Source: Marinifilum sp. D737
Lineage (GTDB): Bacteria; Bacteroidota; Bacteroidia; Bacteroidales; Marinifilaceae
NCBI RefSeq assembly: GCF_026672275.1
Contig: NZ_JANQCD010000018.1
Location: 1 to 64,000, forward strand
Direction of reading: 5' to 3'
DNA length: 64,000 nucleotides
The stretch's first letter is position 1. The number at the start of each line of letters is the position of its first letter. Position numbers and translations under genes: made by a program. The notes below the pieces were generated by a model, which saw only the letters and a list, made by a program, of their open reading frames with translations, was not told where the DNA came from and searched no databases. Shown piece by piece: positions 1-64,000 of the stretch.

Positions 1-780
1 TCTGTAGAGATTATCTTTACGCCAACTGATAACAGCAATTACAATACAGTGAGCGGAAATATCAACATCACTGTGGATAAAGCGGATGCTACTGTAAGTG
101 CTTGGCCAGCGGCAAGTAAAATCACCTACGGACAAAACTTAAGTGAATCAATCCTTACAGGAGGAACTGCCAATGTGGAGGGTAGCTTTGCTTTTACAAA
201 TCCATCAGCAACGCCAAACGCGGGAACACAATCTGTAGAGATTATCTTTACGCCAACTGATAACAGCAATTACAATACAGTGAGCGGAAATATCAACATC
301 ACTGTGGATAAAGCGGATGCGACTGTGAGCGTGTGGCCAACAGCTGGTACAATTACTTACGGACAGACATTGAGCGAATCTACCTTATCAGGAGGAACTG
401 CCAATGTGGAGGGTAGCTTTGCTTTTACAAATCCATCAGCAACTCCTGATGCGGGAACGCAAGTGGTAGAGATTATCTTTACACCTACTGATGCTAGCAA
501 TTACAATACAGCAAGCGGAAATATCAACATTACTGTGGATAAAGCGGATGCTACTGTAAGTGCTTGGCCAGCGGCAAGTACAATTACTTACGGACAAGCA
601 TTGAATGAATCAATCCTTACAGGAGAAACTGCCAATGTGGACGGAAGCTTTGCTTTTGCAAATCCTTCTGCTACTCCGAACGCAGGAACACAATCCGTGG
701 AGGTGATCTTTACGCCAAACAATTCGGATAACTACAATTCGGTAAGTAAGCTTATCAGCATTAGTATAGATAAGGCTGAC
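1..780 (+). repeat. Tandem 231-bp MBG coding repeats
   Basis: Copies of about 231 bp follow each other in the surface-protein gene. The copies starting at 1 and 232 are identical over roughly the first 90 bases (TCTGTAGAGATTATCTTTAC and onward). Later copies (from about 463 and 694) diverge mostly at silent positions. Such identity suggests recent unit duplication and favours length change by recombination or misassembly. Confidence 0.85.
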
Positions 781-1272
781 CAGAACATTTTTTGGGATCA
801 GGATTTAAGCTCTTTGATGGTTGATGACCAGGTACAGCTAACTGCTATTGCGGAAACTGATTTGCCTGTAAGCTACAGTATTTCTGACGAAGACATTGCA
901 CTTATCGAGGGTGATTTACTCACAATTCTGGAAGCTGGAGAACTTACAATTACAGCAACACAGGAAGGAAATCAAAATTATAATCCTGTAGAAGTAAGCA
1001 GAATCATTATCATTAAAGTTGTTACGGGTATTGATGATGGAATCAATAAATCAATTGAGCTAAAAGCCTATCCTAACCCAGTACAACGCAAAGTAAGCAT
1101 CGATGGCCTGCAAAGGGGAGATAAAATAGCATTGTACAATCAGCTAGGAAAAATGATTCTTATTAAAGATGTACAAAACAATAAGGAGGTATTTGACCTT
1201 TCCGATTGTAAACCTGGCATGTACTTGTTTAAAGTTGTAGGAGGAAAAAGCATTCGAATACTGAAAATTTAA
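1..1272 (+). CDS. MBG-repeat surface protein with T9SS sorting domain (5' partial)
   Basis: The reading frame is open from base 1, so only the C-terminal part of a larger secreted protein is present. It holds successive Ig-like repeats of about 77 residues of the MBG type (motifs TYGQ, GSFAF, ATPNAGTQ, IIFTPTD, VDKAD). The DNA period is 231 bp, with near-identical copies starting at 1 and 232. A further β-domain follows, and the last 70 or so residues are a type A sorting domain (AYPNP, then GKMIL, GMYLFKV, ending RILKI), which directs type IX secretion and surface attachment. Adhesin or matrix function is inferred. The Met/GTG at position 49 is internal, not a start. Confidence 0.85.
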   Translation, partial: SVEIIFTPTDNSNYNTVSGNINITVDKADATVSAWPAASKITYGQNLSESILTGGTANVEGSFAFTNPSATPNAGTQSVEIIFTPTDNSNYNTVSGNINITVDKADATVSVWPTAGTITYGQTLSESTLSGGTANVEGSFAFTNPSATPDAGTQVVEIIFTPTDASNYNTASGNINITVDKADATVSAWPAASTITYGQALNESILTGETANVDGSFAFANPSATPNAGTQSVEVIFTPNNSDNYNSVSKLISISIDKADQNIFWDQDLSSLMVDDQVQLTAIAETDLPVSYSISDEDIALIEGDLLTILEAGELTITATQEGNQNYNPVEVSRIIIIKVVTGIDDGINKSIELKAYPNPVQRKVSIDGLQRGDKIALYNQLGKMILIKDVQNNKEVFDLSDCKPGMYLFKVVGGKSIRILKI

Positions 1273-1291
1273 AATATCAATACATCAAGTT

Positions 1292-1333
1292 TTTCCCGAA
1301 CTTCCTGATCAATTGGAGGTTCGGGATTTTTAT
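1292..1333 (+). terminator. Rho-independent terminator after the MBG surface gene
   Basis: Inverted arms 1294-1305 and 1315-1326 (TCCCGAACTTCC / GGAGGTTCGGGA, one wobble) with a 9-base loop are followed by a T-rich run. The hairpin begins about 20 bases after the stop codon. Confidence 0.75.
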
Positions 1334-1425
1334 TATCCAATTTAAATTTCAGTCCTGATAGTTATTTGAAATGCTTTAAGAGAAACGGTAATAATTATTA
1401 ATGATCGGTATGATTTGGACTTCAA

Positions 1426-1459
1426 CAACAAAAAAGCGACAACCCAAAGGCCATCGCTT
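1426..1459 (-). terminator. Terminator of the pyrophosphatase gene
   Basis: On the minus strand AAGCGATGGCC pairs with the arm ending TCGCTT (11 bp including G-T wobbles) and runs into TTTTTT. It lies 50 bases past the ppa stop codon. Confidence 0.6.
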
Positions 1460-1509
1460 AATATCATGAACTGATCATTGTTAACTGTTTCCTGCTAACT
1501 GATCACTGC

Positions 1510-2181
1510 TTAAACATGTTTCAAAATATCTTCCAAATTCTCGAATCTGGTTTTGTAGTCATTCATCGATCGGCTAATTACCTCATGTGCTTCTTCAACA
1601 CCATAAGTATGTGTAATTTCTGCCTGACGATCTAAACCTGGCATATCCTTATAGGTTAAGAAATAATGCTTCAAACGGTCTACAATTACATCTGGCATGC
1701 ACTTGATATCCGTAAACTGGCCGTAAGTGGCATCGTTAATCAAAACCGCAATAATTTTATCATCCGCTTCGTTCCCATCAATCATTCTAAAACCTCCAAT
1801 CGGACGAACCTCTGCAATAATATCTCCATGAGAGATCGATTTTTCAGTAAGAATACAAATATCCAAAGGATCAGCATCACCTTTAATTCCAGGCTTTCCC
1901 GACTGCTCGCTACAGTATTCTCCAACAGAATCGCCACAATAAGTTTGTGGTAAAAATCCGTATAAGGCAGGAATTACATTCGAGTACTTCTGCGGACGAT
2001 CAATTTTAAGATATCCGCTTACCTTATCCACCTCGTATTTAACTGTATCAGTTGGAACCATCTCGATAAATGCCATTACCGATTCTGGCGCATTATCTCC
2101 GATATCCAATCCATGCCATGGATGTGATTTGTATCGCAAGCCCATTAGTCTTGCTATCGGATCATTTAGTTTGTTTCCCAT
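1510..2181 (-). CDS. ppa: Inorganic pyrophosphatase (family I)
   Basis: This soluble family I enzyme hydrolyses PPi to two phosphates and pulls biosynthetic reactions forward in the cytoplasm. The family signature is clear: GDADPLDICIL near residue 102 supplies the metal-binding aspartates, preceded by the NVIPALYGFLPQTYCG segment and followed by GGFRMIDGNEADDKIIAV. The frame is open to a Met at 2244, but I place the start at 2181 (MGNKLNDPIARL...): homologues begin there, and a TACATTTG promoter box at 2249-2242 would leave the upstream Met at or before the transcript start. The product is about 223 residues, a usual length for Bacteroidota. Confidence 0.93.
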   Translation of the reverse strand: MGNKLNDPIARLMGLRYKSHPWHGLDIGDNAPESVMAFIEMVPTDTVKYEVDKVSGYLKIDRPQKYSNVIPALYGFLPQTYCGDSVGEYCSEQSGKPGIKGDADPLDICILTEKSISHGDIIAEVRPIGGFRMIDGNEADDKIIAVLINDATYGQFTDIKCMPDVIVDRLKHYFLTYKDMPGLDRQAEITHTYGVEEAHEVISRSMNDYKTRFENLEDILKHV

Positions 2182-2241
2182 AGTAAGTGTTTCTTTAAAA
2201 GTATCGTTTTGGCACAACGATCTTAATTCATTTGGTATAAA

Positions 2242-2249
2242 CAAATGTA
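2242..2249 (-). promoter_or_regulatory. Bacteroidota-type -7 box for ppa
   Basis: TACATTTG on the minus strand matches the TAnnTTTG consensus. No clear TTG -33 element is seen at the usual spacing, so confidence is limited. It supports the downstream start of ppa. Confidence 0.4.
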
Positions 2250-2458
2250 GTAAAACAATATAAATATCTACCCAGAAGTCTTTTTCTTTTCTGTTAAATC
2301 ACGAAAATTGAGTGTTTTCCGTCAAAAGTCAAACATATTTTCCTGTATAACAATTTTTAATCATCCCTAGTAAGCTAAACAGGATTAATAACAAGCTAAA
2401 CAAATCCTAAATAATTCAGCAAATTCTTATTAGTTTTACGCCATACTTTAAGAATATT

Positions 2459-3211
2459 ATGCCATATCAAATAAACAGCAACTATTTAGCCTTAAAATCC
2501 TTTGTTGAAGAGCTGCCTATTCGCTTTCCCAAAGAAGGTCAGTCAATTTATAAAGTTCGAAACGAAGTAAAGATTTTCGAAGTAGATGGGTTTCTTTTAA
2601 ATGTAAAGAGCTATAAAGTTCCCAACCTATTCAATAAAATTGCATACCGTTACCTTCGTGGATCGAAAGCCAAACGATCGTATGAATATGCCGAATTTTT
2701 ATTGAGCAAAGGAATTGAAACTCCGGCCCCGGTAGCTTGGGTTGAGTGCCATAATGGTGGCGTATTAAAAGAGAGTTATTTTGTAAGCATCCAACACAAA
2801 CACGATTTTAACTTGCGCGATGTTCTCGAAGATAAAGTAGAGAACAAAACGCAAATTTTAAATGGTTTTGTGGATTACACGGTAAACAAATTGCACAAAA
2901 ATGGAGTTTTTCATTTGGATTATTCTCCCGGGAATATCTTAATCCGCAAAGAAAAAGATGGATACTCCTACAGTGTAATTGACCTGAACAGAATGAAATT
3001 CTTCCCTATTGATACTGAAAAAGGAATGGAGAATTTAAAGCAACTTCATACCACAGCAGAGAACTATAAGATTATTGGAAGAAGGTATGGTGAGTTGGTG
3101 GGAATTGATCCTGAAGTCTGTGCTGAAAATTTGGTAGATATGGATAGAAAATACCAGGAATACCGAGCGCGCAGAGGCCGATTTAAAAGAATTTTTAAAA
3201 AGCGTAAATAA
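2459..3211 (+). CDS. InaA/Kdo-kinase-like lipopolysaccharide kinase family protein
   Basis: The 250-residue protein carries the kinase-fold signature of the InaA/KdkA/Rio group. The catalytic loop is HLDYSPGNIL near residue 158 (pattern HxDxxxxN), and the metal-binding segment VIDLNRMKF lies near residue 175. The N-terminal region has the expected basic β-strands (YKVPNLFNKIAYRYLRGSKA). Relatives phosphorylate Kdo or heptose in the lipid A-core region at the inner membrane, and a role in LPS core modification is inferred. A glycosyltransferase gene follows in the opposite direction. The C-terminus is very basic (RRGRFKRIFKKRK). Confidence 0.75.
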   Translation: MPYQINSNYLALKSFVEELPIRFPKEGQSIYKVRNEVKIFEVDGFLLNVKSYKVPNLFNKIAYRYLRGSKAKRSYEYAEFLLSKGIETPAPVAWVECHNGGVLKESYFVSIQHKHDFNLRDVLEDKVENKTQILNGFVDYTVNKLHKNGVFHLDYSPGNILIRKEKDGYSYSVIDLNRMKFFPIDTEKGMENLKQLHTTAENYKIIGRRYGELVGIDPEVCAENLVDMDRKYQEYRARRGRFKRIFKKRK

Positions 3212-3239
3212 TTTATACCGATTATTATTTGAAAAAATT

Positions 3240-3580
3240 TTCCCTGCTTCTTTGGTTTAACTTTGCTTTGCTCGAGCCGCATGGCTCTTACTTTTTGCAT
3301 TGATCAAAAAGTAAGCAAAATCCCGATAGCTATCGGGACTAGGGCGTGTAAGCTCAAACTTCTTCTACTTGAAAAATTTAAGTGCGGCGGGTGATCTTCT
3401 CCCGATTATGATTTTTGTTGCATTTGCTTCTCAAATGCTTACAAAATCTATTTCGGGATCAGCTTCCCCTCCCGAAAGCTTTCAGGATTACTAAAAAGTT
3501 TTCTGCGTATAATCAGCTTGATCTTCCAATGCCCACTTTGGTCAATGGAACAAGGCTAAGTTAGATAATAATAAATCTAA
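3240..3580 (+). repeat. Dispersed structured repeat, copy A
   Basis: This non-coding stretch shares several blocks in order with the reverse complement of 51121-51380: GAGCC-GCAT-GGCTC, a long hairpin with loop CATTGAT (arms 3287-3297 and 3305-3315), the block 3340-3360, and TTCTGCGT...CTTCCAATGCCCAC near 3500-3535. Copy A has an extra palindrome TCCCGATAGCTATCGGGA. The hairpin stems differ from copy B by compensating changes. A short ORF runs through both copies, but I treat it as incidental. Confidence 0.6.
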
Positions 3581-3607
3581 AGAATTACCATTCCAAACAA
3601 ACAGAGC

Positions 3608-3641
3608 AAAAAAAAAGCTGTTTCATTCATTTGAAACAGCT
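3608..3641 (-). terminator. Terminator of the glycosyltransferase gene
   Basis: Perfect 10-bp arms AGCTGTTTCA (3616-3625) and TGAAACAGCT (3632-3641). On the minus strand they are followed by a run of T, just after the stop codon at 3654. Confidence 0.8.
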
Positions 3642-3653
3642 CTTAGAATATTT

Positions 3654-4364
3654 TTAAATTTTGTCTCTTCCCTTAATAAACTTCAAGAAATAATATTTCA
3701 ACGGATTATCATACTTCAATTGCTTCCAAGGTCTACTACTGTGTGGTAGGTGTAAAACCGTATGTTTGCGAAGAATGTAATTTTTAAAGCCTAGCTTTCG
3801 CGACATTTTCGAAATGTATACATCAAACCAATCCTTTCCATCCGACAGCTCTCTAAAATCGAATGCTTTCAAATAATCCAAAGTAATTAATGTACAACAA
3901 AAGCTCAATCTTTTATTGGTTTCCATAATCTCCGGATCTGATTCTTTTACAAAGTTGTACGGGAAATTGTATTTCTCATCGCGGTCAACCGTTACAGAAG
4001 CTACCATTCCACAAGAATCAAGCTCTTTGCTATGCTTAAACAATTGCTCAATGGTATCTGGTTTTACCATCACATCCGATTCAATAATCAATAGCCCAGA
4101 CTCATTTTTTATTGCTTCTTGCTGTGCTATCTGAAGTACCAATTTATAATTTGGTGATGGTGTATCGGTAATATCCCCCAGGTTCACCAAAGTATAATTC
4201 AAGCTTTCCTGGTGCTTGGTAAGATACTTTGTAGTTTCCTCTGTACTAAAATCGTTATAGATTTTGTAAGGAAATGAAACTGTTGATTTTGCAACAGCTT
4301 TAATGGTATCCTTGGTAGTATGTAAGGAATCTTTTACTGGTGTAATTATGGATAAATTCTTCAT
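3654..4364 (-). CDS. Glycosyltransferase family 2-like protein
   Basis: The protein opens with a GT-A nucleotide-sugar fold (MKNLSIITPVKDSLHTT), followed by a β-strand leading to IESDVMVKP near residue 95. That segment takes the place of the DxD-type metal-binding motif, here as ESD. A GKDWFDVYISKMSRKLGF segment follows. It probably transfers a sugar to a cell-surface glycan, with substrate unknown. The frame extends to 4463, but the Met at 4364 starts exactly at the conserved GT2 β-strand, so the shorter 236-residue form is preferred. It converges on the upstream LPS kinase-like gene and shares the envelope theme. Confidence 0.7.
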   Translation of the reverse strand: MKNLSIITPVKDSLHTTKDTIKAVAKSTVSFPYKIYNDFSTEETTKYLTKHQESLNYTLVNLGDITDTPSPNYKLVLQIAQQEAIKNESGLLIIESDVMVKPDTIEQLFKHSKELDSCGMVASVTVDRDEKYNFPYNFVKESDPEIMETNKRLSFCCTLITLDYLKAFDFRELSDGKDWFDVYISKMSRKLGFKNYILRKHTVLHLPHSSRPWKQLKYDNPLKYYFLKFIKGRDKI

Positions 4365-4632
4365 CTCGTTTTTCTTGTTTTCTATCGCCGACAATTTTGC
4401 AATTCTTAGCCCATTTATAAGTGGTTCATTTTTGGGACTAAAAATTTCCCGAAAATACATCATTTTTTTCTACTTATTAATGAATTTCAGCCTTTTTTGT
4501 TGGAAGCCACTTTCTATTTGAGGTAGAGCACTTCAGAGCGTCTGAATCTAACAGAAACTTCATGAATCTCCGTAAAAAATCATTGAGAACCTCACAACAA
4601 GTAAAACCCTCATTATTCATTACCAATAGTCA

Positions 4633-5336
4633 TCACCCTCCCCAACCATCGCGGTCCAGACTTCTATACTGAATGGCTTCAGCCAAATGGTCGCTTTCTA
4701 TGTTTTCCGATCCTGCCAAATCGGCTATGGTTCTCGAAACTTTCAGGATTCTGTCGTAGGCACGAGCCGAAAGACCCACTTTTTCCATGGCGGTTTTTAG
4801 CAGTTGGTTTCCAGCCTCGTCGGGCTGGCAATATTTACGCAATAATTTGGAGCTCATTTGAGCATTACAATGCATACCCTCCTCTTCTTTAAATCGTTCT
4901 TCCTGAATTTGTCGAGCTTGCTCAACCCTTGCTCTTATCACTTCACTTTTTTCCGATAATTGGGTATCCGATATCTTGTCGAAAGTTACCGGAACCACTT
5001 CGATATGAATGTCGATTCTGTCTAACAACGGACCACTAATTTTACTCAGGTATTTTTGTACCATTCCCGGAGCACACAAACAATCTTTCTCCGGATGATT
5101 GTAATATCCGCAAGGACAAGGATTCATGGAAGAAATCAGCATGGTACTTGCCGGGTAATCTACCGTGAATTTGGCTCGGGATATGGTAATGGTTCTGTCC
5201 TCTAAAGGTTGACGCATTACCTCCAAAACGGTTCGTTTGAACTCTGGCAACTCATCTAAAAATAATACCCCATTGTGCGAAAGAGAAATTTCGCCTGGTT
5301 GAGGATATGTTCCGCCGCCGACTAAAGCTACATCGG
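4633..5336 (-). pseudogene. comM: comM/yifB 3' fragment (split by the mobile element)
   Basis: This is the C-terminal part of a Mg-chelatase-like AAA+ ATPase of the YifB/ComM family, a helicase used in natural transformation elsewhere. It starts at the recombination junction with TDVALVGGGTYPQPG, then has Walker B (GVLFLDELPEF), a Cys cluster (CPCGYYNHPEKDCLC) and the C-terminal AAA lid. No start codon of its own is evident: a TAG stop lies a few codons into element DNA (plus strand about 5350). The matching N-terminal half with Walker A is at 18160-19002. Joining the halves recreates ISEV/ISDV-ALVGGG, as in intact homologues. It is non-functional while the element is present. Confidence 0.9.
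5329..5336. other. Left attachment core (element/comM junction)
   Basis: TACATCGG here and TACTTCGG at 18160-18167 are the only near-identical octamers at the two comM breakpoints (7 of 8 match). On one side lies comM coding sequence, on the other element DNA. A short crossover core is expected for a serine recombinase. Exact crossover bases cannot be fixed between the shared TAC and TCGG parts. Confidence 0.65.
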
Positions 5337-5380
5337 TAACCTTATGGAACTACGGGGGAATTCTCGAAAATTATTTTTAT

Positions 5381-5407
5381 TGAACCATAATGACTTGATA
5401 TGGTTCA
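5381..5407 (-). terminator. Inverted repeat at the left end of the element
   Basis: TGAACCATA (5381-5389) and TATGGTTCA (5399-5407) form a perfect 9-bp inverted repeat. On the minus strand it is followed by ATAAAAATAATTTT, so it may stop transcription toward the comM 3' fragment. Recombinase or regulator binding in the circular form is an alternative. Confidence 0.35.
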
Positions 5408-5659
5408 GTAGGCATTTTGCAACTCACTGTATTTCTTACAGTTACAACCCCTACCAATATATAGAACAAGTTAATTGACCTATTATGGGTTAAATAAAAG
5501 AGAAATTTTATCGCAAAATTTTTTCACCTGCAATCTGTACCCTAGATTTGCAATGTATCTCAGAGACTACACATTTATTTTTTAGAACAACCACAATTGC
5601 AATACTTTCCTAGGATATTGGTTGTCGTAACATTTATTTAATTTATTAAACACATTATC

Positions 5660-6106
5660 ATGGAAAAAAATGATACAAATACTGGTGTATTAAATAATCG
5701 CCAATTAGAACTAAAAGAAAGAATTCAAAATGCCATTGAAAAAGTGGGTGAAAGATTCTACTACGTACAAACAGGAAAAGCAATAGGGCTAAGCACTATG
5801 TTTCACTCCTTGAGAGATGAACTGATTAACTATCTCTTAGAAGCAAAAAACCTTGATGAGTTTAAAATCTCATATAGTATTGCACATGACTATCTTATTG
5901 TCAACGGGAATAGAGTTGATGGCTACATGATTTTTCAACGTGCTTTTGCTACAATTTTGCTCATGCACCAAGAAGGATATTTTTGGGATATATTTAAAAA
6001 GAGAGAAGGTTTTTTAAGTCCTGAAATTGAAACCTACATAACAGAGCAAATTAAGGGGCTTAATGAATTGATCATTGAAAGTTTGGATGAACCTATCCTA
6101 AAATAG
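5660..6106 (+). CDS. Element protein of unknown function (148 aa)
   Basis: I do not recognise this protein. It is mostly helical, with no signal peptide or membrane segment (motifs RIQNAIEKVGERFYY and IFQRAFATILLMHQEGYFW). It is the first plus-strand gene inside the left end, about 320 bp from the junction, so it would sit next to attP and divergent from the recombinase in the excised circle. That position suits a directionality factor or early regulator, but no HTH is visible, so this is only positional inference. A hairpin terminator follows at 6121, separating it from the replication genes. Confidence 0.6.
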   Translation: MEKNDTNTGVLNNRQLELKERIQNAIEKVGERFYYVQTGKAIGLSTMFHSLRDELINYLLEAKNLDEFKISYSIAHDYLIVNGNRVDGYMIFQRAFATILLMHQEGYFWDIFKKREGFLSPEIETYITEQIKGLNELIIESLDEPILK

Positions 6107-6120
6107 TTGTTAACACAAAT

Positions 6121-6151
6121 TATAGGGGGCTTAATTGCTCCCTATAAAAAT
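6121..6151 (+). terminator. Terminator after the 148-aa element gene
   Basis: TATAGGGGGC pairs with GCTCCCTATA (6137-6146), one wobble and a 6-base loop, followed by AAAAATTCT. The T-tail is weak on the plus strand; the A-run gives a better tail on the minus strand. Confidence 0.4.
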
Positions 6152-6184
6152 TCTGTACTCTCCTATAACACTCATATTTCCTGA

Positions 6185-6201
6185 TAGTTCAATATAGGTA
6201 T
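6185..6201 (+). promoter_or_regulatory. 17-bp box, copy 1 (replication operon)
   Basis: TAGTTCAATATAGGTAT occurs here, ending 22 bases before the ATPase start, and again exactly at 11430-11446 upstream of the structural operon. A 17-base exact match in two operon leaders of a small element suggests a shared operator or promoter element. It does not fit the host TTG/TAnnTTTG pattern. Confidence 0.5.
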
Positions 6202-6223
6202 TAACAACTTAAATTAAGAAATC

Positions 6224-6916
6224 ATGACACAGAGACATGGCAGAGAGCCTTGGAGAGACCAAGTGCCAGTAACAATAGAAGAAGCGTACAATCGCATTAA
6301 AAATAAATATATACAATTAGTGAAAAAATCTGGTGTTAAAGAACCAGATATACGAAAAGATCAAGAAGATGCACTTCAAGCCTTAGCTCGTTATGCCGTC
6401 AAAATGGATGTTAACCGCATAGAACTTTTTAAAGGGAGGAATAAAGGCATTTTCATCTTTGGTAATTTGGGAACAGGTAAGTCTACATTGTTAAGAGCAT
6501 TTATGGCGTGCATTAGTAGTAATGGTAAATGGCTACATGGTGAAGATGAACGGAGTACCAATACATTTTTACCTGCCGACAAAATGTTTGAGAGTATTTA
6601 TGGATCATCTAGTAGTAAGTTCAGATATAAGCACAGTAAAGAATGTGTTTTTATTGATGATGTAGGCACAGAACAAGCGATGGTAAGTCATTTTGGAAAC
6701 CCCAAATACCCATTTATAGAAATTGTCACTTCCATATATGAGAAGTTCAATGAGTCAAATTTTTTAGAACCTCAACAAACGCTGTTCTTAACTACAAACT
6801 TGTCACCTAAGAAGATTGAAGAAATCTATGGAGAACGAATCGCAGATCGTTTAAAAGAACTAGGATATCAAATAATAATTGGTGGAGATTCATTTAGAAA
6901 CTTTGGTAAGATATGA
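6224..6916 (+). CDS. DnaC/IstB-like AAA+ ATPase, putative helicase loader
   Basis: The 230-residue protein has Walker A GNLGTGKST near residue 84, Walker B CVFIDDVG near residue 144, a sensor-1-like TTNLSP and an arginine-finger-like GERIADRL. This order and size match DnaC-type loaders that phages and satellites use to bring the host DnaB helicase to their origin. It lacks the zinc and transposase-associated features that would favour an IstB partner role. Its last four bases overlap the next gene (ATGA), a replisome-organiser-like protein, which supports a replication role. The 17-bp box lies directly upstream. Confidence 0.75.
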   Translation: MTQRHGREPWRDQVPVTIEEAYNRIKNKYIQLVKKSGVKEPDIRKDQEDALQALARYAVKMDVNRIELFKGRNKGIFIFGNLGTGKSTLLRAFMACISSNGKWLHGEDERSTNTFLPADKMFESIYGSSSSKFRYKHSKECVFIDDVGTEQAMVSHFGNPKYPFIEIVTSIYEKFNESNFLEPQQTLFLTTNLSPKKIEEIYGERIADRLKELGYQIIIGGDSFRNFGKI

Positions 6917-7572
6917 AAGGATGGACATATATTTCAGATAAATTCTTTGCGGAATCAAAAGCTAGTTTACCTGCTAAACTTTTGTATTCAAAACTATTCT
7001 CACTAGCCAATGGTGCTAGTGAGATTTCTTACCCCAATTCATACTTCGCAAAGTTTATGGGTAAGAGTGAAAAGTCTATAAAGGACTACTTCAAGCAACT
7101 TGAGGAAATTGGCTACCTCTCGCGAAATATAAATGAGAAGGGGAAAACAGTACGTAAAATCACATTGTTGTTTAATATTGAAACAATGTCTTTTGAGAAA
7201 CCAGGAAACCCTAAGAAAGAGGATTCCTCTCAATATGCCGAAGTCATTAAATTATGGAACGGTATCGAGGATTTTAAGAATATTACATCGCTAACACTCC
7301 CACAAAAGGAGGCTCTCACAGAATTGTTCAATAACTACAGTATTAAAGATTTTGAAACTGTCGTTGATAATATAAACAAATCAGATTTTTTAAGAGGGCA
7401 TGTGAATGAAAACTGGCAAGCTTCTTTTGGTTGGGTGATAAAGCCTGAGAATTTTAAAAAGATTCTGAATGGAAAGTATAACCAACAGAAATCGGATAAA
7501 CACAGCCACCCACATAATCATGTGGTAAATGGTAAGAAGCAATTAAATAAAGACGATTATGAATGGCGGTAA
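6913..7572 (+). CDS. Replisome-organiser-like protein with N-terminal helix-turn-helix
   Basis: Residues about 15-80 form a winged-HTH-like region (LPAKLLYSKLFSLANG...SYFAKFMGKSEKSIKDYFKQL), as in phage replication initiators. The C-terminal part ends with the pattern FLRGHVNENWQASFGWVIKP plus NFKKILNGKY, typical of phage O/DnaT-like organisers. It would bind the origin and recruit the upstream loader, with which it overlaps by 4 bases. Four 17-bp iterons begin at its own stop codon, giving a likely initiator-origin pair. The 219-residue length is complete, and no primase or polymerase accompanies it, so host enzymes are presumably used. Confidence 0.7.
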   Translation: MKGWTYISDKFFAESKASLPAKLLYSKLFSLANGASEISYPNSYFAKFMGKSEKSIKDYFKQLEEIGYLSRNINEKGKTVRKITLLFNIETMSFEKPGNPKKEDSSQYAEVIKLWNGIEDFKNITSLTLPQKEALTELFNNYSIKDFETVVDNINKSDFLRGHVNENWQASFGWVIKPENFKKILNGKYNQQKSDKHSHPHNHVVNGKKQLNKDDYEWR

Positions 7573-7728
7573 CAAAACCGTACCTGAACCAAAACAGGGG
7601 TAACAATAACGTACCCCTAATTGGTTTTAGGGTAACAAAACCGTACCGTGTGCATAAAAACCACAAACGCTTATTTTACAAGGGTTTTAATGGATTAGAG
7701 CAGTATTTAGGGTAACAAAACCGTACCC
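7568..7728 (+). repeat. Iterons, candidate replication origin of the element
   Basis: Four direct copies of GGTAACAAAACCGTACC or a close variant lie at 7568-7584, 7599-7615 (AATAAC centre), 7631-7647 and 7711-7727. Each has GGTAAC and GTACC arms around a 6-base centre. The first overlaps the stop codon of the organiser gene, and an AT-rich stretch with two ATATATAGTAAGTA copies follows at 7731-7760. This is the usual layout of an iteron origin: initiator sites beside an AT-rich unwinding region. A related site lacking the centre lies inverted at 8518-8530. Confidence 0.65.
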
Positions 7729-7788
7729 AATATATAGTAAGTAAATATATAGTAAGTAGTATTTATTAAGTTGGTTTTGTGGAGAGGA

Positions 7789-8430
7789 TTATTTCAATTT
7801 TTCAATTAATCGTTCTTCAATTTTGAATATCAATTTAAATACAAAATCAAAATATGGTTTTGCATAAGCCTTTGCAAACTCCTCCATTTGTAATGCTTGG
7901 AATGTAGGAATGATTTTTTGATCTACGCTTACTTCCTCCAATCCCTCCTTAGGATTGGTAAAGCTTCCCATATACATTTTTGTATTATCAGGTATATCTT
8001 TTAATATTTCACTAGAGTCAGCATGTGAAAATCCATTTCGCAATAAATTTCTAACAGTTTTATCGAGAAGTTTTTTCTCCTCATCCATTATTAACCCTAG
8101 CTTCTTACAAACACCAATAGTTTGCCCTAAATTCATCCCTCCATATTTTTCATTTGGTCTTTTGTAAGTATCATTCCATTGCTCAATTGGTATAGGTTCA
8201 ATTCCAGCTTCATGGTTAATTAAAGCGAGTTTTAAGAGGCGTTCCAACAAATGATTTGTTAGGGTTATACTTGCTCTATTTAGTTCAAGAATCAAACATT
8301 TATTGATTTCAAAAATTAGAGTATTAAACTCACAGAATACCTTTAACTCAAACTCAAAGTATTTTCCTAAATCGGGATAATTCTTATTTAATTTTTCGAT
8401 GAAGGCTTTCTCAAATACAGCTTTTTCCAT
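7789..8430 (-). CDS. HEPN-motif protein, putative defence or interference cargo
   Basis: This 213-residue helical protein is of unknown family. It contains NLLRNGFSHAD: Arg131, four residues, His136. With Asn132 this matches the R-N-x3-H core of HEPN ribonucleases, preceded by helices such as TNHLLERLLKLALINHE. HEPN proteins often cleave RNA in abortive infection or toxin systems, and I infer a similar role. It heads the minus-strand cargo block, just past the iterons and convergent with the replication operon. No antitoxin-like nucleotidyltransferase is next to it. One short motif is the main evidence, so chance is possible. Confidence 0.45.
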   Translation of the reverse strand: MEKAVFEKAFIEKLNKNYPDLGKYFEFELKVFCEFNTLIFEINKCLILELNRASITLTNHLLERLLKLALINHEAGIEPIPIEQWNDTYKRPNEKYGGMNLGQTIGVCKKLGLIMDEEKKLLDKTVRNLLRNGFSHADSSEILKDIPDNTKMYMGSFTNPKEGLEEVSVDQKIIPTFQALQMEEFAKAYAKPYFDFVFKLIFKIEERLIEKLK

Positions 8431-8517
8431 AAATAAACTTTTATTGGTACAAACTAAAACCTAAATACTGCCATAGGGAGACAAACTAGCCACCCTTGGA
8501 CACTTTAAGGGCAAAAT

Positions 8518-8530
8518 GGTACGTTACCCC
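8518..8530 (-). promoter_or_regulatory. Core-deleted iteron-like site upstream of the HEPN gene
   Basis: GGTACGTTACCCC is the reverse complement of GGGGTAACGTACC, that is, the two iteron arms joined without the 6-base centre. It lies about 90 bp upstream of the HEPN-motif gene, so the initiator might also bind here and influence cargo expression. The site is short and could be chance. Confidence 0.3.
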
Positions 8531-8561
8531 CACTATTGAATAATTGGTGTGTTAGGTGTTT

Positions 8562-9167
8562 TTAAATTATTGCATCCTTTCCTGGGTAATCATGATTTAC
8601 CCATTCGGGTCTCTTTTGTAGAATTTCATAAATGTTTATATCCTCATAGTTTTCAGCCTTACCTAACCCTAATAAATCCTTTGTGATTATATTATGATGA
8701 GGTGCAGCAATTTCATACAAAAAGAATTCCCCTCTATTCAAATCTGTTCTATTTTTTATTATTCCAGCCTGTTGTAATTTGTATACATCTACATCTTCAC
8801 AGGATAAATAGACCAATTCTTCCTGTTGCAGAAAAAACTCTCTTAGGATAGCTTTTTCATCGTGATTGAGATTTTCAAGTTTCTTTTCTCCTTGTCTTAT
8901 TTTCAAATAAAGCCAATAGCTATCAAAATAGAATTTTAAAAGCCTGAATAATAGTGAAAAAATGGATAGAAGAACAAAACTAATAGAAAACAAAAATGTA
9001 ACACCTATCCACTTTTTATATTCAAGTGCAAACTCATGTAAGCCTAGTAAGGTTTTAAAATCATGAGTTGAAAAAAGTATAATACCGGAAACAATACTTA
9101 AAAGAATATAAACCCTTACAGGAATCTTGTCCAAATCAATTAAGTCTGATATTTTAATATTCATCAT
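8562..9167 (-). CDS. SieB-like superinfection exclusion membrane protein
   Basis: The 201-residue protein has two hydrophobic segments (about 18-36 and 54-80), then a cytosolic region with LNHDEKAILREFF and VYKLQQAGIIKN, the layout of superinfection exclusion protein B relatives. Such proteins act at the inner membrane and block growth of competing phages. Here it would protect the host or the helper niche, which is inference. It follows the trypco2-like gene by 7 bp in the same direction, so the two are probably co-transcribed. Overall similarity is at pattern level, so a generic membrane protein is the fallback. Confidence 0.5.
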   Translation of the reverse strand: MMNIKISDLIDLDKIPVRVYILLSIVSGIILFSTHDFKTLLGLHEFALEYKKWIGVTFLFSISFVLLSIFSLLFRLLKFYFDSYWLYLKIRQGEKKLENLNHDEKAILREFFLQQEELVYLSCEDVDVYKLQQAGIIKNRTDLNRGEFFLYEIAAPHHNIITKDLLGLGKAENYEDINIYEILQKRPEWVNHDYPGKDAII

Positions 9168-9174
9168 CTAAAAA

Positions 9175-9492
9175 TTAGTTGCCGAATGGGAATATTACAG
9201 GCACTTTAAAACAAATTGTACTTACGGAACTGTTGATCTCCTTTATATCGCCACCTGCTTTGAATAGGCTTGCTACATGAATTCCTGCACCAGCGTTAGA
9301 CTCATCAGTAGTTGTAACGGCTACTTTAAAATCTATTATATGCTTATTGTCATTAGATATATCGTCTCTCATATATGCCTTCCCAAAATTAGGGTTTATT
9401 ATTGCTCCATTTTCCTCGGTAGCTTTTTGAGCTTCTTTAATCCCATTAGTAATCTCAACCAATGTGTTTTTTACAAAATCTTTTAATTCCAT
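9175..9492 (-). CDS. Trypco2-like small protein
   Basis: The 105-residue protein begins MELKDFVKNTLVEITNGIKE, has AIINP, then IDFKVAVTT, and ends ICFKVPVIFP. This matches the small trypco2 (trypsin-co-occurring domain 2) family: an N-terminal helix followed by β-strands. In the family it is predicted to belong to conflict systems, often paired with protease or membrane effectors. No trypsin-like gene is nearby; its partners here are the SieB-like and the coiled-coil membrane proteins, with only short gaps on either side. Function in this element is unknown. Confidence 0.55.
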   Translation of the reverse strand: MELKDFVKNTLVEITNGIKEAQKATEENGAIINPNFGKAYMRDDISNDNKHIIDFKVAVTTTDESNAGAGIHVASLFKAGGDIKEINSSVSTICFKVPVIFPFGN

Positions 9493-9504
9493 ATTGATTA
9501 TAGT

Positions 9505-10434
9505 TTAAGCTCCAAATGCATAATTTAAATCACCAGCATCGCCATTTAAAAGGATATCTCGAAGGTATCTACCTCTTTCAGTAAACTCATAGATTCTATC
9601 TGTCTCAAATTCTTCGGTAATCTTAACTAAATCTAACATCAAAAATTCATCCATAACAGTTGAATTTAAATCTACCTTTTGCTTTTTGAGGATATATACG
9701 GTAATACGGTCAAACTCTTCCATCAAAGGGGGATTCTTCCTTAAGTCTCTAATTTGCTTTTTCTCATCTTCTGATAAATTGTATTTTGATTTATTATCAT
9801 TAGAATCGATTACTTGTTTTTTTAGCCGATCTGCACCAAATGAAGATAGATTGCTTTTCTTCAAAATTTCATCTATTTCTGGCTCCAATTCCAGATTTAC
9901 TACCTCTGGTGTTTCTTTTCTTTTGTTAAATACCTTTTCAAGCTCAACTAATTCATTTTGTTTCTGTTGATACTTTGTCTCTAGGTCATCTATTTTATTT
10001 TGCAATTGTAATTTAGCTTCTAATTCCTCATCATATCTTTTTTGAAGACGTTTCGTAGCTGTAACCTGCTCATCATACTTCTCAATTTTAACAACTCTCT
10101 TGGGAGCTATTCGGCTAGTCACCTCAGGTTGTATAATTTCCTCTGATGTCAATACAATAACCCTAGCTAGATTTATTAATAAATAAGAGATTACCATTAC
10201 ACATAATGCTATTAGTGTACAAACGAATAGATTCCAGACAAACGTCCAACCATCAAGATATGTAGCCATATATTCTAGCTTATCTTTTAGTTTGGTTGAC
10301 TTCTCAAAATTAAATAAGGTGTAGACGAATTTGTAATTATGGATAATCCATACTCCGATAAGAGTTCCAAAGAAAGGATTAGTAGTTTTTGTTTTAATGT
10401 TATCTTTAAAAGAGACAAGGAAGTCTTTAATCAT
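9505..10434 (-). CDS. Membrane-anchored coiled-coil protein
   Basis: The N-terminus MIKDFLVSFKDNIKTKTTNP leads into two membrane segments (about 20-41 and 62-96). A long charged coiled coil follows (about 105-170, RLQKRYDEELEAKLQLQNKI), and then a C-terminal globular part with a winged-helix-like end (VDLNSTVMDEFLMLDLVKITEEF). I do not know a precise family. It resembles membrane effectors or sensors found in accessory islands. Its stop lies 12 bp from the next gene start, so it probably leads the cargo operon. The 45-residue membrane ORF lies directly upstream. Confidence 0.55.
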   Translation of the reverse strand: MIKDFLVSFKDNIKTKTTNPFFGTLIGVWIIHNYKFVYTLFNFEKSTKLKDKLEYMATYLDGWTFVWNLFVCTLIALCVMVISYLLINLARVIVLTSEEIIQPEVTSRIAPKRVVKIEKYDEQVTATKRLQKRYDEELEAKLQLQNKIDDLETKYQQKQNELVELEKVFNKRKETPEVVNLELEPEIDEILKKSNLSSFGADRLKKQVIDSNDNKSKYNLSEDEKKQIRDLRKNPPLMEEFDRITVYILKKQKVDLNSTVMDEFLMLDLVKITEEFETDRIYEFTERGRYLRDILLNGDAGDLNYAFGA

Positions 10435-10493
10435 AGTTAGTGTATTGTTCTATTTCGCAATATCAAATATAACAATAATTGCACCTATTAACA

Positions 10494-10631
10494 TTATAAC
10501 ATACCAATAAAAAAATAGCAAAGCAGTACTACAACAATTAAACCAATCGACACCCCAATGGTTTCTACCTTATCCGTTTCGTCAAGTGTAGGGTAAAATA
10601 ATTTTAATAGATCAATCCAAAGTTTCCACAT
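10494..10631 (-). CDS. Small single-pass membrane protein (45 aa)
   Basis: This short ORF reads ATG to TAA on the minus strand. The product starts MWKLWIDLLKLFYP, has an acidic stretch (LDETDKVE), and ends with a 20-residue hydrophobic helix (ISIG-like start, VVVLLCYFF). It lies 59 bp upstream of the coiled-coil membrane protein in the same direction. It may be a regulator or toxin of the cargo operon. I recognise no family; amphipathic N-terminus plus one helix is the only support beyond position. Confidence 0.4.
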   Translation of the reverse strand: MWKLWIDLLKLFYPTLDETDKVETIGVSIGLIVVVLLCYFFIGML

Positions 10632-10707
10632 GGCAACAAGTATAAGTATGAAGATCCTTAGTATTTAGACACTAATCAAATTGTATATCATCATTATAAA
10701 TAGAAGT

Positions 10708-10731
10708 ATTTACAACCGTATGATTGTAAAT
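10708..10731. promoter_or_regulatory. Palindromic operator candidate
   Basis: ATTTACAA (10708-10715) and TTGTAAAT (10724-10731) are perfect 8-bp inverted arms with an 8-base centre. The right arm overlaps the TTG of the plus-strand promoter at 10724. It lies between the two microprotein ORFs. Confidence 0.35.
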
Positions 10732-10754
10732 TATATTTCAATGTAATATATTTG
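10724..10754 (+). promoter_or_regulatory. Consensus Bacteroidota promoter antisense to the 34-aa ORF
   Basis: TTG (10724-10726), 20 bases, then TATATTTG (10747-10754) fits the TTG-N19-21-TAnnTTTG consensus. Transcription would start near 10760 and run through the antisense of the 34-residue ORF to the hairpin at 10940-10979. No plus-strand gene lies downstream at close range. Confidence 0.4.
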
Positions 10755-10760
10755 TATTAG

Positions 10761-10792
10761 AATAAGAAAAGGGAGCACCATCACGAACTCCC
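10761..10792 (-). terminator. Terminator of the 34-aa membrane ORF
   Basis: On the minus strand GGGAG (10792-10788) pairs with CTCCC (10775-10771) around a 12-base loop, followed by TTTTCTTATT. It begins 12 bases after the stop codon of the 34-residue ORF. Confidence 0.55.
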
Positions 10793-10804
10793 TAATCAAC
10801 AGAT

Positions 10805-10909
10805 CTAAACAACTAGCCAAACTACCGCAATTATGGTGGCAAGTACCAGTACTAAGCCCAATAATTCAGGAAGTTTTGAGTTGTTGAATTCAAAACTAAG
10901 TTTTACCAT
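10805..10909 (-). CDS. Hydrophobic microprotein (34 aa), type I toxin-like
   Basis: ATG to TAG on the minus strand gives 34 residues: polar MVKLSFEFNNSKLPE, then one long hydrophobic helix (LLGLVLVLATIIAVVWLVV). It has its own terminator (10761-10792). A consensus promoter on the opposite strand (10724-10754) would make an RNA complementary to the whole message, ending at a hairpin near 10979. Small single-helix protein plus overlapping antisense RNA is the layout of type I toxin-antitoxin pairs. No family is recognised, and expression is unproven. Confidence 0.4.
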   Translation of the reverse strand: MVKLSFEFNNSKLPELLGLVLVLATIIAVVWLVV

Positions 10910-10939
10910 AATAGTAAAATTTTAATAATTACACAATAC

Positions 10940-10985
10940 AAAGGTCGGCTCAATTGTTTTCCAGACAGGTGCCGCCTTTGTTTTA
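10940..10985 (+). terminator. Hairpin ending the putative antisense RNA
   Basis: AAAGGTCGGC (10940-10949) pairs with GCCGCCTTT (10971-10979) with one bulge and a 21-base loop, followed by GTTTTATC. The long loop lowers confidence. Confidence 0.4.
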
Positions 10986-11429
10986 TCAGTATAAAGATAA
11001 CTCTTTTAAAATATAGAAAGTGGATTTTTTCAGTAAACGCCACCAAAGTTATCCACACATTCCTGTTAATTGCTTAACTATCAAGATCTCCACATTTAAC
11101 ATTCTGCAAAAAGTTTTCCAAACAGGAAACTCTTACTGTATTTTTCTTCTAATAAAATAATTCGAATTAAACAAAAATATTCATCACTATTTTTGCATAT
11201 TTAGCGTAAAAGTTCTATAAAAATTAAATTCCCATTATGGGTTGGGGGGTATAGTTTACTTTGTGGATGCACACTCTCATACCAGCAGCCCTTCATCAAA
11301 ACTTTTTCTCCCGACAGTTCGAATCATGGGGGCGGTGAACCAATAAATAGGAAAATAGCTTTACCACAGCCCCCTTTAACGCTTTGTATTGTAAATACTC
11401 TCAAGCTCTTTAACTAGGAAAATATGATT
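10986..11429. other. Non-coding stretch with no assignable feature
   Basis: I see no ORF of credible length on either strand. A G-rich part near 11236-11250 and a GTTCGAATC at about 11317 recall tRNA pieces, but no cloverleaf can be drawn. It probably separates the minus-strand cargo from the structural operon. Confidence 0.4.
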
Positions 11430-11446
11430 TAGTTCAATATAGGTAT
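11430..11446 (+). promoter_or_regulatory. 17-bp box, copy 2 (structural operon leader)
   Basis: Exact second copy of TAGTTCAATATAGGTAT (first at 6185-6201). It lies about 350 bp upstream of the first structural gene, with three hairpins in between. Its repetition ahead of both element operons suggests one activator or repressor controls both. Confidence 0.5.
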
Positions 11447-11506
11447 AAGGACACCTTCTCCTAAAGAGTAAAGAGTTCTTAACATGATTATATTTTGCAA
11501 TTAGTT

Positions 11507-11542
11507 TAGGGTAGGTTTCCACATTACCTACCCTACTCTTTT
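11507..11542 (+). terminator. Leader hairpin 1
   Basis: TAGGGTAGG (11507-11515) and CCTACCCTA (11527-11535) form a perfect 9-bp stem with an 11-base loop, followed by CTCTTTT. It is the first of three such structures before the structural genes. Confidence 0.6.
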
Positions 11543-11639
11543 AAATTGAAGTTCATTTTTAATTATATAGTAATCACGTATCTCGATTACCAAGGTTATA
11601 CAAGGACTTAATCTAAGTTGTTGTTGCCGTTATTTTATG

Positions 11640-11668
11640 AATTGGGGGCTTAACCGCCCTCAATTTTT
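11640..11668 (+). terminator. Leader hairpin 2
   Basis: AATTGGGGGC (11640-11649) pairs with GCCCTCAATT (11656-11665) over 10 bp with one wobble and a 6-base loop, then TTT. Confidence 0.6.
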
Positions 11669-11726
11669 ACTTTGAACTATACGATTTTCATTTACATAAA
11701 TCTTCAAGAAAATCTGTTTTAAACAA

Positions 11727-11763
11727 TGCAGTAGCCTTAATGGGGTTACTGCATTACTTTTTT
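11727..11763 (+). terminator. Leader hairpin 3
   Basis: TGCAGTAGCC (11727-11736) pairs with GGTTACTGCA (11744-11753) over 10 bp with one wobble, followed by TTACTTTTTT. It ends only 35 bases before the first structural gene. Confidence 0.6.
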
Positions 11764-11797
11764 GTAAAAACTGTTAAAAACACAAATAAACAACCAT

Positions 11798-12022
11798 ATG
11801 GATAGAATAAACACAAACCTAGATTGCCGTGACAACACGGAAAGGGAAATAATGAATTTTGCTAGGGCTGCATTAAACCTAGACGACGACGAGTTGTGTC
11901 AATTGAACATTGAAATACCTCGCTACTTAAAAGACAAACTGAAGGCTTACGCCTCCATTTCAAATAGAAGTTTAAAAGGACTTGTGATAGAAATACTCAG
12001 CAAGCAATTAGTAACAATTTAA
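11798..12022 (+). CDS. Ribbon-helix-helix (Arc/CopG-like) regulator
   Basis: The 74-residue protein ends in a ribbon-helix-helix fold: strand QLNIEIPRYL, helix DKLKAYASISNRS, helix LKGLVIEILSKQL. The N-terminal 30 residues are acidic (EREIMNFARAALNLDDDE). Proteins of this fold bind DNA as dimers and often repress their own operon; it may act on the 17-bp box or leader, which is inference. It is the first gene of the structural operon, 20 bp upstream of the capsid-like gene. An antitoxin role is possible, but no toxin is paired with it. Confidence 0.7.
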   Translation: MDRINTNLDCRDNTEREIMNFARAALNLDDDELCQLNIEIPRYLKDKLKAYASISNRSLKGLVIEILSKQLVTI

Positions 12023-12042
12023 ATAATTCAAATTCTACAAGA

Positions 12043-13143
12043 ATGAACTTTACAAAAACAATCAATCAAGTTAGACAGGCTGCCGACGGCAAAGATGATA
12101 TGCAACCTGTAAAAGTAGAAAGAGCTTTAGAAGATATTAAAGGCTCTGAAAAATCAATTTTTAAAGCCTATACCAATGCTTTAACTTTCTACAAAATGGG
12201 AGTTAATGTTATTGATGATTCTGACCGAGCAGGATATATTATTACTGCATATTCAGATTTCATCAAAGCGGCTTTGGTTGATGAATGGGATTTAAAAATA
12301 ACTGCCGATTTTAAATGGGAAAGTGATGGCAAACTAACGGTATTTGGTCGAACAAAAATGCCTGAAAAGACCTATACTAATGATGATGAATACACCATTG
12401 AAACTATCGAAACTACCATTAAATTCTCTGATGATACTACGATTGTAGCTACATCAAATGAGTTTGGTGAGTATTCAGCTACATCAGCTGCTCCCCAATC
12501 TGTAGGTATCGTAACTGTAACAGATTCCGTTGGCGGAGTTGGTAACCTAAACACTTCCGATGTAACCATACAAAACATCAATGGCGATAAGCTAAAAGGA
12601 AGAAGATTCACGGCTTCGGTTACTTTCTCAACGGAGTTACTTAAAAGCCAGAACAAAGATGCCGAAATCCAATCAGCAATTCAGTTAGCAATTGATAAAG
12701 AAATTACAAAGTACATTATTCAAAAGGCTTTGGCTAAATCACAATCAGTTGCTGACCAAACTTTAGGCGTAGCAGGTTTATGCAATATTGAAGAACCTGT
12801 AAAAACTAGTGGTATTTATATTACCGACCCTACCACTTTTAAAGCTGGTAAACAAATTGGTGTAAATAACGGGTATTTATTCACAGGCGGAAAATCAAGC
12901 GCAAAGGCTTTTGATGGTCAATTGCTCTTTACCCCTGCCATTGAAGATTTACCTGATAACTTCGGGCAAAAGGTAATGTTTGGTGACCCAAGTCAAATTA
13001 CCGTGGCTTTGTACGGTACTTACATTGGTGTTGACCGATACACTTACCAAAAGAAAGGCAAAATTGTTTTGACAATAGATTCTTATGCTGAGGTTGACCT
13101 AACTTCAGATAAGGCTTGGTCTGTAGCTAATATTACAGGCTAG
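12043..13143 (+). CDS. HK97-fold major capsid-like protein (first capsid gene)
   Basis: The 366-residue protein has the layout of an HK97-type coat protein. Features are an N-terminal helical arm, a central segment FSTELLKSQNKDAEIQSAIQ followed by DKEITKYIIQKAL (spine-helix region), and a C-terminal domain GDPSQITVALYGTYIGVDRY, ending TIDSYAEVDLTSDKAWSVANI, as in many phage coat proteins. It has no protease of its own; one is fused to the second capsid domain downstream. It is followed by a strong hairpin at 13168, so it is likely the most expressed gene of the operon. Assignment rests on fold-level patterns, without alignment. Confidence 0.65.
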   Translation: MNFTKTINQVRQAADGKDDMQPVKVERALEDIKGSEKSIFKAYTNALTFYKMGVNVIDDSDRAGYIITAYSDFIKAALVDEWDLKITADFKWESDGKLTVFGRTKMPEKTYTNDDEYTIETIETTIKFSDDTTIVATSNEFGEYSATSAAPQSVGIVTVTDSVGGVGNLNTSDVTIQNINGDKLKGRRFTASVTFSTELLKSQNKDAEIQSAIQLAIDKEITKYIIQKALAKSQSVADQTLGVAGLCNIEEPVKTSGIYITDPTTFKAGKQIGVNNGYLFTGGKSSAKAFDGQLLFTPAIEDLPDNFGQKVMFGDPSQITVALYGTYIGVDRYTYQKKGKIVLTIDSYAEVDLTSDKAWSVANITG

Positions 13144-13167
13144 GTTATTTTCAAGTTCGTCCTTACG

Positions 13168-13197
13168 ACTGCTCCCATATTTTGGGGGCAGTTTTTT
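13168..13197 (+). terminator. Terminator after the first capsid gene
   Basis: ACTGCTCCC (13168-13176) and GGGGGCAGT (13184-13192) form a 9-bp stem with one wobble and a 7-base loop, followed by six T. It sits inside the structural operon, so downstream genes would depend on read-through or a separate promoter. Confidence 0.8.
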
Positions 13198-13218
13198 AGA
13201 ACTAAACTCAGAACAACG

Positions 13219-13401
13219 ATGAAAGTAAAAGCTAAAAAATTAACCCCTGACAAGGTTCGGGAGGTTAGAGATTTCCTCGAAGTAAATAAATATTTATCAA
13301 CAGAAGAGAAGTGGACATACCGACAAATAGCAGATTATTTCGAGGTAACAATTAATCAGGTACAAGGAATTGCCTTAGGTAATTACTCCTTAATTATTTA
13401 A
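13219..13401 (+). CDS. Small helix-turn-helix protein (60 aa)
   Basis: This basic 60-residue protein has LTPDKVREVRDFL followed by TYRQIADYFEVTINQVQGIA, a clear helix-turn-helix of the type seen at the N-terminus of phage regulators and some small-terminase or HNH proteins. It could be a regulator of the late genes or a DNA-recognition protein for packaging. The second option would matter because no terminase is otherwise visible. It begins 22 bp after the terminator at 13168-13197. Confidence 0.55.
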   Translation: MKVKAKKLTPDKVREVRDFLEVNKYLSTEEKWTYRQIADYFEVTINQVQGIALGNYSLII

Positions 13402-13421
13402 CTCCAAATACACAGTATAAC

Positions 13422-13751
13422 ATGGCAAAATATAAAACTTATATACTAGCACTATGCGTGTGGTGTTTCGCACGTATTTGTCTCCCTAAGCAACAATGGA
13501 AGCAATTCAAACACAACTTACTTCCACAACTATTTAAAATGACCAATGAAGTAGCAATTTGTACTGAGGATTTATACTTGGTCACTCGCTGTAGTTGGGA
13601 TGATTTCTGCAATTTTTACCGTGATGATTCAAGAATAGAAGCAAGAGAGTTTCTTCATCTCTTTAATAGTTTTCATGGAAAAGAGGGCGATGATGCCTGG
13701 ACAGATATTATTCAAGCCAATGAGAATAGTAAGACTAGAACGAACCGATGA
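13422..13751 (+). CDS. Element protein of unknown function (109 aa)
   Basis: I do not recognise this 109-residue protein. It starts with a short hydrophobic, Cys-containing segment (YILALCVWCFARICLP), followed by a polar region with aromatic residues (CSWDDFCNFYRDD) and a charged tail. The N-terminus could be a membrane or packing helix. It follows the HTH gene by 20 bp, and its end overlaps the next gene by about 32 bp, consistent with a translationally coupled virion operon. A minor head component is possible but unsupported. Confidence 0.5.
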   Translation: MAKYKTYILALCVWCFARICLPKQQWKQFKHNLLPQLFKMTNEVAICTEDLYLVTRCSWDDFCNFYRDDSRIEAREFLHLFNSFHGKEGDDAWTDIIQANENSKTRTNR

Positions 13752-14094
13752 TTATAGTGAAACAATTCATCTAACGCCAAACACTAAGCACTATTTAGAC
13801 TTTTCCATATCGGAAACATATCCATTAGATAATCCACATTGGGAATTAAAAGTAAGAGCAGAACTATATCTGCGGCAAGATGGTTACCCCATTCCAATAA
13901 AGTGTAAACATAGATACGCAGAACCCCCACCACCGCCTGACTCATTTTATTATACCCATGAACGTGTGAGCTTAACCTTAGAACCCGAATTAGTAGATAA
14001 AATAATAGCAACCAATGGTAATGCTGAACTCAAAATTATTGGCAGAAGTCAAGGGGTTCAGAAACATATATATTTTAAAAGAGATCAAAAATGA
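13720..14094 (+). CDS. β-rich element protein of unknown function, possible head accessory
   Basis: The protein is about 124 residues from the Met at 13720 (MRIVRLERTDDYSETI). The frame is open to a Met at 13675, but that would overlap the upstream gene by 77 bp, so the shorter form is preferred. It looks like a β-sandwich (HYLDFSISETY, HWELKVRAELYL, AELKIIGRS) with a polyproline turn (EPPPPPDSF). Its stop overlaps the start of the protease-capsid fusion by 4 bases (ATGA). Position and fold suggest a decoration, stopper or scaffold-like head protein. No family is recognised. Confidence 0.5.
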   Translation: MRIVRLERTDDYSETIHLTPNTKHYLDFSISETYPLDNPHWELKVRAELYLRQDGYPIPIKCKHRYAEPPPPPDSFYYTHERVSLTLEPELVDKIIATNGNAELKIIGRSQGVQKHIYFKRDQK

Positions 14095-15689
14095 TTACTA
14101 ATAAAGAAACAAGAAATTTTAATCAAGAAATATCATACCGCCAAGCCGAATCAGGCGAACATTTCATAGAAGGATATGGAGCGGTATTTAACCAAAGAAG
14201 CCGTATAATCGTAGAAAACGGAAAGAAGTTTTATGAGGTAATTCGCCCATATGCTTTTGATAAAATTCTAGCAACAAACCCTAATGTTATAGCGTGTGTT
14301 GACCACGATAAAAATAAAATGTTAGGGCGTACTCGTAGTGGTACATTAGCCTTGGTTAAAGATGGCAAGGGCTTAAAGTACATGATTAATATCCCAAATA
14401 CAGCTTTAGGGAATGACATTGTTGAACAAATCAAACGAGGAGATTATTTTGAATCTTCTTTTGCATTTGGAACTTTTAAAGCTGACGTAAAATGGGGACG
14501 TGCTGAGGATGGTATTGCTATTCGCTATGTTGAGAATATCTCAGCTTTAATGGACGTATCCATTGTAAGAAATGGCGCTTACGCTAATACGGATATTGCC
14601 CTAAGACAATTAGCAGAATTTGAAGGCTCAAAAACTACTACAAGCAACCGTGACGAAAGAATGGTTGATTTAATTGCTACCAATCCTAAACCGACCGAAG
14701 AAATCGAACTTCCAAACTACAATATTTGTAAGGCTATTCGTGAACTTGGTTTTGGTGGTAGAGATAGTTTGACTGGTACTGAACTTGCCACCCAACAGGA
14801 AGCCTTGAAACTTGGGCTTAGAACAACAGGTTTATTAATTCCTCCAAGCGTTATTAATTATCGTGAGGGCATTAATTCAACTACCGGATTAAAACTAATT
14901 CATGAAAATACGGCTTCGGACTTGGATATTATCGTACCTCGCCCAATTTATAAGCAATTAGGTTGTCGTATTATGGACAACCTTAGGGGTAAGTTAGGTT
15001 TGTTACACAAGGAACACACTAAAGCGGTTTGGTATGAGAATGAAGAAGAACCAATTATTACAAATGACCATTTAGTTGATAAACCATTAAAAGCGATTAC
15101 CGAACCTACAAGAATTGGGATAACCGACATATTCCCAAAAGAGCTATTAATGAATATCAATCCTGAGGTTTTTAATTCAATTATTAGTGACATGGTGGCA
15201 GGTATTGATACTACCATAACCAAAACTGTTTTGGACACAATTAAACAACACCCAGACATTTTAAATTATAATAGTGGTAATACGCCCCAAGCATTAACGG
15301 GAATGTTGTTAACAATGTTGGAAGCACAAATTGAGCCTAATGGTATATTTGTAATGAATCGTGATGTATTTGCCAAAGGGAAAGTGACCAATAACGGTAC
15401 AAGAACTCAGCAAATATTAACAGGTCATTTTTCAAGAGGTAAAACCTTTGATGATTACCCAGCTATTGGAACTTCTCTAATGGGTGGAACCAAAACAGAT
15501 TCAAGCTTAATCTATGGTGACTTTTACCGTGCCATTGTTGGTTTGTGGAGAGGAGTTGAAATCCTCATCGACCCATATACTTATCAAAGACACGGATTGG
15601 TTGAAATTACCGTTAACCGCCTTTGTGATATAGTAATTCGTAACCCAAAGGCATTTGTGAAATGTACCAAAATTGATTCTACTCTGTAA
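14091..15689 (+). CDS. Prohead protease-major capsid protein fusion
   Basis: The 532-residue protein joins two phage functions. Residues about 10-190 match S78/U35 prohead proteases: EGYGAVFN, EVIRPYAFDKIL, CVDHDKNKMLGR with candidate catalytic His72, and GDYFESSFAFG with candidate Ser122 or Ser123, then LMDVSIVRNGAYANT. Residues about 215-532 match an HK97-fold coat protein, ending SLIYGDFYRAIVGLWRGVEI and ITVNRLCDIVIRNPKAF. The usual gene for a separate protease is absent. The protease would mature capsids by cutting itself and capsid delta regions. Together with the gene at 12043 the element has two coat domains. It is 4-bp coupled to the upstream gene and followed by a terminator. Confidence 0.8.
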   Translation: MITNKETRNFNQEISYRQAESGEHFIEGYGAVFNQRSRIIVENGKKFYEVIRPYAFDKILATNPNVIACVDHDKNKMLGRTRSGTLALVKDGKGLKYMINIPNTALGNDIVEQIKRGDYFESSFAFGTFKADVKWGRAEDGIAIRYVENISALMDVSIVRNGAYANTDIALRQLAEFEGSKTTTSNRDERMVDLIATNPKPTEEIELPNYNICKAIRELGFGGRDSLTGTELATQQEALKLGLRTTGLLIPPSVINYREGINSTTGLKLIHENTASDLDIIVPRPIYKQLGCRIMDNLRGKLGLLHKEHTKAVWYENEEEPIITNDHLVDKPLKAITEPTRIGITDIFPKELLMNINPEVFNSIISDMVAGIDTTITKTVLDTIKQHPDILNYNSGNTPQALTGMLLTMLEAQIEPNGIFVMNRDVFAKGKVTNNGTRTQQILTGHFSRGKTFDDYPAIGTSLMGGTKTDSSLIYGDFYRAIVGLWRGVEILIDPYTYQRHGLVEITVNRLCDIVIRNPKAFVKCTKIDSTL

Positions 15690-15692
15690 TAA

Positions 15693-15721
15693 AAAAGGGG
15701 CGTAAAAGCCCCTTATTTTTT
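15693..15721. terminator. Bidirectional terminator of the structural operon
   Basis: AAGGGGC (15695-15701) and GCCCCTT (15708-15714) with loop GTAAAA are flanked by A and T runs on both sides. It serves both the protease-capsid gene (plus) and the convergent 137-aa gene (minus). Confidence 0.85.
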
Positions 15722-15736
15722 CTGATACTCTTGAAA

Positions 15737-16150
15737 TTACTTCTTCTCAATTTTTACTAGCCTATCAGCCCTTAAATCCCCATAAAATTTGTGCCTAATA
15801 TTTGTAGATTTCCCAATAGCATATTGATGACCATTTGGTGAAATGAATAAATTCTTGATTACGCAAGCCCCATACTTCGGGTGCTTAAATTCATCACCAA
15901 TTTTAAAACCGTTATAGGTCTCTTTAATTCTGATACGCTTTTTAGTGTCATTACCTACGTAGGATGGAGCAACGGTAGTTACTTTTTGTTTTTCCTGTTT
16001 GGTTTCAGCCGTAGCGTTGTCCTGCTTGTCCTTAGTAGTTTTACTTGTAGGTTTGGTAGGGGTTGTTTGTTTTACTGTCTCCTTGGACTGCTTTTCTGTT
16101 TCGTTTACTACTTTCCCCATTTCGATAACTTTGTTTGTACGTTTATTCAT
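15737..16150 (-). CDS. Lys/Thr-rich element protein with C-terminal SH3-like domain
   Basis: The 137-residue protein has a disordered N-terminal half rich in Lys, Thr, Gln and Glu (ETVKQTTPTKPTSKTTKDKQ). A compact C-terminal β-domain follows (YNGFKIGDEFKHPKYGACVI, then NGHQYAIGKSTNIRHKF), reminiscent of SH3-like or KOW-type barrels that bind nucleic acid or peptides. It is transcribed toward the structural operon and lies upstream of nothing else, with 229 bp separating it from the recombinase. Function is unknown; a DNA-binding accessory or head-completion role is possible. Confidence 0.5.
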   Translation of the reverse strand: MNKRTNKVIEMGKVVNETEKQSKETVKQTTPTKPTSKTTKDKQDNATAETKQEKQKVTTVAPSYVGNDTKKRIRIKETYNGFKIGDEFKHPKYGACVIKNLFISPNGHQYAIGKSTNIRHKFYGDLRADRLVKIEKK

Positions 16151-16379
16151 GATACTAGCGATTTATGTTTGATTAACTATACCGCTAAATACGTTCAAAC
16201 GTGCAAGACCACAAAGGAATAGACAATCATTTCTCCTTGACAGTCAACCCCATTACTCCCACCTCATCAGTAAATAAAAATGAAATGGGTGTAAAAAATT
16301 TCTTCCTACTCCCATCTTCTGATTTATATGATTTTAGTTGTTACTCTTGAACACTTAAAGTCCAAAATACTGGACATAT

Positions 16380-18116
16380 TTACTTTGCCCCTTTACCGTT
16401 AGGCTTTTCAATGTTCTGCATTTCCTTCTTAACAATCTTAATTTCCTGAGTAAGTTCCTTTTCTTCAAAATTTGGATTTATATAATCTTTACATCCTCCC
16501 CAAGTAGAAATAAAATAATCATACTTTTTTCCATTTATTAATTCGATGGTAACTTTTGTAGGATACCCCTTTCCTTCAAAGGCTGGCAAAGAAGAAAAAT
16601 CAGTATTGGGATTATCAATGTATACTCTATTGACTGCACTCTTAATTTGAACTTTTAAAATAGATGCAATGCTGCTGTAATGGTTTAGGCTAGAATAGTC
16701 TTCAACTCCATCAGTTAAAATCACATGCTCTTCTCCTTTCTCATCCTTTTCAAATCGGTATGAATTTTTAATATTTTCTATTTGGGTTTCAATTGAAACT
16801 TTCTCATTTGTCCAATAGTCAACTTTATTAACGGCAGCAACCATCTGATTACTTAACTTTCTTTGAAATTGATCCAAATTATTTACTGATATTTTACCCT
16901 TAGTTGCTAACCATTCCAATCTGTCTAAATCTTCATCTAATTCTTCAATTCTATCCGTAGCTTTCTCAAATTCTAGAGATGCCTTTTCAAACTTAATTTC
17001 TAACTTTTTCAAAAATCCTTCACCCATGTTAACAGGTCCAATTTCATTCATAGCATGATACATCAGGCTATTAAGATTATCTATGTCTACATTCCTTGTC
17101 TCACATGCCTTCCCCGATGAGATTTTCTGTTTAGATCTCCCCAAACAAATATAGGCGTTACTTCTTCCTGGGTTTCGATGTAAAAATAAAGCCTTTCCAC
17201 ACTTTGAACATTTTACTATTCCTTGCAGAATATTAACATTTTTACTAGAATTATCTTTCCTGTTTGTATTTTCGATAATCTTCTTCTGAACCCTTTCCCA
17301 CCGCTCTTTTGAAATATACGGAATGCAATCAGAAGGTAGTGGTAATAACTCACCTTTAATACTCTTGTCAATTCCTATTCTCTTACCATCCTTATCTTTC
17401 AAATGCACAAAATGTCGATACCTTCTTTCACCATAGTAGATTGGATTTTTCAGTATATGCAAAACACTCGTTCCTACCCATTTATTTTTTATTCTCTTTT
17501 TTGGATCTAATTTGTTTAAGACATCAGCAATTAATTCAACTCCCATATCTGTGTCAAGATACAATTGGAATATTTTTAAAACCAACTCTCCCTCTTGGTC
17601 ATTTCTTTCTAATCTTTTATCCACATTCTTAAAACCAAAAGGTGGTTTAGCCTTTGTACCCCCTTCACGTATATGTCTATCAAGTCCTGATTTACTTCTC
17701 TCAACTATGGTCTCTCTTTCAATTTGGGCAAAACCAGAAAGAACACTTAAAATGATCATGGTTACAGGTTTTAAATCACCATTTTCATCCAATGAATTTA
17801 AGTCATCCTTATTTATATAAATATTGATTCCTTTTTCAGCAAATTGATTGACGGTCTTGATAACATCAGCCATTTTTCGACCGAGTCTACTAAGCTCCCA
17901 AATTAATACGTGCTTTATATCATTCTTCCCTATAAATTCTGTCATTTCATTAAATCCCGCACGATCTTCACCTTTTACCTTACCACTAATTTTATCTTCA
18001 AACTCCTGTAACACCCTGTATCCTTTATAATTTGCATATTTCTTTAATGCTACAATCTGGTGGGCTGAATCTTGTTCTAACGTACTTACTCGTGTATATA
18101 TAACGGCATTTTCCAT
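16380..18116 (-). CDS. Large serine recombinase (integrase of the element)
   Basis: The 578-residue protein has the three-part layout of large serine integrases. The N-terminal resolvase domain has VIYTRVSTLEQ with catalytic Ser11, and IWELSRLGRKMAD. A recombinase domain follows around residues 165-280 (PFGFK, WVGTSVLHILKNPIYYGERR). Next come a zinc ribbon (CSKCGKALFLHR ... CLGRSKQ ... KACETR) and a long coiled coil around 370-460. It would catalyse integration between short attP and attB sites and, with a partner, excision. It starts 44 bp from the right junction and only 19 bp after the stop of truncated comM, on the same strand. Confidence 0.92.
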   Translation of the reverse strand: MENAVIYTRVSTLEQDSAHQIVALKKYANYKGYRVLQEFEDKISGKVKGEDRAGFNEMTEFIGKNDIKHVLIWELSRLGRKMADVIKTVNQFAEKGINIYINKDDLNSLDENGDLKPVTMIILSVLSGFAQIERETIVERSKSGLDRHIREGGTKAKPPFGFKNVDKRLERNDQEGELVLKIFQLYLDTDMGVELIADVLNKLDPKKRIKNKWVGTSVLHILKNPIYYGERRYRHFVHLKDKDGKRIGIDKSIKGELLPLPSDCIPYISKERWERVQKKIIENTNRKDNSSKNVNILQGIVKCSKCGKALFLHRNPGRSNAYICLGRSKQKISSGKACETRNVDIDNLNSLMYHAMNEIGPVNMGEGFLKKLEIKFEKASLEFEKATDRIEELDEDLDRLEWLATKGKISVNNLDQFQRKLSNQMVAAVNKVDYWTNEKVSIETQIENIKNSYRFEKDEKGEEHVILTDGVEDYSSLNHYSSIASILKVQIKSAVNRVYIDNPNTDFSSLPAFEGKGYPTKVTIELINGKKYDYFISTWGGCKDYINPNFEEKELTQEIKIVKKEMQNIEKPNGKGAK

Positions 18117-18135
18117 AGTAAAGAATATTTAATTA

Positions 18136-19002
18136 TTATGCCCCTAAGTTAGTATAAATTACTTCGGAAATTGTATGATGTGGAGAACGAAAGGGACGCT
18201 GCGTCATTAATGAACTGTCCTTCTCCAAAGTTCCTGCTACGGAATGTATCTTGGTTGTTTCCAAAGCTTCCTGCAAACTAAGCGGTGGCAGAATGCCTGG
18301 AATTCGTTTGGCCAACATGGTTTTTCCTGCTCCCGGCGGGCCAATCATGATGATGTTGTGACCTCCGGCTGCAGCAATCTCCAATGCTCTTTTCACATTT
18401 TCCTGGCCTTTTACATCGGCAAAATCATGAGGAAATTTATTCAGATGAGCATAAAACTCTGCTCTTGTATCGACCTTGGTGGGTTGAATTTCTGTATCTC
18501 CTTTCAAAAATCCAATTACCTCACTGATGTTATCGGCCCCATATATTTTTAACTTGTTCACAACGGCTGCTTCACGCGCATTTGCTTTGGGAAGAATCAA
18601 ACCTTCGAATCCTTCCTCCCTGGCTTGAATTGCCATAGGCAGCACTCCCTTTATGGGCACTAAACTGCCATCAAGCGACAATTCGCCCATAATCACAAAC
18701 TTCTCCGGTTTTTCGCAAGAGATTTGTTCCGTTGCAGTTAAAATTCCAATGGCAAGCGGTAAATCGTAAGCCGATCCTTCTTTTCGAATATCAGCAGGAG
18801 CCATATTAATAATGATCTTTTTCCCTGGAATTTTGTAACCTACTTCGCGCAAAGCAGAATCGATTCGTTGCTGACTTTCCTTCACAGCATTATCGGGCAA
18901 TCCAACAAGGGAAAAGCGTACGCCAGGAAAAACATTTACTTCAATGGTAATTGTAGTGGCATGAATGCCGTATACGGCACTTCCATAAGTCTTAACAAGC
19001 AT
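18136..19002 (-). pseudogene. comM: comM/yifB 5' fragment (split by the mobile element)
   Basis: This is the N-terminal half of a YifB/ComM-type Mg-chelatase-like ATPase. It begins [20 protein letters not shown], has the ChlI-like domain ([15 protein letters not shown]) and Walker [17 protein letters not shown], and reaches SPHHTISEV at the junction. Seven element-encoded residues (IYTNLGA) then lead to a stop. Walker B is on the other fragment at 4633-5336, so the ATPase cannot work while the element is integrated. The intact protein would be about 510 residues. The host promoter remains on this side and points into the recombinase gene. Confidence 0.92.
18160..18167. other. Right attachment core (comM/element junction)
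   Basis: TACTTCGG marks the breakpoint of comM on the recombinase side and matches TACATCGG at 5329-5336 in 7 of 8 bases. Homology to ComM ends exactly here. Confidence 0.65.
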
Positions 19003-19410
19003 ATTTTGATATTCTTATATAGATAGAATGATTCTATGAATATAACAATAATCTGCAATCAATCAAAACATAATTCAAATTACAAAACTACAAATGGAAT
19101 TGAAAATGAATATTTTCGCAACTTCACCGTCGTGTCTGTTAGTATTTCTGGAGTTAATTTATCTAGCTAAAACGGTGTGTTAGACAGTTTGATCAAACAT
19201 ATCAAAATTTTCATGATGAAATGCCAATCACCAACAAAAATGAAAGTTTTCGTGAAGGTGGAATTAGAACTATACGTCGGTACATCATTGTATTGCCCAT
19301 TGAATTTTACAACTTTTCTGCCTTTCCACTATTCAAACTCTTCAAGACTTTCAGAAAAAAAGCTGCAACAGAAATCTGCTACAGCTTCAAATATTTTTTT
19401 GAATTTACCC
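19003..19410. other. Intergenic region between comM and gmhA
   Basis: This stretch presumably contains the comM promoter close to 19010-19060 and the gmhA terminator near 19354-19387. ORFs drawn across it overlap gmhA or lack any family pattern. I see nothing else. Confidence 0.5.
19354..19387 (-). terminator. Terminator of gmhA
   Basis: AAGCTGCAACAG (19360-19371) and CTGCTACAGCTT (19376-19387) pair with two mismatches around a 4-base loop, and the minus strand continues with a run of T. Confidence 0.55.
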
Positions 19411-19986
19411 TTATTTCATCTTCGCTTCAATGTACTGAATCAAGCAGTGAATTACTTTGATGTGAATTTCTTGTACTCTATCAGAATAAGCTTTCCAAGG
19501 CACTCTAATTTCAACATCACACATTTCAGCCATTTTCCCACCTGTTTTACCTGTCAAACCAACAACAGTCATTCCTTTTTCCTTAGCAGATTTAATAGCA
19601 TTTATCACGTTAGCCGAATTTCCTGAAGTACTGATTCCCAAAAAAACATCCCCTTGCTGTCCCATGGCTTCAACATATCTGGAAAAAATGTAATCGAATC
19701 CATAATCATTAGCAACACAGGTAATATGGCTAGGATCTGAAATGGCAACAGCTGCCATTCCTGTGCGATCATCGCGAAAGCGACCTGTTAATTCTTCAGC
19801 AAAATGCATGGCATCGCACATTGATCCACCATTGCCACAAGAAATTATTTTGCCTCCTTTTTGAATGGTTTCAGCCATGGCTTCACCTGCTTTTTCAATG
19901 GCTTTAAAGTTCTCTTCGTCGGCCAAGAACTCATTTAAAACAGCTTGAGCATCAAGAAAACTTTGTTTTATATCGTTTATGATCAT
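19411..19986 (-). CDS. gmhA: Phosphoheptose isomerase (sedoheptulose 7-phosphate isomerase)
   Basis: This SIS-fold enzyme converts sedoheptulose 7-phosphate to D-glycero-D-manno-heptose 7-phosphate, the first step toward LPS core heptose. The 191 residues run in register with E. coli Gmh[48 protein letters not shown] and [18 protein letters not shown]. The catalytic Glu in EELTGR and the phosphate loop STSGNS are present. Length is normal and the start is unambiguous. A TATTTTTG box on the minus strand at 20010-20003 could be its -7 element. Confidence 0.95.
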
Positions 19987-20108
19987 GTTTTTTAATTTTT
20001 ACCAAAAATACGAAACGAAGCGAGTAATTAAGAATAATGACTTATAAATTAAAAATGGACTTTTCAAGTTTTATTTCTAAGTTTACTCATAAATCCAAAG
20101 TTTAATAC

Positions 20109-20912
20109 ATGCTACCAATAAAACAGAGACTTTACGAAGTAATTTTTGAGGCCGATACCAGAATAGGAAAGTTTTTCGATCTTGCCTTACTCATTGTTAT
20201 TCTGCTTAGTATTCTGTTTGTAATGTTGGAAAGTGTTCCTTCCATCGAAAACAAGTATCATGATTTTTTAAAAATCGCAGAATGGATTATTACGATAATA
20301 TTTAGTTTGGAGTACATTCTCAGAATTTGGATTGTAAGACACCCTCGAAAATATATTTTTAGTTTTTATGGAGTTATTGACCTACTGTCGGTACTACCAA
20401 GTTATTTGGCACTGTTTTTTGCCGGCACACAAGGCTTAATGGTAATTCGTGCGCTTCGACTGCTTAGGATTTTCAGAATTTTAAAGCTAAATCGATATTT
20501 AAAAGAAAGTGCAGTCATCATCCGAGCCTTAAGAGAAAGTCGCTATAAAATATCCGTTTTCTTATTTGGTGTATTAACACTGGTCATTATCATTGGTACG
20601 GTAATGTATTTGGTAGAGGGAGCCGAACATGGTTTTACCAGCATCCCACGTAGTATTTATTGGGCCGTAGTTACTCTAACCACGGTTGGCTACGGTGATA
20701 TCTCACCTGTTACCTCGCTGGGTCAGTTTTTAGCCAGTATGGTAATGATTATTGGTTACGCAATTATTGCTGTTCCCACTGGGATTGTAACAGCCGAACT
20801 TACCAAGCACAATACCAAAGAAACCTCAACCCAGGTTTGCCCCGAATGTTTGTCGGAAGGACATAATCATGATGCAAAATACTGCAGCGAGTGCGGAGCG
20901 AAACTGAACTAA
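20109..20912 (+). CDS. Voltage-gated potassium channel with C-terminal zinc ribbon
   Basis: The 267-residue inner-membrane protein has a voltage-sensor-like S1-S4 region (S4-like VIRALRLLRIFRILKLNRYL near residue 115) and a pore helix with selectivity filter TTVGYGD at about 192-198. S6 ends in PTGIVTAEL. The last 25 residues form a short zinc ribbon with paired CPEC and CSEC motifs (about 244-262), a fusion that could sense metal or redox state. It would pass K+ and help set membrane potential. It stands alone between gmhA and the mutL operon. Confidence 0.9.
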   Translation: MLPIKQRLYEVIFEADTRIGKFFDLALLIVILLSILFVMLESVPSIENKYHDFLKIAEWIITIIFSLEYILRIWIVRHPRKYIFSFYGVIDLLSVLPSYLALFFAGTQGLMVIRALRLLRIFRILKLNRYLKESAVIIRALRESRYKISVFLFGVLTLVIIIGTVMYLVEGAEHGFTSIPRSIYWAVVTLTTVGYGDISPVTSLGQFLASMVMIIGYAIIAVPTGIVTAELTKHNTKETSTQVCPECLSEGHNHDAKYCSECGAKLN

Positions 20913-20986
20913 TTCAGAACCGATTTTTTACATTTTTTAACCTATCGATCCTTGTGAATTATCGAAGCAAATTCAGATTTTATAGG

Positions 20987-20994
20987 TATATTTG
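20987..20994 (+). promoter_or_regulatory. Possible -7 box upstream of the mutL operon
   Basis: TATATTTG matches TAnnTTTG about 105 bp upstream of the first gene. No TTG at standard spacing was found. Confidence 0.3.
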
Positions 20995-21097
20995 TAGGTC
21001 TCTTTAAACAACAATGAATAATGGAAATTATTTTGTTGAAAGAAGAATAACAATCACCTATACCACTTATTAACAACAAGGTATAAAACAACTTATT

Positions 21098-21448
21098 ATG
21101 GGATTTACTAGCGGTTTCTTTAAAAAACCTCAACATAAGAGATTTAATTTGCAGCCTCGTTATTGGGATCCTGCCAAGGAAGAAAGAGAAGAGCGTGAAC
21201 GAAGAGTTAAATCAGAACTTGGAATTAAGGATGAAAATGGACAGTACATTCCCAATATAAAGGGGAGAATGAAAAGTGAACTGCGCCATAAATATTCTGA
21301 TGCAAGAGGTACCAGACAAAAATCAAATGTTCGATTAATTATCATCTTTGTGATTCTTGCCGTTGCAGCCTATGTATATGTTTTTGGTTGGGATGAGTTG
21401 ATAGAAAAGATTATTGGTGGTATGGAGAGTTTAAAATCTAATCGCTAA
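21098..21448 (+). CDS. Small membrane-anchored protein upstream of mutL
   Basis: The 116-residue protein has a basic, charged N-terminal 75 residues (RYWDPAKEEREERERRV, RMKSELRHKYSDARG). One membrane helix near residues 80-97 (LIIIFVILAVAAYVYVF) and a short tail follow. I know no function. Proteins of this shape commonly lie next to mutL in Bacteroidota. The gap to mutL is 21 bp, so the two are probably one operon. Cytosolic N-terminus is expected from the positive charges. Confidence 0.7.
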   Translation: MGFTSGFFKKPQHKRFNLQPRYWDPAKEEREERERRVKSELGIKDENGQYIPNIKGRMKSELRHKYSDARGTRQKSNVRLIIIFVILAVAAYVYVFGWDELIEKIIGGMESLKSNR

Positions 21449-21469
21449 CATCAAATTTCAAACTTATAT

Positions 21470-23449
21470 ATGTCAGATTTGATACAGATACTGCCAGACA
21501 ACGTTGCCAACCAAATTGCAGCGGGTGAGGTAGTACAAAGACCGGCTTCGGTGGTAAAAGAGCTTGTTGAAAATGCGATAGATGCCGGTGCTGGTTCCAT
21601 AAAAATTAATCTAAAAGACGCAGGTAAAACCCTAATTCAGGTTATTGATAATGGGTGCGGTATGTCGGTTACAGATGCTCGACTGGCCTTTGAACGACAT
21701 GCAACCTCTAAAATACGCAAAGCTGGTGATTTGTTTGGTATTCGTACCATGGGATTTCGCGGTGAAGCTCTGGCTTCCATTGCGGCTATTGCCAATGTTG
21801 AACTAAAAACCAAACGAACCGAAGATGAGCTGGGAACTCATATTGTAATTGATGGGTCCGAATTGGTTTCGCAAGAAGCCTCAGCTTGTAGCGATGGCAG
21901 TAACTTTATTGTAAAAAACTTGTTTTTCAATGTTCCTGCTCGTCGTAAATTCCTGAAAGCAAATTCAACTGAGCTTCGAAATATCATTACGGAATTTCAC
22001 AGAATCGTGCTATCACATCCTGATATTGCATTTACATTAATTCACAACGAAAGTGAAGTTTACAATCTTCCTGCATCGCATATTCGTCAACGAATTATTA
22101 ATGTTTTTGGGAAAAGTATGAATTCCCGTTTAATCAGCATTAATACCGATACAAGTATTGTAAACCTTACCGGATTTATTGGGAAACCCAAAAATGCAAA
22201 GAAAAATACCGGAGAACAGTTCTTTTTCGTGAACAATCGTTTCATGCGACATCCTTATTTTTACAAGGCTGTTATTCAGGCTTACGACAAAATTTTGCCT
22301 CCGGAAACCATTCCTCCGTATTTTATCTTTTTCGAGGTAGATCCTAAAATTATCGATATCAACATTCATCCAACCAAAACGGAAATAAAGTTTGAGGATG
22401 AAAGAGCGATATACCAAATTATTCAGGCTTCAATTCGCGAGGCATTGGGAAAATTCAATATTGTTCCTTCTATCGATTTTGATGAAGATACAAGTCTGGA
22501 AATTCCTGTTGCAGATGAAAGCACCGAGGTAGAAGCTCCAATGATTAAGGTTAATCCTGAGTTTAACCCATTTGAAGCAGAATCGAACTACAACCCTTTT
22601 GATTCCGAAAAGAGTTACAATCCTTTCGAACAATCGGCAAGTTCAATCGAATCAAATCCATTTTTCCAGGAATTCAAAGCCAAAAGTCCCGAACCTTCTG
22701 CAAATAGAGCTCCTAAAAAGCAAGTTCCAGATGATTGGGAAAAATTATACGAAGATCAAACTCCTAAAGAAGAAGTTATTGAAAAACAGCCTGTAATCGA
22801 CAGGGAAAATATTCCTGATTATTTCCAGGCCCCAGAAAATCCAATGGCTCAGCAACCAAAACTTCAGGCTGTAGATCAACCTCAAAAGACAAAGAATTTT
22901 TTCCAACTGAAAAACAAATATATCCTAACGCCTATCCGATCTGGTTTAATGATTATCGATCAGAGAAAGGCTCATGAAAGAATTTTGTTTGAAAAGTTCA
23001 TAAGTTCCCTGGAAAATCAACAGGGAATTGCACAACAAACCTTGTTTCCTCAAACCATTGAGCTAAATGCTTCTGATTACACTCTTTTACAAGTGATTTT
23101 AGAAGATGTTAAAGCTTTGGGGTTTGACATTAGAGAATTTGGAAAGAAAACTTTCGTGATTAATGGAACTCCAGCCGATATTCAGAATTGTGATCCAAAA
23201 GAATTATTGGAAAACCTATTGGCGAACTATAAAACCAATCAGCTGGATGTTAAACTGAAAGTGAGAGAGAATTTGGCAAAATCATTGGCTAAAGCTTCAG
23301 CTGTAAATTATGGAAAATCGCTTACCAACGAAGAGATGAGTTCCATTATCGATCAGCTTTTTGCTTGTAATGTTCCAAACTTTACACCTGATGGAAAACC
23401 TGTAATTTCAGTTTTGGAAACTCAAGAATTGGAAAATCGCTTTAAATAA
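21470..23449 (+). CDS. mutL: DNA mismatch repair protein MutL
   Basis: The 659-residue GHKL ATPase couples MutS recognition to strand processing. Motifs are AAGEVVQRPASVVKELVENA with the catalytic Glu, DNGCGM, and GFRGEALASI, then the transducer domain (NNRFMRHPYF, NIHPTKTEIKF). A long linker with repeated NPF motifs (residues about 365-405) leads to the dimerisation domain. The endonuclease motif, usually DQHAxxExxxxE, reads DQRKAHERILFE at 497, with His replaced by Arg. The upstream membrane-protein gene is 21 bp away. Confidence 0.95.
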   Translation: MSDLIQILPDNVANQIAAGEVVQRPASVVKELVENAIDAGAGSIKINLKDAGKTLIQVIDNGCGMSVTDARLAFERHATSKIRKAGDLFGIRTMGFRGEALASIAAIANVELKTKRTEDELGTHIVIDGSELVSQEASACSDGSNFIVKNLFFNVPARRKFLKANSTELRNIITEFHRIVLSHPDIAFTLIHNESEVYNLPASHIRQRIINVFGKSMNSRLISINTDTSIVNLTGFIGKPKNAKKNTGEQFFFVNNRFMRHPYFYKAVIQAYDKILPPETIPPYFIFFEVDPKIIDINIHPTKTEIKFEDERAIYQIIQASIREALGKFNIVPSIDFDEDTSLEIPVADESTEVEAPMIKVNPEFNPFEAESNYNPFDSEKSYNPFEQSASSIESNPFFQEFKAKSPEPSANRAPKKQVPDDWEKLYEDQTPKEEVIEKQPVIDRENIPDYFQAPENPMAQQPKLQAVDQPQKTKNFFQLKNKYILTPIRSGLMIIDQRKAHERILFEKFISSLENQQGIAQQTLFPQTIELNASDYTLLQVILEDVKALGFDIREFGKKTFVINGTPADIQNCDPKELLENLLANYKTNQLDVKLKVRENLAKSLAKASAVNYGKSLTNEEMSSIIDQLFACNVPNFTPDGKPVISVLETQELENRFK

Positions 23450-23575
23450 GAGTAGAAATTCTACAAACAAGGCTTTTAGCCTGACAAACTGTCTTGCAAT
23501 TATGGACCGAAGCCTGTAATTTTAAATTGGTCTGACTATTGTTAGACTTCAACTGAATTTTAAAAAGCATATCGA

Positions 23576-24397
23576 ATGACAAACTATAGACCTCCACTGT
23601 TGAATTTACCTCCAGTGGTTAAAAATCTTTTGATCATAAATGTGATCGTATTTCTTGGCGCTTCTGTAGTTGGTAGCAAATTTGGCTTTGACATAGATCG
23701 TATTTTGGCCTTACACTTCTTCAAGTCAGAATACTTCAGGCCGCATCAATTCATCACCCACATGTTTATGCATGGAGGAATTGGTCATATCTTTTTTAAC
23801 ATGTTTGCTTTATTCATGTTCGGACGTGTATTGGAGAGTGTATGGGGACCAAAAAGATTTTTAACTTACTACCTAATTACAGGAATTGGAGCTGCATTAC
23901 TCCACACCTTGGTAAATTGGTTTGATTACATGTCGATGAAGAATGCATTAGATGCATTTGTAAATACACCATCTCCTGATTTACTGTCTCAATTTGTACG
24001 TGAACATGTTGGACCAGTAAGACCTTGGGTGCATGACTTCATTAATCAATGGGCAGAATATCCAAACGATGCAAATACTACAAGTCAAGCAATCGACCTT
24101 GCAAAAAGAATGTTAGAAGGAAGCATAAATGTTCCTACCGTTGGAGCTTCAGGTGCTGTTTTTGGAATTCTTTTGGCCTTTGGTATGTTATTCCCAAATA
24201 CAGAATTGATGTTAATATTCCCTCCTATTCCGATTAAAGCAAAATATTTTGTAATTGGCTATGGAGCTATTGAATTGTACATGGCTATTCAAAATAATCC
24301 TACCGATAACATTGCACATTTTGCCCATTTGGGAGGTATGATATTTGGCTTTATCCTGATAAAATATTGGCAGAAGAATTCGAAACGTTTTTATTAA
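23576..24397 (+). CDS. Rhomboid family intramembrane serine protease
   Basis: The 273-residue multi-pass protein has the rhomboid pattern: HMFMHGGIGHIFFNMFALF in TM2, GASGAVFGILLAF with catalytic Ser near residue 192, and HFAHLGGMIFGF with catalytic His near 249. It cleaves membrane proteins within or near their transmembrane segment; the substrate is unknown. A 50-residue insertion between TM3 and TM4 (about 125-180) is larger than in GlpG. It starts an operon with a second rhomboid 50 bp downstream and an EEP-family gene. Confidence 0.9.
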   Translation: MTNYRPPLLNLPPVVKNLLIINVIVFLGASVVGSKFGFDIDRILALHFFKSEYFRPHQFITHMFMHGGIGHIFFNMFALFMFGRVLESVWGPKRFLTYYLITGIGAALLHTLVNWFDYMSMKNALDAFVNTPSPDLLSQFVREHVGPVRPWVHDFINQWAEYPNDANTTSQAIDLAKRMLEGSINVPTVGASGAVFGILLAFGMLFPNTELMLIFPPIPIKAKYFVIGYGAIELYMAIQNNPTDNIAHFAHLGGMIFGFILIKYWQKNSKRFY

Positions 24398-24452
24398 ATT
24401 AAGTACAATAAAAATTAAATAAGGAAGTTTATATCGATAATGAAGATTGATT

Positions 24453-25385
24453 ATGAGCATGAACTTTAACAATCCATATCAGAGCTATTCCAATCAGAAC
24501 ATTTGGGAAGGAATCAAAAGCTCATTTAAAGAAGGAAGTAATCTTACCAAGTTAATTTACATTAACCTGGGCTTATTTCTTGTTATAAAACTTGTGCAGA
24601 TCGTTGGCATGCTAACGGGCTCTGATATTGATGATGTGATTGTTCGCCAATTAATGGTTCCTGCTTATCCTGAATCTTTAATCAGGCAACCCTGGTCGGT
24701 ATTCACCTATATGTTTCTGCATACAGAATTCATGCACATTCTAATGAATATGCTTTGGTTTTTCTGGTTTGGCAGAATATTCTTAACCTATCTCGATCAG
24801 AAAAAGCTTTTAAGTGTTTATTTAATTGGTGGATTAACCGGAGCAGCTATTTATATATTCTCCTATAACATTTTCCCGGCACTACAGGAGGCTAAATTCA
24901 TTGCCTACGCTTTAGGTGCATCAGCATCCGTTATGGCAGTTGTTTTTGCCGTTGTTGTGTACGCACCAAATCATATGATTCACTTGATATTTATTGGCCC
25001 TGTAAAAATAAAATTCATCGCTCTGTTCTTTATTGCCATGGATTTACTTTACCTGTCGGAAAGTGTAAATATTGGCGGACATATTGCGCATTTGGGCGGA
25101 GCATTTTATGGTTGGTTATTTATTTCTCAATTACGCAAAGGAAAAGATATTTCAAGTGGATTTAATTCTATAATGGATTCATTTTTTGGTTTATTCAAGC
25201 GCAAAAAGAAGATGAAGGTGAGTTATAAAAACACTCGAAAAATGTCTGATGAAGAATACAACAAATCAAAGAAGGTAAACCAGGAAGAATTAAACCGAAT
25301 CCTGGATAAGATCGCTAAATCGGGATATGATAGCTTAAGCAAAGAGGAGAAAGAAATTCTATTTAAATCAAGCAATCAAAAGTAA
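24453..25385 (+). CDS. Second rhomboid family intramembrane protease
   Basis: This is a second rhomboid of about 310 residues, with HTEFMHILMNMLWFFWFGR, GASASVMAVVFAV (catalytic Ser near 157) and GGHIAHLGGAFYGW (catalytic His near 212), so the dyad is intact. A basic cytosolic tail of about 80 residues follows (FKRKKKMKVSYKNTRKMSDE). I start it at the ATG 24453; a TTG at 24447 and an ATG at 24459 are also in frame. It is clearly diverged from the first copy, so the tandem pair is an old duplication. The EEP gene follows after 8 bp. Confidence 0.9.
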   Translation: MSMNFNNPYQSYSNQNIWEGIKSSFKEGSNLTKLIYINLGLFLVIKLVQIVGMLTGSDIDDVIVRQLMVPAYPESLIRQPWSVFTYMFLHTEFMHILMNMLWFFWFGRIFLTYLDQKKLLSVYLIGGLTGAAIYIFSYNIFPALQEAKFIAYALGASASVMAVVFAVVVYAPNHMIHLIFIGPVKIKFIALFFIAMDLLYLSESVNIGGHIAHLGGAFYGWLFISQLRKGKDISSGFNSIMDSFFGLFKRKKKMKVSYKNTRKMSDEEYNKSKKVNQEELNRILDKIAKSGYDSLSKEEKEILFKSSNQK

Positions 25386-25393
25386 AACCTACA

Positions 25394-26467
25394 TTGAAAA
25401 ATTTCCTCCATAAAGCCCTGGTTGCATTTAGTCTGATTTTTTCAGGCTCCTTGCTTATTTCTTACATCGCTCCCCATATTAGTCCCGAGGATTTTTGGTT
25501 ACCAGCCTTTTGGGGCTTAGCGTACCCTTATTTGCTGTTGGCAAATATAATTTTCGCAGTTTATTGGATGCTTAGAAGGCGTTGGAGTTTTCTAATCCCA
25601 TTGCTTGTGATAGTAATAGGCTATGGTCATCTGCAAAATTTTATTCAAATCAACAGATCAAATTCGGAAGAAAGCAAGTCGCAATCCATTAAAATAATGA
25701 CTTACAATGTTAGAGCTTTCGATAAATACGAGTGGAGCAAAGACAAGAAAACACCAAATAAAATGGTGGAACTATTAAAGCAGAACAAAGCTGATGTTTA
25801 TTGTTTTCAGGAATTTCATAATACACGTAACGGATTACTTAGTCTGTACAACCTTAAAAAAAACACTGCTTGTAAATATTTGTCTTTAGGAAAAAAGGCC
25901 AATGGAGTAGCCATTTTTTCCAAGTATCCAATTGTGCGAAAAGGAGAAATTAAATTTGAAAAAGGCAATTGGTGTAATGCCATTTATGCCGATATTAAAA
26001 AGAATGGTAAAATTATAAGAGTTTATAACCTTCATTTGGAATCGAACCGATTGGGAGGTAGAAATTATGCTTTCATCAACAAAAAAGAGTTTAAGGCCGA
26101 CGAAGAGGAATTAAAAGAAATTAAAGACATTTCGTTCCGCCTACAACATGCTTTTATCCGCAGAGCCAAGCAGGCAGAAATCATCAGGGGACATATCGCT
26201 AAATCGCCTCATCCAACAATTGTTTGTGGTGATTTTAATGATACAGCACAATCCTATACCTATCACAAAATTAAAGATGGATTAATCGACTGTTTTAGAG
26301 AAAAAGGCATAGGTATTGGAACAACTTATTCTGGTGATTTTCCCTCTTTTAGAATTGATTTTGTGCTGCATGATGAGAAAATGATATGCCACAGCTACAA
26401 GCGAATCAAGAAAAAATATTCCGATCACTTTCCAATAATCACAGAACTTAATTTTGTAGAGAAATAA
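25394..26467 (+). CDS. Membrane-anchored endonuclease/exonuclease/phosphatase family protein
   Basis: Two or three N-terminal membrane segments (residues about 5-85) precede an EEP catalytic domain: IKIMTYNVRAFD, VYCFQEFHN (metal-binding Glu), RVYNLHLES, VCGDFNDT and SDHFPI at the C-terminus (catalytic His). EEP enzymes hydrolyse phosphodiesters in nucleic acids, lipids or sugars; the target here is unknown and may lie outside the membrane. A TTG start at 25394 gives MKNFLHKALVAFS and lies 8 bp after the rhomboid stop, so the three genes look like one operon. Confidence 0.85.
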   Translation: MKNFLHKALVAFSLIFSGSLLISYIAPHISPEDFWLPAFWGLAYPYLLLANIIFAVYWMLRRRWSFLIPLLVIVIGYGHLQNFIQINRSNSEESKSQSIKIMTYNVRAFDKYEWSKDKKTPNKMVELLKQNKADVYCFQEFHNTRNGLLSLYNLKKNTACKYLSLGKKANGVAIFSKYPIVRKGEIKFEKGNWCNAIYADIKKNGKIIRVYNLHLESNRLGGRNYAFINKKEFKADEEELKEIKDISFRLQHAFIRRAKQAEIIRGHIAKSPHPTIVCGDFNDTAQSYTYHKIKDGLIDCFREKGIGIGTTYSGDFPSFRIDFVLHDEKMICHSYKRIKKKYSDHFPIITELNFVEK

Positions 26468-26468
26468 A

Positions 26469-27188
26469 TTAATTCTTTAAAACCAATTCGCGTGTAGAAA
26501 CGTGAATATTATAATCTTTGGTTTGATATTTAGCTACAATATTCAAGGTAGTATCCAATTTTAACTCCGAATCCAACAGGAATTCATAACGGGCTGATCC
26601 CCCTTTTGCATAATAGGGTTTTGCAGCAGGTGGAATATATTTATCCTTCATTAACTCTGTGATATAGAACACCACATTTTTCGAATAATTACTCAGAAAT
26701 AATTTCAGAATGATCCGATCTGATTTTTCCAATTTTTGAATCTCAATTTCAGGAAATCTCTCACGCAAACTGCCATCGCGCTTATATTCCTTGAGTCCAA
26801 TTCCAGGCTGGCCTCTCATGTAAGGAGTTTCAGCCCAAATTTTACCATTGGCATAATACTTTTTCTGAATCCCATCTTTTTTATCATTGAGGTATGGTGT
26901 TAAGCTATAGATATTCCCATTTTTGTGATATTTTTTAGCAACACCACTCTTCTCATCATCAACATACATGATTTCATCACTCAATGCTCCTGAAGAATAG
27001 TAATATCGGGTAACTCCATTACGAACACCATTTTGATAGCTAATCTCTGCTGATAACCTGTTTTGCTCATCGTACTTCTTCACCACACCATTTTCCACAA
27101 AACCCTGATCTTTCTTGGAACTACGATCAGTTTTTTGCTCGCAGGCAAATAAAATTAAAGCAAAAAGGAATATAAATTTATATTTCAT
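26469..27188 (-). CDS. YwqK/MORN-repeat lipoprotein
   Basis: The 239-residue protein has a lipoprotein signal (FIFLFALILFAC, Cys16). Five or so repeats of the YwqK/MORN type follow (GVVKKYDEQNRLSAEISYQNG, GVTRYYYSSGALSDEIMY and so on), then a β-rich C-terminal domain. It is exported and anchored by lipid. Databases often name such proteins toxin-antitoxin YwqK family antitoxin, but export and the lack of a partner make that unlikely here. It converges with the EEP gene, whose stop lies 1 bp away. Confidence 0.8.
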   Translation of the reverse strand: MKYKFIFLFALILFACEQKTDRSSKKDQGFVENGVVKKYDEQNRLSAEISYQNGVRNGVTRYYYSSGALSDEIMYVDDEKSGVAKKYHKNGNIYSLTPYLNDKKDGIQKKYYANGKIWAETPYMRGQPGIGLKEYKRDGSLRERFPEIEIQKLEKSDRIILKLFLSNYSKNVVFYITELMKDKYIPPAAKPYYAKGGSARYEFLLDSELKLDTTLNIVAKYQTKDYNIHVSTRELVLKN

Positions 27189-27289
27189 CAGGAGATTCTT
27201 AGTTAGTGCTACCCATAAAGAATATGAGTTATTCCCAATAAAAATATATTAAACATTGAAAACTTAAAAATTATTCCGTAACAAATAAG

Positions 27290-28213
27290 CTACATTAACT
27301 TTTTTCTCTTCAAAAGATATGATTGCAGTACATTAGCAAAATCCTTTCGGATGTCGGCTTCAATTAAATCGATAGAAAACTGATTACACAACAAATTCAA
27401 TTCTGTAAAGAACTTTTGCTGCTCTTTCTGATACATCTCCTTAATATCAGTCGGGTTTAGTTTTAGACTTTCACCTGTTTCCAAATCTACAAATTGACTA
27501 GGGCGATTCTCAAAATTAAAATCCAATTCCAATTCATGATCACGCACGGCAAACAGAATTACCTCGTGTTTGTTGAATCGTAAATGTTGCAAGGACTCCA
27601 TGATTTCCTTTGGCGTTTCTGTTCCTGTAAAATCAGAAAAAACAATCACCAGCGATCGTTTGTGTAATCCTTCAGCCAAATGATGCAAGGTATCTGCAAT
27701 TTTGGTTTCCCTATTCTTTCCTATCTCTTCTTCATTGTACACCTTATGCAAGTGAGAATACATTAATTGAGCATGAGTAAGAGATAGTTTAGATGGAGTT
27801 AAAAGATCTATTTTATCCGAAAAGGTACAAAGCCCCACAGCGTCACGCTGCTTTCTTAACAAGTGAATTAAGGCTGCAGCACACAAAACAGAATACCCTA
27901 ATTTGCTTTGATACTTGTTTTTATATGGGAACAACATCGATGATGATGTATCCATAACAATATGAGCTCGGAGATTGGTTTCTTCTTCGAATTGTTTGAC
28001 GAACATTTTATCGCTACGGGCATACAGTTTCCAATCAATATGCTTGGTTGATTCTCCTTTGTTATACAAACGATGCTCGGCAAATTCAACAGAAAAACCA
28101 TGGTAAGGACTACGATGCAAACCAATAAGAAATCCCTCGACAATTTGATGTGCCAATAATTCCAAATTATCGAATTGTTCGAACTGTATCAGGTCAGATA
28201 ATTGCTTTACCAT
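27290..28213 (-). CDS. DUF58 domain-containing protein
   Basis: The 307-residue protein has the DUF58 signature GESTKHIDWKLYARSDKMFVKQ, followed by a VWA-like metal-binding motif DTSSSM and a later SDFTGTET strand. Such proteins accompany MoxR-type AAA ATPases and are thought to act in assembling membrane or secreted complexes. No moxR or bat genes are next to it, so it is an orphan of that system within this window. It follows trxA on the same strand, but a terminator separates them. Confidence 0.85.
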   Translation of the reverse strand: MVKQLSDLIQFEQFDNLELLAHQIVEGFLIGLHRSPYHGFSVEFAEHRLYNKGESTKHIDWKLYARSDKMFVKQFEEETNLRAHIVMDTSSSMLFPYKNKYQSKLGYSVLCAAALIHLLRKQRDAVGLCTFSDKIDLLTPSKLSLTHAQLMYSHLHKVYNEEEIGKNRETKIADTLHHLAEGLHKRSLVIVFSDFTGTETPKEIMESLQHLRFNKHEVILFAVRDHELELDFNFENRPSQFVDLETGESLKLNPTDIKEMYQKEQQKFFTELNLLCNQFSIDLIEADIRKDFANVLQSYLLKRKKLM

Positions 28214-28227
28214 TTTAATTTTTCAGA

Positions 28228-28260
28228 TAAAAAAAGGGCATAGATAAACCTCTATGCCCT
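28228..28260 (-). terminator. Terminator of trxA
   Basis: AGGGCATAGA (28235-28244) and TCTATGCCCT (28251-28260) form a perfect 10-bp stem with a 6-base loop. The minus strand continues into seven T. Confidence 0.85.
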
Positions 28261-28279
28261 GAATATTTTTATACTCTTA

Positions 28280-28597
28280 TTACAATAGAGCATCAATTTT
28301 TTCTGCCAAGCTTGATTTTGGAACTGCTCCAACTTGCTTATCAACAACTTCTCCTCCCTTAAAGAAAAGAACCGTAGGAATATTACGGATCCCAAATTTA
28401 GCTGAAGTTGCAGGACTGCTGTCAACATCCAATTTGGTTACTACGATTTTTCCATCGTAATCAGTTGCCAATTCGTCTACAATTGGACCAACCATTCTAC
28501 ATGGACCACACCATTCTGCCCAAAAGTCCACCAATACTGGCTTATCTGATTTCAAAACAACTTCTTCAAAATTAGAATCGTTTACTTCAATTGTCAT
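28280..28597 (-). CDS. trxA: Thioredoxin
   Basis: The 105-residue cytosolic thioredoxin has active site WAEWCGPCRM near residue 28 and the cis-Pro segment GIRNIPTVLFF. It reduces protein disulfides using electrons from thioredoxin reductase. Length and motif spacing are standard. It sits 50 bp downstream of dnaE on the same strand and ends in a strong terminator. Confidence 0.96.
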   Translation of the reverse strand: MTIEVNDSNFEEVVLKSDKPVLVDFWAEWCGPCRMVGPIVDELATDYDGKIVVTKLDVDSSPATSAKFGIRNIPTVLFFKGGEVVDKQVGAVPKSSLAEKIDALL

Positions 28598-28646
28598 GGT
28601 AATCTATTTTTTAGCGTTTATGTATTTTATTTAAAACTAGTGCAAT

Positions 28647-31600
28647 TTAATTAATTTTGAATTTAATTTCCGAATTATTTTCAAAATATTCTATTAATTC
28701 ATTGGTTAACTCAACCCGATAACTCCTCGAAAACATTTTCAAAGCTTTCTTTCCTTTATCAAAAATTTCAAAGTTAAGTTTCATACTTCCCTTGTTCTCA
28801 TCAATGCAGTTCACAATCTCGGTAACCAATTCATCTGTTAGTGCCGTTATGGGAATTTCCAATGTAAACTCTTTTGCTTTCTTTTCAAGAACTTCGGAAA
28901 GCATCATGATATTTTTCACCTTAAATTCTAACTCTGTAGAATCTTTAGGCCAGGATCGAGTTTGAACTCTACCGCTAATGTAAATGGAAAGGCCTTCAAC
29001 AAAATAATTTCCAAACTCAATAAAATCTTTACCAAAGAATGCCAATTCATATGAATCCGAAAAATCTTCTATTCCAACAATGGCAAAAGGATTTCCATTT
29101 TTGGTTGTTCCTCTTCTAATCGCAGTAATCATTCCTGCTACATTAACATCCTTGTTGGCAAAACTTTCAAACTCAGAAGACAAGTCCGATAAGCTAGCAT
29201 TACAAAAGTTATTAATGGTTGTCTTAAAATCATCCAAAGGATGCGCAGACAGGTAAATACCAATTAATTCTTTCTCTTTATTTAAGCGTTCAAGTTTTCC
29301 CCACTCTGCACATTCTGGTGCTTTCGGAGGAGTAACAACATAATCGTCTACTCCACCAAACAAAGTTTGTTGATTGTTTAACTTTTCAGCCTGAAGTTTA
29401 TTCCCATACTTCACCAAGTGCTCCATAAAGGTAACATCGGTTTCATCTATTTGAAAATACTGACTTCGTTTTAACCCGAAACTATCAAATCCACCCGACA
29501 TGGCAAGATTTTCAAGCGTTCGTTTATTTACTGATCTTAAATTTACACGTTCTACAAAATCAAAAATATCCTTGAACGGTCCATTTTTTCTCTCCTCAAT
29601 AATATCGTGAACGGCCTGTTCTCCAACTCCTTTTACTCCCGCCATTCCGAAACGAATCTCACCATTCTTGTTTACTGTAAATGTTGAATAAGATTCATTT
29701 ACATCTGGCCCAAGTACTGGCAAGCCCATACGTTTACACTCATCCATAAAAATGGTCACTTTCGTGATATCGGATAAGTTACGAGACAGAACGGCTGCCA
29801 TAAATTCTGCCGGATAATGAGCTTTAAGGAAACCTGTTTGATAAGCAATATAAGCATAACAAACCGAGTGAGATTTGTTAAAAGCATACTTGGCAAACGC
29901 CTCCCAGTCTGACCAAATTTTCTCAATTAACTTATCGGCTTTGGCATTATCACCGCCAACACCTTCCATAAATTTTGGATTATCATGACATCCATTGATA
30001 AATTCAACCTTCAATTTATCCATCATGGCAATGATCTTTTTACCCATCGCTTTACGCAAGGAATCGGACATACCACGTGTAAATTGCCCCAGCGCTCTCG
30101 ACTGGAGCATCACCTGCTCCTGGTAGACTGTAATTCCATAGGTATCTTTCAGGTAATCCTCCATAATTGGATGATCATATTCAATCTCCTCTTCTCCATT
30201 TTTTCTTCGGATAAAAGAAGGGATGTACTCCATTGGTCCCGGACGATACAAGGCATTCATGGCAACCAAATCCTCAAAACGGTTTGGTTTCAATGCTCGT
30301 AAATGCTTCTTCATCCCAGGGGATTCAAACTGGAATATGGCAGTTGTTTCTCCACGACTGAATAGCTGGAAAGTCTTTTCGTTTTCAAGGTCAACATTGT
30401 TGATATCAACATCAATTCCTTTGGAAAGTTTTACATTGGAAAGTACCTCCTTAATAATGGATAAGGTTTTCAAACCCAGGAAGTCCATTTTAAGCAATCC
30501 GATATCTTCAACAAAACGACCATCGTACTGAGTTGTTAGCAGTTCCTCGCCTTTGGTTGGCATCACCGGCAAATGCTCGTCAAGCGGATTTTTTCCAATT
30601 AAAACCCCGCAGGCATGCACCCCGGTTTGTCTTACTGATCCTTCCAATGCTTCTGCAAACTTAATGGTTCTTGCAATCAATGGATTTGGCGAATCTTTTT
30701 CTTCCAGAAGTGCAGGCTCTTCTTCATAAGCCTTCTTAAAACTCATTTTTGGTGCTTCAGGAACCAGTTTGGCAAGTCGATTGGCTTCAGCCAAATCCAA
30801 ACGAAGCACACGCGCCACATCCTTAATGGAACTCTTTGTAGCCATTGTTCCAAAAGTACAGATGTGCGCTACTTTATCATGTCCGTATTTATCGGTAACA
30901 TAGTCCAATACTTGCTGACGTCCATCATCATCGAAGTCGATATCCACATCGGGCATCGAAATACGATCAGGATTCAGAAAACGCTCAAACAGCAAATCAT
31001 ATTTAATTGGATCCACATCGGTAATGGAGATACAATACGCAACAGCTGAACCAGCAGCCGAACCACGACCAGGACCAACAATTACGCCATTGTCTTTTGC
31101 CCAGTTGATGAAATCCTGTGTGATCAAGAAATACCCAGGGAAACCCATGGTTTTAATAGTATTCAACTCAAACTCCAGCCGTTCAACAACACTATCTTCC
31201 AACTCTTCACCATACCTCACTTTCGCACCTTCGAATGCAAGATGTTTCAGGTAATCAGCCTCAAGTTTTATCTGCAGCACTTTATCGTAGCCACCTAGTT
31301 TCTCGTATCGCTCTTCCTGAAACTCCTCTTTTAAGGCAGCCTCAGGAAACTTTTCTTGATATTCTTCTACCGTACCAAACTCCTCGGGAATATTAAAAGG
31401 AGGCATAATAGGATTGGCATCAAGCTCATAAGCTTCTACTTTTTCTGCTATTTCCAAGGTGTTGGCAAGTGCTTCGGGTACATCGGCAAAGAGCTCATTC
31501 ATCTCTTCGGTAGTTTTGAACCACTCCTGTTTGGTGTAACGCATACGAGTCGGATCATCGTAATCACGTCCTGTACTCAAACAAACCAACACGTCATGAG

Positions 31601-33026
31601 CTGCTGCATCTTCTGCATTTATAAAATGAGAATCGTTGGTTGCAATTACTTTAACACCCAATTCTGCTGCCAACTCTCGAATTACTTTATTTACTCTTAC
31701 CTGATTTTCCCAGACATCTCCTTTCAATCGAGGATCGTCGTTTGGATGACGCTGAATTTCCAGGTAATAATCTTCACCAAATACATCTTTGTACCAAAGT
31801 ATGGTTTCTTTTGCCTTATCGATACTACCTGCCATGATATGCTGGGAAACTTCTCCTCCAAGACAAGCACTACTTACAATCAAGCCCTCGCTATATTCTT
31901 CAAGCAGCTCCTTATCGATACGCGGTTTGTAGTACATCCCATCGGTATGTGCAATAGAGGTTAACTTTAACAGACTTTGGTAGCCTTTATAGTCTTTGGC
32001 CAGCAAAACGAGATGATTCCCGGATGCATCGACCTTATTTTCCTTGATTAAATGTCCACGTTTCGCAACATAGGCTTCCACGCCAATAATTGGCTTTATT
32101 CCAGCCTTGCTACATGCTACATGGAATTCTTTAATCCCAAACATGCTACCATGATCGGTTAAAGCAACAGCAGGCATTCCATCTTCTTTTGCTTTATTTG
32201 CAATTGCTGCTGTTTTAGCAGCTCCATCGAGTATGGAATATTGCGAATGAACATGCAGATGAACAAAGGCTTGCTGCATTGTTATATTTTTCGCTGCTTC
32301 TTTCCTTTTTCTATCTTCCTTGTCGATGGAGATTTCGTCGAAAGCAGTATTTACCTTGAAAGATTCATACTTGATTCCAACCAACTCAATGGTATCGGGA
32401 TTATTGATTTTAAATGCCTGAACCTGCTCAGCAGACATTCTATGAATTTCCTGTCCTAATCCATCAACTCTTATCAATTCGAGAAAACAACGGGAAGTTG
32501 CCTCAACATCGGCTGCCGCGTTGTGGGCTTCAGCAAATGGAACGCCAAATAATTTGGTATGCAGTTCGGTAAGCGTAGGATTTTTAAGTTGTCCTCGTCT
32601 TTTTAAATCACAAAACTCCTTGCTACCCGTCATGGTATCGATCTTTGGTGCTCTTACAAGCTCCTGCTCTTCCATTTCGCAACGTAGCAATTCGCAACCA
32701 ACAATGTTAATATCAAAAGAAACATTGTGCCCAATGATAAATGTAGACTTTCTTACATCCTCCATAAAATCAAGAAGGGCATCTTGAAGTGGAATTCCTT
32801 TTTCGTGAGCGATTTCCGTTGAGATACCATGTACTGCAACAACATCATCAGGAATGGTATATCCATCGGGTGTAATTACATGATTTTTGGCAAATAGAAA
32901 GTTCCCCTCAATATCATGACATTGCCATGCCAACTGCACCATTCTTGGCCAGTTGTCAAAATCATCTAAAGGTGCTTTCCACTTTTTGGGTAAGCCTGTA
33001 GTTTCGGTATCGAATATTAAAAACAT
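28647..33026 (-). CDS. dnaE: DNA polymerase III alpha subunit with N-terminal exonuclease domain
   Basis: This is the replicative polymerase catalytic subunit. Residues 1-190 are a DnaQ-like 3'-5' exonuclease (FLIFDTETTGLP, IGHNVSFDINIV, HNAAADVEAT). A PHP domain starts near 254 (HLHVHSQYSILDGA). The polymerase core has GPGRGSAAGSAVAYC and the catalytic PDVDIDFDDDGR near 692, and an OB-fold lies near 1300-1370. At about 1459 residues it is longer than DnaE alone because proofreading is fused in cis. The frame extends to 33179, but ATG 33026 fits the start of the exonuclease fold. Confidence 0.95.
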   Translation of the reverse strand: MFLIFDTETTGLPKKWKAPLDDFDNWPRMVQLAWQCHDIEGNFLFAKNHVITPDGYTIPDDVVAVHGISTEIAHEKGIPLQDALLDFMEDVRKSTFIIGHNVSFDINIVGCELLRCEMEEQELVRAPKIDTMTGSKEFCDLKRRGQLKNPTLTELHTKLFGVPFAEAHNAAADVEATSRCFLELIRVDGLGQEIHRMSAEQVQAFKINNPDTIELVGIKYESFKVNTAFDEISIDKEDRKRKEAAKNITMQQAFVHLHVHSQYSILDGAAKTAAIANKAKEDGMPAVALTDHGSMFGIKEFHVACSKAGIKPIIGVEAYVAKRGHLIKENKVDASGNHLVLLAKDYKGYQSLLKLTSIAHTDGMYYKPRIDKELLEEYSEGLIVSSACLGGEVSQHIMAGSIDKAKETILWYKDVFGEDYYLEIQRHPNDDPRLKGDVWENQVRVNKVIRELAAELGVKVIATNDSHFINAEDAAAHDVLVCLSTGRDYDDPTRMRYTKQEWFKTTEEMNELFADVPEALANTLEIAEKVEAYELDANPIMPPFNIPEEFGTVEEYQEKFPEAALKEEFQEERYEKLGGYDKVLQIKLEADYLKHLAFEGAKVRYGEELEDSVVERLEFELNTIKTMGFPGYFLITQDFINWAKDNGVIVGPGRGSAAGSAVAYCISITDVDPIKYDLLFERFLNPDRISMPDVDIDFDDDGRQQVLDYVTDKYGHDKVAHICTFGTMATKSSIKDVARVLRLDLAEANRLAKLVPEAPKMSFKKAYEEEPALLEEKDSPNPLIARTIKFAEALEGSVRQTGVHACGVLIGKNPLDEHLPVMPTKGEELLTTQYDGRFVEDIGLLKMDFLGLKTLSIIKEVLSNVKLSKGIDVDINNVDLENEKTFQLFSRGETTAIFQFESPGMKKHLRALKPNRFEDLVAMNALYRPGPMEYIPSFIRRKNGEEEIEYDHPIMEDYLKDTYGITVYQEQVMLQSRALGQFTRGMSDSLRKAMGKKIIAMMDKLKVEFINGCHDNPKFMEGVGGDNAKADKLIEKIWSDWEAFAKYAFNKSHSVCYAYIAYQTGFLKAHYPAEFMAAVLSRNLSDITKVTIFMDECKRMGLPVLGPDVNESYSTFTVNKNGEIRFGMAGVKGVGEQAVHDIIEERKNGPFKDIFDFVERVNLRSVNKRTLENLAMSGGFDSFGLKRSQYFQIDETDVTFMEHLVKYGNKLQAEKLNNQQTLFGGVDDYVVTPPKAPECAEWGKLERLNKEKELIGIYLSAHPLDDFKTTINNFCNASLSDLSSEFESFANKDVNVAGMITAIRRGTTKNGNPFAIVGIEDFSDSYELAFFGKDFIEFGNYFVEGLSIYISGRVQTRSWPKDSTELEFKVKNIMMLSEVLEKKAKEFTLEIPITALTDELVTEIVNCIDENKGSMKLNFEIFDKGKKALKMFSRSYRVELTNELIEYFENNSEIKFKIN

Positions 33027-33304
33027 CTCAGTATCAGGAATTTTACATTTTAAGCTCACAATGGGAGCCGAAATGCGAAGATAAGGAATTAATTTATGTG
33101 ATTTGGAAGAATAAACAGTTCTTTGACGTCCTTTCGGATCAGATGGGTTAGCGCAATGATTGAATAAAGCTTTCGGCAACCAGCCTCAAGCTGCAAGCTG
33201 TTTTGAAGTACGTAGTTTTGACTGCAATTATTTAATTCTTCGTAATTCGTAATTGCGAATTCGTAATTATATAAATGTCCGAACAAAGAGTTTACCTCTC
33301 AATT

Positions 33305-33395
33305 TCGACTGCGTGAGGGATTGAAGTGGAAAGCCCGGAGGGAGGAACGAGCGAGGACTTGCAACGAAAAGCCCGACCCGAAGGGACACGCCCGG
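33305..33395 (+). repeat. GC-rich structured intergenic element
   Basis: CGACTGCGTGAGGGATTGAA, then AAGCCCGGAGGGAGGAACGA and AAAGCCCGACCCGAAGGGAC stand out by base composition from the AT-rich surroundings. The pattern of this element recurs in intergenic DNA of other Bacteroidota as I remember it, but I cannot name it. Only one copy is present in this window. Confidence 0.4.
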
Positions 33396-33521
33396 ATATC
33401 AGCTGTAAGATTTGAAGCTATGGTTCAAAGTTGGGGGATCAAGCTGTAAACAGCTCTAAAAATGAAAGTTACCCATCCAAAATATTCTTAAACAAGCTAT
33501 TTCGAAACCAAAATAAAATTG

Positions 33522-33529
33522 TATCTTTG
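33522..33529 (+). promoter_or_regulatory. -7 box of the rpsP-rimM operon
   Basis: TATCTTTG matches the TAnnTTTG consensus 75 bp upstream of rpsP. The -33 region (TTCG at about 33501) is imperfect. Confidence 0.45.
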
Positions 33530-33603
33530 TCGCGCTTATAAATCGTGGTATGTATACCACAACTATAATGTAGGCAAATTATTAATCTTATTATTAAAGA
33601 GTT

Positions 33604-34140
33604 ATGCCAGTAAAAATTAGACTAGCAAGACACGGTCGTAAAAGACGTGCATTCTACCACATCGTGGTAGCAGATAGCAGAGCGCCACGTGATGGTAGAT
33701 ACATTGAGCGTATTGGATCTTATAATCCAAACACCAATCCTGCTACAATTGACCTAAATTTTGACAAAGCCTTAACATGGCTTGGTAATGGTGCTCAGCC
33801 TACCGACACTGCAAGAGCAATTTTATCTTACGAAGGTGTAATGATGAAGAAGCACTTGTTAGATGGTGTTAAGAAAGGTGCTTTTGATGAAGCAACTGCA
33901 GAAGAAAAATTCCAGGCTTGGAAACAAGAGAAAGAAGCTAAAATCAACGCTAAGAAAGATGGTCTTTCGAAAGCTGCTGCTGATGAAGCTCAAGCTCGTT
34001 TAGAAGCAGAAGCTAAAATTAGCGCTGACAGAGCAGAAGCTATCGCTAAGAAAGCTGCTGAAGCTGAAGCTGCTGCTAAAGCTGAAGAAGCAGGCGAAGA
34101 AGCTGCAAACGAAGAAGGAGCTGAAGAAACTGAAGCTTAA
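33604..34140 (+). CDS. rpsP: 30S ribosomal protein S16 with long acidic/alanine-rich tail
   Basis: Residues 1-80 are a standard S16 ([40 protein letters not shown]), a small-subunit assembly protein. The remaining 95 or so residues are rich in Ala, Glu and Lys ([20 protein letters not shown]) and probably form a charged helix exposed on the ribosome. Extended tails on S16 are known in Bacteroidota; usual bacterial S16 is about 80-90 residues. rimM follows after 10 bp, giving the conserved rpsP-rimM pair. Confidence 0.96.
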
Positions 34141-34150
34141 TTTGAATTGC

Positions 34151-34690
34151 ATGCTTAGAAAAGAAGATTGTTATTTAGCTGGAACCTTTACTAAAACTCA
34201 TGGAGTTAAAGGTGAATTGGTTGCCAAAACAAACGGTGATCTTCTTGAAAGAAATAAATTGGAATCAATCCTCGTCGATATCGATGGAGGATTGGTTCCT
34301 TTTTTCATTCCTAAAAATGGGATGAACTCGAGAAATCATTCGAGTGTAAGGATTTTATTGGAAGATATGGCAACGGAAGAAAAAGCCAAAAGATTTATTG
34401 GTTGTGATATCTATGTTCCAATGAAAGATGTACCAGACTATATTGAAGAACAAGACGAACTGGATCCTAATGTTTTAATTGGATTCACCTACGAGGATGA
34501 AGAAAAAGGTGAACTGGGTGAGATTGTAGATATTCAGGATTTTGCAGGCAATATTGTTATGGTAGTAGAAATTAATGGCGAGGAAGTGATGATTCCTTTT
34601 GCCGACGAAAACTTCATCGACCTTGATGAAGAAAACAAAACCATTGTAATGGAAACTCCTGATGGTTTGCTTGATTTATACCTTGAATAG
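34151..34690 (+). CDS. rimM: Ribosome maturation factor RimM
   Basis: The 179-residue protein has the N-terminal RimM barrel (YLAGTFTKTHGVKGELVAK) and the C-terminal PRC-barrel (IGFTYEDEEKGELGEI, VMIPFADENFIDLDEENKTI). It helps 16S rRNA processing and 30S head assembly. The ATG at 34151 is preferred to the TTG at 34142. It is co-transcribed with rpsP, and S19/S16-linked function fits the pairing. Confidence 0.95.
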   Translation: MLRKEDCYLAGTFTKTHGVKGELVAKTNGDLLERNKLESILVDIDGGLVPFFIPKNGMNSRNHSSVRILLEDMATEEKAKRFIGCDIYVPMKDVPDYIEEQDELDPNVLIGFTYEDEEKGELGEIVDIQDFAGNIVMVVEINGEEVMIPFADENFIDLDEENKTIVMETPDGLLDLYLE

Positions 34691-34800
34691 TTTAGTGCCT
34701 TGAGTACTTAGAGTTAATTATTCGACTCCTATTCTACCTGATTGTTAACCGATTACTACTAACTGTTTACTGTTTACCGATTACTGCTAACTGTTTACTG

Positions 34801-35220
34801 TTACCCCACTACTTCTTTTTCAAATTCGCGAATTCTGATTTTTAAAGTTTCCGGTACAGGAATACTTTCTCCTAGTTTTTGACTGTAGCCAACCATAACC
34901 TGTGAAGTTTTAGTTTTGATTTCGCCAGTAACAGAATCGACAATATTTTGGTACAAACCAACGCTTTTATTGCCTAGTTTATGAATTCGGGTATGCACTT
35001 CGATTTTATCCTGCAAAGTAATTGACGACAAGTAATCAATTTCGAGATGTGCTAAAACAAGAGCTGAATTATTCCAATCGATCACCTGACCATATACCTG
35101 CTGAAAATAATCCATCCTGGCCAGATCCAAATAACTTAACTGTACGCCATTATTGGCATGTCCCATTAAATCGATATCTCCAAAACGAACTTGTATTTTC
35201 TTGATGTGCCTGAATTCCAT
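34801..35220 (-). CDS. Acyl-CoA thioesterase, hotdog fold (4HBT type)
   Basis: The 139-residue protein shows the 4-hydroxybenzoyl-CoA thioesterase pattern: QVRFGDIDLMGHANNGVQLS with the catalytic Asp in a D-x-x-GHxNN context, then the central helix YLDLARMDYFQQVYG and β-strands IEVHTRIHKLGNKS. It would hydrolyse acyl-CoA thioesters in the cytoplasm; specificity is not predictable. It is a single gene facing the rimM operon; short TTTACTG-type repeats lie between them. Confidence 0.85.
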   Translation of the reverse strand: MEFRHIKKIQVRFGDIDLMGHANNGVQLSYLDLARMDYFQQVYGQVIDWNNSALVLAHLEIDYLSSITLQDKIEVHTRIHKLGNKSVGLYQNIVDSVTGEIKTKTSQVMVGYSQKLGESIPVPETLKIRIREFEKEVVG

Positions 35221-35421
35221 TTGTATTAAATTTTGGACGAAGGTAAGAAGTAATTATAAATTATGAGTTATGAATGTTGAATTTAGAATCGTACTTCAAG
35301 CAATTTAAATCACCGAATTTGATACCTGATAATCCACAAATAAAAAGTTAGGTGCAACTTTTGGCTGAGTTGTTCGTCCTTTAAAAAGTACGAAACGATT
35401 TATAATCTAAAACCATAACAT

Positions 35422-36144
35422 ATGAAATCAAAACGTATTACTTCCCTTATTGCAATTTTTGCTTTGTTATTAAGCAGTACTATTGCTTTTGCTCAAAAAA
35501 CCGAAGATCGAAAAGTAAGCTCTTTCGAATCAATCAGCCTTTCAATTGCGGCCAAAGTTTATGTGAGTCAAAATGAAAAAACATCTGTAAAAGTTAAAGC
35601 TTATGCCGATGATTTGGATGAAATTATTACTGAAGTAGATGGTTCAACTTTAAAGATCAAGCGCAAAAAGAACAGAGGATGGAATTGGAATACTCGTTCA
35701 TTCAAAAAAGTTGAAGTTTACATTTCAACTCCTAATGTTGAAGATCTAAGAATTTCAGGATCAGGAAACATTATTGCAAAAACTCCTATCGAATCTGCCA
35801 GCGTTGATTATGCAATCAGCGGAAGTGGTAACATTATTATCGATAAGTTGAAAGCCGATAATGTTGAGTGTCACATTTCAGGTTCAGGTGATATCCGTTT
35901 AAAAGGAGAATGTAAAGATGAACTTGAAATTCACATTAGCGGATCGGGTGATATTGAAGCTGGGTATTTCGAAGCAAAAGTTGCAGACGTTCATATTTCG
36001 GGATCCGGAGATTGTAAAATTTATGCTTCGGAAAGTATAACTGCTCGAGTTGCCGGTAGCGGTGATATTTATTACCGAGGAAATCCTAAAGATGTTAACT
36101 GTAAATCTGTAGGATCAGGATCGATTAAATCGGTTGGAGAATAA
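35422..36144 (+). CDS. Head-GIN (DUF2807) β-helix surface protein
   Basis: A signal peptide (ITSLIAIFALLLSSTIAFAQ) precedes a DUF2807 domain made of regular ISGSGDI / ISGSGNI turns every 20-24 residues (residues about 110-235), a right-handed β-helix pattern. The family is described as putative auto-transporter adhesin, head GIN domain. The protein is exported to the periplasm or surface; a ligand is unknown. It is monocistronic with a terminator shared with the next gene. Confidence 0.88.
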   Translation: MKSKRITSLIAIFALLLSSTIAFAQKTEDRKVSSFESISLSIAAKVYVSQNEKTSVKVKAYADDLDEIITEVDGSTLKIKRKKNRGWNWNTRSFKKVEVYISTPNVEDLRISGSGNIIAKTPIESASVDYAISGSGNIIIDKLKADNVECHISGSGDIRLKGECKDELEIHISGSGDIEAGYFEAKVADVHISGSGDCKIYASESITARVAGSGDIYYRGNPKDVNCKSVGSGSIKSVGE

Positions 36145-36166
36145 TATAAGTATACATATAAAACAA

Positions 36167-36202
36167 AACCTCTCAGAAATTAATATGCTGGGAGGTTTTT
36201 TT
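36167..36202. terminator. Bidirectional terminator
   Basis: AACCTCTCAG (36167-36176) and CTGGGAGGTT (36188-36197) pair over 10 bp with one wobble. A-rich and T-rich flanks serve both the head-GIN gene and the convergent Sua5-type gene. Confidence 0.8.
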
Positions 36203-36206
36203 ATTC

Positions 36207-36770
36207 TTACTTTCGAAGGATTTGAATTTCACCTCCTACTCCAATTTTGATAATGCTTGAAGCACTTGCTTTTTCAATATCATCTTGTCGGTACTCCACC
36301 ACATAATCAACCAGCTCTTTCAATTCCTCGTTGATTTCAGAAAAATTTGCAGGCGATGGATCTCCACTAATATTAGCTGAAGTGGAAACAATTGGCTTTT
36401 TAAATCTTTGAATCAGATTCTGAGTAAATTCTTCATTTGTGATACGAATGCCAATGGTTCTATCTGAATTGATCAAGTTTGGCGCCAGATTCTTTGCTCC
36501 CGGATAAATCAATGTCATTGGTTTATCGTTGGCTTCAATCAAATCCCAGGCTATTTCCGGAACCTCATCAACATATGAATTCAGTCTGTTAGGATTTTCC
36601 ATCAACACCAACATGGCCTTGCAATCCTCACGCTGTTTAATTTCATAAACCCTTTTTACTGCATCGGCATTTGTAGCATCACAGCCAATTCCCCAAATGG
36701 TATCGGTAGGATAAAGAATTACGCCTCCCGATTTTAAAACCTCTAGTGCTTTGTTAATGTCGTTGTTCAT
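36207..36770 (-). CDS. L-threonylcarbamoyladenylate synthase (Sua5/TsaC family)
   Basis: The 187-residue YrdC-fold enzyme makes threonylcarbamoyl-AMP from threonine, bicarbonate and ATP for the t6A tRNA modification. Signature segments are GGVILYPTDTIWGIGCDATN, IKQREDCKAMLVLM, RITNEEFTQNLIQRFKKPIVSTSANISGDPSP. It lacks the extra Sua5 C-terminal domain, so it is the short TsaC-like form. A tandem GTGTGAATGTGTTAAT repeat lies just upstream (36772-36810). Confidence 0.92.
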   Translation of the reverse strand: MNNDINKALEVLKSGGVILYPTDTIWGIGCDATNADAVKRVYEIKQREDCKAMLVLMENPNRLNSYVDEVPEIAWDLIEANDKPMTLIYPGAKNLAPNLINSDRTIGIRITNEEFTQNLIQRFKKPIVSTSANISGDPSPANFSEINEELKELVDYVVEYRQDDIEKASASSIIKIGVGGEIQILRK

Positions 36771-36771
36771 A

Positions 36772-36810
36772 GTGAATGTGTTAATGTGTGAATGTGTTAA
36801 TGTGTGAATG
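36772..36810 (+). repeat. Short tandem repeat, 16-bp unit
   Basis: The unit GTGTGAATGTGTTAAT is repeated about 2.4 times directly upstream of the TsaC-like start codon. No function is evident. Confidence 0.7.
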
Positions 36811-36909
36811 AAGACTTTATATTCTAATTCTCACAAATTAAATTCACTAACTACAAGAATCAATGAGTAATCAATATTATTAATTACTCATTGTTCATTA
36901 TTAATTCGT

Positions 36910-37728
36910 TTATACTGCTACATTGTATTCACGCAATGCATCATTCAAAGATGTTTTCAAGTCGGTTGATGGTTTACGCTTACCAATGATAAGTGCACAA
37001 GGGACTTGATATTCTCCTGCTGGGAATTTTTTGGTTCTGGTTCCTGGAATCACAACTGAACGTGCTGGAACAAAACCTGTATATTCCACTGGCTCTTCAC
37101 CGGTTACATCAATAATTTTAGTCGATTTTGTAAGCACTACATTAGCTCCAAGCACAACTTCTTTTTCAAGATGAACTCCTTCTACTACGATACAACGAGA
37201 ACCAATAAAACAGTTGTCTTCCACAATCACCGGAGAAGCCTGAATTGGTTCCAATACACCACCAATACCAACACCTCCACTCAAATGAACATGTTTTCCA
37301 ATTTGAGCACATGATCCAACAGTGGCCCAGGTATCAACCATAGTTCCCTCATCAACGTATGCGCCAATGTTTACATACGATGGCATCATTACTACATCTT
37401 TTGCAAGGAAGGCTCCGTAACGAGAAACAGCATGAGGCACAACACGAACTCCCAATTCGGCATAGTTGGTTTTCAATGCCATTTTATCGTGGAATTCGAA
37501 TGGACCCACTTCTATGGTTTCCATTTTACGAATTGGGAAATAAAGAATCACTGCCTTTTTCACCCACTCGTTTACCTGCCAACCACCTTCAATTGGTTCT
37601 GCTGTGCGTAATTTTCCTTTGTCAAGAAGTTCAATTACTTCTTCTATATTTTTCTGCACTTCGGGTGAACTCAATAAAGATCTATCCTCCCAGGCAGACT
37701 CAATGCTTTGTTTAAGATTTTCGTACAT
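36910..37728 (-). CDS. dapD: Tetrahydrodipicolinate N-succinyltransferase
   Basis: The 272-residue trimeric left-handed β-helix enzyme succinylates tetrahydrodipicolinate in lysine and peptidoglycan precursor synthesis. Recognisable parts are WQVNEWVKKAVILYFPIRKM, the hexapeptide-repeat core (GAYVDEGTMVDTWATVGSCA, GGVGIGGVLEPIQASPVIVE) and CALIIGKRKPSTDLKTSLND. Length equals the usual 270-275. A TAGTTTTG box on the minus strand (37772-37765) may be its -7 element. Confidence 0.96.
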   Translation of the reverse strand: MYENLKQSIESAWEDRSLLSSPEVQKNIEEVIELLDKGKLRTAEPIEGGWQVNEWVKKAVILYFPIRKMETIEVGPFEFHDKMALKTNYAELGVRVVPHAVSRYGAFLAKDVVMMPSYVNIGAYVDEGTMVDTWATVGSCAQIGKHVHLSGGVGIGGVLEPIQASPVIVEDNCFIGSRCIVVEGVHLEKEVVLGANVVLTKSTKIIDVTGEEPVEYTGFVPARSVVIPGTRTKKFPAGEYQVPCALIIGKRKPSTDLKTSLNDALREYNVAV

Positions 37729-37857
37729 ATTCTTATTTACTTGTAAAATTTTGGTTAATGCTCACAAAACTAGTCAAAAAGTAGAAAAGTAGAAATGTCG
37801 AATAGTCAAAAAGTTGCAGACTTATTTTTCATCAGACAGATAATAGAAATGAAATGG

Positions 37858-37888
37858 TTGTATTAAAAATGAATCCGTATTACTTTTG
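37858..37888 (+). promoter_or_regulatory. Consensus Bacteroidota promoter of the UDG gene
   Basis: TTG (37858-37860), 20 bases, TACTTTTG (37881-37888) matches the TTG-N19-21-TAnnTTTG consensus. The start codon is 20 bp downstream. Confidence 0.55.
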
Positions 37889-37908
37889 GGCAAACAAATT
37901 ATCAGAAC

Positions 37909-38658
37909 ATGCAAAATTCAATCTTCCTATCGAGCTTAAACATTCACGAATCGTGGAACTCCTTTCTTACCGATGAAATTATTGATTTGATTAAGAGCAT
38001 CGAATCATCCATTCAAATAGAAAGTGCTACACCAAAAAAAGAATTGGTTTTAAGATTTTTGGAGATGGATTTACATGCTATTCCTGTGGTGATTTTAGGG
38101 CAAGATCCTTATCCGCAGGAAGGTGTGGCTACTGGTCGATCGTTTGAAGTAAATGGATTGAATTCATGGTTCGATAAATTTAGAAATGTATCCTTAAAAA
38201 ATATTCTTAGAAGTATTTACAAGGCTTATACTGCCGAAGAGTTGAAGTATTCTGAAATCCTAAAAAAACTAAATGAGGGAGATCGTTTACCAATGGAAGG
38301 TGATTTTAAGGTGCTACCTCCAAACCAATTGTTCCGTTATTGGTGGGAAAAAGAAAATGTACTACTATTAAATACAGCGTTTACCTGTGAAATTGGGAAT
38401 CCAAATTCTCATACCAAAATCTGGTCAAAATTTACTCAAAAAATATTGAGTCATATTGCCGATAAGAACAAAGAGGCTGTTTGGTTTCTTTGGGGCAACA
38501 ATGCTCAAAAAATTGTTGCTGACATTCAAATTGAAAATAAAATAGAAACCTCGCACCCAATGATGTGCTACCAAAGAGATAATGACATTTTGTTTGGTAA
38601 AATAAATCCGTTTACCGAAACCAAAAATAAGGTAGATTGGTTAGGTCTAAACAAATAG
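37909..38658 (+). CDS. ung: Divergent family-1-like uracil-DNA glycosylase
   Basis: The 249-residue protein has VVILGQDPYPQEGVATGRSF near residue 60, matching the UDG motif GQDPYH with catalytic Asp but His changed to Pro. LLLNTAFTCEIGNPNSH corresponds to the second strand, and SHPMMCYQ stands in for the leucine-loop motif HPSPLS, keeping the His. It would remove uracil from DNA. An insertion at about 85-135 makes it longer than E. coli Ung, and several motif positions differ, so substrate range may differ. Confidence 0.75.
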   Translation: MQNSIFLSSLNIHESWNSFLTDEIIDLIKSIESSIQIESATPKKELVLRFLEMDLHAIPVVILGQDPYPQEGVATGRSFEVNGLNSWFDKFRNVSLKNILRSIYKAYTAEELKYSEILKKLNEGDRLPMEGDFKVLPPNQLFRYWWEKENVLLLNTAFTCEIGNPNSHTKIWSKFTQKILSHIADKNKEAVWFLWGNNAQKIVADIQIENKIETSHPMMCYQRDNDILFGKINPFTETKNKVDWLGLNK

Positions 38659-38761
38659 GGTTGCGCTTAAATTCGGTTAAAGTGTGTTAAAAAATGTAAC
38701 AATCGGTTTTTAAGATAAATGAGTGAGCTATATTTATCATTCATTATTTAATCGAAGAATC

Positions 38762-39583
38762 TTGAAAACTACAATTAATACCATTTTTCTACTGCTTTTA
38801 ACCATTGGCAATTCGTTTTCGCAGGAACATAAAGACCAAACTTTTGTGGTTTCGGGTAAGGTAATCAACTCTGAAACCAAGGAAGGAATTTCATATGCTC
38901 ATGTAAATTTGGATGACACCTACTGGGGCGTTATCTGTGATAGCCTGGGATTTTTTAGAATACGAGTGAATCCTGATCAGAAATTGAAAGTTACTGCCAT
39001 GGGATATAAAGCACAATTGGTAGATGTTCAAACTCCTGGTGTTGAGAATGAAATATTCCAGGAAATTATTATGGATATAGAAAGCTATATGTTACAAGAA
39101 GTGCAGGTGCACTCTTTTGGTAGCTGGAATGACTTTAAAGAGCAATTCGTAAAAGCAAAAGCACCTGCGGATCCCGATGCTTCTTTAGCCATAAACTTTG
39201 GAGATTTCACAACGGACGAATACACAGGAAGAGCCATGAGACGACAAGGTGCTGGTGTTAGTTTGGGTTTTGGCAAAAGGAAAAAGAAATTTAAAGGCAT
39301 GAAAGTCCCTACCCAGTTAGAGGAAATTCAAGCTACTCTTTTTGCCGAGAAATTCAATCGAAATTTAGTGGCTGAAATCACAAAAGAAAATGGCAATCGT
39401 CTGGATATTCTGATGAAATACATCAATTCCAGAACCAGTTTTTCTTATCAAAGTAGCGACATGTACATTGTAAGAAGGGTAAAAGAATTGCATAAGAAAT
39501 TTCTTCAGGAAGATACAGATTTTCAGAACAACCTAAGCTTTACTGACACACTTGGCAGGATCGAAAATCATCTAAGACCTTAA
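38762..39583 (+). CDS. CarboxypepD_reg-like exported protein, copy 1
   Basis: A signal peptide (TINTIFLLLLTIGNSFSQ) is followed by a CarboxypepD_reg-like Ig fold (VVSGKVINSETKEGISYAHV, GVICDSLGFFRIRV, KVTAMGYKAQLV). A helical C-terminal part has the LQEVQVHSFGSWNDFKEQFV segment shared with the next two genes. The fold usually serves as an extracellular plug or recognition module in Bacteroidota. I place the start at TTG 38762, since the residues after it form a clean signal peptide; a GTG at 38723 is the alternative. It is the first of three tandem paralogues. Confidence 0.75.
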   Translation: MKTTINTIFLLLLTIGNSFSQEHKDQTFVVSGKVINSETKEGISYAHVNLDDTYWGVICDSLGFFRIRVNPDQKLKVTAMGYKAQLVDVQTPGVENEIFQEIIMDIESYMLQEVQVHSFGSWNDFKEQFVKAKAPADPDASLAINFGDFTTDEYTGRAMRRQGAGVSLGFGKRKKKFKGMKVPTQLEEIQATLFAEKFNRNLVAEITKENGNRLDILMKYINSRTSFSYQSSDMYIVRRVKELHKKFLQEDTDFQNNLSFTDTLGRIENHLRP

Positions 39584-39599
39584 GCATCCCAACCCACTA

Positions 39600-40454
39600 A
39601 TGATGAAACCAAACCCTAAATCTCTTATATTAATCTGCTTCACTCTTCTAACACTAAATGGTGTAGCCCAAGCATTTTCTCAAGATTCAACGATTAGTAT
39701 CTCCGGTTTTATTTTATCAGATAAAGAGAAAGAACCTATTGAAGATGCCATTATCACCATTAAGCGAACAAGAAGAGGTGTTATTAGCGACAGTTCCGGC
39801 GTTTTTCATTTGCAAATTCTGCCCAAAGATACTTTGGTAATTAGTTCAATGGGTTTTGAAATGATACAATGGCCTGTTCCTGCCATTGCAGATCCCAACT
39901 TTCCGCCATTTTTCAAAATTCATTTAAAAAATCAGGCAGTTCCTTTAAAGGAAGTAAATGTATATGCACTTGGAACTTATGAAGATTTTAAAGAAGAATT
40001 CGTGAAGAAAAAACTACCTCCAAAGAAAAAGAAAGGAGAAGGCTTTAGACTAAGCGAAGCACAAATGTTTGAGATTAAACTAAAGGAACAGGCAAGAACT
40101 CCACCTAATGTTGTTGCTGGTTTAATCGGACTTGGCAGTAAAATATTCAAAAAGAAAAAGAAACCTCAGCCTGTATTTTCAAATGAAGTAAACTTTGTAC
40201 ACCAACAAATGCTTCAAGAAAAGTTTAACAGGGAAATTGTTACCAACTTAACCGGCGAAACAGGAAATACATTGGAACAGGTTTATGCATACATATGCAA
40301 AAAATCGAACTTTACTTATCAAGACAGTGAATTAGATATACAGACAAAAATTTTAGAACTTTACAAAGAATATAAACTTGATCCTGAAAAGGCAAATTCT
40401 AGCTTATTACAACTTAAAAAGGAAGACAAAATACCAAATCACCTGCGACCATAA
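39600..40454 (+). CDS. CarboxypepD_reg-like exported protein, copy 2
   Basis: The 284-residue protein has a signal peptide (SLILICFTLLTLNGVAQAF) and the same regulatory fold (ISISGFILSDKEKEPIEDAI, GVISDSSGVFHLQI, VISSMGFEMIQW). The paralogous segment PLKEVNVYALGTYEDFKEEF and a basic linker (KKKLPPKKKKGEG) follow. The C-terminal helices (TGETGNTLEQVYAYICKKSN) match copy 3. It begins 17 bp after copy 1 ends. Function is unknown; likely periplasmic or outer-membrane associated. Confidence 0.8.
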   Translation: MMKPNPKSLILICFTLLTLNGVAQAFSQDSTISISGFILSDKEKEPIEDAIITIKRTRRGVISDSSGVFHLQILPKDTLVISSMGFEMIQWPVPAIADPNFPPFFKIHLKNQAVPLKEVNVYALGTYEDFKEEFVKKKLPPKKKKGEGFRLSEAQMFEIKLKEQARTPPNVVAGLIGLGSKIFKKKKKPQPVFSNEVNFVHQQMLQEKFNREIVTNLTGETGNTLEQVYAYICKKSNFTYQDSELDIQTKILELYKEYKLDPEKANSSLLQLKKEDKIPNHLRP

Positions 40455-40461
40455 TCTTAAA

Positions 40462-41283
40462 ATGAAGATCTTTTTAAAATTCATACTCATTCTTTTTCTC
40501 TCAGCAAATGCTTTTCATAGCAATGCACAATCTTTTCTGCAAGATTCAACTCTTAGTATATCTGGTTTGATCTACTCTTCGAAAACCAACGAAGCAATTC
40601 CAAATGCTACTGTAACCATAAAACGATCGAGAAAAGGTGTCATATGTGATGGTACCGGAGTATTTCATTTGCAGATTCAGGAAAAAGATACTTTGGTGAT
40701 TAGTGCCTTAGGCTATGAATTGAAAGAATGGCCTGTTCCTCTTATCCTAAACCCTGATTTTCCTCCATTTTTTAGAATAAAATTGCAAGATATATCCTAT
40801 CTGCTTAAAGAAGTTGATATCTACGCATTGGGAACCTGGGATGAGTTTAAAGATGAATTTGTAAAAGCCAAAGTGAAGGAGAAAAATCCTATTAATAAAG
40901 ACATTGGGAAACAATTGGCTCCTTACAATACCAAAAAGCCTGATCCTGTACCTGCTCAATATAGACCTAAAATAGATAAAAAGATGGGTATCGTTGATGC
41001 CATTTTCAGGCCTACCGATTTTCTTCACAACAAGCTCAGCAAAAAGGAAAAAATTAAAAAGAAACTTTCTAAAAGAATTAAGGAAGAAGGAAAAAACAAG
41101 AAAATTGGTAATAAATACAATGCCCAAATTGTATCGGATGCTACAGGATTAAAAGGCGATGAACTGGTTTCATTTATGGAGTTTTGTGGAAAGAAAATTC
41201 ATGTGACCGAGAATTCTCGTGATTATGATGTGATGAAACAAATTCTAGATTTATACGAAGAATACTCTACAAAAGAGGAGTAA
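40462..41283 (+). CDS. CarboxypepD_reg-like exported protein, copy 3
   Basis: This is the third tandem paralogue, about 273 residues from ATG 40462 (MKIFLKFILILFLSANAFHS, a signal peptide); the frame is open further upstream, into copy 2. It carries LSISGLIYSSKTNEAIPNAT, GVICDGTGVFHLQI, LKEVDIYALGTWDEFKDEFV and a very basic linker (KLSKKEKIKKKLSKRIKEE). The start is 8 bp after copy 2 ends, so the three form an operon. Its 3' end overlaps the convergent cls gene by 17 bp. Confidence 0.8.
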   Translation: MKIFLKFILILFLSANAFHSNAQSFLQDSTLSISGLIYSSKTNEAIPNATVTIKRSRKGVICDGTGVFHLQIQEKDTLVISALGYELKEWPVPLILNPDFPPFFRIKLQDISYLLKEVDIYALGTWDEFKDEFVKAKVKEKNPINKDIGKQLAPYNTKKPDPVPAQYRPKIDKKMGIVDAIFRPTDFLHNKLSKKEKIKKKLSKRIKEEGKNKKIGNKYNAQIVSDATGLKGDELVSFMEFCGKKIHVTENSRDYDVMKQILDLYEEYSTKEE

Positions 41284-42739
41284 ACAAACGAGCAATGGAT
41301 TCCTGCATTTTTTGCACCTTCGATCGGTGAATCCATTTCTCAAGAATTACCTCTTCGCTTTGCTGCAAGTCTTCTAAAAATCGTTCTCGCAATTCCAAGG
41401 TTATTTTTTCATCGTAAACCAAAGCATTTACTTCAAAATTCTGTTCAAAACTTCTCACATCCATATTGGCGGTACCCACGGTTGATAGGATTCCATCCAC
41501 AGTCATTATTTTGCTGTGATTAAAACCTGCTTTGTAAAAATAGATTCTTACACCTGCTTCCAGCAATTCTTCGATGTACGACAAAGTTCCCCAATAGGTC
41601 ATGAATGAATCCGATTTATTTGGAATCAAAATTCGAACATCAACACCACTCATGGCCGATGTTTTTAAGGCCATTAAAATGCTACCGTTCGGCATGAAGT
41701 AAGGAGATGAAATGTAAACATTTCGCTTTGCCGAAGTAATTGCCGAAAAGTAAGCTTGCATAATACTTGCCCAGTCGGAATCGGCACCAGAGGCTGTTAT
41801 TTGTAACAGACATCTCTCTTTGGCTTTTTTATAAGGCAGGTATTTCTGATTGATCAAAACCTCCTGACGAACAAAATACCAATCGATCAAAAACACAATT
41901 TGCAAACTCGATGCCGACTCTCCCGTCACCTTTAAATGCGTATCTCGCCAAATTCCAATATCAGGAATTCCATTGAGATAGCGGTCAGCAAAATTCAAAC
42001 CTCCTACAAAAGCTGTAGTTCCATCAATCACAATAATTTTACGATGATTGCGATAATTTACCCTACTGGTTAAGATTGGAAATCGAACAGGTAAAAATGC
42101 CTGAACTTTAACACCAGCTTCTTCCAAAGTTTCCACAAACTGTTTGCTCAGTTTCCAGCTGCCAACATCATCGTAAATCACTCGTACCTCTACTCCACTT
42201 TTTGCCTTTTCTACCAATATTTCAAGCAATTCCGAAGCCAACTCACCATCTTCTATGATGTAATATTCCAAATGAATGTGATCTTTTGCTTTTCGCAAGG
42301 ATTTAAAAATCTCTGAGAAAGTTTCCTTGCCATCATTCAAAACATTCACCTTATTGTAACCACTCAATAAAGCTTTGGAGTTATTCAAAAGCAGGGTCAT
42401 GATGTTTTTCTTCTCATGAATGCGCTCATCTTTCAAGAAACGGCTTTTATCCAAACGAAGTTTCTGATCCTGACTCATTACCTGCAACCATTTTAAATCC
42501 CCAAAACCTTTCATGCTGAACATTTTTCGCTTGCGGAAACTTTGCCCGAAAACCAGGTAAACCACAAAACCAAAAACTGGGAGAAATATCAAAACCAAAA
42601 TCCATGATATGGTTTTTAAAGGACTTCTATTCTCAAGCAGAACAATGATAATGGTAGTAATAATGGTTAGAGCATAAAGAATACTCAGCGCTGCAAACAA
42701 CTGTATCCAAAAATCCGACCAATTAATTGATAGTAACAT
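41267..42739 (-). CDS. cls: Cardiolipin synthase
   Basis: The 490-residue phospholipase D family enzyme condenses phosphatidylglycerol to cardiolipin at the inner membrane. Two N-terminal membrane helices (residues about 10-65) precede two HKD motifs: YRNHRKIIVIDGTTAFVGG near 230, and FNHSKIMTVDGILSTVGTAN near 406. Length and layout are typical of bacterial ClsA-type enzymes. It overlaps the convergent copy 3 gene by 17 bp. Confidence 0.94.
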   Translation of the reverse strand: MLLSINWSDFWIQLFAALSILYALTIITTIIIVLLENRSPLKTISWILVLIFLPVFGFVVYLVFGQSFRKRKMFSMKGFGDLKWLQVMSQDQKLRLDKSRFLKDERIHEKKNIMTLLLNNSKALLSGYNKVNVLNDGKETFSEIFKSLRKAKDHIHLEYYIIEDGELASELLEILVEKAKSGVEVRVIYDDVGSWKLSKQFVETLEEAGVKVQAFLPVRFPILTSRVNYRNHRKIIVIDGTTAFVGGLNFADRYLNGIPDIGIWRDTHLKVTGESASSLQIVFLIDWYFVRQEVLINQKYLPYKKAKERCLLQITASGADSDWASIMQAYFSAITSAKRNVYISSPYFMPNGSILMALKTSAMSGVDVRILIPNKSDSFMTYWGTLSYIEELLEAGVRIYFYKAGFNHSKIMTVDGILSTVGTANMDVRSFEQNFEVNALVYDEKITLELRERFLEDLQQSEEVILEKWIHRSKVQKMQESIARLFTPLL

Positions 42740-42763
42740 AAATCTAAGAGAATAGAAGATTTG

Positions 42764-42771
42764 TATCTTTG
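42764..42771 (+). promoter_or_regulatory. Possible -7 box of prmC-recX
   Basis: TATCTTTG matches TAnnTTTG about 108 bp upstream of prmC. No clear TTG at standard spacing. Confidence 0.35.
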
Positions 42772-42878
42772 TGCTTTAACAGATTTGAAATATTAGATAT
42801 GAGATGATACATTTTTGAGTGAAATCTATAAAAATCCATTTACTAATAGCTAAATTCCTAATCTATTATTGAAATTCA

Positions 42879-43736
42879 ATGAGCCAATTAAACAACATAC
42901 AATCTACAATAAATTACATAAAAAAAGAACTTGAAATCATTTATAGTTCGCGAGAAGGTGAAAGTATTGCCTATATTTTGCTTGAAGAGCTGCTGAATTA
43001 CTCAAGAACTCAAATTCAACTGAATAAAACTGAGCCTATTCAGGATGAGCAATTCGAGAAAATCAAAGAATACATTGCAGATTTAAAAGAGAATAAACCA
43101 ATTCAATATATTTTAGGCGAAGCTGATTTTTATGAACTGAAATTCAAAGTAAATCAGCACACATTAATTCCCAGACCGGAAACTGAGGAGTTGGTTCATG
43201 CCATTATAAATGAAAATAAGGAAGCCAAGCTGGACATATTGGATATTGGAACTGGAAGTGGCTGCATTCCCATTTGCCTGGCCAAGCATCTTGTAAAGGC
43301 AAATGTAAGCAGTGTTGATATTTCGCCTGGAGCCATTCAAATTGCAAAAGAAAACGCAAAACGAAACGAAGTTCAGCTTACATTTGATGAAAGAGACATC
43401 CTAAATTGGGAAGCTTATGAGTGGGAACAATTGGATATCATCGTAAGCAATCCTCCATATGTAACCAATGCAGAAAAGGAAAAGATGGAGAAAAATGTAT
43501 TGGATTTTGAACCGCATACAGCTCTTTTTGTGAGCGATCATGATCCTTTAATTTTTTACCGAAGAATTGCAGAATTGGCACAAGAGCATCTGAAAAAAGG
43601 AGGAAAACTATACTTCGAAATCAACGAAAGTTTGGGGAAAGAGATGACAGAACTGTTGGAGCAAAAAGGATTTTCCGACATACAGGTTCGAAAAGACATT
43701 AATGGCAAAGACAGAATGATGTCGGCGATAAAATAG
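42879..43736 (+). CDS. prmC: Release factor glutamine methyltransferase PrmC
   Basis: The 285-residue SAM-dependent enzyme methylates the GGQ glutamine of RF1/RF2. Motif I is LDILDIGTGSGCIPICLAKH, and the catalytic NPPYV lies near residue 190 (IIVSNPPYVTNAEKEKM). The N-terminal helical domain and IQYILGEADFYELKF fit the family. Length is normal. recX follows by 6 bp in the same direction. Confidence 0.95.
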   Translation: MSQLNNIQSTINYIKKELEIIYSSREGESIAYILLEELLNYSRTQIQLNKTEPIQDEQFEKIKEYIADLKENKPIQYILGEADFYELKFKVNQHTLIPRPETEELVHAIINENKEAKLDILDIGTGSGCIPICLAKHLVKANVSSVDISPGAIQIAKENAKRNEVQLTFDERDILNWEAYEWEQLDIIVSNPPYVTNAEKEKMEKNVLDFEPHTALFVSDHDPLIFYRRIAELAQEHLKKGGKLYFEINESLGKEMTELLEQKGFSDIQVRKDINGKDRMMSAIK

Positions 43737-43742
43737 TAAGCA

Positions 43743-44231
43743 ATGTATAAAAAAAAGCCCACCCAAATAAGCCCCGCCGCAGCTCTTTCGAAAGTGCAAT
43801 TTATTTGCAGCAAGCAAGAAAAATGCTGTAGCGATATTCGCAAAAAATTACAAGATTGGAACATCTCGGCTGATGATCAGGATAAAATTATAAGCTCCTT
43901 AATCGAAGACAAGTTTATTGATGAAAGTAGATTTACGAACTTTTATGTGCGCGATAAATATCGTTTCAACAAATGGGGAAGAATAAAAATATCATACCAT
44001 TTAAAGCACAAACAAATTCCCGAAAGAACAATAAACGAAGCTTTGGAACAAATTAATCATCAGGAATATAAAGAAAACCTACAGGATATTTTGCACTCGA
44101 AACTGCGAAGCCTTAAAGATGATGATCCGTACCAGTTAAAGACAAAATTGTATCGCTTTGCGCAAAGCCGGGGATTTGAATCTCAATTGTCTTTGAACCT
44201 TATTGAAGACTTGCTCTCAGAAATAAAATAG
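43743..44231 (+). CDS. recX: Regulatory protein RecX
   Basis: The 162-residue protein is built of three-helix RecX repeats: KCCSDIRKKLQDWNISADDQ, LIEDKFIDESRFTNFYVRDK, RIKISYHLKHKQIPERTINE. RecX binds RecA filaments and limits recombination. It lies 6 bp after prmC rather than beside recA. Length is as usual. Confidence 0.9.
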   Translation: MYKKKPTQISPAAALSKVQFICSKQEKCCSDIRKKLQDWNISADDQDKIISSLIEDKFIDESRFTNFYVRDKYRFNKWGRIKISYHLKHKQIPERTINEALEQINHQEYKENLQDILHSKLRSLKDDDPYQLKTKLYRFAQSRGFESQLSLNLIEDLLSEIK

Positions 44232-44318
44232 AACTTTTAATTTACTTTTGGCAAGCTTATTGTTAAAGAATATTTATCTTTAATTTTGCTATCGAAATAT
44301 TACTTTAAACCTATACAA

Positions 44319-45728
44319 ATGATAAAAACTTTACGCAAAACTCTCAATTTTACATTGATAATACTCTTACTTATTGGTTGCTCGGCACAACAAAGTATGG
44401 CAAAGAGAAGACCTCCAAAGTGGGTTAAAGAGAGACCAATTACTCCTGATTACTATGTGGGAATTTCGGTAGTTAAGAAAGACGATTCAAAAACAAATTA
44501 CATACAACTAGCCAAAAATCAAGCTTTACACGATTTGTGTTCCGAAATATCAGTAAACATTTCAGCCAACTCGGTTCTTCATCAGTTCGAAGATGAAACT
44601 GCCTTTCGTGAGGAATTTCAATCAGAAGTCAGAACTTCACTAATGGAAGAATTGGAAGGATATGAAATAGTTGGAACATGGGACAACAAAAGAGGGGATG
44701 AATATTGGGTTTACTATCGTTTATCGAAATCGCAATACGAATTACAAAAGAGATTGAAACTGAACAAAGCCAAAAAATTGGCTCAGAACTTCTTCGAACA
44801 AGGGAAAATCAGCGAAGAAAAACTAGATATCTTCCAGGCTTTAAATTACTATGCAAAGGCTCTTGATGCCATTAAGAAACATTTGGACGAAGACTTGTCG
44901 GTAATGACTTTTAAAGGAAGAGTAAACCTGGGAACAGACATCTACAACTCCATTCAGAATATTTTTAAGAGAACGCAACTAACTCCTGATAGAAAAGCTA
45001 TCAAAATCGAGATTTCAACATCGCATAAAGAACCAATTTTGGTGAAAGCAGAATGGTTGGGAGAAAGCGGAAACAGTTTGATTCCTAAGCTTCCTTTGGC
45101 TATCGATTTCTCGAAAGGAGAAGGTGTTTTAAACAACAAAGTAAGCACCGATGAATTTGGTTATGCGGCTTCGAAACTTTCAAAAATAACTTCGAAAAAG
45201 AAATTACAGGAAATCGAAGTTGGCCTGGATTTAAGTTCCATTCTAGATGAAGAATTGGAAAATTATCAGCTAAACAAACTGTTCTTTACGCCAGAATCGG
45301 CTCCAAAAAGCAAAATCATTATCAATGTTGAGCGTTTAAAAGCCTATTTGAACTTTAGCGAAAAGATTTTTGGGAAGAATTCGAATCGTGAGATTCTGAA
45401 GAACAACATGAAGAAAGAACTGTCGGAAAATTTCTTCTCGTTTACAAACGATAAGGAGAAGGCCAAAGTTTTTCTTAAAATCAATACCAATGTGACCAAA
45501 GGTGAAGTTAAAGAAGGCAGAAACTACAAAGTATTCATTGTATATCTTGATTGTTTCTTCTCCTTAACAGATGCCAAGAGTGGCATGGAAATATTTAATG
45601 ATGCGATATATGAAGTGAAAGGAATGAAACCAATCAGCTACGATTATGCGGTAAAAGAAGCATACGAACAAGCTGTTGAAGAAATTCACAACACCATTAT
45701 TCCAAAATTGAATCAACTGGACTTATAA
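44319..45728 (+). CDS. LPP20-like lipoprotein, large paralogue 1
   Basis: The protein of about 469 residues starts with a lipoprotein signal (LNFTLIILLLIGCSAQQ). An LPP20-like domain follows, with KWVKERPITPDYYVGISVV and AKNQALHDLCSEISVNISAN. Downstream parts include a TPR-like helical stretch (FFEQGKISEEKLDIFQALNY), β-domains and a C-terminal segment on repeated secretion/FlgO-like patterns. Upstream Met at 44286 would precede the signal and is less likely. It pairs with the small LPP20-like gene 55 bp downstream, the same pair as at 61444-64000. Outer-membrane location is inferred. Confidence 0.75.
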   Translation: MIKTLRKTLNFTLIILLLIGCSAQQSMAKRRPPKWVKERPITPDYYVGISVVKKDDSKTNYIQLAKNQALHDLCSEISVNISANSVLHQFEDETAFREEFQSEVRTSLMEELEGYEIVGTWDNKRGDEYWVYYRLSKSQYELQKRLKLNKAKKLAQNFFEQGKISEEKLDIFQALNYYAKALDAIKKHLDEDLSVMTFKGRVNLGTDIYNSIQNIFKRTQLTPDRKAIKIEISTSHKEPILVKAEWLGESGNSLIPKLPLAIDFSKGEGVLNNKVSTDEFGYAASKLSKITSKKKLQEIEVGLDLSSILDEELENYQLNKLFFTPESAPKSKIIINVERLKAYLNFSEKIFGKNSNREILKNNMKKELSENFFSFTNDKEKAKVFLKINTNVTKGEVKEGRNYKVFIVYLDCFFSLTDAKSGMEIFNDAIYEVKGMKPISYDYAVKEAYEQAVEEIHNTIIPKLNQLDL

Positions 45729-45783
45729 AAATTAGTAATGAATAATTGGTAATTAGTAATTAATTACCTCAAAACAAGAAAAG

Positions 45784-46380
45784 ATGAAAACAAGAAAATT
45801 ACAATCATTATTCCTTGGTTTAGGAGTTTTATTAGCTGCCGGATTAAGTTCATGTGGATCTGCTGAAAAAGCAGTTTCTACTAAAGCACAAGGCGAAGAG
45901 CTTATCGAAGTTTATTGTACTGGTCCTGATTACCAAAGCGACAAAAACCATTTTAGAGCTTCTGCAATTGGCGAGAGTTTAGATCAAATGGTTGCCAAGA
46001 AAAAAGCTGGAACCAATGCTCGTGCCGAATTGGCAACTTTAATTCAATCTACCGTTCAAGGAACAATCGACAACTATGTAAATTCAACTGAATTGAACAA
46101 CGTAGAACAAGTTGAAGAACGTTTTGAAGGCTTAACTCGCGAAGTAATCAACCAACAATTGAATAACATTAAGGTAATCTGCGAGAAGCAAACCAGAACT
46201 GCTCAAAACAAATACAAAACTTACATCGCTCTTGAAATGAGTGCTAAAGATTTGGAAGAAGCAATCAACCAAAAATTATCGAAAGACGACAAATTGAAAG
46301 TTGATTACGATTACGAAAAGTTTAAGAAAACTTTCGAAGAAGAAATGCAAAAACTACAAGCTCAGCAAAGAGGTTTTTAA
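45784..46380 (+). CDS. LPP20-like lipoprotein, small paralogue 1
   Basis: The 198-residue lipoprotein (signal LGVLLAAGLSSCGS) has an LPP20-type body: VYCTGPDYQSDKNHFRASAI, AGTNARAELATLIQSTVQGT, then VICEKQTRTAQNKYKTYIAL. The end is KLKVDYDYEKFKKTFEEEM. Its closest relative in the window is at 61444-62013 (shared CSGPEYF / CTGPDYQ opening and KLKIDFEYEKFKKDF end). Function is unknown; likely outer-membrane associated. Confidence 0.85.
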   Translation: MKTRKLQSLFLGLGVLLAAGLSSCGSAEKAVSTKAQGEELIEVYCTGPDYQSDKNHFRASAIGESLDQMVAKKKAGTNARAELATLIQSTVQGTIDNYVNSTELNNVEQVEERFEGLTREVINQQLNNIKVICEKQTRTAQNKYKTYIALEMSAKDLEEAINQKLSKDDKLKVDYDYEKFKKTFEEEMQKLQAQQRGF

Positions 46381-46425
46381 TAATGATTAATGTGTAAAGT
46401 TTAATCGCTTTAAGCACAAAATATA

Positions 46426-46458
46426 ACAGCGCATGGAATTATTCATGCGCTGTTTTTG
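46426..46458 (+). terminator. Terminator of the LPP20-like operon
   Basis: ACAGCGCATG (46426-46435) and CATGCGCTGT (46444-46453) form a perfect 10-bp stem with an 8-base loop, followed by TTTTT. Confidence 0.9.
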
Positions 46459-46616
46459 TAGTAGTAGGATGGTGATATTCACCTTTTAAAGCCAACAGCT
46501 AACTGCTAACAGCTTTTAACTTAAGCTTTGAGTCCATATTATTTAGATCGTCAGCGATTTAATGAATCGATTTTATGTCGAACTCGGAGTATTCAATACC
46601 TATCGGCATGAATTAG

Positions 46617-47357
46617 TCAATTCAATACCCTCGATAATTCCTGAACCCGATTAGGAGACATCGGAAGTTTATAAATTTCACTATTGCACGAAAGCAAACA
46701 TTGCTTGTCTTTGCGATTCACCGATTTTAAGTAATCCAGGTTAATTACTGCTGAACGACCAATTCTGAAAAACACCTTGCTTGTTAATTGTTGCACTACG
46801 CTACCTAAAGTTGTGGAAGTAGTTAAGCTTGTGCCATCAACCAACTTGATATCGGTATAATTTCTATCAGCCTTACAAAACAGAATTTCCTCTGGTTTTA
46901 TTACCTCGAAGCCCACCCTATTTTTTATGGTGACTCTTTTCTGAAATTTCAATTTCAGAAACAATTCGGTCATTCGCTGTTTCTCCATCTCTTCGTATTC
47001 CATGGTCTGAACACGATTCAAACAGAATTGCAAATCTTCAATGGCAATTGGCTTTAGCAAATAATCAACTGCCGAAGATCGGATTGCTTTAATGGCAAAG
47101 CTTTCGTTTTTTGTTGTAATGGCAAAGTTTGGGTGCTCTCCCAATTCCAACAAACCATGAATTAACTCAAAACCATTTTCGTCTTTCAGATTTACCTCTA
47201 AAAAAACCAATTGAGGTTTGTGCAATACGTAAAGCAATAAAGCATCTTCAACAGTAGTAGAATGATAAACCTTACACTCCGGTTCTATTTTACTTAGTTT
47301 CGATTTTAAATCTGCAATTTCCTTTTTGCAGTGATCTACGATTAAATAAGCATTCAT
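46617..47357 (-). CDS. LytTR response regulator with degenerate receiver
   Basis: The 246-residue protein has a receiver domain (1-120) and a LytTR DNA-binding domain (about 145-245, VGFEVIKPEEILFCKADRNY, VFFRIGRSAVINLDYLKSVN). The receiver lacks normal chemistry: the acidic pair reads VDH instead of DD, and the phospho-acceptor position in LVFLEVNLKDENGFEL is Glu, not Asp. The Lys in YLLKPI is kept. It may be constitutively active or act without phosphorylation. No LytS-type kinase is adjacent. Confidence 0.85.
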   Translation of the reverse strand: MNAYLIVDHCKKEIADLKSKLSKIEPECKVYHSTTVEDALLLYVLHKPQLVFLEVNLKDENGFELIHGLLELGEHPNFAITTKNESFAIKAIRSSAVDYLLKPIAIEDLQFCLNRVQTMEYEEMEKQRMTELFLKLKFQKRVTIKNRVGFEVIKPEEILFCKADRNYTDIKLVDGTSLTTSTTLGSVVQQLTSKVFFRIGRSAVINLDYLKSVNRKDKQCLLSCNSEIYKLPMSPNRVQELSRVLN

Positions 47358-47607
47358 GGTTGGGACTTTTTAGTTTGATTTTCTATTAAAACAAAATTCC
47401 GCATTTGTTTAAGCAAAAAAAATAACCCGAAGTAGTAGGTTTTGTACTTATGAAATGATCCTAGCCCGATTTTTAGATATCCAACACCCAATTTAAATGA
47501 TTAAAGTACAAGTTCTGCTTTTTCATAAAAATAGGTATGCAAATGACCTTTTCAGAGAAAATAATTTATATTTTCGATAATTATCTCATTAGCATATAAC
47601 TTGTGAT

Positions 47608-48276
47608 ATGAACATTGTTGTAATCGAAGATCATCATTTATTAAAGAAGGCAAGTGCCGATCTATTGGCCGAAATGTATCCTGAAGCTCATATCGAAAGC
47701 TTTACTTACCCATCGAAAGCCACAGCCTATATTCAAAATCATGAAATCCATTTAATGATGGTTGATTATGAATATACAGACCGAAAAAATGAAGATATCA
47801 TTTCATTTGTAGCAGAGCTCAAACGAAAAAGAAAAAATATAAAATGCATTGCTTACACGAATTACAAATTAAATGTAATTCTAAAAGATCTGCTCAAAGC
47901 CAAGTTCAACTCCTACTTAAATAAAGATGCTAAAATAAAGGATATTGTATCAACCATTGATGCCGTTATGAATCAAGATTCAGATACTTTCTATGAATCT
48001 CCATCCTACCTGGAACACAAACGAAAAGTTGTTGTAGAAAATAAAAGATTTTATATATCTGATAAGGAAAAAGAAGACTCGCTTACAAAAACAGAATTAA
48101 AGGTAACTAAAACTACATCTGAAAACAGTAAGGATAGTAACGAACAATTGGCAAGTAAACTAGGAATTACACTCAACACCTTAAAAAAACACCTTAGCAA
48201 TATCTATCGCAAGTTGGATATAAAAAGTAAAGAAGGCCTAAAGCATTTTTACGATAGAGTGAAAGAGAACTATTAA
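47608..48276 (+). CDS. LuxR/NarL-type response regulator
   Basis: The 222-residue protein has a receiver (IVVIEDHHLLKKASADLLAE; phospho-acceptor Asp in LMMVDYEYTDRKNEDI; Lys in FNSYLNKDAK). A LuxR-type HTH follows at 155-215 (LASKLGITLNTLKKHLSNIY RKLDI region). The linker is long. It is separated by 160 bp from the convergent TPR histidine kinase, which belongs to the class that pairs with such regulators, so they probably form a two-component pair. Confidence 0.85.
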   Translation: MNIVVIEDHHLLKKASADLLAEMYPEAHIESFTYPSKATAYIQNHEIHLMMVDYEYTDRKNEDIISFVAELKRKRKNIKCIAYTNYKLNVILKDLLKAKFNSYLNKDAKIKDIVSTIDAVMNQDSDTFYESPSYLEHKRKVVVENKRFYISDKEKEDSLTKTELKVTKTTSENSKDSNEQLASKLGITLNTLKKHLSNIYRKLDIKSKEGLKHFYDRVKENY

Positions 48277-48433
48277 ACTTTCAGATGACAGGGCTAGCGC
48301 CCCTTCATTCCACATCATCCTTAAAATTGCTATGAAGATCGTAGGACTAACGCCCCTAATTGTAAATGACGTTCATTCAACTGAAAATTTGTGCCAATTC
48401 GTGTGCATTTGTGGACAAAGAGAACATTTCAAA

Positions 48434-50269
48434 CTACACCGTCAAATGAAAAGAAACTCCATTGCCAGGAGAAGTTTGCCAATCCAGTTTTCCTGAGAGC
48501 AGCTCTACCCGTTCATTAATATTGATTAGTCCATTTCCTTTTTTGGCCTCTTTCATATCGAAGCCAATGCCATTATCGGTGTACTCCAATCCTACTTTGT
48601 TTTGCAATCGCGAAAAACTGATTACAATAGAAGATGCATTGCCGTGTTTTAAACTGTTGGTTTTTAATTCCTGAACAATACGAATCAAGTTGATTTTTTT
48701 CTCGTAATCATCTATTTCGAAGCCATCGGGAACATATATTTTCAGATCGATATCGTCGGGGAAATGATCCAATTGCAAGGAATCCGACAAGGCATCGCGG
48801 AATTCCTGGTTGGCAATGGCGGTCATATTCAGTTGGTGAGAAATGCCTCTCACCTCATCGCTTACTTGGCGCAACTGATCTACAAAACTATCCTCCACAC
48901 TTTCCTTTTCCATGCTTCGGTACAAATAAGTAAGGCTGCCAGAGATAGAATCGTGCAATTCCATGCCTAGTTTTGTACATTCCCTGTTCGAGGCTGCAAC
49001 CCTTTCCTTTAAAATTCTCGTCTTCTGGCGCTGCTTTACAAAGAAACCAATAGGCAAAAGTGAAAACAGAAACACCCCAAGTACAATTTTCATGTAGAAA
49101 CTTTCCTTTTCTTTGGCTTCCTTCTCTATATTCAAAACCTCTATTTTTTGCTCCTTCTCTCGGGTTTGGTAACGGGTTTCCATCTCCTGCATGTGCTGCA
49201 TGTTTTCGGTATTGAAAATGCTATCCTTAATGCTAATGTACTTGTCGTAATAAGCCAAGGCTTCTTTTCCTTTACTTTGAGCGGCGTAGAGGTTTTTAAG
49301 CTGAAGATTAATTTCTTGTTGCAAATATAGAACTTCAATTTCTTCAGCAATCCTATTTGCTCGCATAAGATAATTCTCTGCTTTTTTGTACTCCTTGTTC
49401 ATTGCATATAACTCTCCCATTGAAGTACAAACAACAGCCTCCCCATTTCTATCTCCAATTACTTCTTTTATATCTAGAGATCGATTGTAGTATATTTGTG
49501 CAGAGTCTATTTTTTCAATTTTCAAATACAAATTTCCAATATTTGTACATACTACTGAGATAGACTTCCGGTATTTTAATTCTTCATTTAATTCTAAAGA
49601 TTTTTTATAATAAAAAAGAGCTTTGGAATAATTTTTCCTCATATTATAAAAGCTACCTAAGTTGGTGTATGATTTAGCAATACTCCTTTTATTGCCTAGC
49701 TCTTTTCGCATTTCAAGTGCTTTATTCAAAAATAGCAAAGCTCTTTCAGATTTTTCATTTTTTAATATCATACCAAACTCATCAAAACAAGAAGCTAATG
49801 TTTTACTTTTTGGGTAAGATTCAGAATTTTTAAGTGTATTATCTAATACTAATAGGGCCTTTGAAAATTGACCTTGTTTTCTATGAACAATTGCAATATT
49901 GAGTAACAATTTTAGTCGATTAATGTTATATTCTTCCTTTGGTAAATACCTTAAGGCATCATTATAAGCTTGTAAACAAAGATCGTATTTGCTCTGCTCC
50001 TTTAAAATGACACCCTTATAATTGTAACAAACCAGAAACAAATGGGAATCTTGAACATGTTGTGCTTTGTCTAATGCTGCATTGATATAGAATAATGCAC
50101 TATCCATCTCATTAGCCTTGTATTTTTGACCACACAGACTAATCAGTTCTTTTAATTCAACTTTATTTTTTGAAATAGAAGTATTCAACTCAAATGCGAA
50201 AACCGTATTTACTGCATTAAATAAAATTTGAGTGATAAGAATTACACCTATACTGAATTTCATGAGCAT
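48434..50269 (-). CDS. TPR-containing sensor histidine kinase
   Basis: The 611-residue protein has an N-terminal signal or membrane segment and about six TPR repeats (residues 40-370, for example SYTNLGSFYNMRKNYSKALF). A membrane helix near 395-411 (MKIVLGVFLFSLLPIGFF) precedes a HisKA_3-like dimerisation domain with phospho-acceptor in LGMELHDSISGSLTYLY. The HATPase domain has ELKTNSLKHGNASSIVI and YTDNGIGFDM, GLININERVELLSGKL. It would sense periplasmic signals through TPRs and phosphorylate the LuxR-type regulator on its 3' side. A Met at 50263 is an alternative start. Confidence 0.88.
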   Translation of the reverse strand: MLMKFSIGVILITQILFNAVNTVFAFELNTSISKNKVELKELISLCGQKYKANEMDSALFYINAALDKAQHVQDSHLFLVCYNYKGVILKEQSKYDLCLQAYNDALRYLPKEEYNINRLKLLLNIAIVHRKQGQFSKALLVLDNTLKNSESYPKSKTLASCFDEFGMILKNEKSERALLFLNKALEMRKELGNKRSIAKSYTNLGSFYNMRKNYSKALFYYKKSLELNEELKYRKSISVVCTNIGNLYLKIEKIDSAQIYYNRSLDIKEVIGDRNGEAVVCTSMGELYAMNKEYKKAENYLMRANRIAEEIEVLYLQQEINLQLKNLYAAQSKGKEALAYYDKYISIKDSIFNTENMQHMQEMETRYQTREKEQKIEVLNIEKEAKEKESFYMKIVLGVFLFSLLPIGFFVKQRQKTRILKERVAASNRECTKLGMELHDSISGSLTYLYRSMEKESVEDSFVDQLRQVSDEVRGISHQLNMTAIANQEFRDALSDSLQLDHFPDDIDLKIYVPDGFEIDDYEKKINLIRIVQELKTNSLKHGNASSIVISFSRLQNKVGLEYTDNGIGFDMKEAKKGNGLININERVELLSGKLDWQTSPGNGVSFHLTV

Positions 50270-50360
50270 TATAGAGCTTCGTTAAATTATTAAAAGGTTA
50301 CCCCTCAAGGGGCAACCTAAATTAACAAAGATTTTATTAATTGAATAAAAGAAGTTCATA

Positions 50361-50750
50361 TTAAATATTCTTTATTTCTTCTACTCCTATTAACTGTTCA
50401 TCTTTTAAAACATGGATCTTGTAATTTTTTTGAGAATCAATTAGAAAAGAGAAGTTTCCTTCTGTATCTGTTATACTACTATCCACAAATGTCATATCAA
50501 TAGTATATAACTCCACATCTGCTTGAACTGATCTTCCAACACTATCAACCACAACTCCTTTCACTTCAATAATTTGATCTTCTTCATCCCCTTCATCCAC
50601 TGTTTTAGTTAAAGATTCTACAAATGTTAATCGAATTGAAACAGAAGATTGTTGTTCTTCCGGCACATAGGAATCATCATCAGAACAAGCAGTGAAAGAA
50701 ATAGAGAATAAAGCGATTAAAAGCGTATAAAAAAATGTATTAGTTTTCAT
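50361..50750 (-). CDS. Small lipoprotein with carboxypeptidase-regulatory-like domain
   Basis: The 129-residue protein has a lipoprotein signal (LLIALFSISFTACSDDDSYV) and a single β-sandwich (IEVKGVVVDSVGRSVQADVE, FVDSSITDTEGNFSFLI), resembling CarboxypepD_reg-like folds. It is exported and lipid-anchored. The gene ends about 90 bp before the histidine kinase start, so co-transcription with the sensor is possible. Function is unknown. Confidence 0.7.
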   Translation of the reverse strand: MKTNTFFYTLLIALFSISFTACSDDDSYVPEEQQSSVSIRLTFVESLTKTVDEGDEEDQIIEVKGVVVDSVGRSVQADVELYTIDMTFVDSSITDTEGNFSFLIDSQKNYKIHVLKDEQLIGVEEIKNI

Positions 50751-51479
50751 CTTGTTTCGTTTTAAATTTTTGACATGGCTCGCCCATTACGATATGGTGA
50801 GCGTTTAATTTTAAAACCAGAAAATGTCCTGGTAAAATGGGTTTGAAAGGATGAGTGAACAGGTTGCAAAACGAGAAATCGTCCTTTCATAGCAATTTTC
50901 GAATTGCTTATGTTCACTCTTTGAGAATGTTTATTATCTTTGGTAGCTAACCAAGTTCGAACGAAATAAACATTCGGTTGAAATTTCTATGAACAAAACT
51001 AGGCAGAACCCAAATCTTAATTTTGGAAATGATTGGAAACTTCCATTTCCAAAAAAAGATAGTAAGATAAATTGAGCCGTATTGCTTCAATTATTTTGGC
51101 TCTGTATGATTTATAGTGGGTCATTCTTTGGAATTATTGTTTTGACCGTTATTTTGTTTCAGTGACCCAGGTGGGCATTGGAAGGTCGAGCTAATTAGAC
51201 GCAGAAAAATTTGTAGAAAGACGGGGAAGCTGAGAACTTGTTCGAAGATCACGCCGTCGCACTTAAAGTTTTCAAGTATAAATAGTTTGAGCTTACACGC
51301 CCTAGATTCTTTGTTTCCTTTCTCATCAATGGAGAAAGGAAAAGCCATGCGGCTTGAGCTATGTAAAGTTAAAATAACGAATCGTGGAATAATTTTTCGT
51401 CAAATAAAGATTGCTTTAGTTACCCACTAAATTTCATATAGAACCATTATTTTTTACAATCGACAGAAAAACCAAGGAT
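50751..51479. other. Intergenic region upstream of the STAND ATPase
   Basis: This 730-bp gap holds the dispersed repeat copy B (51121-51380). The part 50760-51110 shows AT-rich DNA with no gene. The ORF of 75 residues at 51121-51348 on the minus strand lies inside the repeat and is not treated as a gene. Confidence 0.5.
51121..51380 (-). repeat. Dispersed structured repeat, copy B
   Basis: Read on the minus strand this copy follows the same order of blocks as 3240-3580: AAGCC-GCAT-GGCTT hairpin, an 11-bp stem (TTTCCTTTCTC, 51314-51324 / GAGAAAGGAAA, 51332-51342, plus-strand view) around the loop CATTGAT, the block 51284-51304, and TTCTGCGT...CTTCCAATGCCCAC. The two stems differ in most base pairs yet stay fully paired. 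Confidence 0.6.
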
Positions 51480-54400
51480 ATGCTTGTAACAGAAACCCCT
51501 ACCATTCGATACTTTGCCGAGGCCGAGGTAAAAGCAAACGGATGCGAAATCAGAACCTTAATCCGTAAAGAATTTCTGAACCACAAATTCAAGGAGAAGT
51601 TAAAAACGGCTTCCAAAATAAAGAATCATGTAAACCAAACACTCTTACAATATATCCAAGCCATTTGGAACGATTCCATGATCAATTGGCAAAGACAGAT
51701 GGACGAAGTAATTGCAAGTGAAAACACACAAACAACATTCTGTGCCAAAGATTGCCTGAGCATATTAAGTGATTATACAAGCCTGAATACTAATGAGCAA
51801 AAGCATCAGTTTCTGATCGCTCAAAGCCAAGAGCTAAAAAGCATTATCGATGAAAATACAAATGCTTGGAAAGAAAAAGGAAAACAAGATGACTTACTGC
51901 GCTTACAAAAGGAGCTTCACGAGTTTATACAAGAAAAAATACTGCTTGATGCCATAAACACGTTGAAAGGATGCCGGATGATTACGGATCAGTTTTTAAC
52001 GGAAATTAAAAATTTATCGGACAGGGAAATCCTGAAAAGTTTTGATTTGGATGCCGATGATTTTAAGCAAGCCAAAAGTTTAATAACCGGAAATTGTACC
52101 ACCGAGTTTCGCGATTACACCATCAATTTTGCAGTAGGGCTTTTGATGTTGGATTTGCAAAAGGAATACGCCATTATCGAAGAGAGAAAAAAGGAAAGCA
52201 TATCGCTTTTGCAAAGCAAAAAGAGGTGGGATGACTACCTGGAGGAATCGAAAAATCAGACCTACGGTTTTTTGGCAGAAATGTCGAAAGAAAAGTATGA
52301 TGCCGAAGTTTTCACCGATCGCAGTCTGGTTAGCAATTCATTTGACCAGTTTATCGAATCAACATCGAATGCATTTGTTCTATTGGGTAATGCGGGAAGT
52401 GGAAAAACCAATCAGATTTGCCACTGGGCTTCAGAATTGCTAAAGAAGGACGAATGTGTAATCTGCATCAATAGTAAAATTTTCTCAAACATTGGAGTGG
52501 AAGAGTATTTTCAAACTGCATTTGGCGAACTCAAACTGGAAACGCTATTGACCAATTTGCAAATTCTGGCTCAGCAACAAGGAAAGAAAATCTACCTCTT
52601 TTTCGATGCGATTAACGAGTGTGTGGATTATTTCGATAAAACTTCGCTGAAAAACCAGAAAGGTCCCATTGAGTTGTTGACCGTAATCGACAAGTATTTC
52701 ATCAAACACAATTTACCCGACCTGAAGATTATAATCAGTTGTCGTTCCTATACCTGGAAAGAACTGATTGAACTGGAAGCATCGAGCATTAAACATGATT
52801 TGTACTATTCCAATCAAAGAAAAGAGGAGCACACCACCATTCAGCACTTGAGCGAATCGGAATTAAAGTGTACTTACCAAAAATATCAACAAAAATATCA
52901 ACTCAAAACCAGCAGTGAGGAACTGTTTCATTCCGATTTCAATTTGATCAGGAATCGTTTAACCGATCCGCTGATCCTAAAAATGTCGTCACTGGTTTTT
53001 CAAAAGCAAGCATTGCCAAAAGACATTCGTTTGTTTCATTCTAATCATCTATTTGAAAATCTGTTAAAGGAGAAAGGAATTACGCCAACCGGTAAAAACA
53101 AACGCGAATATGTACTGCTTAATAAAATTGCCAAATACCTTTGGAAATCAGATGGTGATTCAATTCATGTTGAACAATTGATTTCGGCATATGACGATGA
53201 AGATTATCCTTTGCACAAGTTAAGCAAAAGTATTTTTTACAATGATGATTTTGAGTTCAGTCTTCCTTTTGAAGCCTTGATTGAAAAGGGAATTCTGAAA
53301 ATTGAGGAGAAAAATAGTATCAATGAAATTCGATTTGTTTACGAACGTTACCAGGAATATTTGTTTGCCCGCATTTTTAAGGAACAAGAAAATATAAAAT
53401 TGGTTCATCCGGCATTGCCCATTCCTCCCGAATCGTATAAAACAGCTCTGCATACAGGTAAAAATTATGCGGTAGTTCGCAACGCCTTGCGCTCTGCCCT
53501 GCTTCAGGATTATTTGGACAAAAACAACGATCCTAAAACCATATTAAGCCTGGCTTACGATAACAACTACGAAGTTCAGCAATTGGTAATAGATGCCCTT
53601 TCGGTGATTTTGCAGGAAGATTACCATCAACTATGGAGCTTGCTGGAACAAATGTTATCGCACAATAGCAATGATTCCAACGAAAAAGGAAAGCGCCTTG
53701 ACAAATTGGAGAAATTGTTGGAAGACTACAGCAAAAAAAAAACCAACAGCCAATCCACAAAATATGAACAACGCTTGCAAGAGCGAAACCAGATATTGAA
53801 CGATTTATCGCCCACCATACAGGTGAAAAAGATTGCGATTTACGCCATTTATGAAATCTTTAAATCGGATATCTACCAAAATCAATTGTATCCCAAAGAC
53901 AAACATCCGGTTTCATCTTTGCTGCATGCCATGGCCAACCCGGTTTCTCGGGTTAGAGATATTGTGAGTTTGTATGTTTATTACATCACCAAGCTGGATA
54001 AAAACATGGGATTCGAAATTCTGGATCATCTTGCAGGTAAAATGACCAAATCGAATGTCATCTTTAACTTTTGGAACGATTCATTGAAGAAACATGTGTT
54101 CGAACCTGCCATTCGAATCAGTACTCTTTTAATTGTGGAAGATCTTTCGAGCAAAAAGAAGATAGATCTTAGCAAAGATTATGATTTCACCTTTAAGATT
54201 ATCAAGCAGTGGATCAAAATCCTAACTGAATTTAGTATTGTATTCCCGGTTTTGAAGAAGTTTACCTTGCGAAAACTGGCAACTGTTCAGTCGGAATATG
54301 TGAACAATGGGATTGAATACCAGCATTTCTGGGATAAAATACCTGTTGGCAGCAAGAATGGAGAATGGTCGCAGCAAGGCTACAATCAACTGCTGGATTA

Positions 54401-55403
54401 CCTGACCAACGACAAGGATGATTTTACCGATCTGCACCCTTTGGTAATGAAAGCCATGTATTCGGGAGATGCTTACAGCTTTTTTATGCTGGAAAGAGTC
54501 CTGATTATGCAGGCCTTTCAGGATTGGAATCGCATAGAGTACATCGTGCAGCAGGTAAACGAGGCCGATGTTGCACATTCGTGTGTGGATTACATGCAGA
54601 TGTCTACCTTATACGTATTGTTCCGATATCTTATTGCAATCGAAAATCCCGATGAGGAAGCCATGCGATTGTTTTCCACACTCACCTACAATTGGACTGC
54701 CAGATGCAAAGGCGTGTATTTCGCTCACAACAATTACGAAGCCAACAACAACAAGCCATACAAGCAGTATACGCTCAATTGGTATGGTGCAGCCTATTGT
54801 GTACAATATGGCGATGGGAATAAATGTGATGAAGATGAGTATCCGATGCCGATTTTCTACCAGCTGATTGATGAAGCCATGCAGAAAATGGACAAGGAAT
54901 TGCTGTACTGCTGCATCGAGAATATTGCGGTTTTGGTGACCGATTTTGGTTACCACAAAAGCGCGCTTCAATTGTTCGAATACACGATGAATAAAATACA
55001 GCACGAATCCACAATTAGAGATTTGGATGCCATACAAGTGGATCGGACCAATTACCAGGACGATATCAGAACTTTCTTGTGCAAAACGCTGGGTACCATT
55101 AAAAGCTACCACCACAAAGAAGTAGATTTCTTCATCTACAACAATTTGAGAAATTCTTCCTTCCCGGATATCGACAAATTCCGTGAAGAGCTGATCAACT
55201 ACAATCAATCCTATGAGAACATTGGCGATTTGCTAACCCATAAGTTTGGTAATTTTATCATTTGGTCTTTGCAAAATGATCCGAAAATTAGCGCCTCATT
55301 CAAGCAAATTATGCAATATGGAACCGAGGTAGAAAATTACAAAGGATGGTTCAAGAAGCTATCAACCCACGTGTTTGACAAACTTTTTGGCATCGAATTT
55401 TAA
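51480..55403 (+). CDS. STAND/NACHT-like NTPase, putative defence protein (1307 aa)
   Basis: This large single-gene NTPase has an all-helical N-terminal region (1-290, family unknown). Next is a NACHT-like ATPase: Walker A LLGNAGSGKTNQ near 302, Walker B KIYLFFDAINECVD near 371, IIISCRSYTW (sensor region) near 422, and winged-helix-like lids. A long helical repeat region follows (700-1300, DPKTILSLAYDNNYEVQQLV, AMANPVSRVRDIVSLYVYYI), probably HEAT/ARM-like. STAND proteins with this plan often sense phage proteins and trigger effector activity. The N-terminal part would be the effector, but I recognise no nuclease, TIR or protease motif in it. No partner gene is adjacent. Confidence 0.75.
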   Translation: MLVTETPTIRYFAEAEVKANGCEIRTLIRKEFLNHKFKEKLKTASKIKNHVNQTLLQYIQAIWNDSMINWQRQMDEVIASENTQTTFCAKDCLSILSDYTSLNTNEQKHQFLIAQSQELKSIIDENTNAWKEKGKQDDLLRLQKELHEFIQEKILLDAINTLKGCRMITDQFLTEIKNLSDREILKSFDLDADDFKQAKSLITGNCTTEFRDYTINFAVGLLMLDLQKEYAIIEERKKESISLLQSKKRWDDYLEESKNQTYGFLAEMSKEKYDAEVFTDRSLVSNSFDQFIESTSNAFVLLGNAGSGKTNQICHWASELLKKDECVICINSKIFSNIGVEEYFQTAFGELKLETLLTNLQILAQQQGKKIYLFFDAINECVDYFDKTSLKNQKGPIELLTVIDKYFIKHNLPDLKIIISCRSYTWKELIELEASSIKHDLYYSNQRKEEHTTIQHLSESELKCTYQKYQQKYQLKTSSEELFHSDFNLIRNRLTDPLILKMSSLVFQKQALPKDIRLFHSNHLFENLLKEKGITPTGKNKREYVLLNKIAKYLWKSDGDSIHVEQLISAYDDEDYPLHKLSKSIFYNDDFEFSLPFEALIEKGILKIEEKNSINEIRFVYERYQEYLFARIFKEQENIKLVHPALPIPPESYKTALHTGKNYAVVRNALRSALLQDYLDKNNDPKTILSLAYDNNYEVQQLVIDALSVILQEDYHQLWSLLEQMLSHNSNDSNEKGKRLDKLEKLLEDYSKKKTNSQSTKYEQRLQERNQILNDLSPTIQVKKIAIYAIYEIFKSDIYQNQLYPKDKHPVSSLLHAMANPVSRVRDIVSLYVYYITKLDKNMGFEILDHLAGKMTKSNVIFNFWNDSLKKHVFEPAIRISTLLIVEDLSSKKKIDLSKDYDFTFKIIKQWIKILTEFSIVFPVLKKFTLRKLATVQSEYVNNGIEYQHFWDKIPVGSKNGEWSQQGYNQLLDYLTNDKDDFTDLHPLVMKAMYSGDAYSFFMLERVLIMQAFQDWNRIEYIVQQVNEADVAHSCVDYMQMSTLYVLFRYLIAIENPDEEAMRLFSTLTYNWTARCKGVYFAHNNYEANNNKPYKQYTLNWYGAAYCVQYGDGNKCDEDEYPMPIFYQLIDEAMQKMDKELLYCCIENIAVLVTDFGYHKSALQLFEYTMNKIQHESTIRDLDAIQVDRTNYQDDIRTFLCKTLGTIKSYHHKEVDFFIYNNLRNSSFPDIDKFREELINYNQSYENIGDLLTHKFGNFIIWSLQNDPKISASFKQIMQYGTEVENYKGWFKKLSTHVFDKLFGIEF

Positions 55404-55416
55404 ATACAGAACAATC

Positions 55417-56280
55417 ATGACAACTAAAAAAAGAAAATACAAGAAGATCCTCCTTCTGATTCTATGCATCCCAATTTTGTATGGAGGGTTTCACTACATC
55501 AAACTCACTACTTTTTCGAAGACTATGACTCATTCCTCCCTATCTGTTATTGCACACCGGGGAGCTTCGGCCAATTCGCCAGAAAACACACTGGCTGCGG
55601 TGAAGCACGCGCTAAACGATCGTGCAGATATGATAGAAATCGATGTTCACCTCAGTAAAGATGGGAAGATATGCGTAATGCATGACAATAAGGTAAATCG
55701 CACCACCAATGGCAAGGGAAGAATTAAAAACCTGGATTGGCAATACATTCAAAGTCTGGATGCAGGCAAGTGGTATTCTTCAGACTTTAATGGTGAAAAA
55801 GTGCCATTGCTACACGAGGTTTTAAATTGTGTAAATGGGCAATCCAAATTGATCATCGAAATCAAAAATAAAAGCTCCTACTACCCGGGAATCGAAAAAA
55901 AAGTTGTCGATTGCATAAGGCAATACAAAGCAGAAAACTGGTGCATTGTTCAAAGCTTTCACGAGGATGTTTTAGAGAAGGTTCATCAACTGGCACCAAA
56001 GCTTGAACTTCATAAGCTGGAAGTATTTGTCATTCCATCGCTGAACATTGCTTTTGGCAAAACGCCACACCTTTTCAGGCCAAAAGATTACATTACATCC
56101 TACAACATCAATTGCTTTTTTCTGTCGGATGGCATTGTTCAAAAATTGCATCAACTCAATAAAAAGGTAAATGCATGGACCTGCGATTCACCTTCTGTTG
56201 TCAATCGAATGGAACATATTGGAGTGGATGGGGTGATTACCAATGAACCAGCAACACTAGAAAATAAGGGTAAAGATTAG
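55417..56280 (+). CDS. Glycerophosphodiester phosphodiesterase
   Basis: The protein of about 287 residues begins at ATG 55417 with a membrane or signal segment (KKILLLILCIPILYGGFHYI), then a GDPD TIM barrel: VIAHRGASANSPENTLAAVK with catalytic HRG, MIEIDVHLSKDGKICVMHD, and INCFFLSDGIVQKLHQLNKK with a C-terminal VNAWTCDSP and DGVITNEPA. It hydrolyses glycerophosphodiesters to glycerol-3-phosphate and an alcohol, probably in the periplasm. It starts 14 bp after the STAND gene, so they may share a transcript, but a functional link is doubtful. Confidence 0.9.
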   Translation: MTTKKRKYKKILLLILCIPILYGGFHYIKLTTFSKTMTHSSLSVIAHRGASANSPENTLAAVKHALNDRADMIEIDVHLSKDGKICVMHDNKVNRTTNGKGRIKNLDWQYIQSLDAGKWYSSDFNGEKVPLLHEVLNCVNGQSKLIIEIKNKSSYYPGIEKKVVDCIRQYKAENWCIVQSFHEDVLEKVHQLAPKLELHKLEVFVIPSLNIAFGKTPHLFRPKDYITSYNINCFFLSDGIVQKLHQLNKKVNAWTCDSPSVVNRMEHIGVDGVITNEPATLENKGKD

Positions 56281-56409
56281 ATAAAGAAGACTGTATCTTA
56301 CAAACAAATTTTGGTAAGAATCAACCAAAATGGCACCAGTAAATTGTTCCTACTAACAATTTTTCCATGATGGTTGATTCTATTATCCAGTTTAAAGCAA
56401 CAGTATTTC

Positions 56410-57420
56410 TTAAGAAACCATTGCTACCTCTTGCTCTTTAAATTTCGCAGCATACCAATCCTCTGGCTTTTTCAGTGGGTTGATAAATGAGGTAGAATAG
56501 TTGATGATAAAGTTTAATATTCCGAAAAAGGCTACCAGGAATCCAACGAAAAAGGCAACCATTACAATTGCTACAATAAGTATCATGGTTGATGTTCCTT
56601 CAGATTCGTAATCTCTTTGCCAAGGACCTCCATTGATGCTTACATACTCTTTAATTGAGAATCCTGCAAACAAAGCAGCCATAACGCCCCCAATAATGCC
56701 CAGCTTGCGAGAGTTAAAATTCTCCATTCTTTTCTCCAAAGCATACTTTGCAGTTCGGCTTGATAAGTAATAAAATGTAATCCCAATAATATGAATCAAG
56801 GTGAATGAAGAAAGCAATATGCCAATATCCATGATGCCCATAAATACCAAAATACCAATTGCGCATCCCAGTATCCATTTCGATCCGGTGAACTCTCTTG
56901 TGGTTCTATCCTTGTACACATTTAAAAACTCCTCAACACGTGCATTTACAACTGGGTCGCCAGGACACAGGCGTGTGTTGATATAGTTTAATCCATGACG
57001 CATATATCTGGCTTGAGCACCGCTGGTAATGGTAATCATTTCGTTACCCTCATCATCGGTAAAAGGAGTTAATTTCTCCTCTATGCCCACCAAAACTTGT
57101 TCTGCTCTGTCATTTCGCTCTTCTTCTGATAAGTCTTCAGGTATTTTAAACTTATCAGGATTTTCATCGCCCAGCATTTTTTCCTGGTAATTGGTATAAA
57201 CTACCAAAGGAAACAATACAAAAACGCCTAATAAATAGCTTCCTGCAAAAATTACTTGCATCCAATCGATTCCTCCTCCTTTTGATTCGGTCTGATCGGC
57301 AGGGGTCGTTTGCTCTGTTACATTCCCAGTAGAAGTATCGGTCTGAGCTAAAACACTAGCCTGCACACCAATTGTTCCACAGAGAACAAACAGTAGAATT
57401 ACTATAAGCAGTTTTTTCAT
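56410..57420 (-). CDS. Exported multi-pass membrane protein of unknown function
   Basis: The 336-residue protein has a signal peptide (LLIVILLFVLCGTIGVQASV), a Thr/Gln-rich stretch and five or so membrane helices (VIFAGSYLLGVFVLFPLVV, WILGCAIGILVFMGIMDIGI, FTLIHIIGITFYYLSS, MILIVAIVMVAFFVGFLVAF). A charged loop (EDLSEEERNDRAEQVLVGIE) lies between the first two. No family is recognised. It is the last gene of a membrane-protein cluster. The 99-bp repeat at 57435-57533 covers its upstream region. Confidence 0.7.
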   Translation of the reverse strand: MKKLLIVILLFVLCGTIGVQASVLAQTDTSTGNVTEQTTPADQTESKGGGIDWMQVIFAGSYLLGVFVLFPLVVYTNYQEKMLGDENPDKFKIPEDLSEEERNDRAEQVLVGIEEKLTPFTDDEGNEMITITSGAQARYMRHGLNYINTRLCPGDPVVNARVEEFLNVYKDRTTREFTGSKWILGCAIGILVFMGIMDIGILLSSFTLIHIIGITFYYLSSRTAKYALEKRMENFNSRKLGIIGGVMAALFAGFSIKEYVSINGGPWQRDYESEGTSTMILIVAIVMVAFFVGFLVAFFGILNFIINYSTSFINPLKKPEDWYAAKFKEQEVAMVS

Positions 57421-57434
57421 ATTTTGGGTTTTAG

Positions 57435-57533
57435 TTTTCCTACTCGTATAGCTTTTCGGATCCGCTTCGTTTTTTTACATGGATTCTGAACTCCATTTTG
57501 TTCCTAGATCATATTCTGATTTTAATTAATTTC
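57435..57533 (-). repeat. 99-bp direct repeat, copy 1
   Basis: TTTTCCTACTCGTATAGCTT to TTAATTTC recurs at 58505-58603, offset 1070 bp, with only a few mismatches (for example GGATCC/GGGTCC and CTTCG/CTACG). In both places it lies directly 5' of a minus-strand membrane-protein gene, so it may carry a shared promoter or leader. The stop codon of the 160-aa gene (57522-57524) falls inside this copy. Confidence 0.8.
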
Positions 57534-58004
57534 TTTTTCTGCATTTACACTTTTATCCACATAAAAACCGAGAATTGCTCCCAATATCCCAACCAAAAGC
57601 ACGCCAATCATAGCTCTTAATGCCGCTTCATCCCATTCAAAAAAATCTGAAAAATTCTCAACATATTTTCTTAACGAAATAAACTTATGAATAAACTCAC
57701 CTTGAAAAAGATAACTTACAGGGATTCCAATGATAAGACCGATAAAAGATAATGTTGCAGTAAATGGATAATGATTTTTGACCTCTATCTCTTTCATGAA
57801 AAATCCGACAATACCCAATAAAACTGCCAGAATCAACATACATGAACCTATGATCATCCAGTTTGAATCTTGAATAAAAAGGGCTCTAAAATTCTTGAGG
57901 TATACAGAATACTCAACTGCATTGGCTTGTAGTAAACTATAGGGATAATAACTTAAAAATATACCTAAAACAGCTCCCAATATTGCGAAGGTTGTTGTTT
58001 TCAT
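57522..58004 (-). CDS. Four-helix membrane protein of unknown function
   Basis: The 160-residue protein is almost entirely four membrane helices (FAILGAVLGIFLSYYPYSLL, WMIIGSCMLILAVLLGIVGF, SFIGLIIGIPVSYLF, MIGVLLVGILGAILGFYV) with short loops. No family is recognised. It lies 27 bp after the YccF gene and is probably co-transcribed with it. Its 3' end lies inside repeat copy 1. Confidence 0.65.
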   Translation of the reverse strand: MKTTTFAILGAVLGIFLSYYPYSLLQANAVEYSVYLKNFRALFIQDSNWMIIGSCMLILAVLLGIVGFFMKEIEVKNHYPFTATLSFIGLIIGIPVSYLFQGEFIHKFISLRKYVENFSDFFEWDEAALRAMIGVLLVGILGAILGFYVDKSVNAEKEIN

Positions 58005-58031
58005 ATCTGATTACATTTTGAACACAATTTC

Positions 58032-58487
58032 TTAGCCTAACATAGCATCTACCTGTGCTTTTGCCTTTCTGTTTTCCAATTCCTTTGCAACTGAGTGCGG
58101 AACACATTTTTTATTCACAGGATTTAAATAAGTACTTAATGATTTAGCAAGAACCAATGCTACAGGAATACCTACAATTGAGACAAACAAGCCAACAATT
58201 TGGAATAAAGTGATTACGGTAAGCAGAAGTCCAAATGGGAAATAAATAATTCTAACGATTAAGCCGAAAGTTTCCCAAGCCTTGTTTGGTTCTGTGTTCA
58301 ACTCCTTATTGTCAACCATTGAACTCGAAAATGGTGAAAGCAAGAATTTAGATAGTTGTATTAGGCCTAATCCAATTGGTGCTCCTACCACGGTTAACAC
58401 CAACAAACTACCTAACAAGAAAGTAAAAAATGCCGATACAAATCCAAAAAATGGAAAATGCCAGATAATGTTACCAAGAAATCTCAT
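58032..58487 (-). CDS. YccF domain-containing inner-membrane protein
   Basis: The 151-residue protein shows the YccF pattern: FLGNIIWHFPFFGFVSAFFT, LLVLTVVGAPIGLGLIQLSK, and a second related half (LLLTVITLFQIVGLFVSIVG IPVALV region). YccF proteins are small inner-membrane proteins of unknown function. The upstream 5' region is repeat copy 2. It likely starts a transcript continuing into the four-helix gene. Confidence 0.75.
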   Translation of the reverse strand: MRFLGNIIWHFPFFGFVSAFFTFLLGSLLVLTVVGAPIGLGLIQLSKFLLSPFSSSMVDNKELNTEPNKAWETFGLIVRIIYFPFGLLLTVITLFQIVGLFVSIVGIPVALVLAKSLSTYLNPVNKKCVPHSVAKELENRKAKAQVDAMLG

Positions 58488-58504
58488 AATTAAAAAGTTT
58501 AAGG

Positions 58505-58603
58505 TTTTCCTACTCGTATAGCTTTTCGGGTCCGCTACGTTTTTTTACATGGTTTCTGAACTCCATTTTGTTCCTAGATCATATTCTGATTTTAGTTAAT
58601 TTC
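58505..58603 (-). repeat. 99-bp direct repeat, copy 2
   Basis: Second copy of the repeat described at 57435-57533. It lies between the M50-like gene and the YccF gene, 18 bp from the YccF start codon. Confidence 0.8.
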
Positions 58604-58614
58604 TAATTCTATTA

Positions 58615-59283
58615 TTATCCCTTAATCATATCCAATCCCATCATCACCAAGGCCTTTGCTATTTCGTAAAGCTCAATAATATGGTCGGTACTCATTTTCA
58701 CAAAACTTACCAGCATTGGTATTCTTCCAATCACGAAGGAAATGAGCAATCCCCAAATCAAGATTTGAAAAAACAGGATGATCAGGTAAGACCAGGTGAT
58801 GCCGAATACATGTAAATCGGGCTGGTGAGGTTTGCCCTGACGAATGGCAATGGAAAATGAGAATCCAAGAGTTGCTCCCAATAATCCGAAATAGACTTCG
58901 GCTCCCGAACTGGCCAAAATAAAATAGATCGGGAAGATAAAAACGGTAAGCAATGGGAAGAAATAAGGAGACAATACCGATAGGACATTCTGCTTTCCCT
59001 GGTAGGCGAAATATCCTCCACTATTGGCTTCAACATTTAAAGCAATGGGCTTGTTAAAGGTTAAAACGCCCAACACATTGTGGGTTAATTCGTGGGCCAA
59101 AATGGCCAGATAGCCATGGGTTTTTATAAAAATGGTTGTGAATAAAAATCCACCTCCCAGGGCGATAAAAAATATTTTCTGAAATACATCTGCAAATGAT
59201 ACCATCTGAAGCGTAGCAATAAATTCACGTCCGAAAGCATAAATCAGCAGAGGGGTTAGTATTTTAAATAGTTTGGTTATCAT
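58615..59283 (-). CDS. M50-like membrane metalloprotease family protein
   Basis: The 222-residue multi-pass protein has LAILAHELTHNVLGVLTF near residue 60, an HExxH zinc motif inside a hydrophobic helix, as in M50B-like families. ANSGGYFAYQG and LSPYFFPLLTVFIFP follow. The distant Asp or NPDG element of site-2 proteases is not clear, so catalytic activity is plausible but not certain. It would act in the inner membrane. The gene opens the membrane-protein cluster; a short AT-rich gap separates it from the M23 gene. Confidence 0.75.
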   Translation of the reverse strand: MITKLFKILTPLLIYAFGREFIATLQMVSFADVFQKIFFIALGGGFLFTTIFIKTHGYLAILAHELTHNVLGVLTFNKPIALNVEANSGGYFAYQGKQNVLSVLSPYFFPLLTVFIFPIYFILASSGAEVYFGLLGATLGFSFSIAIRQGKPHQPDLHVFGITWSYLIILFFQILIWGLLISFVIGRIPMLVSFVKMSTDHIIELYEIAKALVMMGLDMIKG

Positions 59284-59372
59284 GAGTATTTAAATTATGA
59301 GTTAGGAATTATGAATGATGAATTAGGGAGCAACATTCATAACTCATCATTTATAATGCATAATTGCTTTTT

Positions 59373-60440
59373 CTATCCGAAGAATCGCTCAGGATTCACA
59401 CGCTTTTTGTTTTTGATGATTTCGTAATGCAAATGCGGTCCGGTTGAACGACCAGTACTACCTACCTTGCCAATTACATCTCCTTTATTCACCTTCTGGC
59501 CCTTCTTCACACTCACTTTCGACAAGTGGCCGTAAATGGTCTCGTAGCCATTAGCGTGCTTCACCTTAATGTAATTGCCATATCCGCCGTTCCATCCCGA
59601 TTTTACAATTACCCCATCGGCAGGAACATGAATTTTGGTGCCTTTCGGACAAGCCATATCAACACCTCCATGGAATCGCCAACGGTACAAGGTTGGATGA
59701 AAGCGATTGCCAAATTTTGAGCTTAATCGGTATTTTGCAACAATCGGTTTTGTAGAGGGTATGCTTCGTTTTTCAACCTCTATTAAGCTTGCCTTGTGAC
59801 TATCTAGTGTTACTGCTTTTTCAGCTGCTGCAGTTGGCTGGCTATTTACCATCTCATTTCCCTTGGCCTTCACACCAGGATCAGCCATTTTCTGACTTGG
59901 TGTATGATTGACTTTGGGATTTGAAGCCACCGGGTTTGTCATCTGATTCGAACCCGAACTGTGCTTGGCTGCCAATGTAGGATTGGTCATTGCTTGTGGC
60001 GACTCCACCACTGTTTGCGCCTTTGTTTCCTGCTTAGCTTCTGTTTGTACTTCAGTAGATTTCATTGGCTCTGCAGGAACTTTCTCAATCTTGATTTTCT
60101 CTACTTTGCGCTTAATTTGTTTGATCTCGTCATCTAAGCTTGCCGTTAGATTTACATAGCTTGGAACTGGTGGCTTTGCAATCAAATCCTTGTCTTTTGC
60201 CTCTACCTTTTCCGATATCGGCGTTTCAACCTCAATTCCTAATATCTCCTTGTTCCAATCGAGCTCATTCTTTTTAAAAGCCTCAAATTGTCGCTTGTAT
60301 TCTTCCTTGTATTTTTGAAATCGGGCTTTCTCAGCCTTCTTGTAGGCTTCGAACGAATCTAATTCTTGTGCTCTAACTTGTCCGATATTTACAAGCAAAA
60401 CAGCTGACAAAAAACCCAATAATAGTGCATACTTCCTCAT
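59373..60440 (-). CDS. M23 family metallopeptidase (peptidoglycan endopeptidase)
   Basis: The 355-residue protein has a signal peptide (YALLLGFLSAVLLVNIGQVR), a Lys/Glu-rich coiled coil (30-75) and a low-complexity linker. The C-terminal lysostaphin-type domain has SSKFGNRFHPTLYRWRFHGG and HGGVDMACPKG near 255 (zinc His and Asp), with TGPHLHYEI near 338 (HxH). It would cut peptidoglycan cross-bridges in the periplasm during growth or division. The LPP20-like cluster begins 14 bp upstream on the same strand. Confidence 0.92.
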   Translation of the reverse strand: MRKYALLLGFLSAVLLVNIGQVRAQELDSFEAYKKAEKARFQKYKEEYKRQFEAFKKNELDWNKEILGIEVETPISEKVEAKDKDLIAKPPVPSYVNLTASLDDEIKQIKRKVEKIKIEKVPAEPMKSTEVQTEAKQETKAQTVVESPQAMTNPTLAAKHSSGSNQMTNPVASNPKVNHTPSQKMADPGVKAKGNEMVNSQPTAAAEKAVTLDSHKASLIEVEKRSIPSTKPIVAKYRLSSKFGNRFHPTLYRWRFHGGVDMACPKGTKIHVPADGVIVKSGWNGGYGNYIKVKHANGYETIYGHLSKVSVKKGQKVNKGDVIGKVGSTGRSTGPHLHYEIIKNKKRVNPERFFG

Positions 60441-60454
60441 AATCGTATTCTTGG

Positions 60455-61429
60455 TTAAAAATCGGTTTTCATATATAATCGGTTGCCTTCTACCTTTATA
60501 TCCGCAATGCTAAACTTCATTTTCTGATAATCGACAACCCGAAATAAATTCTTAAACATGGTGTTGTACTGATCTCCCACCGACTTTACTTTTCCACCCT
60601 CCTTGGTCATTAAAAGCAGGTTATTCAGAATCACATCGAGGTAGGCATTCCAAAATGAATAGTGCAGCGATGCATCTATCATTCCATTTTGGTAAGCTGT
60701 TGTATCAGACTTTTGAAATGGCTGATACCTAAATATCCCGGAAGGAAATTTGATTTCGAACTGGTTAATTTTTGAAACAATATCCTTTCCCGATTGGGTA
60801 TTGTAGGAGTAGTATTTCAACTCCTTAATGGGATATTGCTTGGGTGTATTGATGTAAAGCTTGATAAAACTATAGCTCTCCTCTCTGGAGCCTTTGATTT
60901 CACTTTGCAGTAAATCTGCCGAAATTCGAATGGTATTTGTACTGTCGCATTCATTTGATAATTGCCTGATATTGGCTGAATTCACCAAAACAAATACCTC
61001 ATCGAAACTTGAAGTGAAACTTTTTTCAATTGGCAAAGATTTTAAATCGACTTGAGCAGCCGACAAAACATTGGTTAAACTCACAAATTTTGAGCTGGCG
61101 TACCTTTCCTTTTTATCAGATGTGTAATTGTCTACAATCGATCGGTAGGCAAGATTCTTTTTTAAACAGGCAATGGCAACCGCTCTCAATTTGGCCTGTT
61201 CCAATGCCATATCCGAATCCATGTAAGGATCGGAAACTCCAATGCAAAACTCATCGGAGGTTGCCAGCTGAATCCAGTCTGGAAATTTGCCATCTTCCGA
61301 ATTTTGTGGAAATTGAGTTTGCAGAGAATCCACAACCAAAGAACAGGAATCCCGAACCTGCCCTTTTAGTTGTAGATTACCTAAGAAAACTACTAATAAT
61401 ATCAAAAGTGATTTGATATTCATTGTCAT
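60455..61429 (-). CDS. Exported LPP20-cluster protein of unknown function
   Basis: The 324-residue protein has a signal peptide (SLLILLVVFLGNLQLKGQ). Its first part is LPP20-like in layout (FPDWIQLATSDEFCIGVSDP, MALEQAKLRAVAIACLKKNL), followed by β-rich regions. It shares the DPYMDSDMALEQAKLRA type helix with the LPP20-like neighbours, but no firm family can be given. It lies 14 bp after the small LPP20-like gene and 14 bp before the M23 gene, so all are likely co-transcribed. A Met two residues in is an alternative start. Confidence 0.65.
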   Translation of the reverse strand: MTMNIKSLLILLVVFLGNLQLKGQVRDSCSLVVDSLQTQFPQNSEDGKFPDWIQLATSDEFCIGVSDPYMDSDMALEQAKLRAVAIACLKKNLAYRSIVDNYTSDKKERYASSKFVSLTNVLSAAQVDLKSLPIEKSFTSSFDEVFVLVNSANIRQLSNECDSTNTIRISADLLQSEIKGSREESYSFIKLYINTPKQYPIKELKYYSYNTQSGKDIVSKINQFEIKFPSGIFRYQPFQKSDTTAYQNGMIDASLHYSFWNAYLDVILNNLLLMTKEGGKVKSVGDQYNTMFKNLFRVVDYQKMKFSIADIKVEGNRLYMKTDF

Positions 61430-61443
61430 GAAAAAACGATTGA

Positions 61444-62013
61444 TTAAGATCCTATTTTAGCCATTTCCTCTTTAAAATCTTTCTTGAATTTTTCGTATTC
61501 AAAATCGATTTTCAGCTTGTCATCGCTGCTAATTCTATCTGCCATATTCTTAATGATTTCCTCTCCTGCAAGTTCCATTGCAACATAACAGTGAAATTTA
61601 CCATCTTTGGTTTTCTTCATTTTTTCGCAAATCACACGTGTACCATTAAGCACCTGGCTTACAATACTTCTTGAAAGGTCCTGAAAACGCTGTTTTGCTT
61701 CCTGATTTCCATTAAAATCGTGTTGTGAAGAATAGTTGTCTGTCACAACATTTACTTTTGCCTGAATTTCCGATGCCAAACCAGCACGAGCATCTGCATA
61801 AGCTATTTTCTTAGCAATACTCATATTTGGACTTAAACCATCAGCCGATGCTCTAAAATATTCTCCATTGGTAAAGTATTCTGGTCCTGAACAAGGAACA
61901 TCAAAATCTACTTCATCAGGCTGTTGAACCTGTGCTACCTGTTGTGGTGCCGAACATGCGAACATTGCACCCATCATTGCTACTGCAAATAATTTTCCTA
62001 AACGTGTTTTCAT
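61444..62013 (-). CDS. LPP20-like lipoprotein, small paralogue 2
   Basis: The 189-residue lipoprotein (signal LFAVAMMGAMFACSAPQQ) has VPCSGPEYFTNGEYFRASAD, ADARAGLASEIQAKVNVVTD, RVICEKMKKTKDGKFHCYVA and ends KLKIDFEYEKFKKDFKEEM. It clearly matches the gene at 45784-46380 over its whole length. It follows the large paralogue by 37 bp, the same order as in the other cluster. Function is unknown; outer-membrane or periplasmic. Confidence 0.85.
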   Translation of the reverse strand: MKTRLGKLFAVAMMGAMFACSAPQQVAQVQQPDEVDFDVPCSGPEYFTNGEYFRASADGLSPNMSIAKKIAYADARAGLASEIQAKVNVVTDNYSSQHDFNGNQEAKQRFQDLSRSIVSQVLNGTRVICEKMKKTKDGKFHCYVAMELAGEEIIKNMADRISSDDKLKIDFEYEKFKKDFKEEMAKIGS

Positions 62014-62050
62014 TTCTTGTTAATTTTTAAGTTTTATTGTATTTCTATTC

Positions 62051-64000
62051 TTATTGATGTTTGAAATAGAGTTGTCGAATTTCATTCTCACGCAACTGTC
62101 GATTGTAAATTCTCAGGTTGTCAATCTCGCCTGTGAAATACCTTTTTGCGCCTGGATCGTATCCAATAAAACCACCTTCGCCACTCTTAATTTCGCCACG
62201 CATCTTTGTATTCTCAACCAAAACCATTTGGCCATCTACAAACAATTTTGAACGTGATTCATATTCCAAAACCTCAACGGTTAAGGTGATCATGTGCCAC
62301 TGATTGTCCAGCAACAATCGGTTGGCATCAAAATCAAATGTTAAGTATCCTCCATCGGAATATCTTTTCTGGTAGAACAACTGATTTTGAAGCGTAGTTC
62401 CTAAAATGGTGCAGCCTGCAGCTTTTCGTCCAAGAATGGCTCCTCCCGAACTTGTTTTTACCCATGCACTAATGGTATAAGCACTCCAGTTTTCGATTGG
62501 ATGCTGAGGAATTGCCAAATAAGAATCGCCATTAAATTGTGCCGATTTACCTGCCCCACTTAAAGTACTATTGATCACCATAGGAGCATGATCTCCCTGT
62601 ACCAATGCATTGTAATTGCTCAAGCCCATAATATTTTTCCCGGTTCCATCGTCGAATGTATAGTAGGCCAGTAATCCTGAAGAAACAAGTAACTCCTGAG
62701 TTGGATTGGTATTATTTTGCTGCACCCTCTCTGTCTGAACTCTTGGCTGAACCGTTGGAGCAACAGCAGAATGATCGATGGTCATTTGCAATTTTTTCAA
62801 CTCCTGAATGAGCTTTCGCTGCATCTTCTTTAATACATTTCGACTTGCCGACATGCGTGCCGTTGATTCAGAAGTGCTTTCCGGAGCTAAAGATCGCTGG
62901 TCGTTTACCGAATACTGAAAAACAGTTTCCTGCGTATTTCTTTTCAAAATCTGTAAGCTTACCGATGTGAAATACTCTTTCATGTTGTACATCTCACCAG
63001 GAACAGTTCCTCCTTTTCGAAAGTCTTCACTTAAATCCACAATAACATCTGCTGAGGATTCATTGGGAACAAAATTGAAGTAGTTGTTACTCAAAATCCT
63101 TTTTACAGATTTGATTAAAGCTGAATTGTCATATTGTCCTTGTCTTAGAAAAGCTTTAAGCGTTTGTGCCTCCAGATTAATAGTTACTTGTGCCTCTGGA
63201 ATAGACTTAATGGTGCGAATTAATCTTCGAACCATTTTATCGTTGGCAGCACAAAGTTTTTCCATATCAGGTTTTATGCGAACCACCTGCCTGCTTTGCT
63301 TACTGGTCACATTTAAAATCTGCAATTTTGCACTACCATGCTCATTGGTTAAAAGATTCGCATTCAACTCGCCCGAGCCCGATATGAACTCTGCTTTTAA
63401 AGGCAAGTTTGCAATGGAATAGGCTCCTTGTTTTGCAATTAAACTGATTGGTTCTTTAACTGCCTGAAAGTTTTGTGCATTTACTGAACTCGGTATTGCT
63501 GATAACTGAACATCATCGAAAGCACCAAGTAAAGATTGATACAGCTCATTGCCCAGGAATATGGTTTCGCCATTCACCTGGTATGCCAAATTTTTATTCA
63601 GGTCATTCTGAATCAGCTTTAAACCTTCAACGTAATTAAAAATGGCTCCTGATATGTTACCAGAAATCTTTTGTCTCCTTGCTTTCTGCAAATTATCGTA
63701 AGCCTTTTGTTGAATTCTCTCGATTCGAATACCTTCCTTTTCTTTGTAATCATATTTATTCAACTGATAGTACACCCAATATTCGGTATCATTCTCCCAG
63801 GCTTCTACCAATTGGTAATCTTCGATGGTGCGTTGAGTCTCCACTTTAATATCTTCCCTGAAAGAAGTGGATACCTGCCCATTGTCTTCCAAAGTATTTA
63901 GCAAAGATTTGCTGGCAAGCTTTACTTCTATCTCGGAAACCAAATCGCTAAGTGCTTTGCGCTTGGCAATTTTCATATAGTCTTCCTGCGATTTATCTGC
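62051..64000 (-). CDS. LPP20-like large paralogue 2 with LamG-type domain (5' partial)
   Basis: The frame stays open to the window end, so the N-terminus with its presumed lipoprotein signal is missing. The first 430 visible residues match the gene at 44319-45728 (AKRKALSDLVSEIEVKLASK, EYWVYYQLNKYDYKEKEGIR, TPR-like ARRQKISGNISGAIFNYVEG). The last 210 residues are absent from that paralogue and form a LamG/concanavalin-like domain: GLLAYYTFDDGTGKNIMG, YTISAWVKTSSGGAILGR, IDNLRIYNRQLRENEIRQLY. The fusion suggests glycan or matrix binding at the cell surface. The Met at 63976 is internal. Confidence 0.8.
   Translation of the reverse strand, partial: ADKSQEDYMKIAKRKALSDLVSEIEVKLASKSLLNTLEDNGQVSTSFREDIKVETQRTIEDYQLVEAWENDTEYWVYYQLNKYDYKEKEGIRIERIQQKAYDNLQKARRQKISGNISGAIFNYVEGLKLIQNDLNKNLAYQVNGETIFLGNELYQSLLGAFDDVQLSAIPSSVNAQNFQAVKEPISLIAKQGAYSIANLPLKAEFISGSGELNANLLTNEHGSAKLQILNVTSKQSRQVVRIKPDMEKLCAANDKMVRRLIRTIKSIPEAQVTINLEAQTLKAFLRQGQYDNSALIKSVKRILSNNYFNFVPNESSADVIVDLSEDFRKGGTVPGEMYNMKEYFTSVSLQILKRNTQETVFQYSVNDQRSLAPESTSESTARMSASRNVLKKMQRKLIQELKKLQMTIDHSAVAPTVQPRVQTERVQQNNTNPTQELLVSSGLLAYYTFDDGTGKNIMGLSNYNALVQGDHAPMVINSTLSGAGKSAQFNGDSYLAIPQHPIENWSAYTISAWVKTSSGGAILGRKAAGCTILGTTLQNQLFYQKRYSDGGYLTFDFDANRLLLDNQWHMITLTVEVLEYESRSKLFVDGQMVLVENTKMRGEIKSGEGGFIGYDPGAKRYFTGEIDNLRIYNRQLRENEIRQLYFKHQ

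Follow-up and report, generated by a model that had tools for sequence, protein, structure and literature searches.

What might a mobile element gain from capsid genes that stand without terminase, portal or tail genes? The question is raised by a 12.8-kb element of Marinifilum sp. D737, located in a window of 64,000 nucleotides (NZ_JANQCD010000018.1, positions 1 to 64,000), the whole stretch of DNA analysed here. The first-pass annotation described a complete element with its own recombinase, helicase loader, replication initiator and iterons, and this is borne out by the ORFs, the att sites and the profile matches. The element (5329-18167) is cleanly bounded and lies within comM. A core, TAC(A/T)TCGG, agreeing at 7 of 8 positions, occurs at both ends as att half-sites whose positions were counted by hand: TACATCGG at 5329-5336 adjoins the C-terminal part of comM and TACTTCGG at 18160-18167 its N-terminal part. 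Host comM is thereby split, its N-terminal part being open for just 292 codons; a comM match was obtained in 55 of 56 family genomes, G000 counted in, and apart from G000 the best-matching frame spans 494-611 codons in 51 of 54, the exceptions being G041 (317 codons), G011 (201 codons) and G050 (two contigs). Uninterrupted comM sites from two genomes of the same genus align with both element junctions. The comM insertions of G041 and G011 first resembled sister elements, and their ORFs were read as TniA/TniB-type transposon genes; the element proteins gave no match at E<=0.1 to the other comM insertions (L028-L034). Across the family genomes, where the first-pass annotation had proposed to look, comM showed no sister element; similar elements were found at two other sites.

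Integration and excision are assigned to a large serine recombinase (16380-18116, minus strand; Pfam Resolvase 5.5e-33 and Recombinase 4.3e-15, phrog_95 integrase 1e-75). The plus strand carries a 148-aa ORF (5660-6106) with no convincing family match in Pfam, PHROGs or NCBIfam, a DnaC-like helicase loader (6224-6916; phrog_50, 5.9e-20), an O/DnaD-like replication initiator with HTH_36 (6913-7572; phrog_19658 6.1e-23, PF13730 3.6e-8) and four iterons of consensus GGTAACAAAACCGTACC (7567-7728). The repeat count in the element, 4, compares with a mean of 0.0 over 20 mononucleotide shuffles, and this array is likely the origin of replication. On the minus strand lie a 213-aa ORF of an accessory block (7789-8430), a SieB-like superinfection exclusion protein (8562-9167; PF14163, 4.6e-25), ORFs of 105 aa (9175-9492) and 309 aa (9505-10434), and a 45-aa ORF (10494-10631) whose C-terminal part was read as hydrophobic; the four ORFs other than the SieB-like one had no convincing match in Pfam or PHROGs, and the 45-aa ORF no family at all. 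A 137-aa ORF (15737-16150, minus strand) gave a weak CarD-like match in its C-terminal part (E 0.075). No Rfam match reached the gathering score. The element combines an integrase with replication genes, is bounded by att sites and shows no full virion module, as expected of a phage satellite.

The capsid genes are flanked by terminator-like hairpins found by a hairpin scan, one preceding the block (11725-11755, plus strand) and one following it (15695-15714, seen on both strands). Eleven such hairpins occur in 10400-16400, against a shuffle mean of 3.8. Promoter-like sites of the capsid region are no more frequent than expected by chance (25 versus 23.8). The larger capsid gene (14091-15689, plus strand) encodes, according to Pfam, PHROGs, NCBIfam and alignment, an S78 prohead protease (PF04586, 1.7e-35) fused to an HK97 major capsid domain (Phage_capsid PF05065, 6.3e-12), a fusion new with respect to the first-pass annotation. 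Protease residues H72 and S123, which we take to be catalytic, are invariant in all 11 aligned proteases, the window's among them, and this conserved His and Ser, with the profile match, mark an S78 domain that looks intact. The second gene (12043-13143, plus strand; 366 aa) is divergent, and its protein had no convincing match in Pfam, PHROG or NCBIfam. We consider it a second HK97-fold gene because its product matches the 14091 protein (26-27% identity), an HMM of phage capsids that excluded the window (47.9 bits; E-values of this home-made HMM scan were computed for 15 sequences) and a capsid profile with 14091 among its nine rows (hhalign 97.7%, E 1.6e-12). Two HK97-fold domains had been announced at this locus, and both genes indeed match capsid-domain profiles. 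The AlphaFold2 model of the 12043 protein gave no usable fold (pLDDT 30). The remaining plus-strand genes of the block are a small ribbon-helix-helix-like regulator (11798-12022; phrog_582 Arc-like, weak at 6e-4), a 60-aa HTH-like protein with weak HTH matches only (13219-13401), a 109-aa ORF without terminase, portal or connector match (13422-13751) and a 139-aa ORF (13675-14094), strand-rich in a low-confidence AlphaFold2 model (pLDDT 55) that had no Foldseek match at E<=0.001.

No terminase, portal, connector or tail match was accepted in any of the 16 listed ORFs, searched with Pfam, PHROGs and home-made HMMs, which upholds the earlier statement that other virion and packaging genes are lacking. 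The small genes, where such folds might have been hidden according to the first-pass annotation, were searched by HMM without a match to portal or large terminase, and at 60-139 aa they are too short to conceal either. Three weak matches were set aside: a tail-chaperone family with the 15737 protein (E 0.0046), over a biased, lysine- and threonine-rich stretch of its N-terminal part, a small-terminase family with the P-loop of DnaC (E 0.07), and a tail-spike family with the 9505 protein (E 0.25). The element has its own capsid and head protease, as a cf-PICI does, but the large terminase and portal that a cf-PICI owns were not found in it, nor were the terminase, portal and tail genes of an autonomous tailed prophage.

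In HK97-type phage capsid proteins the N-terminal region is the delta scaffold domain, which is thought to influence head size. The capsids of the nearest phage relatives open with some 80-110 residues at this place, and all 19 unfused rows not counted as elements have 67-132 residues ahead of the N-arm column (among these rows, L061 appears identical to L062, L070 comes from a contig of 3.2 kb, and for 10 the first ATG in frame was taken as the start). The 14091 protein has no space for a delta domain, because just 35 residues separate its protease match from the N-arm column; judging from the alignment, the protease occupies the place of the delta domain. The same distance is 33 residues in each of two cf-PICI-like fused proteins, and 78 and 102 residues in two phage fusions. 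L015, L044 and L065, whose capsid genes are truncated, run off the fetched stretch or are interrupted by TAG, were omitted from this comparison. A hypergeometric figure was set aside, since it depends on a count of distinct rows and on sequences that are related.

The closest relatives are a Bacteroidota prophage (L035) and two viral contigs (L036, L047), with 45-49% identity in the protease and 32-33% in the capsid. They were found with alignment queries and not with the single 14091 sequence, which as a lone query returned no close relative in genomes or viral contigs. Unlike the element, they carry complete head modules that include a portal, encode protease and capsid in separate genes and keep the N-terminal stretch; L035 and L047 include TerL, and L036, an incomplete 9.1-kb contig without TerL, has connector and tail genes. 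No close relative was found for the 12043 protein as a lone query in phages, plasmids or viral contigs, for the 13675, DnaC and recombinase proteins in viral contigs, or for the whole element by megablast in phages or plasmids. The 14091 protein search matched 534 phage and 110 plasmid records, with over 80% of its length covered in one, a Bacteroides finegoldii record of 28 kb that has TerL and portal; four of the remaining records were examined. The homologues belong to tailed-phage modules with no more than the head genes in common with the element, and they did not show it to be the decayed end of a full prophage, an outcome for which the first-pass annotation had allowed.

The two look-alike elements, G119 (L018) and G406 (L071), come from the same bacterial order. 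The G119 element measures 12.6 kb between tRNA-Arg att repeats; the ends of the G406 element were not found. Both resemble the window element in their integrase, excisionase-like gene, initiator and capsid gene without the N-terminal stretch (3 residues ahead of the N-arm column in G119, 8 in G406), and neither has TerL or portal nearby (55 kb searched for each). They differ from it in that their integrases are tyrosine integrases (G406's by our reading); G119 also has a tape measure, a tail chaperone and an unfused protease, and G406 a tail protein, with no protease found. Beyond the head genes, none is common to the window element and these two at E<=0.1. In the capsid tree, of which only the starred branches were read and from which L062 was omitted as apparently the same protein as L061, the window's 14091 groups with L035, L036 and L047 (99/94) and G119 with L066, L061 and L067 (96/94). 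The group test that accompanied the tree was disregarded, as it omits ungrouped rows and does not bear on how many captures took place. By this tree, the window and G119 capsids appear to stem from different phage lineages, that is, from independent capture.

We interpret the window element as a helper-dependent phage satellite that uses its capsid homologues to reshape or poison the shell of its helper, in the manner of SaPIbov5 Ccm rather than of a cf-PICI, an interpretation to which we give an even chance. Ccm is described, in excerpts of PMC8569155 and PMC5052747, as an HK97-fold protein encoded by a satellite and homologous to the helper capsid; it reshapes the shell of the helper, which also supplies the portal, so a satellite capsid need not form a shell of its own. 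Dependence on a helper's portal, terminase and tail, as first proposed, remains the best reading; the accompanying choice between a cf-PICI and nothing falls with the Ccm precedent. Upon induction of, or infection by, a related HK97-type tailed phage, the element would excise, replicate from its iterons and make capsid subunits without a delta (scaffold) domain. These might join the helper's growing shell, for example at pentamers in the way of Ccm, and force a small head size, with the fused protease travelling into the shell alongside. The helper's terminase, portal and tail would fill particles with the ~13-kb element and complete them, at a cost to the yield of the helper itself. The SieB-like gene fits a phage-excluding element and was counted for the satellite reading.

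The helper prophage that the first-pass annotation suggested looking for was not found in the strain's genome. Profile searches found no PF03354 or PF03237 (terminase) or PF04860 (portal) there, and PF05065 capsid matches only within the element. This profile misses or barely detects the L035 and L036 capsids, so a capsid of the window's lineage could escape it; a protein search likewise found none of that lineage outside the element. At E<=1e-60 the recombinase was found in 1 of 393 genomes of the order, the host itself. The lack of a helper in the genome, of an identified packaging site and of a sister copy of the exact element weighs against the reading as a Ccm-like satellite, as do the chance-level promoter-like sites of the capsid region and the delta domain that Ccm keeps.

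The presence of two capsid genes could also mean a shell of the element's own. A reduced cf-PICI-like satellite, building a small shell from both capsid genes and the fused protease and taking portal, terminase and tail from a helper, is rather unlikely: shell protein and protease are both at hand, the same fused delta-less layout (33 residues) occurs in two Lacticaseibacillus cf-PICI-like records with portal and TerL, and the diverged second gene could provide pentamers or vertices, but nucleation of a foreign shell would fall to another phage's portal, the element shows no recognisable scaffold candidate, and cf-PICIs, by excerpts of PMC10690885 and PMC13230959, carry portal and terminase with them. 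We also consider it unlikely that the head genes were left by chance beside recombinase and replication genes in a decayed prophage or mosaic remnant. The clean att sites, open ORFs, conserved H72 and S123 and hairpins flanking the capsid block argue against decay, TerL or portal of the L035 type left no trace in the element at E<=1, and a similar gene set without the N-terminal stretch recurs in G119 and G406; yet remnants do exist, as in G387 (L015), where a 5'-truncated capsid gene adjoins what we read as insertion sequences, no helper was found in the strain, and no copy of the element elsewhere.

The locus would be a defence island if the capsid homologues acted, next to SieB, as decoys that spoil the assembly of superinfecting phages while the element itself gained no particle. 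The SieB-like gene and the 10^3-10^4-fold drop of helper titre caused by Ccm expressed alone (excerpt of PMC5052747) speak for this, but the recombinase, initiator, loader and iterons indicate a mobile replicon that gains from packaging, and a PADLOC scan of 10 of the 16 element proteins gave no match at E<=0.1, which leaves it improbable. An HK97 fold without packaging genes also recalls a phage-derived, encapsulin-like nanocompartment unconnected with DNA transfer, which is very improbable for a shell gene located in a replicating mobile element and fused to a prohead protease that has been kept; no cargo enzyme was recognised among the scanned neighbours, several of which have no family match.

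A broader proposal, which we rate somewhat below an even chance, is that Bacteroidota harbour a convergent class of satellites that repeatedly captured capsid genes, dropped the delta domain and carry no portal or terminase; here the protease would replace the scaffold, and an added second capsid paralogue would contribute to composite, undersized heads in the helper's assembly line. If so, capsid piracy through capsid homologues would recur in a second phylum and not be a staphylococcal oddity, loss of the scaffold domain would be the common simple change, and a capsid gene without the delta stretch and with no portal or terminase beside it could reveal unnoticed satellites. It would also offer a test of the idea that capsid size is set by delta-domain length.

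Among known systems, the gene content of two Lacticaseibacillus records, pCF11 (L025) and R23.1 (L026), suggests cf-PICI-like elements; at 13.8 and 14.5 kb, with a fused protease-capsid and 33-35 residues from protease to N-arm, they resemble the window element, but they have TerL, portal and connector. The 'Charybdis elements' were set aside as a likeness, since they carry no HK97 capsid in the excerpt of PMC12324425. Capsid-like genes are also reported in two further PICIs, PmCI172 and EcCICFT073, satellites likened here by description only; the excerpt of that review (PMC6893505) leaves open whether the gene acts on the helper. In the excerpts of PMC8569155 and PMC5052747, Ccm forms the pentamers of small heads, its delta domain is 44 residues shorter than the helper's, and the SaPIbov5 island lowers helper titre 10^6-10^7-fold with Ccm as the main cause. 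The window element shares with SaPIbov5 and the cos-type SaPIs so described a capsid homologue whose delta region is reduced relative to phages, with no portal or large terminase found beside it, a likeness drawn from gene content and published description. Ccm, by these excerpts, is a single unfused 355-aa protein that retains an 87-residue delta domain, with no protease identified in SaPIbov5, whereas no delta domain is seen in the window capsid; the window element has two capsid genes, a protease at the delta-domain place and a large serine recombinase in comM, in another phylum. The first-pass claim that no equivalent is known is weakened by the Ccm precedent, as far as these excerpts describe it, while novelty seems to lie in the fused protease, the pair of capsid genes and the setting in Bacteroidota.

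The element in comM of Marinifilum sp. D737 (5329-18167, about 12.8 kb) is real and intact-looking. In the host genome, comM is interrupted at the element site and its N-terminal part is open for 292 codons there; 54 other family genomes gave a match, and in 51 of them the best-match frame runs for 494-611 codons. The exceptions are G041 (317 codons) and G011 (201 codons), in which comM is occupied by other insertions, and G050, where it is split between contigs. Both element junctions could be aligned with the intact comM sites of two genomes (G001 and G002), and a core matching 7/8 is present at each end, which fits integration by a large serine recombinase. The bounded element proposed by the first-pass annotation stands, as do its replication functions, namely a DnaC-like helicase loader, an initiator and four iterons that probably mark the origin. 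According to our reading of the ORFs, the insertions in G041 and G011 (L030 and L032) resemble TniA/TniB-type transposons, and one of them adjoins metal-efflux-like genes. Judged from these genomes, comM is a recurrent insertion target in this family.

Two HK97-fold capsid domains had been claimed, and both are supported. Profile searches identify 14091-15689 as a protease-capsid fusion. The second gene (12043-13143) is very diverged and has no match in Pfam, PHROGs or NCBIfam; it was recognised by a match to its paralogue, by an HMM whose ORFs all came from other loci, and by hhalign. In the tree, a group (96/88) unites 14091 with its phage relatives and leaves 12043 outside. The branch leading to 12043 measures 2.74 changes per column; its placement is therefore unsure, and a recent duplication is not established.

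The 14091 protein was matched in 5 other genomes of 194 relatives and in 7 other genomes of 395 from the class. Its closest relatives, L035 (a Prolixibacteraceae MAG, from a genome scan), L036 and L047 (both from IMG/VR), are all tailed-phage modules. L035 and L047 carry TerL and portal genes, and L036 carries a portal, TerL not being found on its incomplete contig. In two IMG/VR contigs (L063 and L065), in-frame breaks interrupt the terminase, the portal and further head genes; all 13 breaks checked are TAG, which suggests that these phages may read TAG as an amino acid. Near 1095 kb of G387:C1, what is left of a capsid gene from this lineage (L015), apparently lacking its 5' part, adjoins what we read as insertion sequences; G387 also carries a second, fuller prophage (L069).

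Packaging and tail genes were sought in 15 element proteins with 14 HMMs. Twelve of these started from L035 genes (TerS, TerL, portal, protease, capsid, connector, head completion and five tail/neck families), the other two from additional TerS sequences; TerS is thus covered by three models, which were built from 1, 1 and 2 sequences and are weak tests. Matches came only from the protease model (170 bits) and the capsid model (146 and 48 bits), all others staying at or below 5.2 bits, in agreement with the earlier claim that the element has no terminase, portal or tail gene. When applied to the entire window and the remainder of the contig (L022, L023), these HMMs gave no additional match, and the L035 TerL, portal, connector, head-completion and tape-measure proteins had no window match at E<=1. 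As a control, 11 loci obtained later and outside model building (L061-L071) were searched; TerL and portal were both detected in 8, L061 and L062 being apparently one phage. L066 (3.6-kb contig) gave the portal only, and L070 (3.2-kb contig) and L071 the capsid only. Ahead of the capsid block, about 1.1 kb (10640-11790) without a convincing gene contains terminator-like hairpins and is a candidate packaging or control site.

A helper was also looked for in the host genome, which has no match to the terminase and portal families searched (PF03354, PF03237 and PF04860). PF03354 and PF04860 are able to see this lineage, since they match the L035 TerL and portal, respectively. PF05065 matches only the element and is a poor witness: the L035 capsid falls under its cut-off and the L036 capsid is missed.

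Two similar elements were picked from among genomes with a capsid match, so they give no estimate of frequency; the G119 capsid is matched in 10 of 393 genomes of the order, the D737 genome included. The G119 element (L018; G119:C12, 29774-42374; 12.6 kb) is flanked by att repeats (29774-29809 and 42339-42374) that span at least 36 nt and differ at three positions; the second copy lies within a tRNA-Arg. It carries two integrases, an initiator, a tail chaperone, a tape measure, a protease and a capsid gene, and no further HMM of the set matches in 55 kb. The tail chaperone and tape-measure genes precede protease and capsid, the reverse of the order in the prophages examined here, and this element might set tail length besides head size. 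The G406 element (within L071; G406:C4, 155001-175000) has an integrase, which follows mnmE in our reading of the ORFs, an initiator, a tail protein of 686 aa and a capsid gene; a 547-aa protein has an N-terminal half that we read as resembling pentapeptide repeats. Only the capsid HMM of the set matches in 55 kb, no protease, terminase or portal was found in L071, and a search for an att repeat found none. Each of the two may also be a remnant.

According to passages of PMC8569155, HK97-type phages carry their scaffold as a delta domain at the N terminus of the capsid protein. Upstream of the N-arm column, all 19 unfused capsids other than those of the elements have 67-132 residues, and L035, L036 and L047 have 82-109. 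These lengths may be overstated in the 10 whose start was placed at the frame's first ATG, and all such counts, here and below, depend on the alignment. By its position, this stretch is probably the delta domain. Only 3 residues precede the column in the G119 capsid and 8 in that of G406, and this is not a matter of start-codon choice, as the frame opens 3 and 7 codons upstream of the start, respectively. Among the fusions, 35 residues separate the protease match from the N-arm in 14091, 33 in each of the two cf-PICI-like records, and 78 and 102 in phages L016 and L068; 12043 (64) was left out because its alignment is uncertain. The delta domain is said, in the title of one paper cited by PMC5052747, to be essential for HK97 assembly, which argues against the element capsid proteins forming shells unaided.

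Taken together, the element is most likely a capsid-pirating satellite of the Ccm kind, and our literature search, chiefly of open-access texts, found no capsid-bearing satellite for Bacteroidota. Among published models, Ccm of SaPIbov5 fits best. Passages of PMC8569155 and PMC5052747 describe it as a capsid homologue with 24% identity to the helper capsid protein, which forms no shells by itself, builds the pentamers of small isometric heads and blocks the helper. Like delta domains, the fused protease may enter the head. A link between the length of the delta domain and the size of the capsid has been suggested, the Ccm delta domain being 44 residues shorter than that of its helper (passages of PMC5052747), and the loss of this domain in the present elements may represent the extreme of the shortening seen in Ccm.
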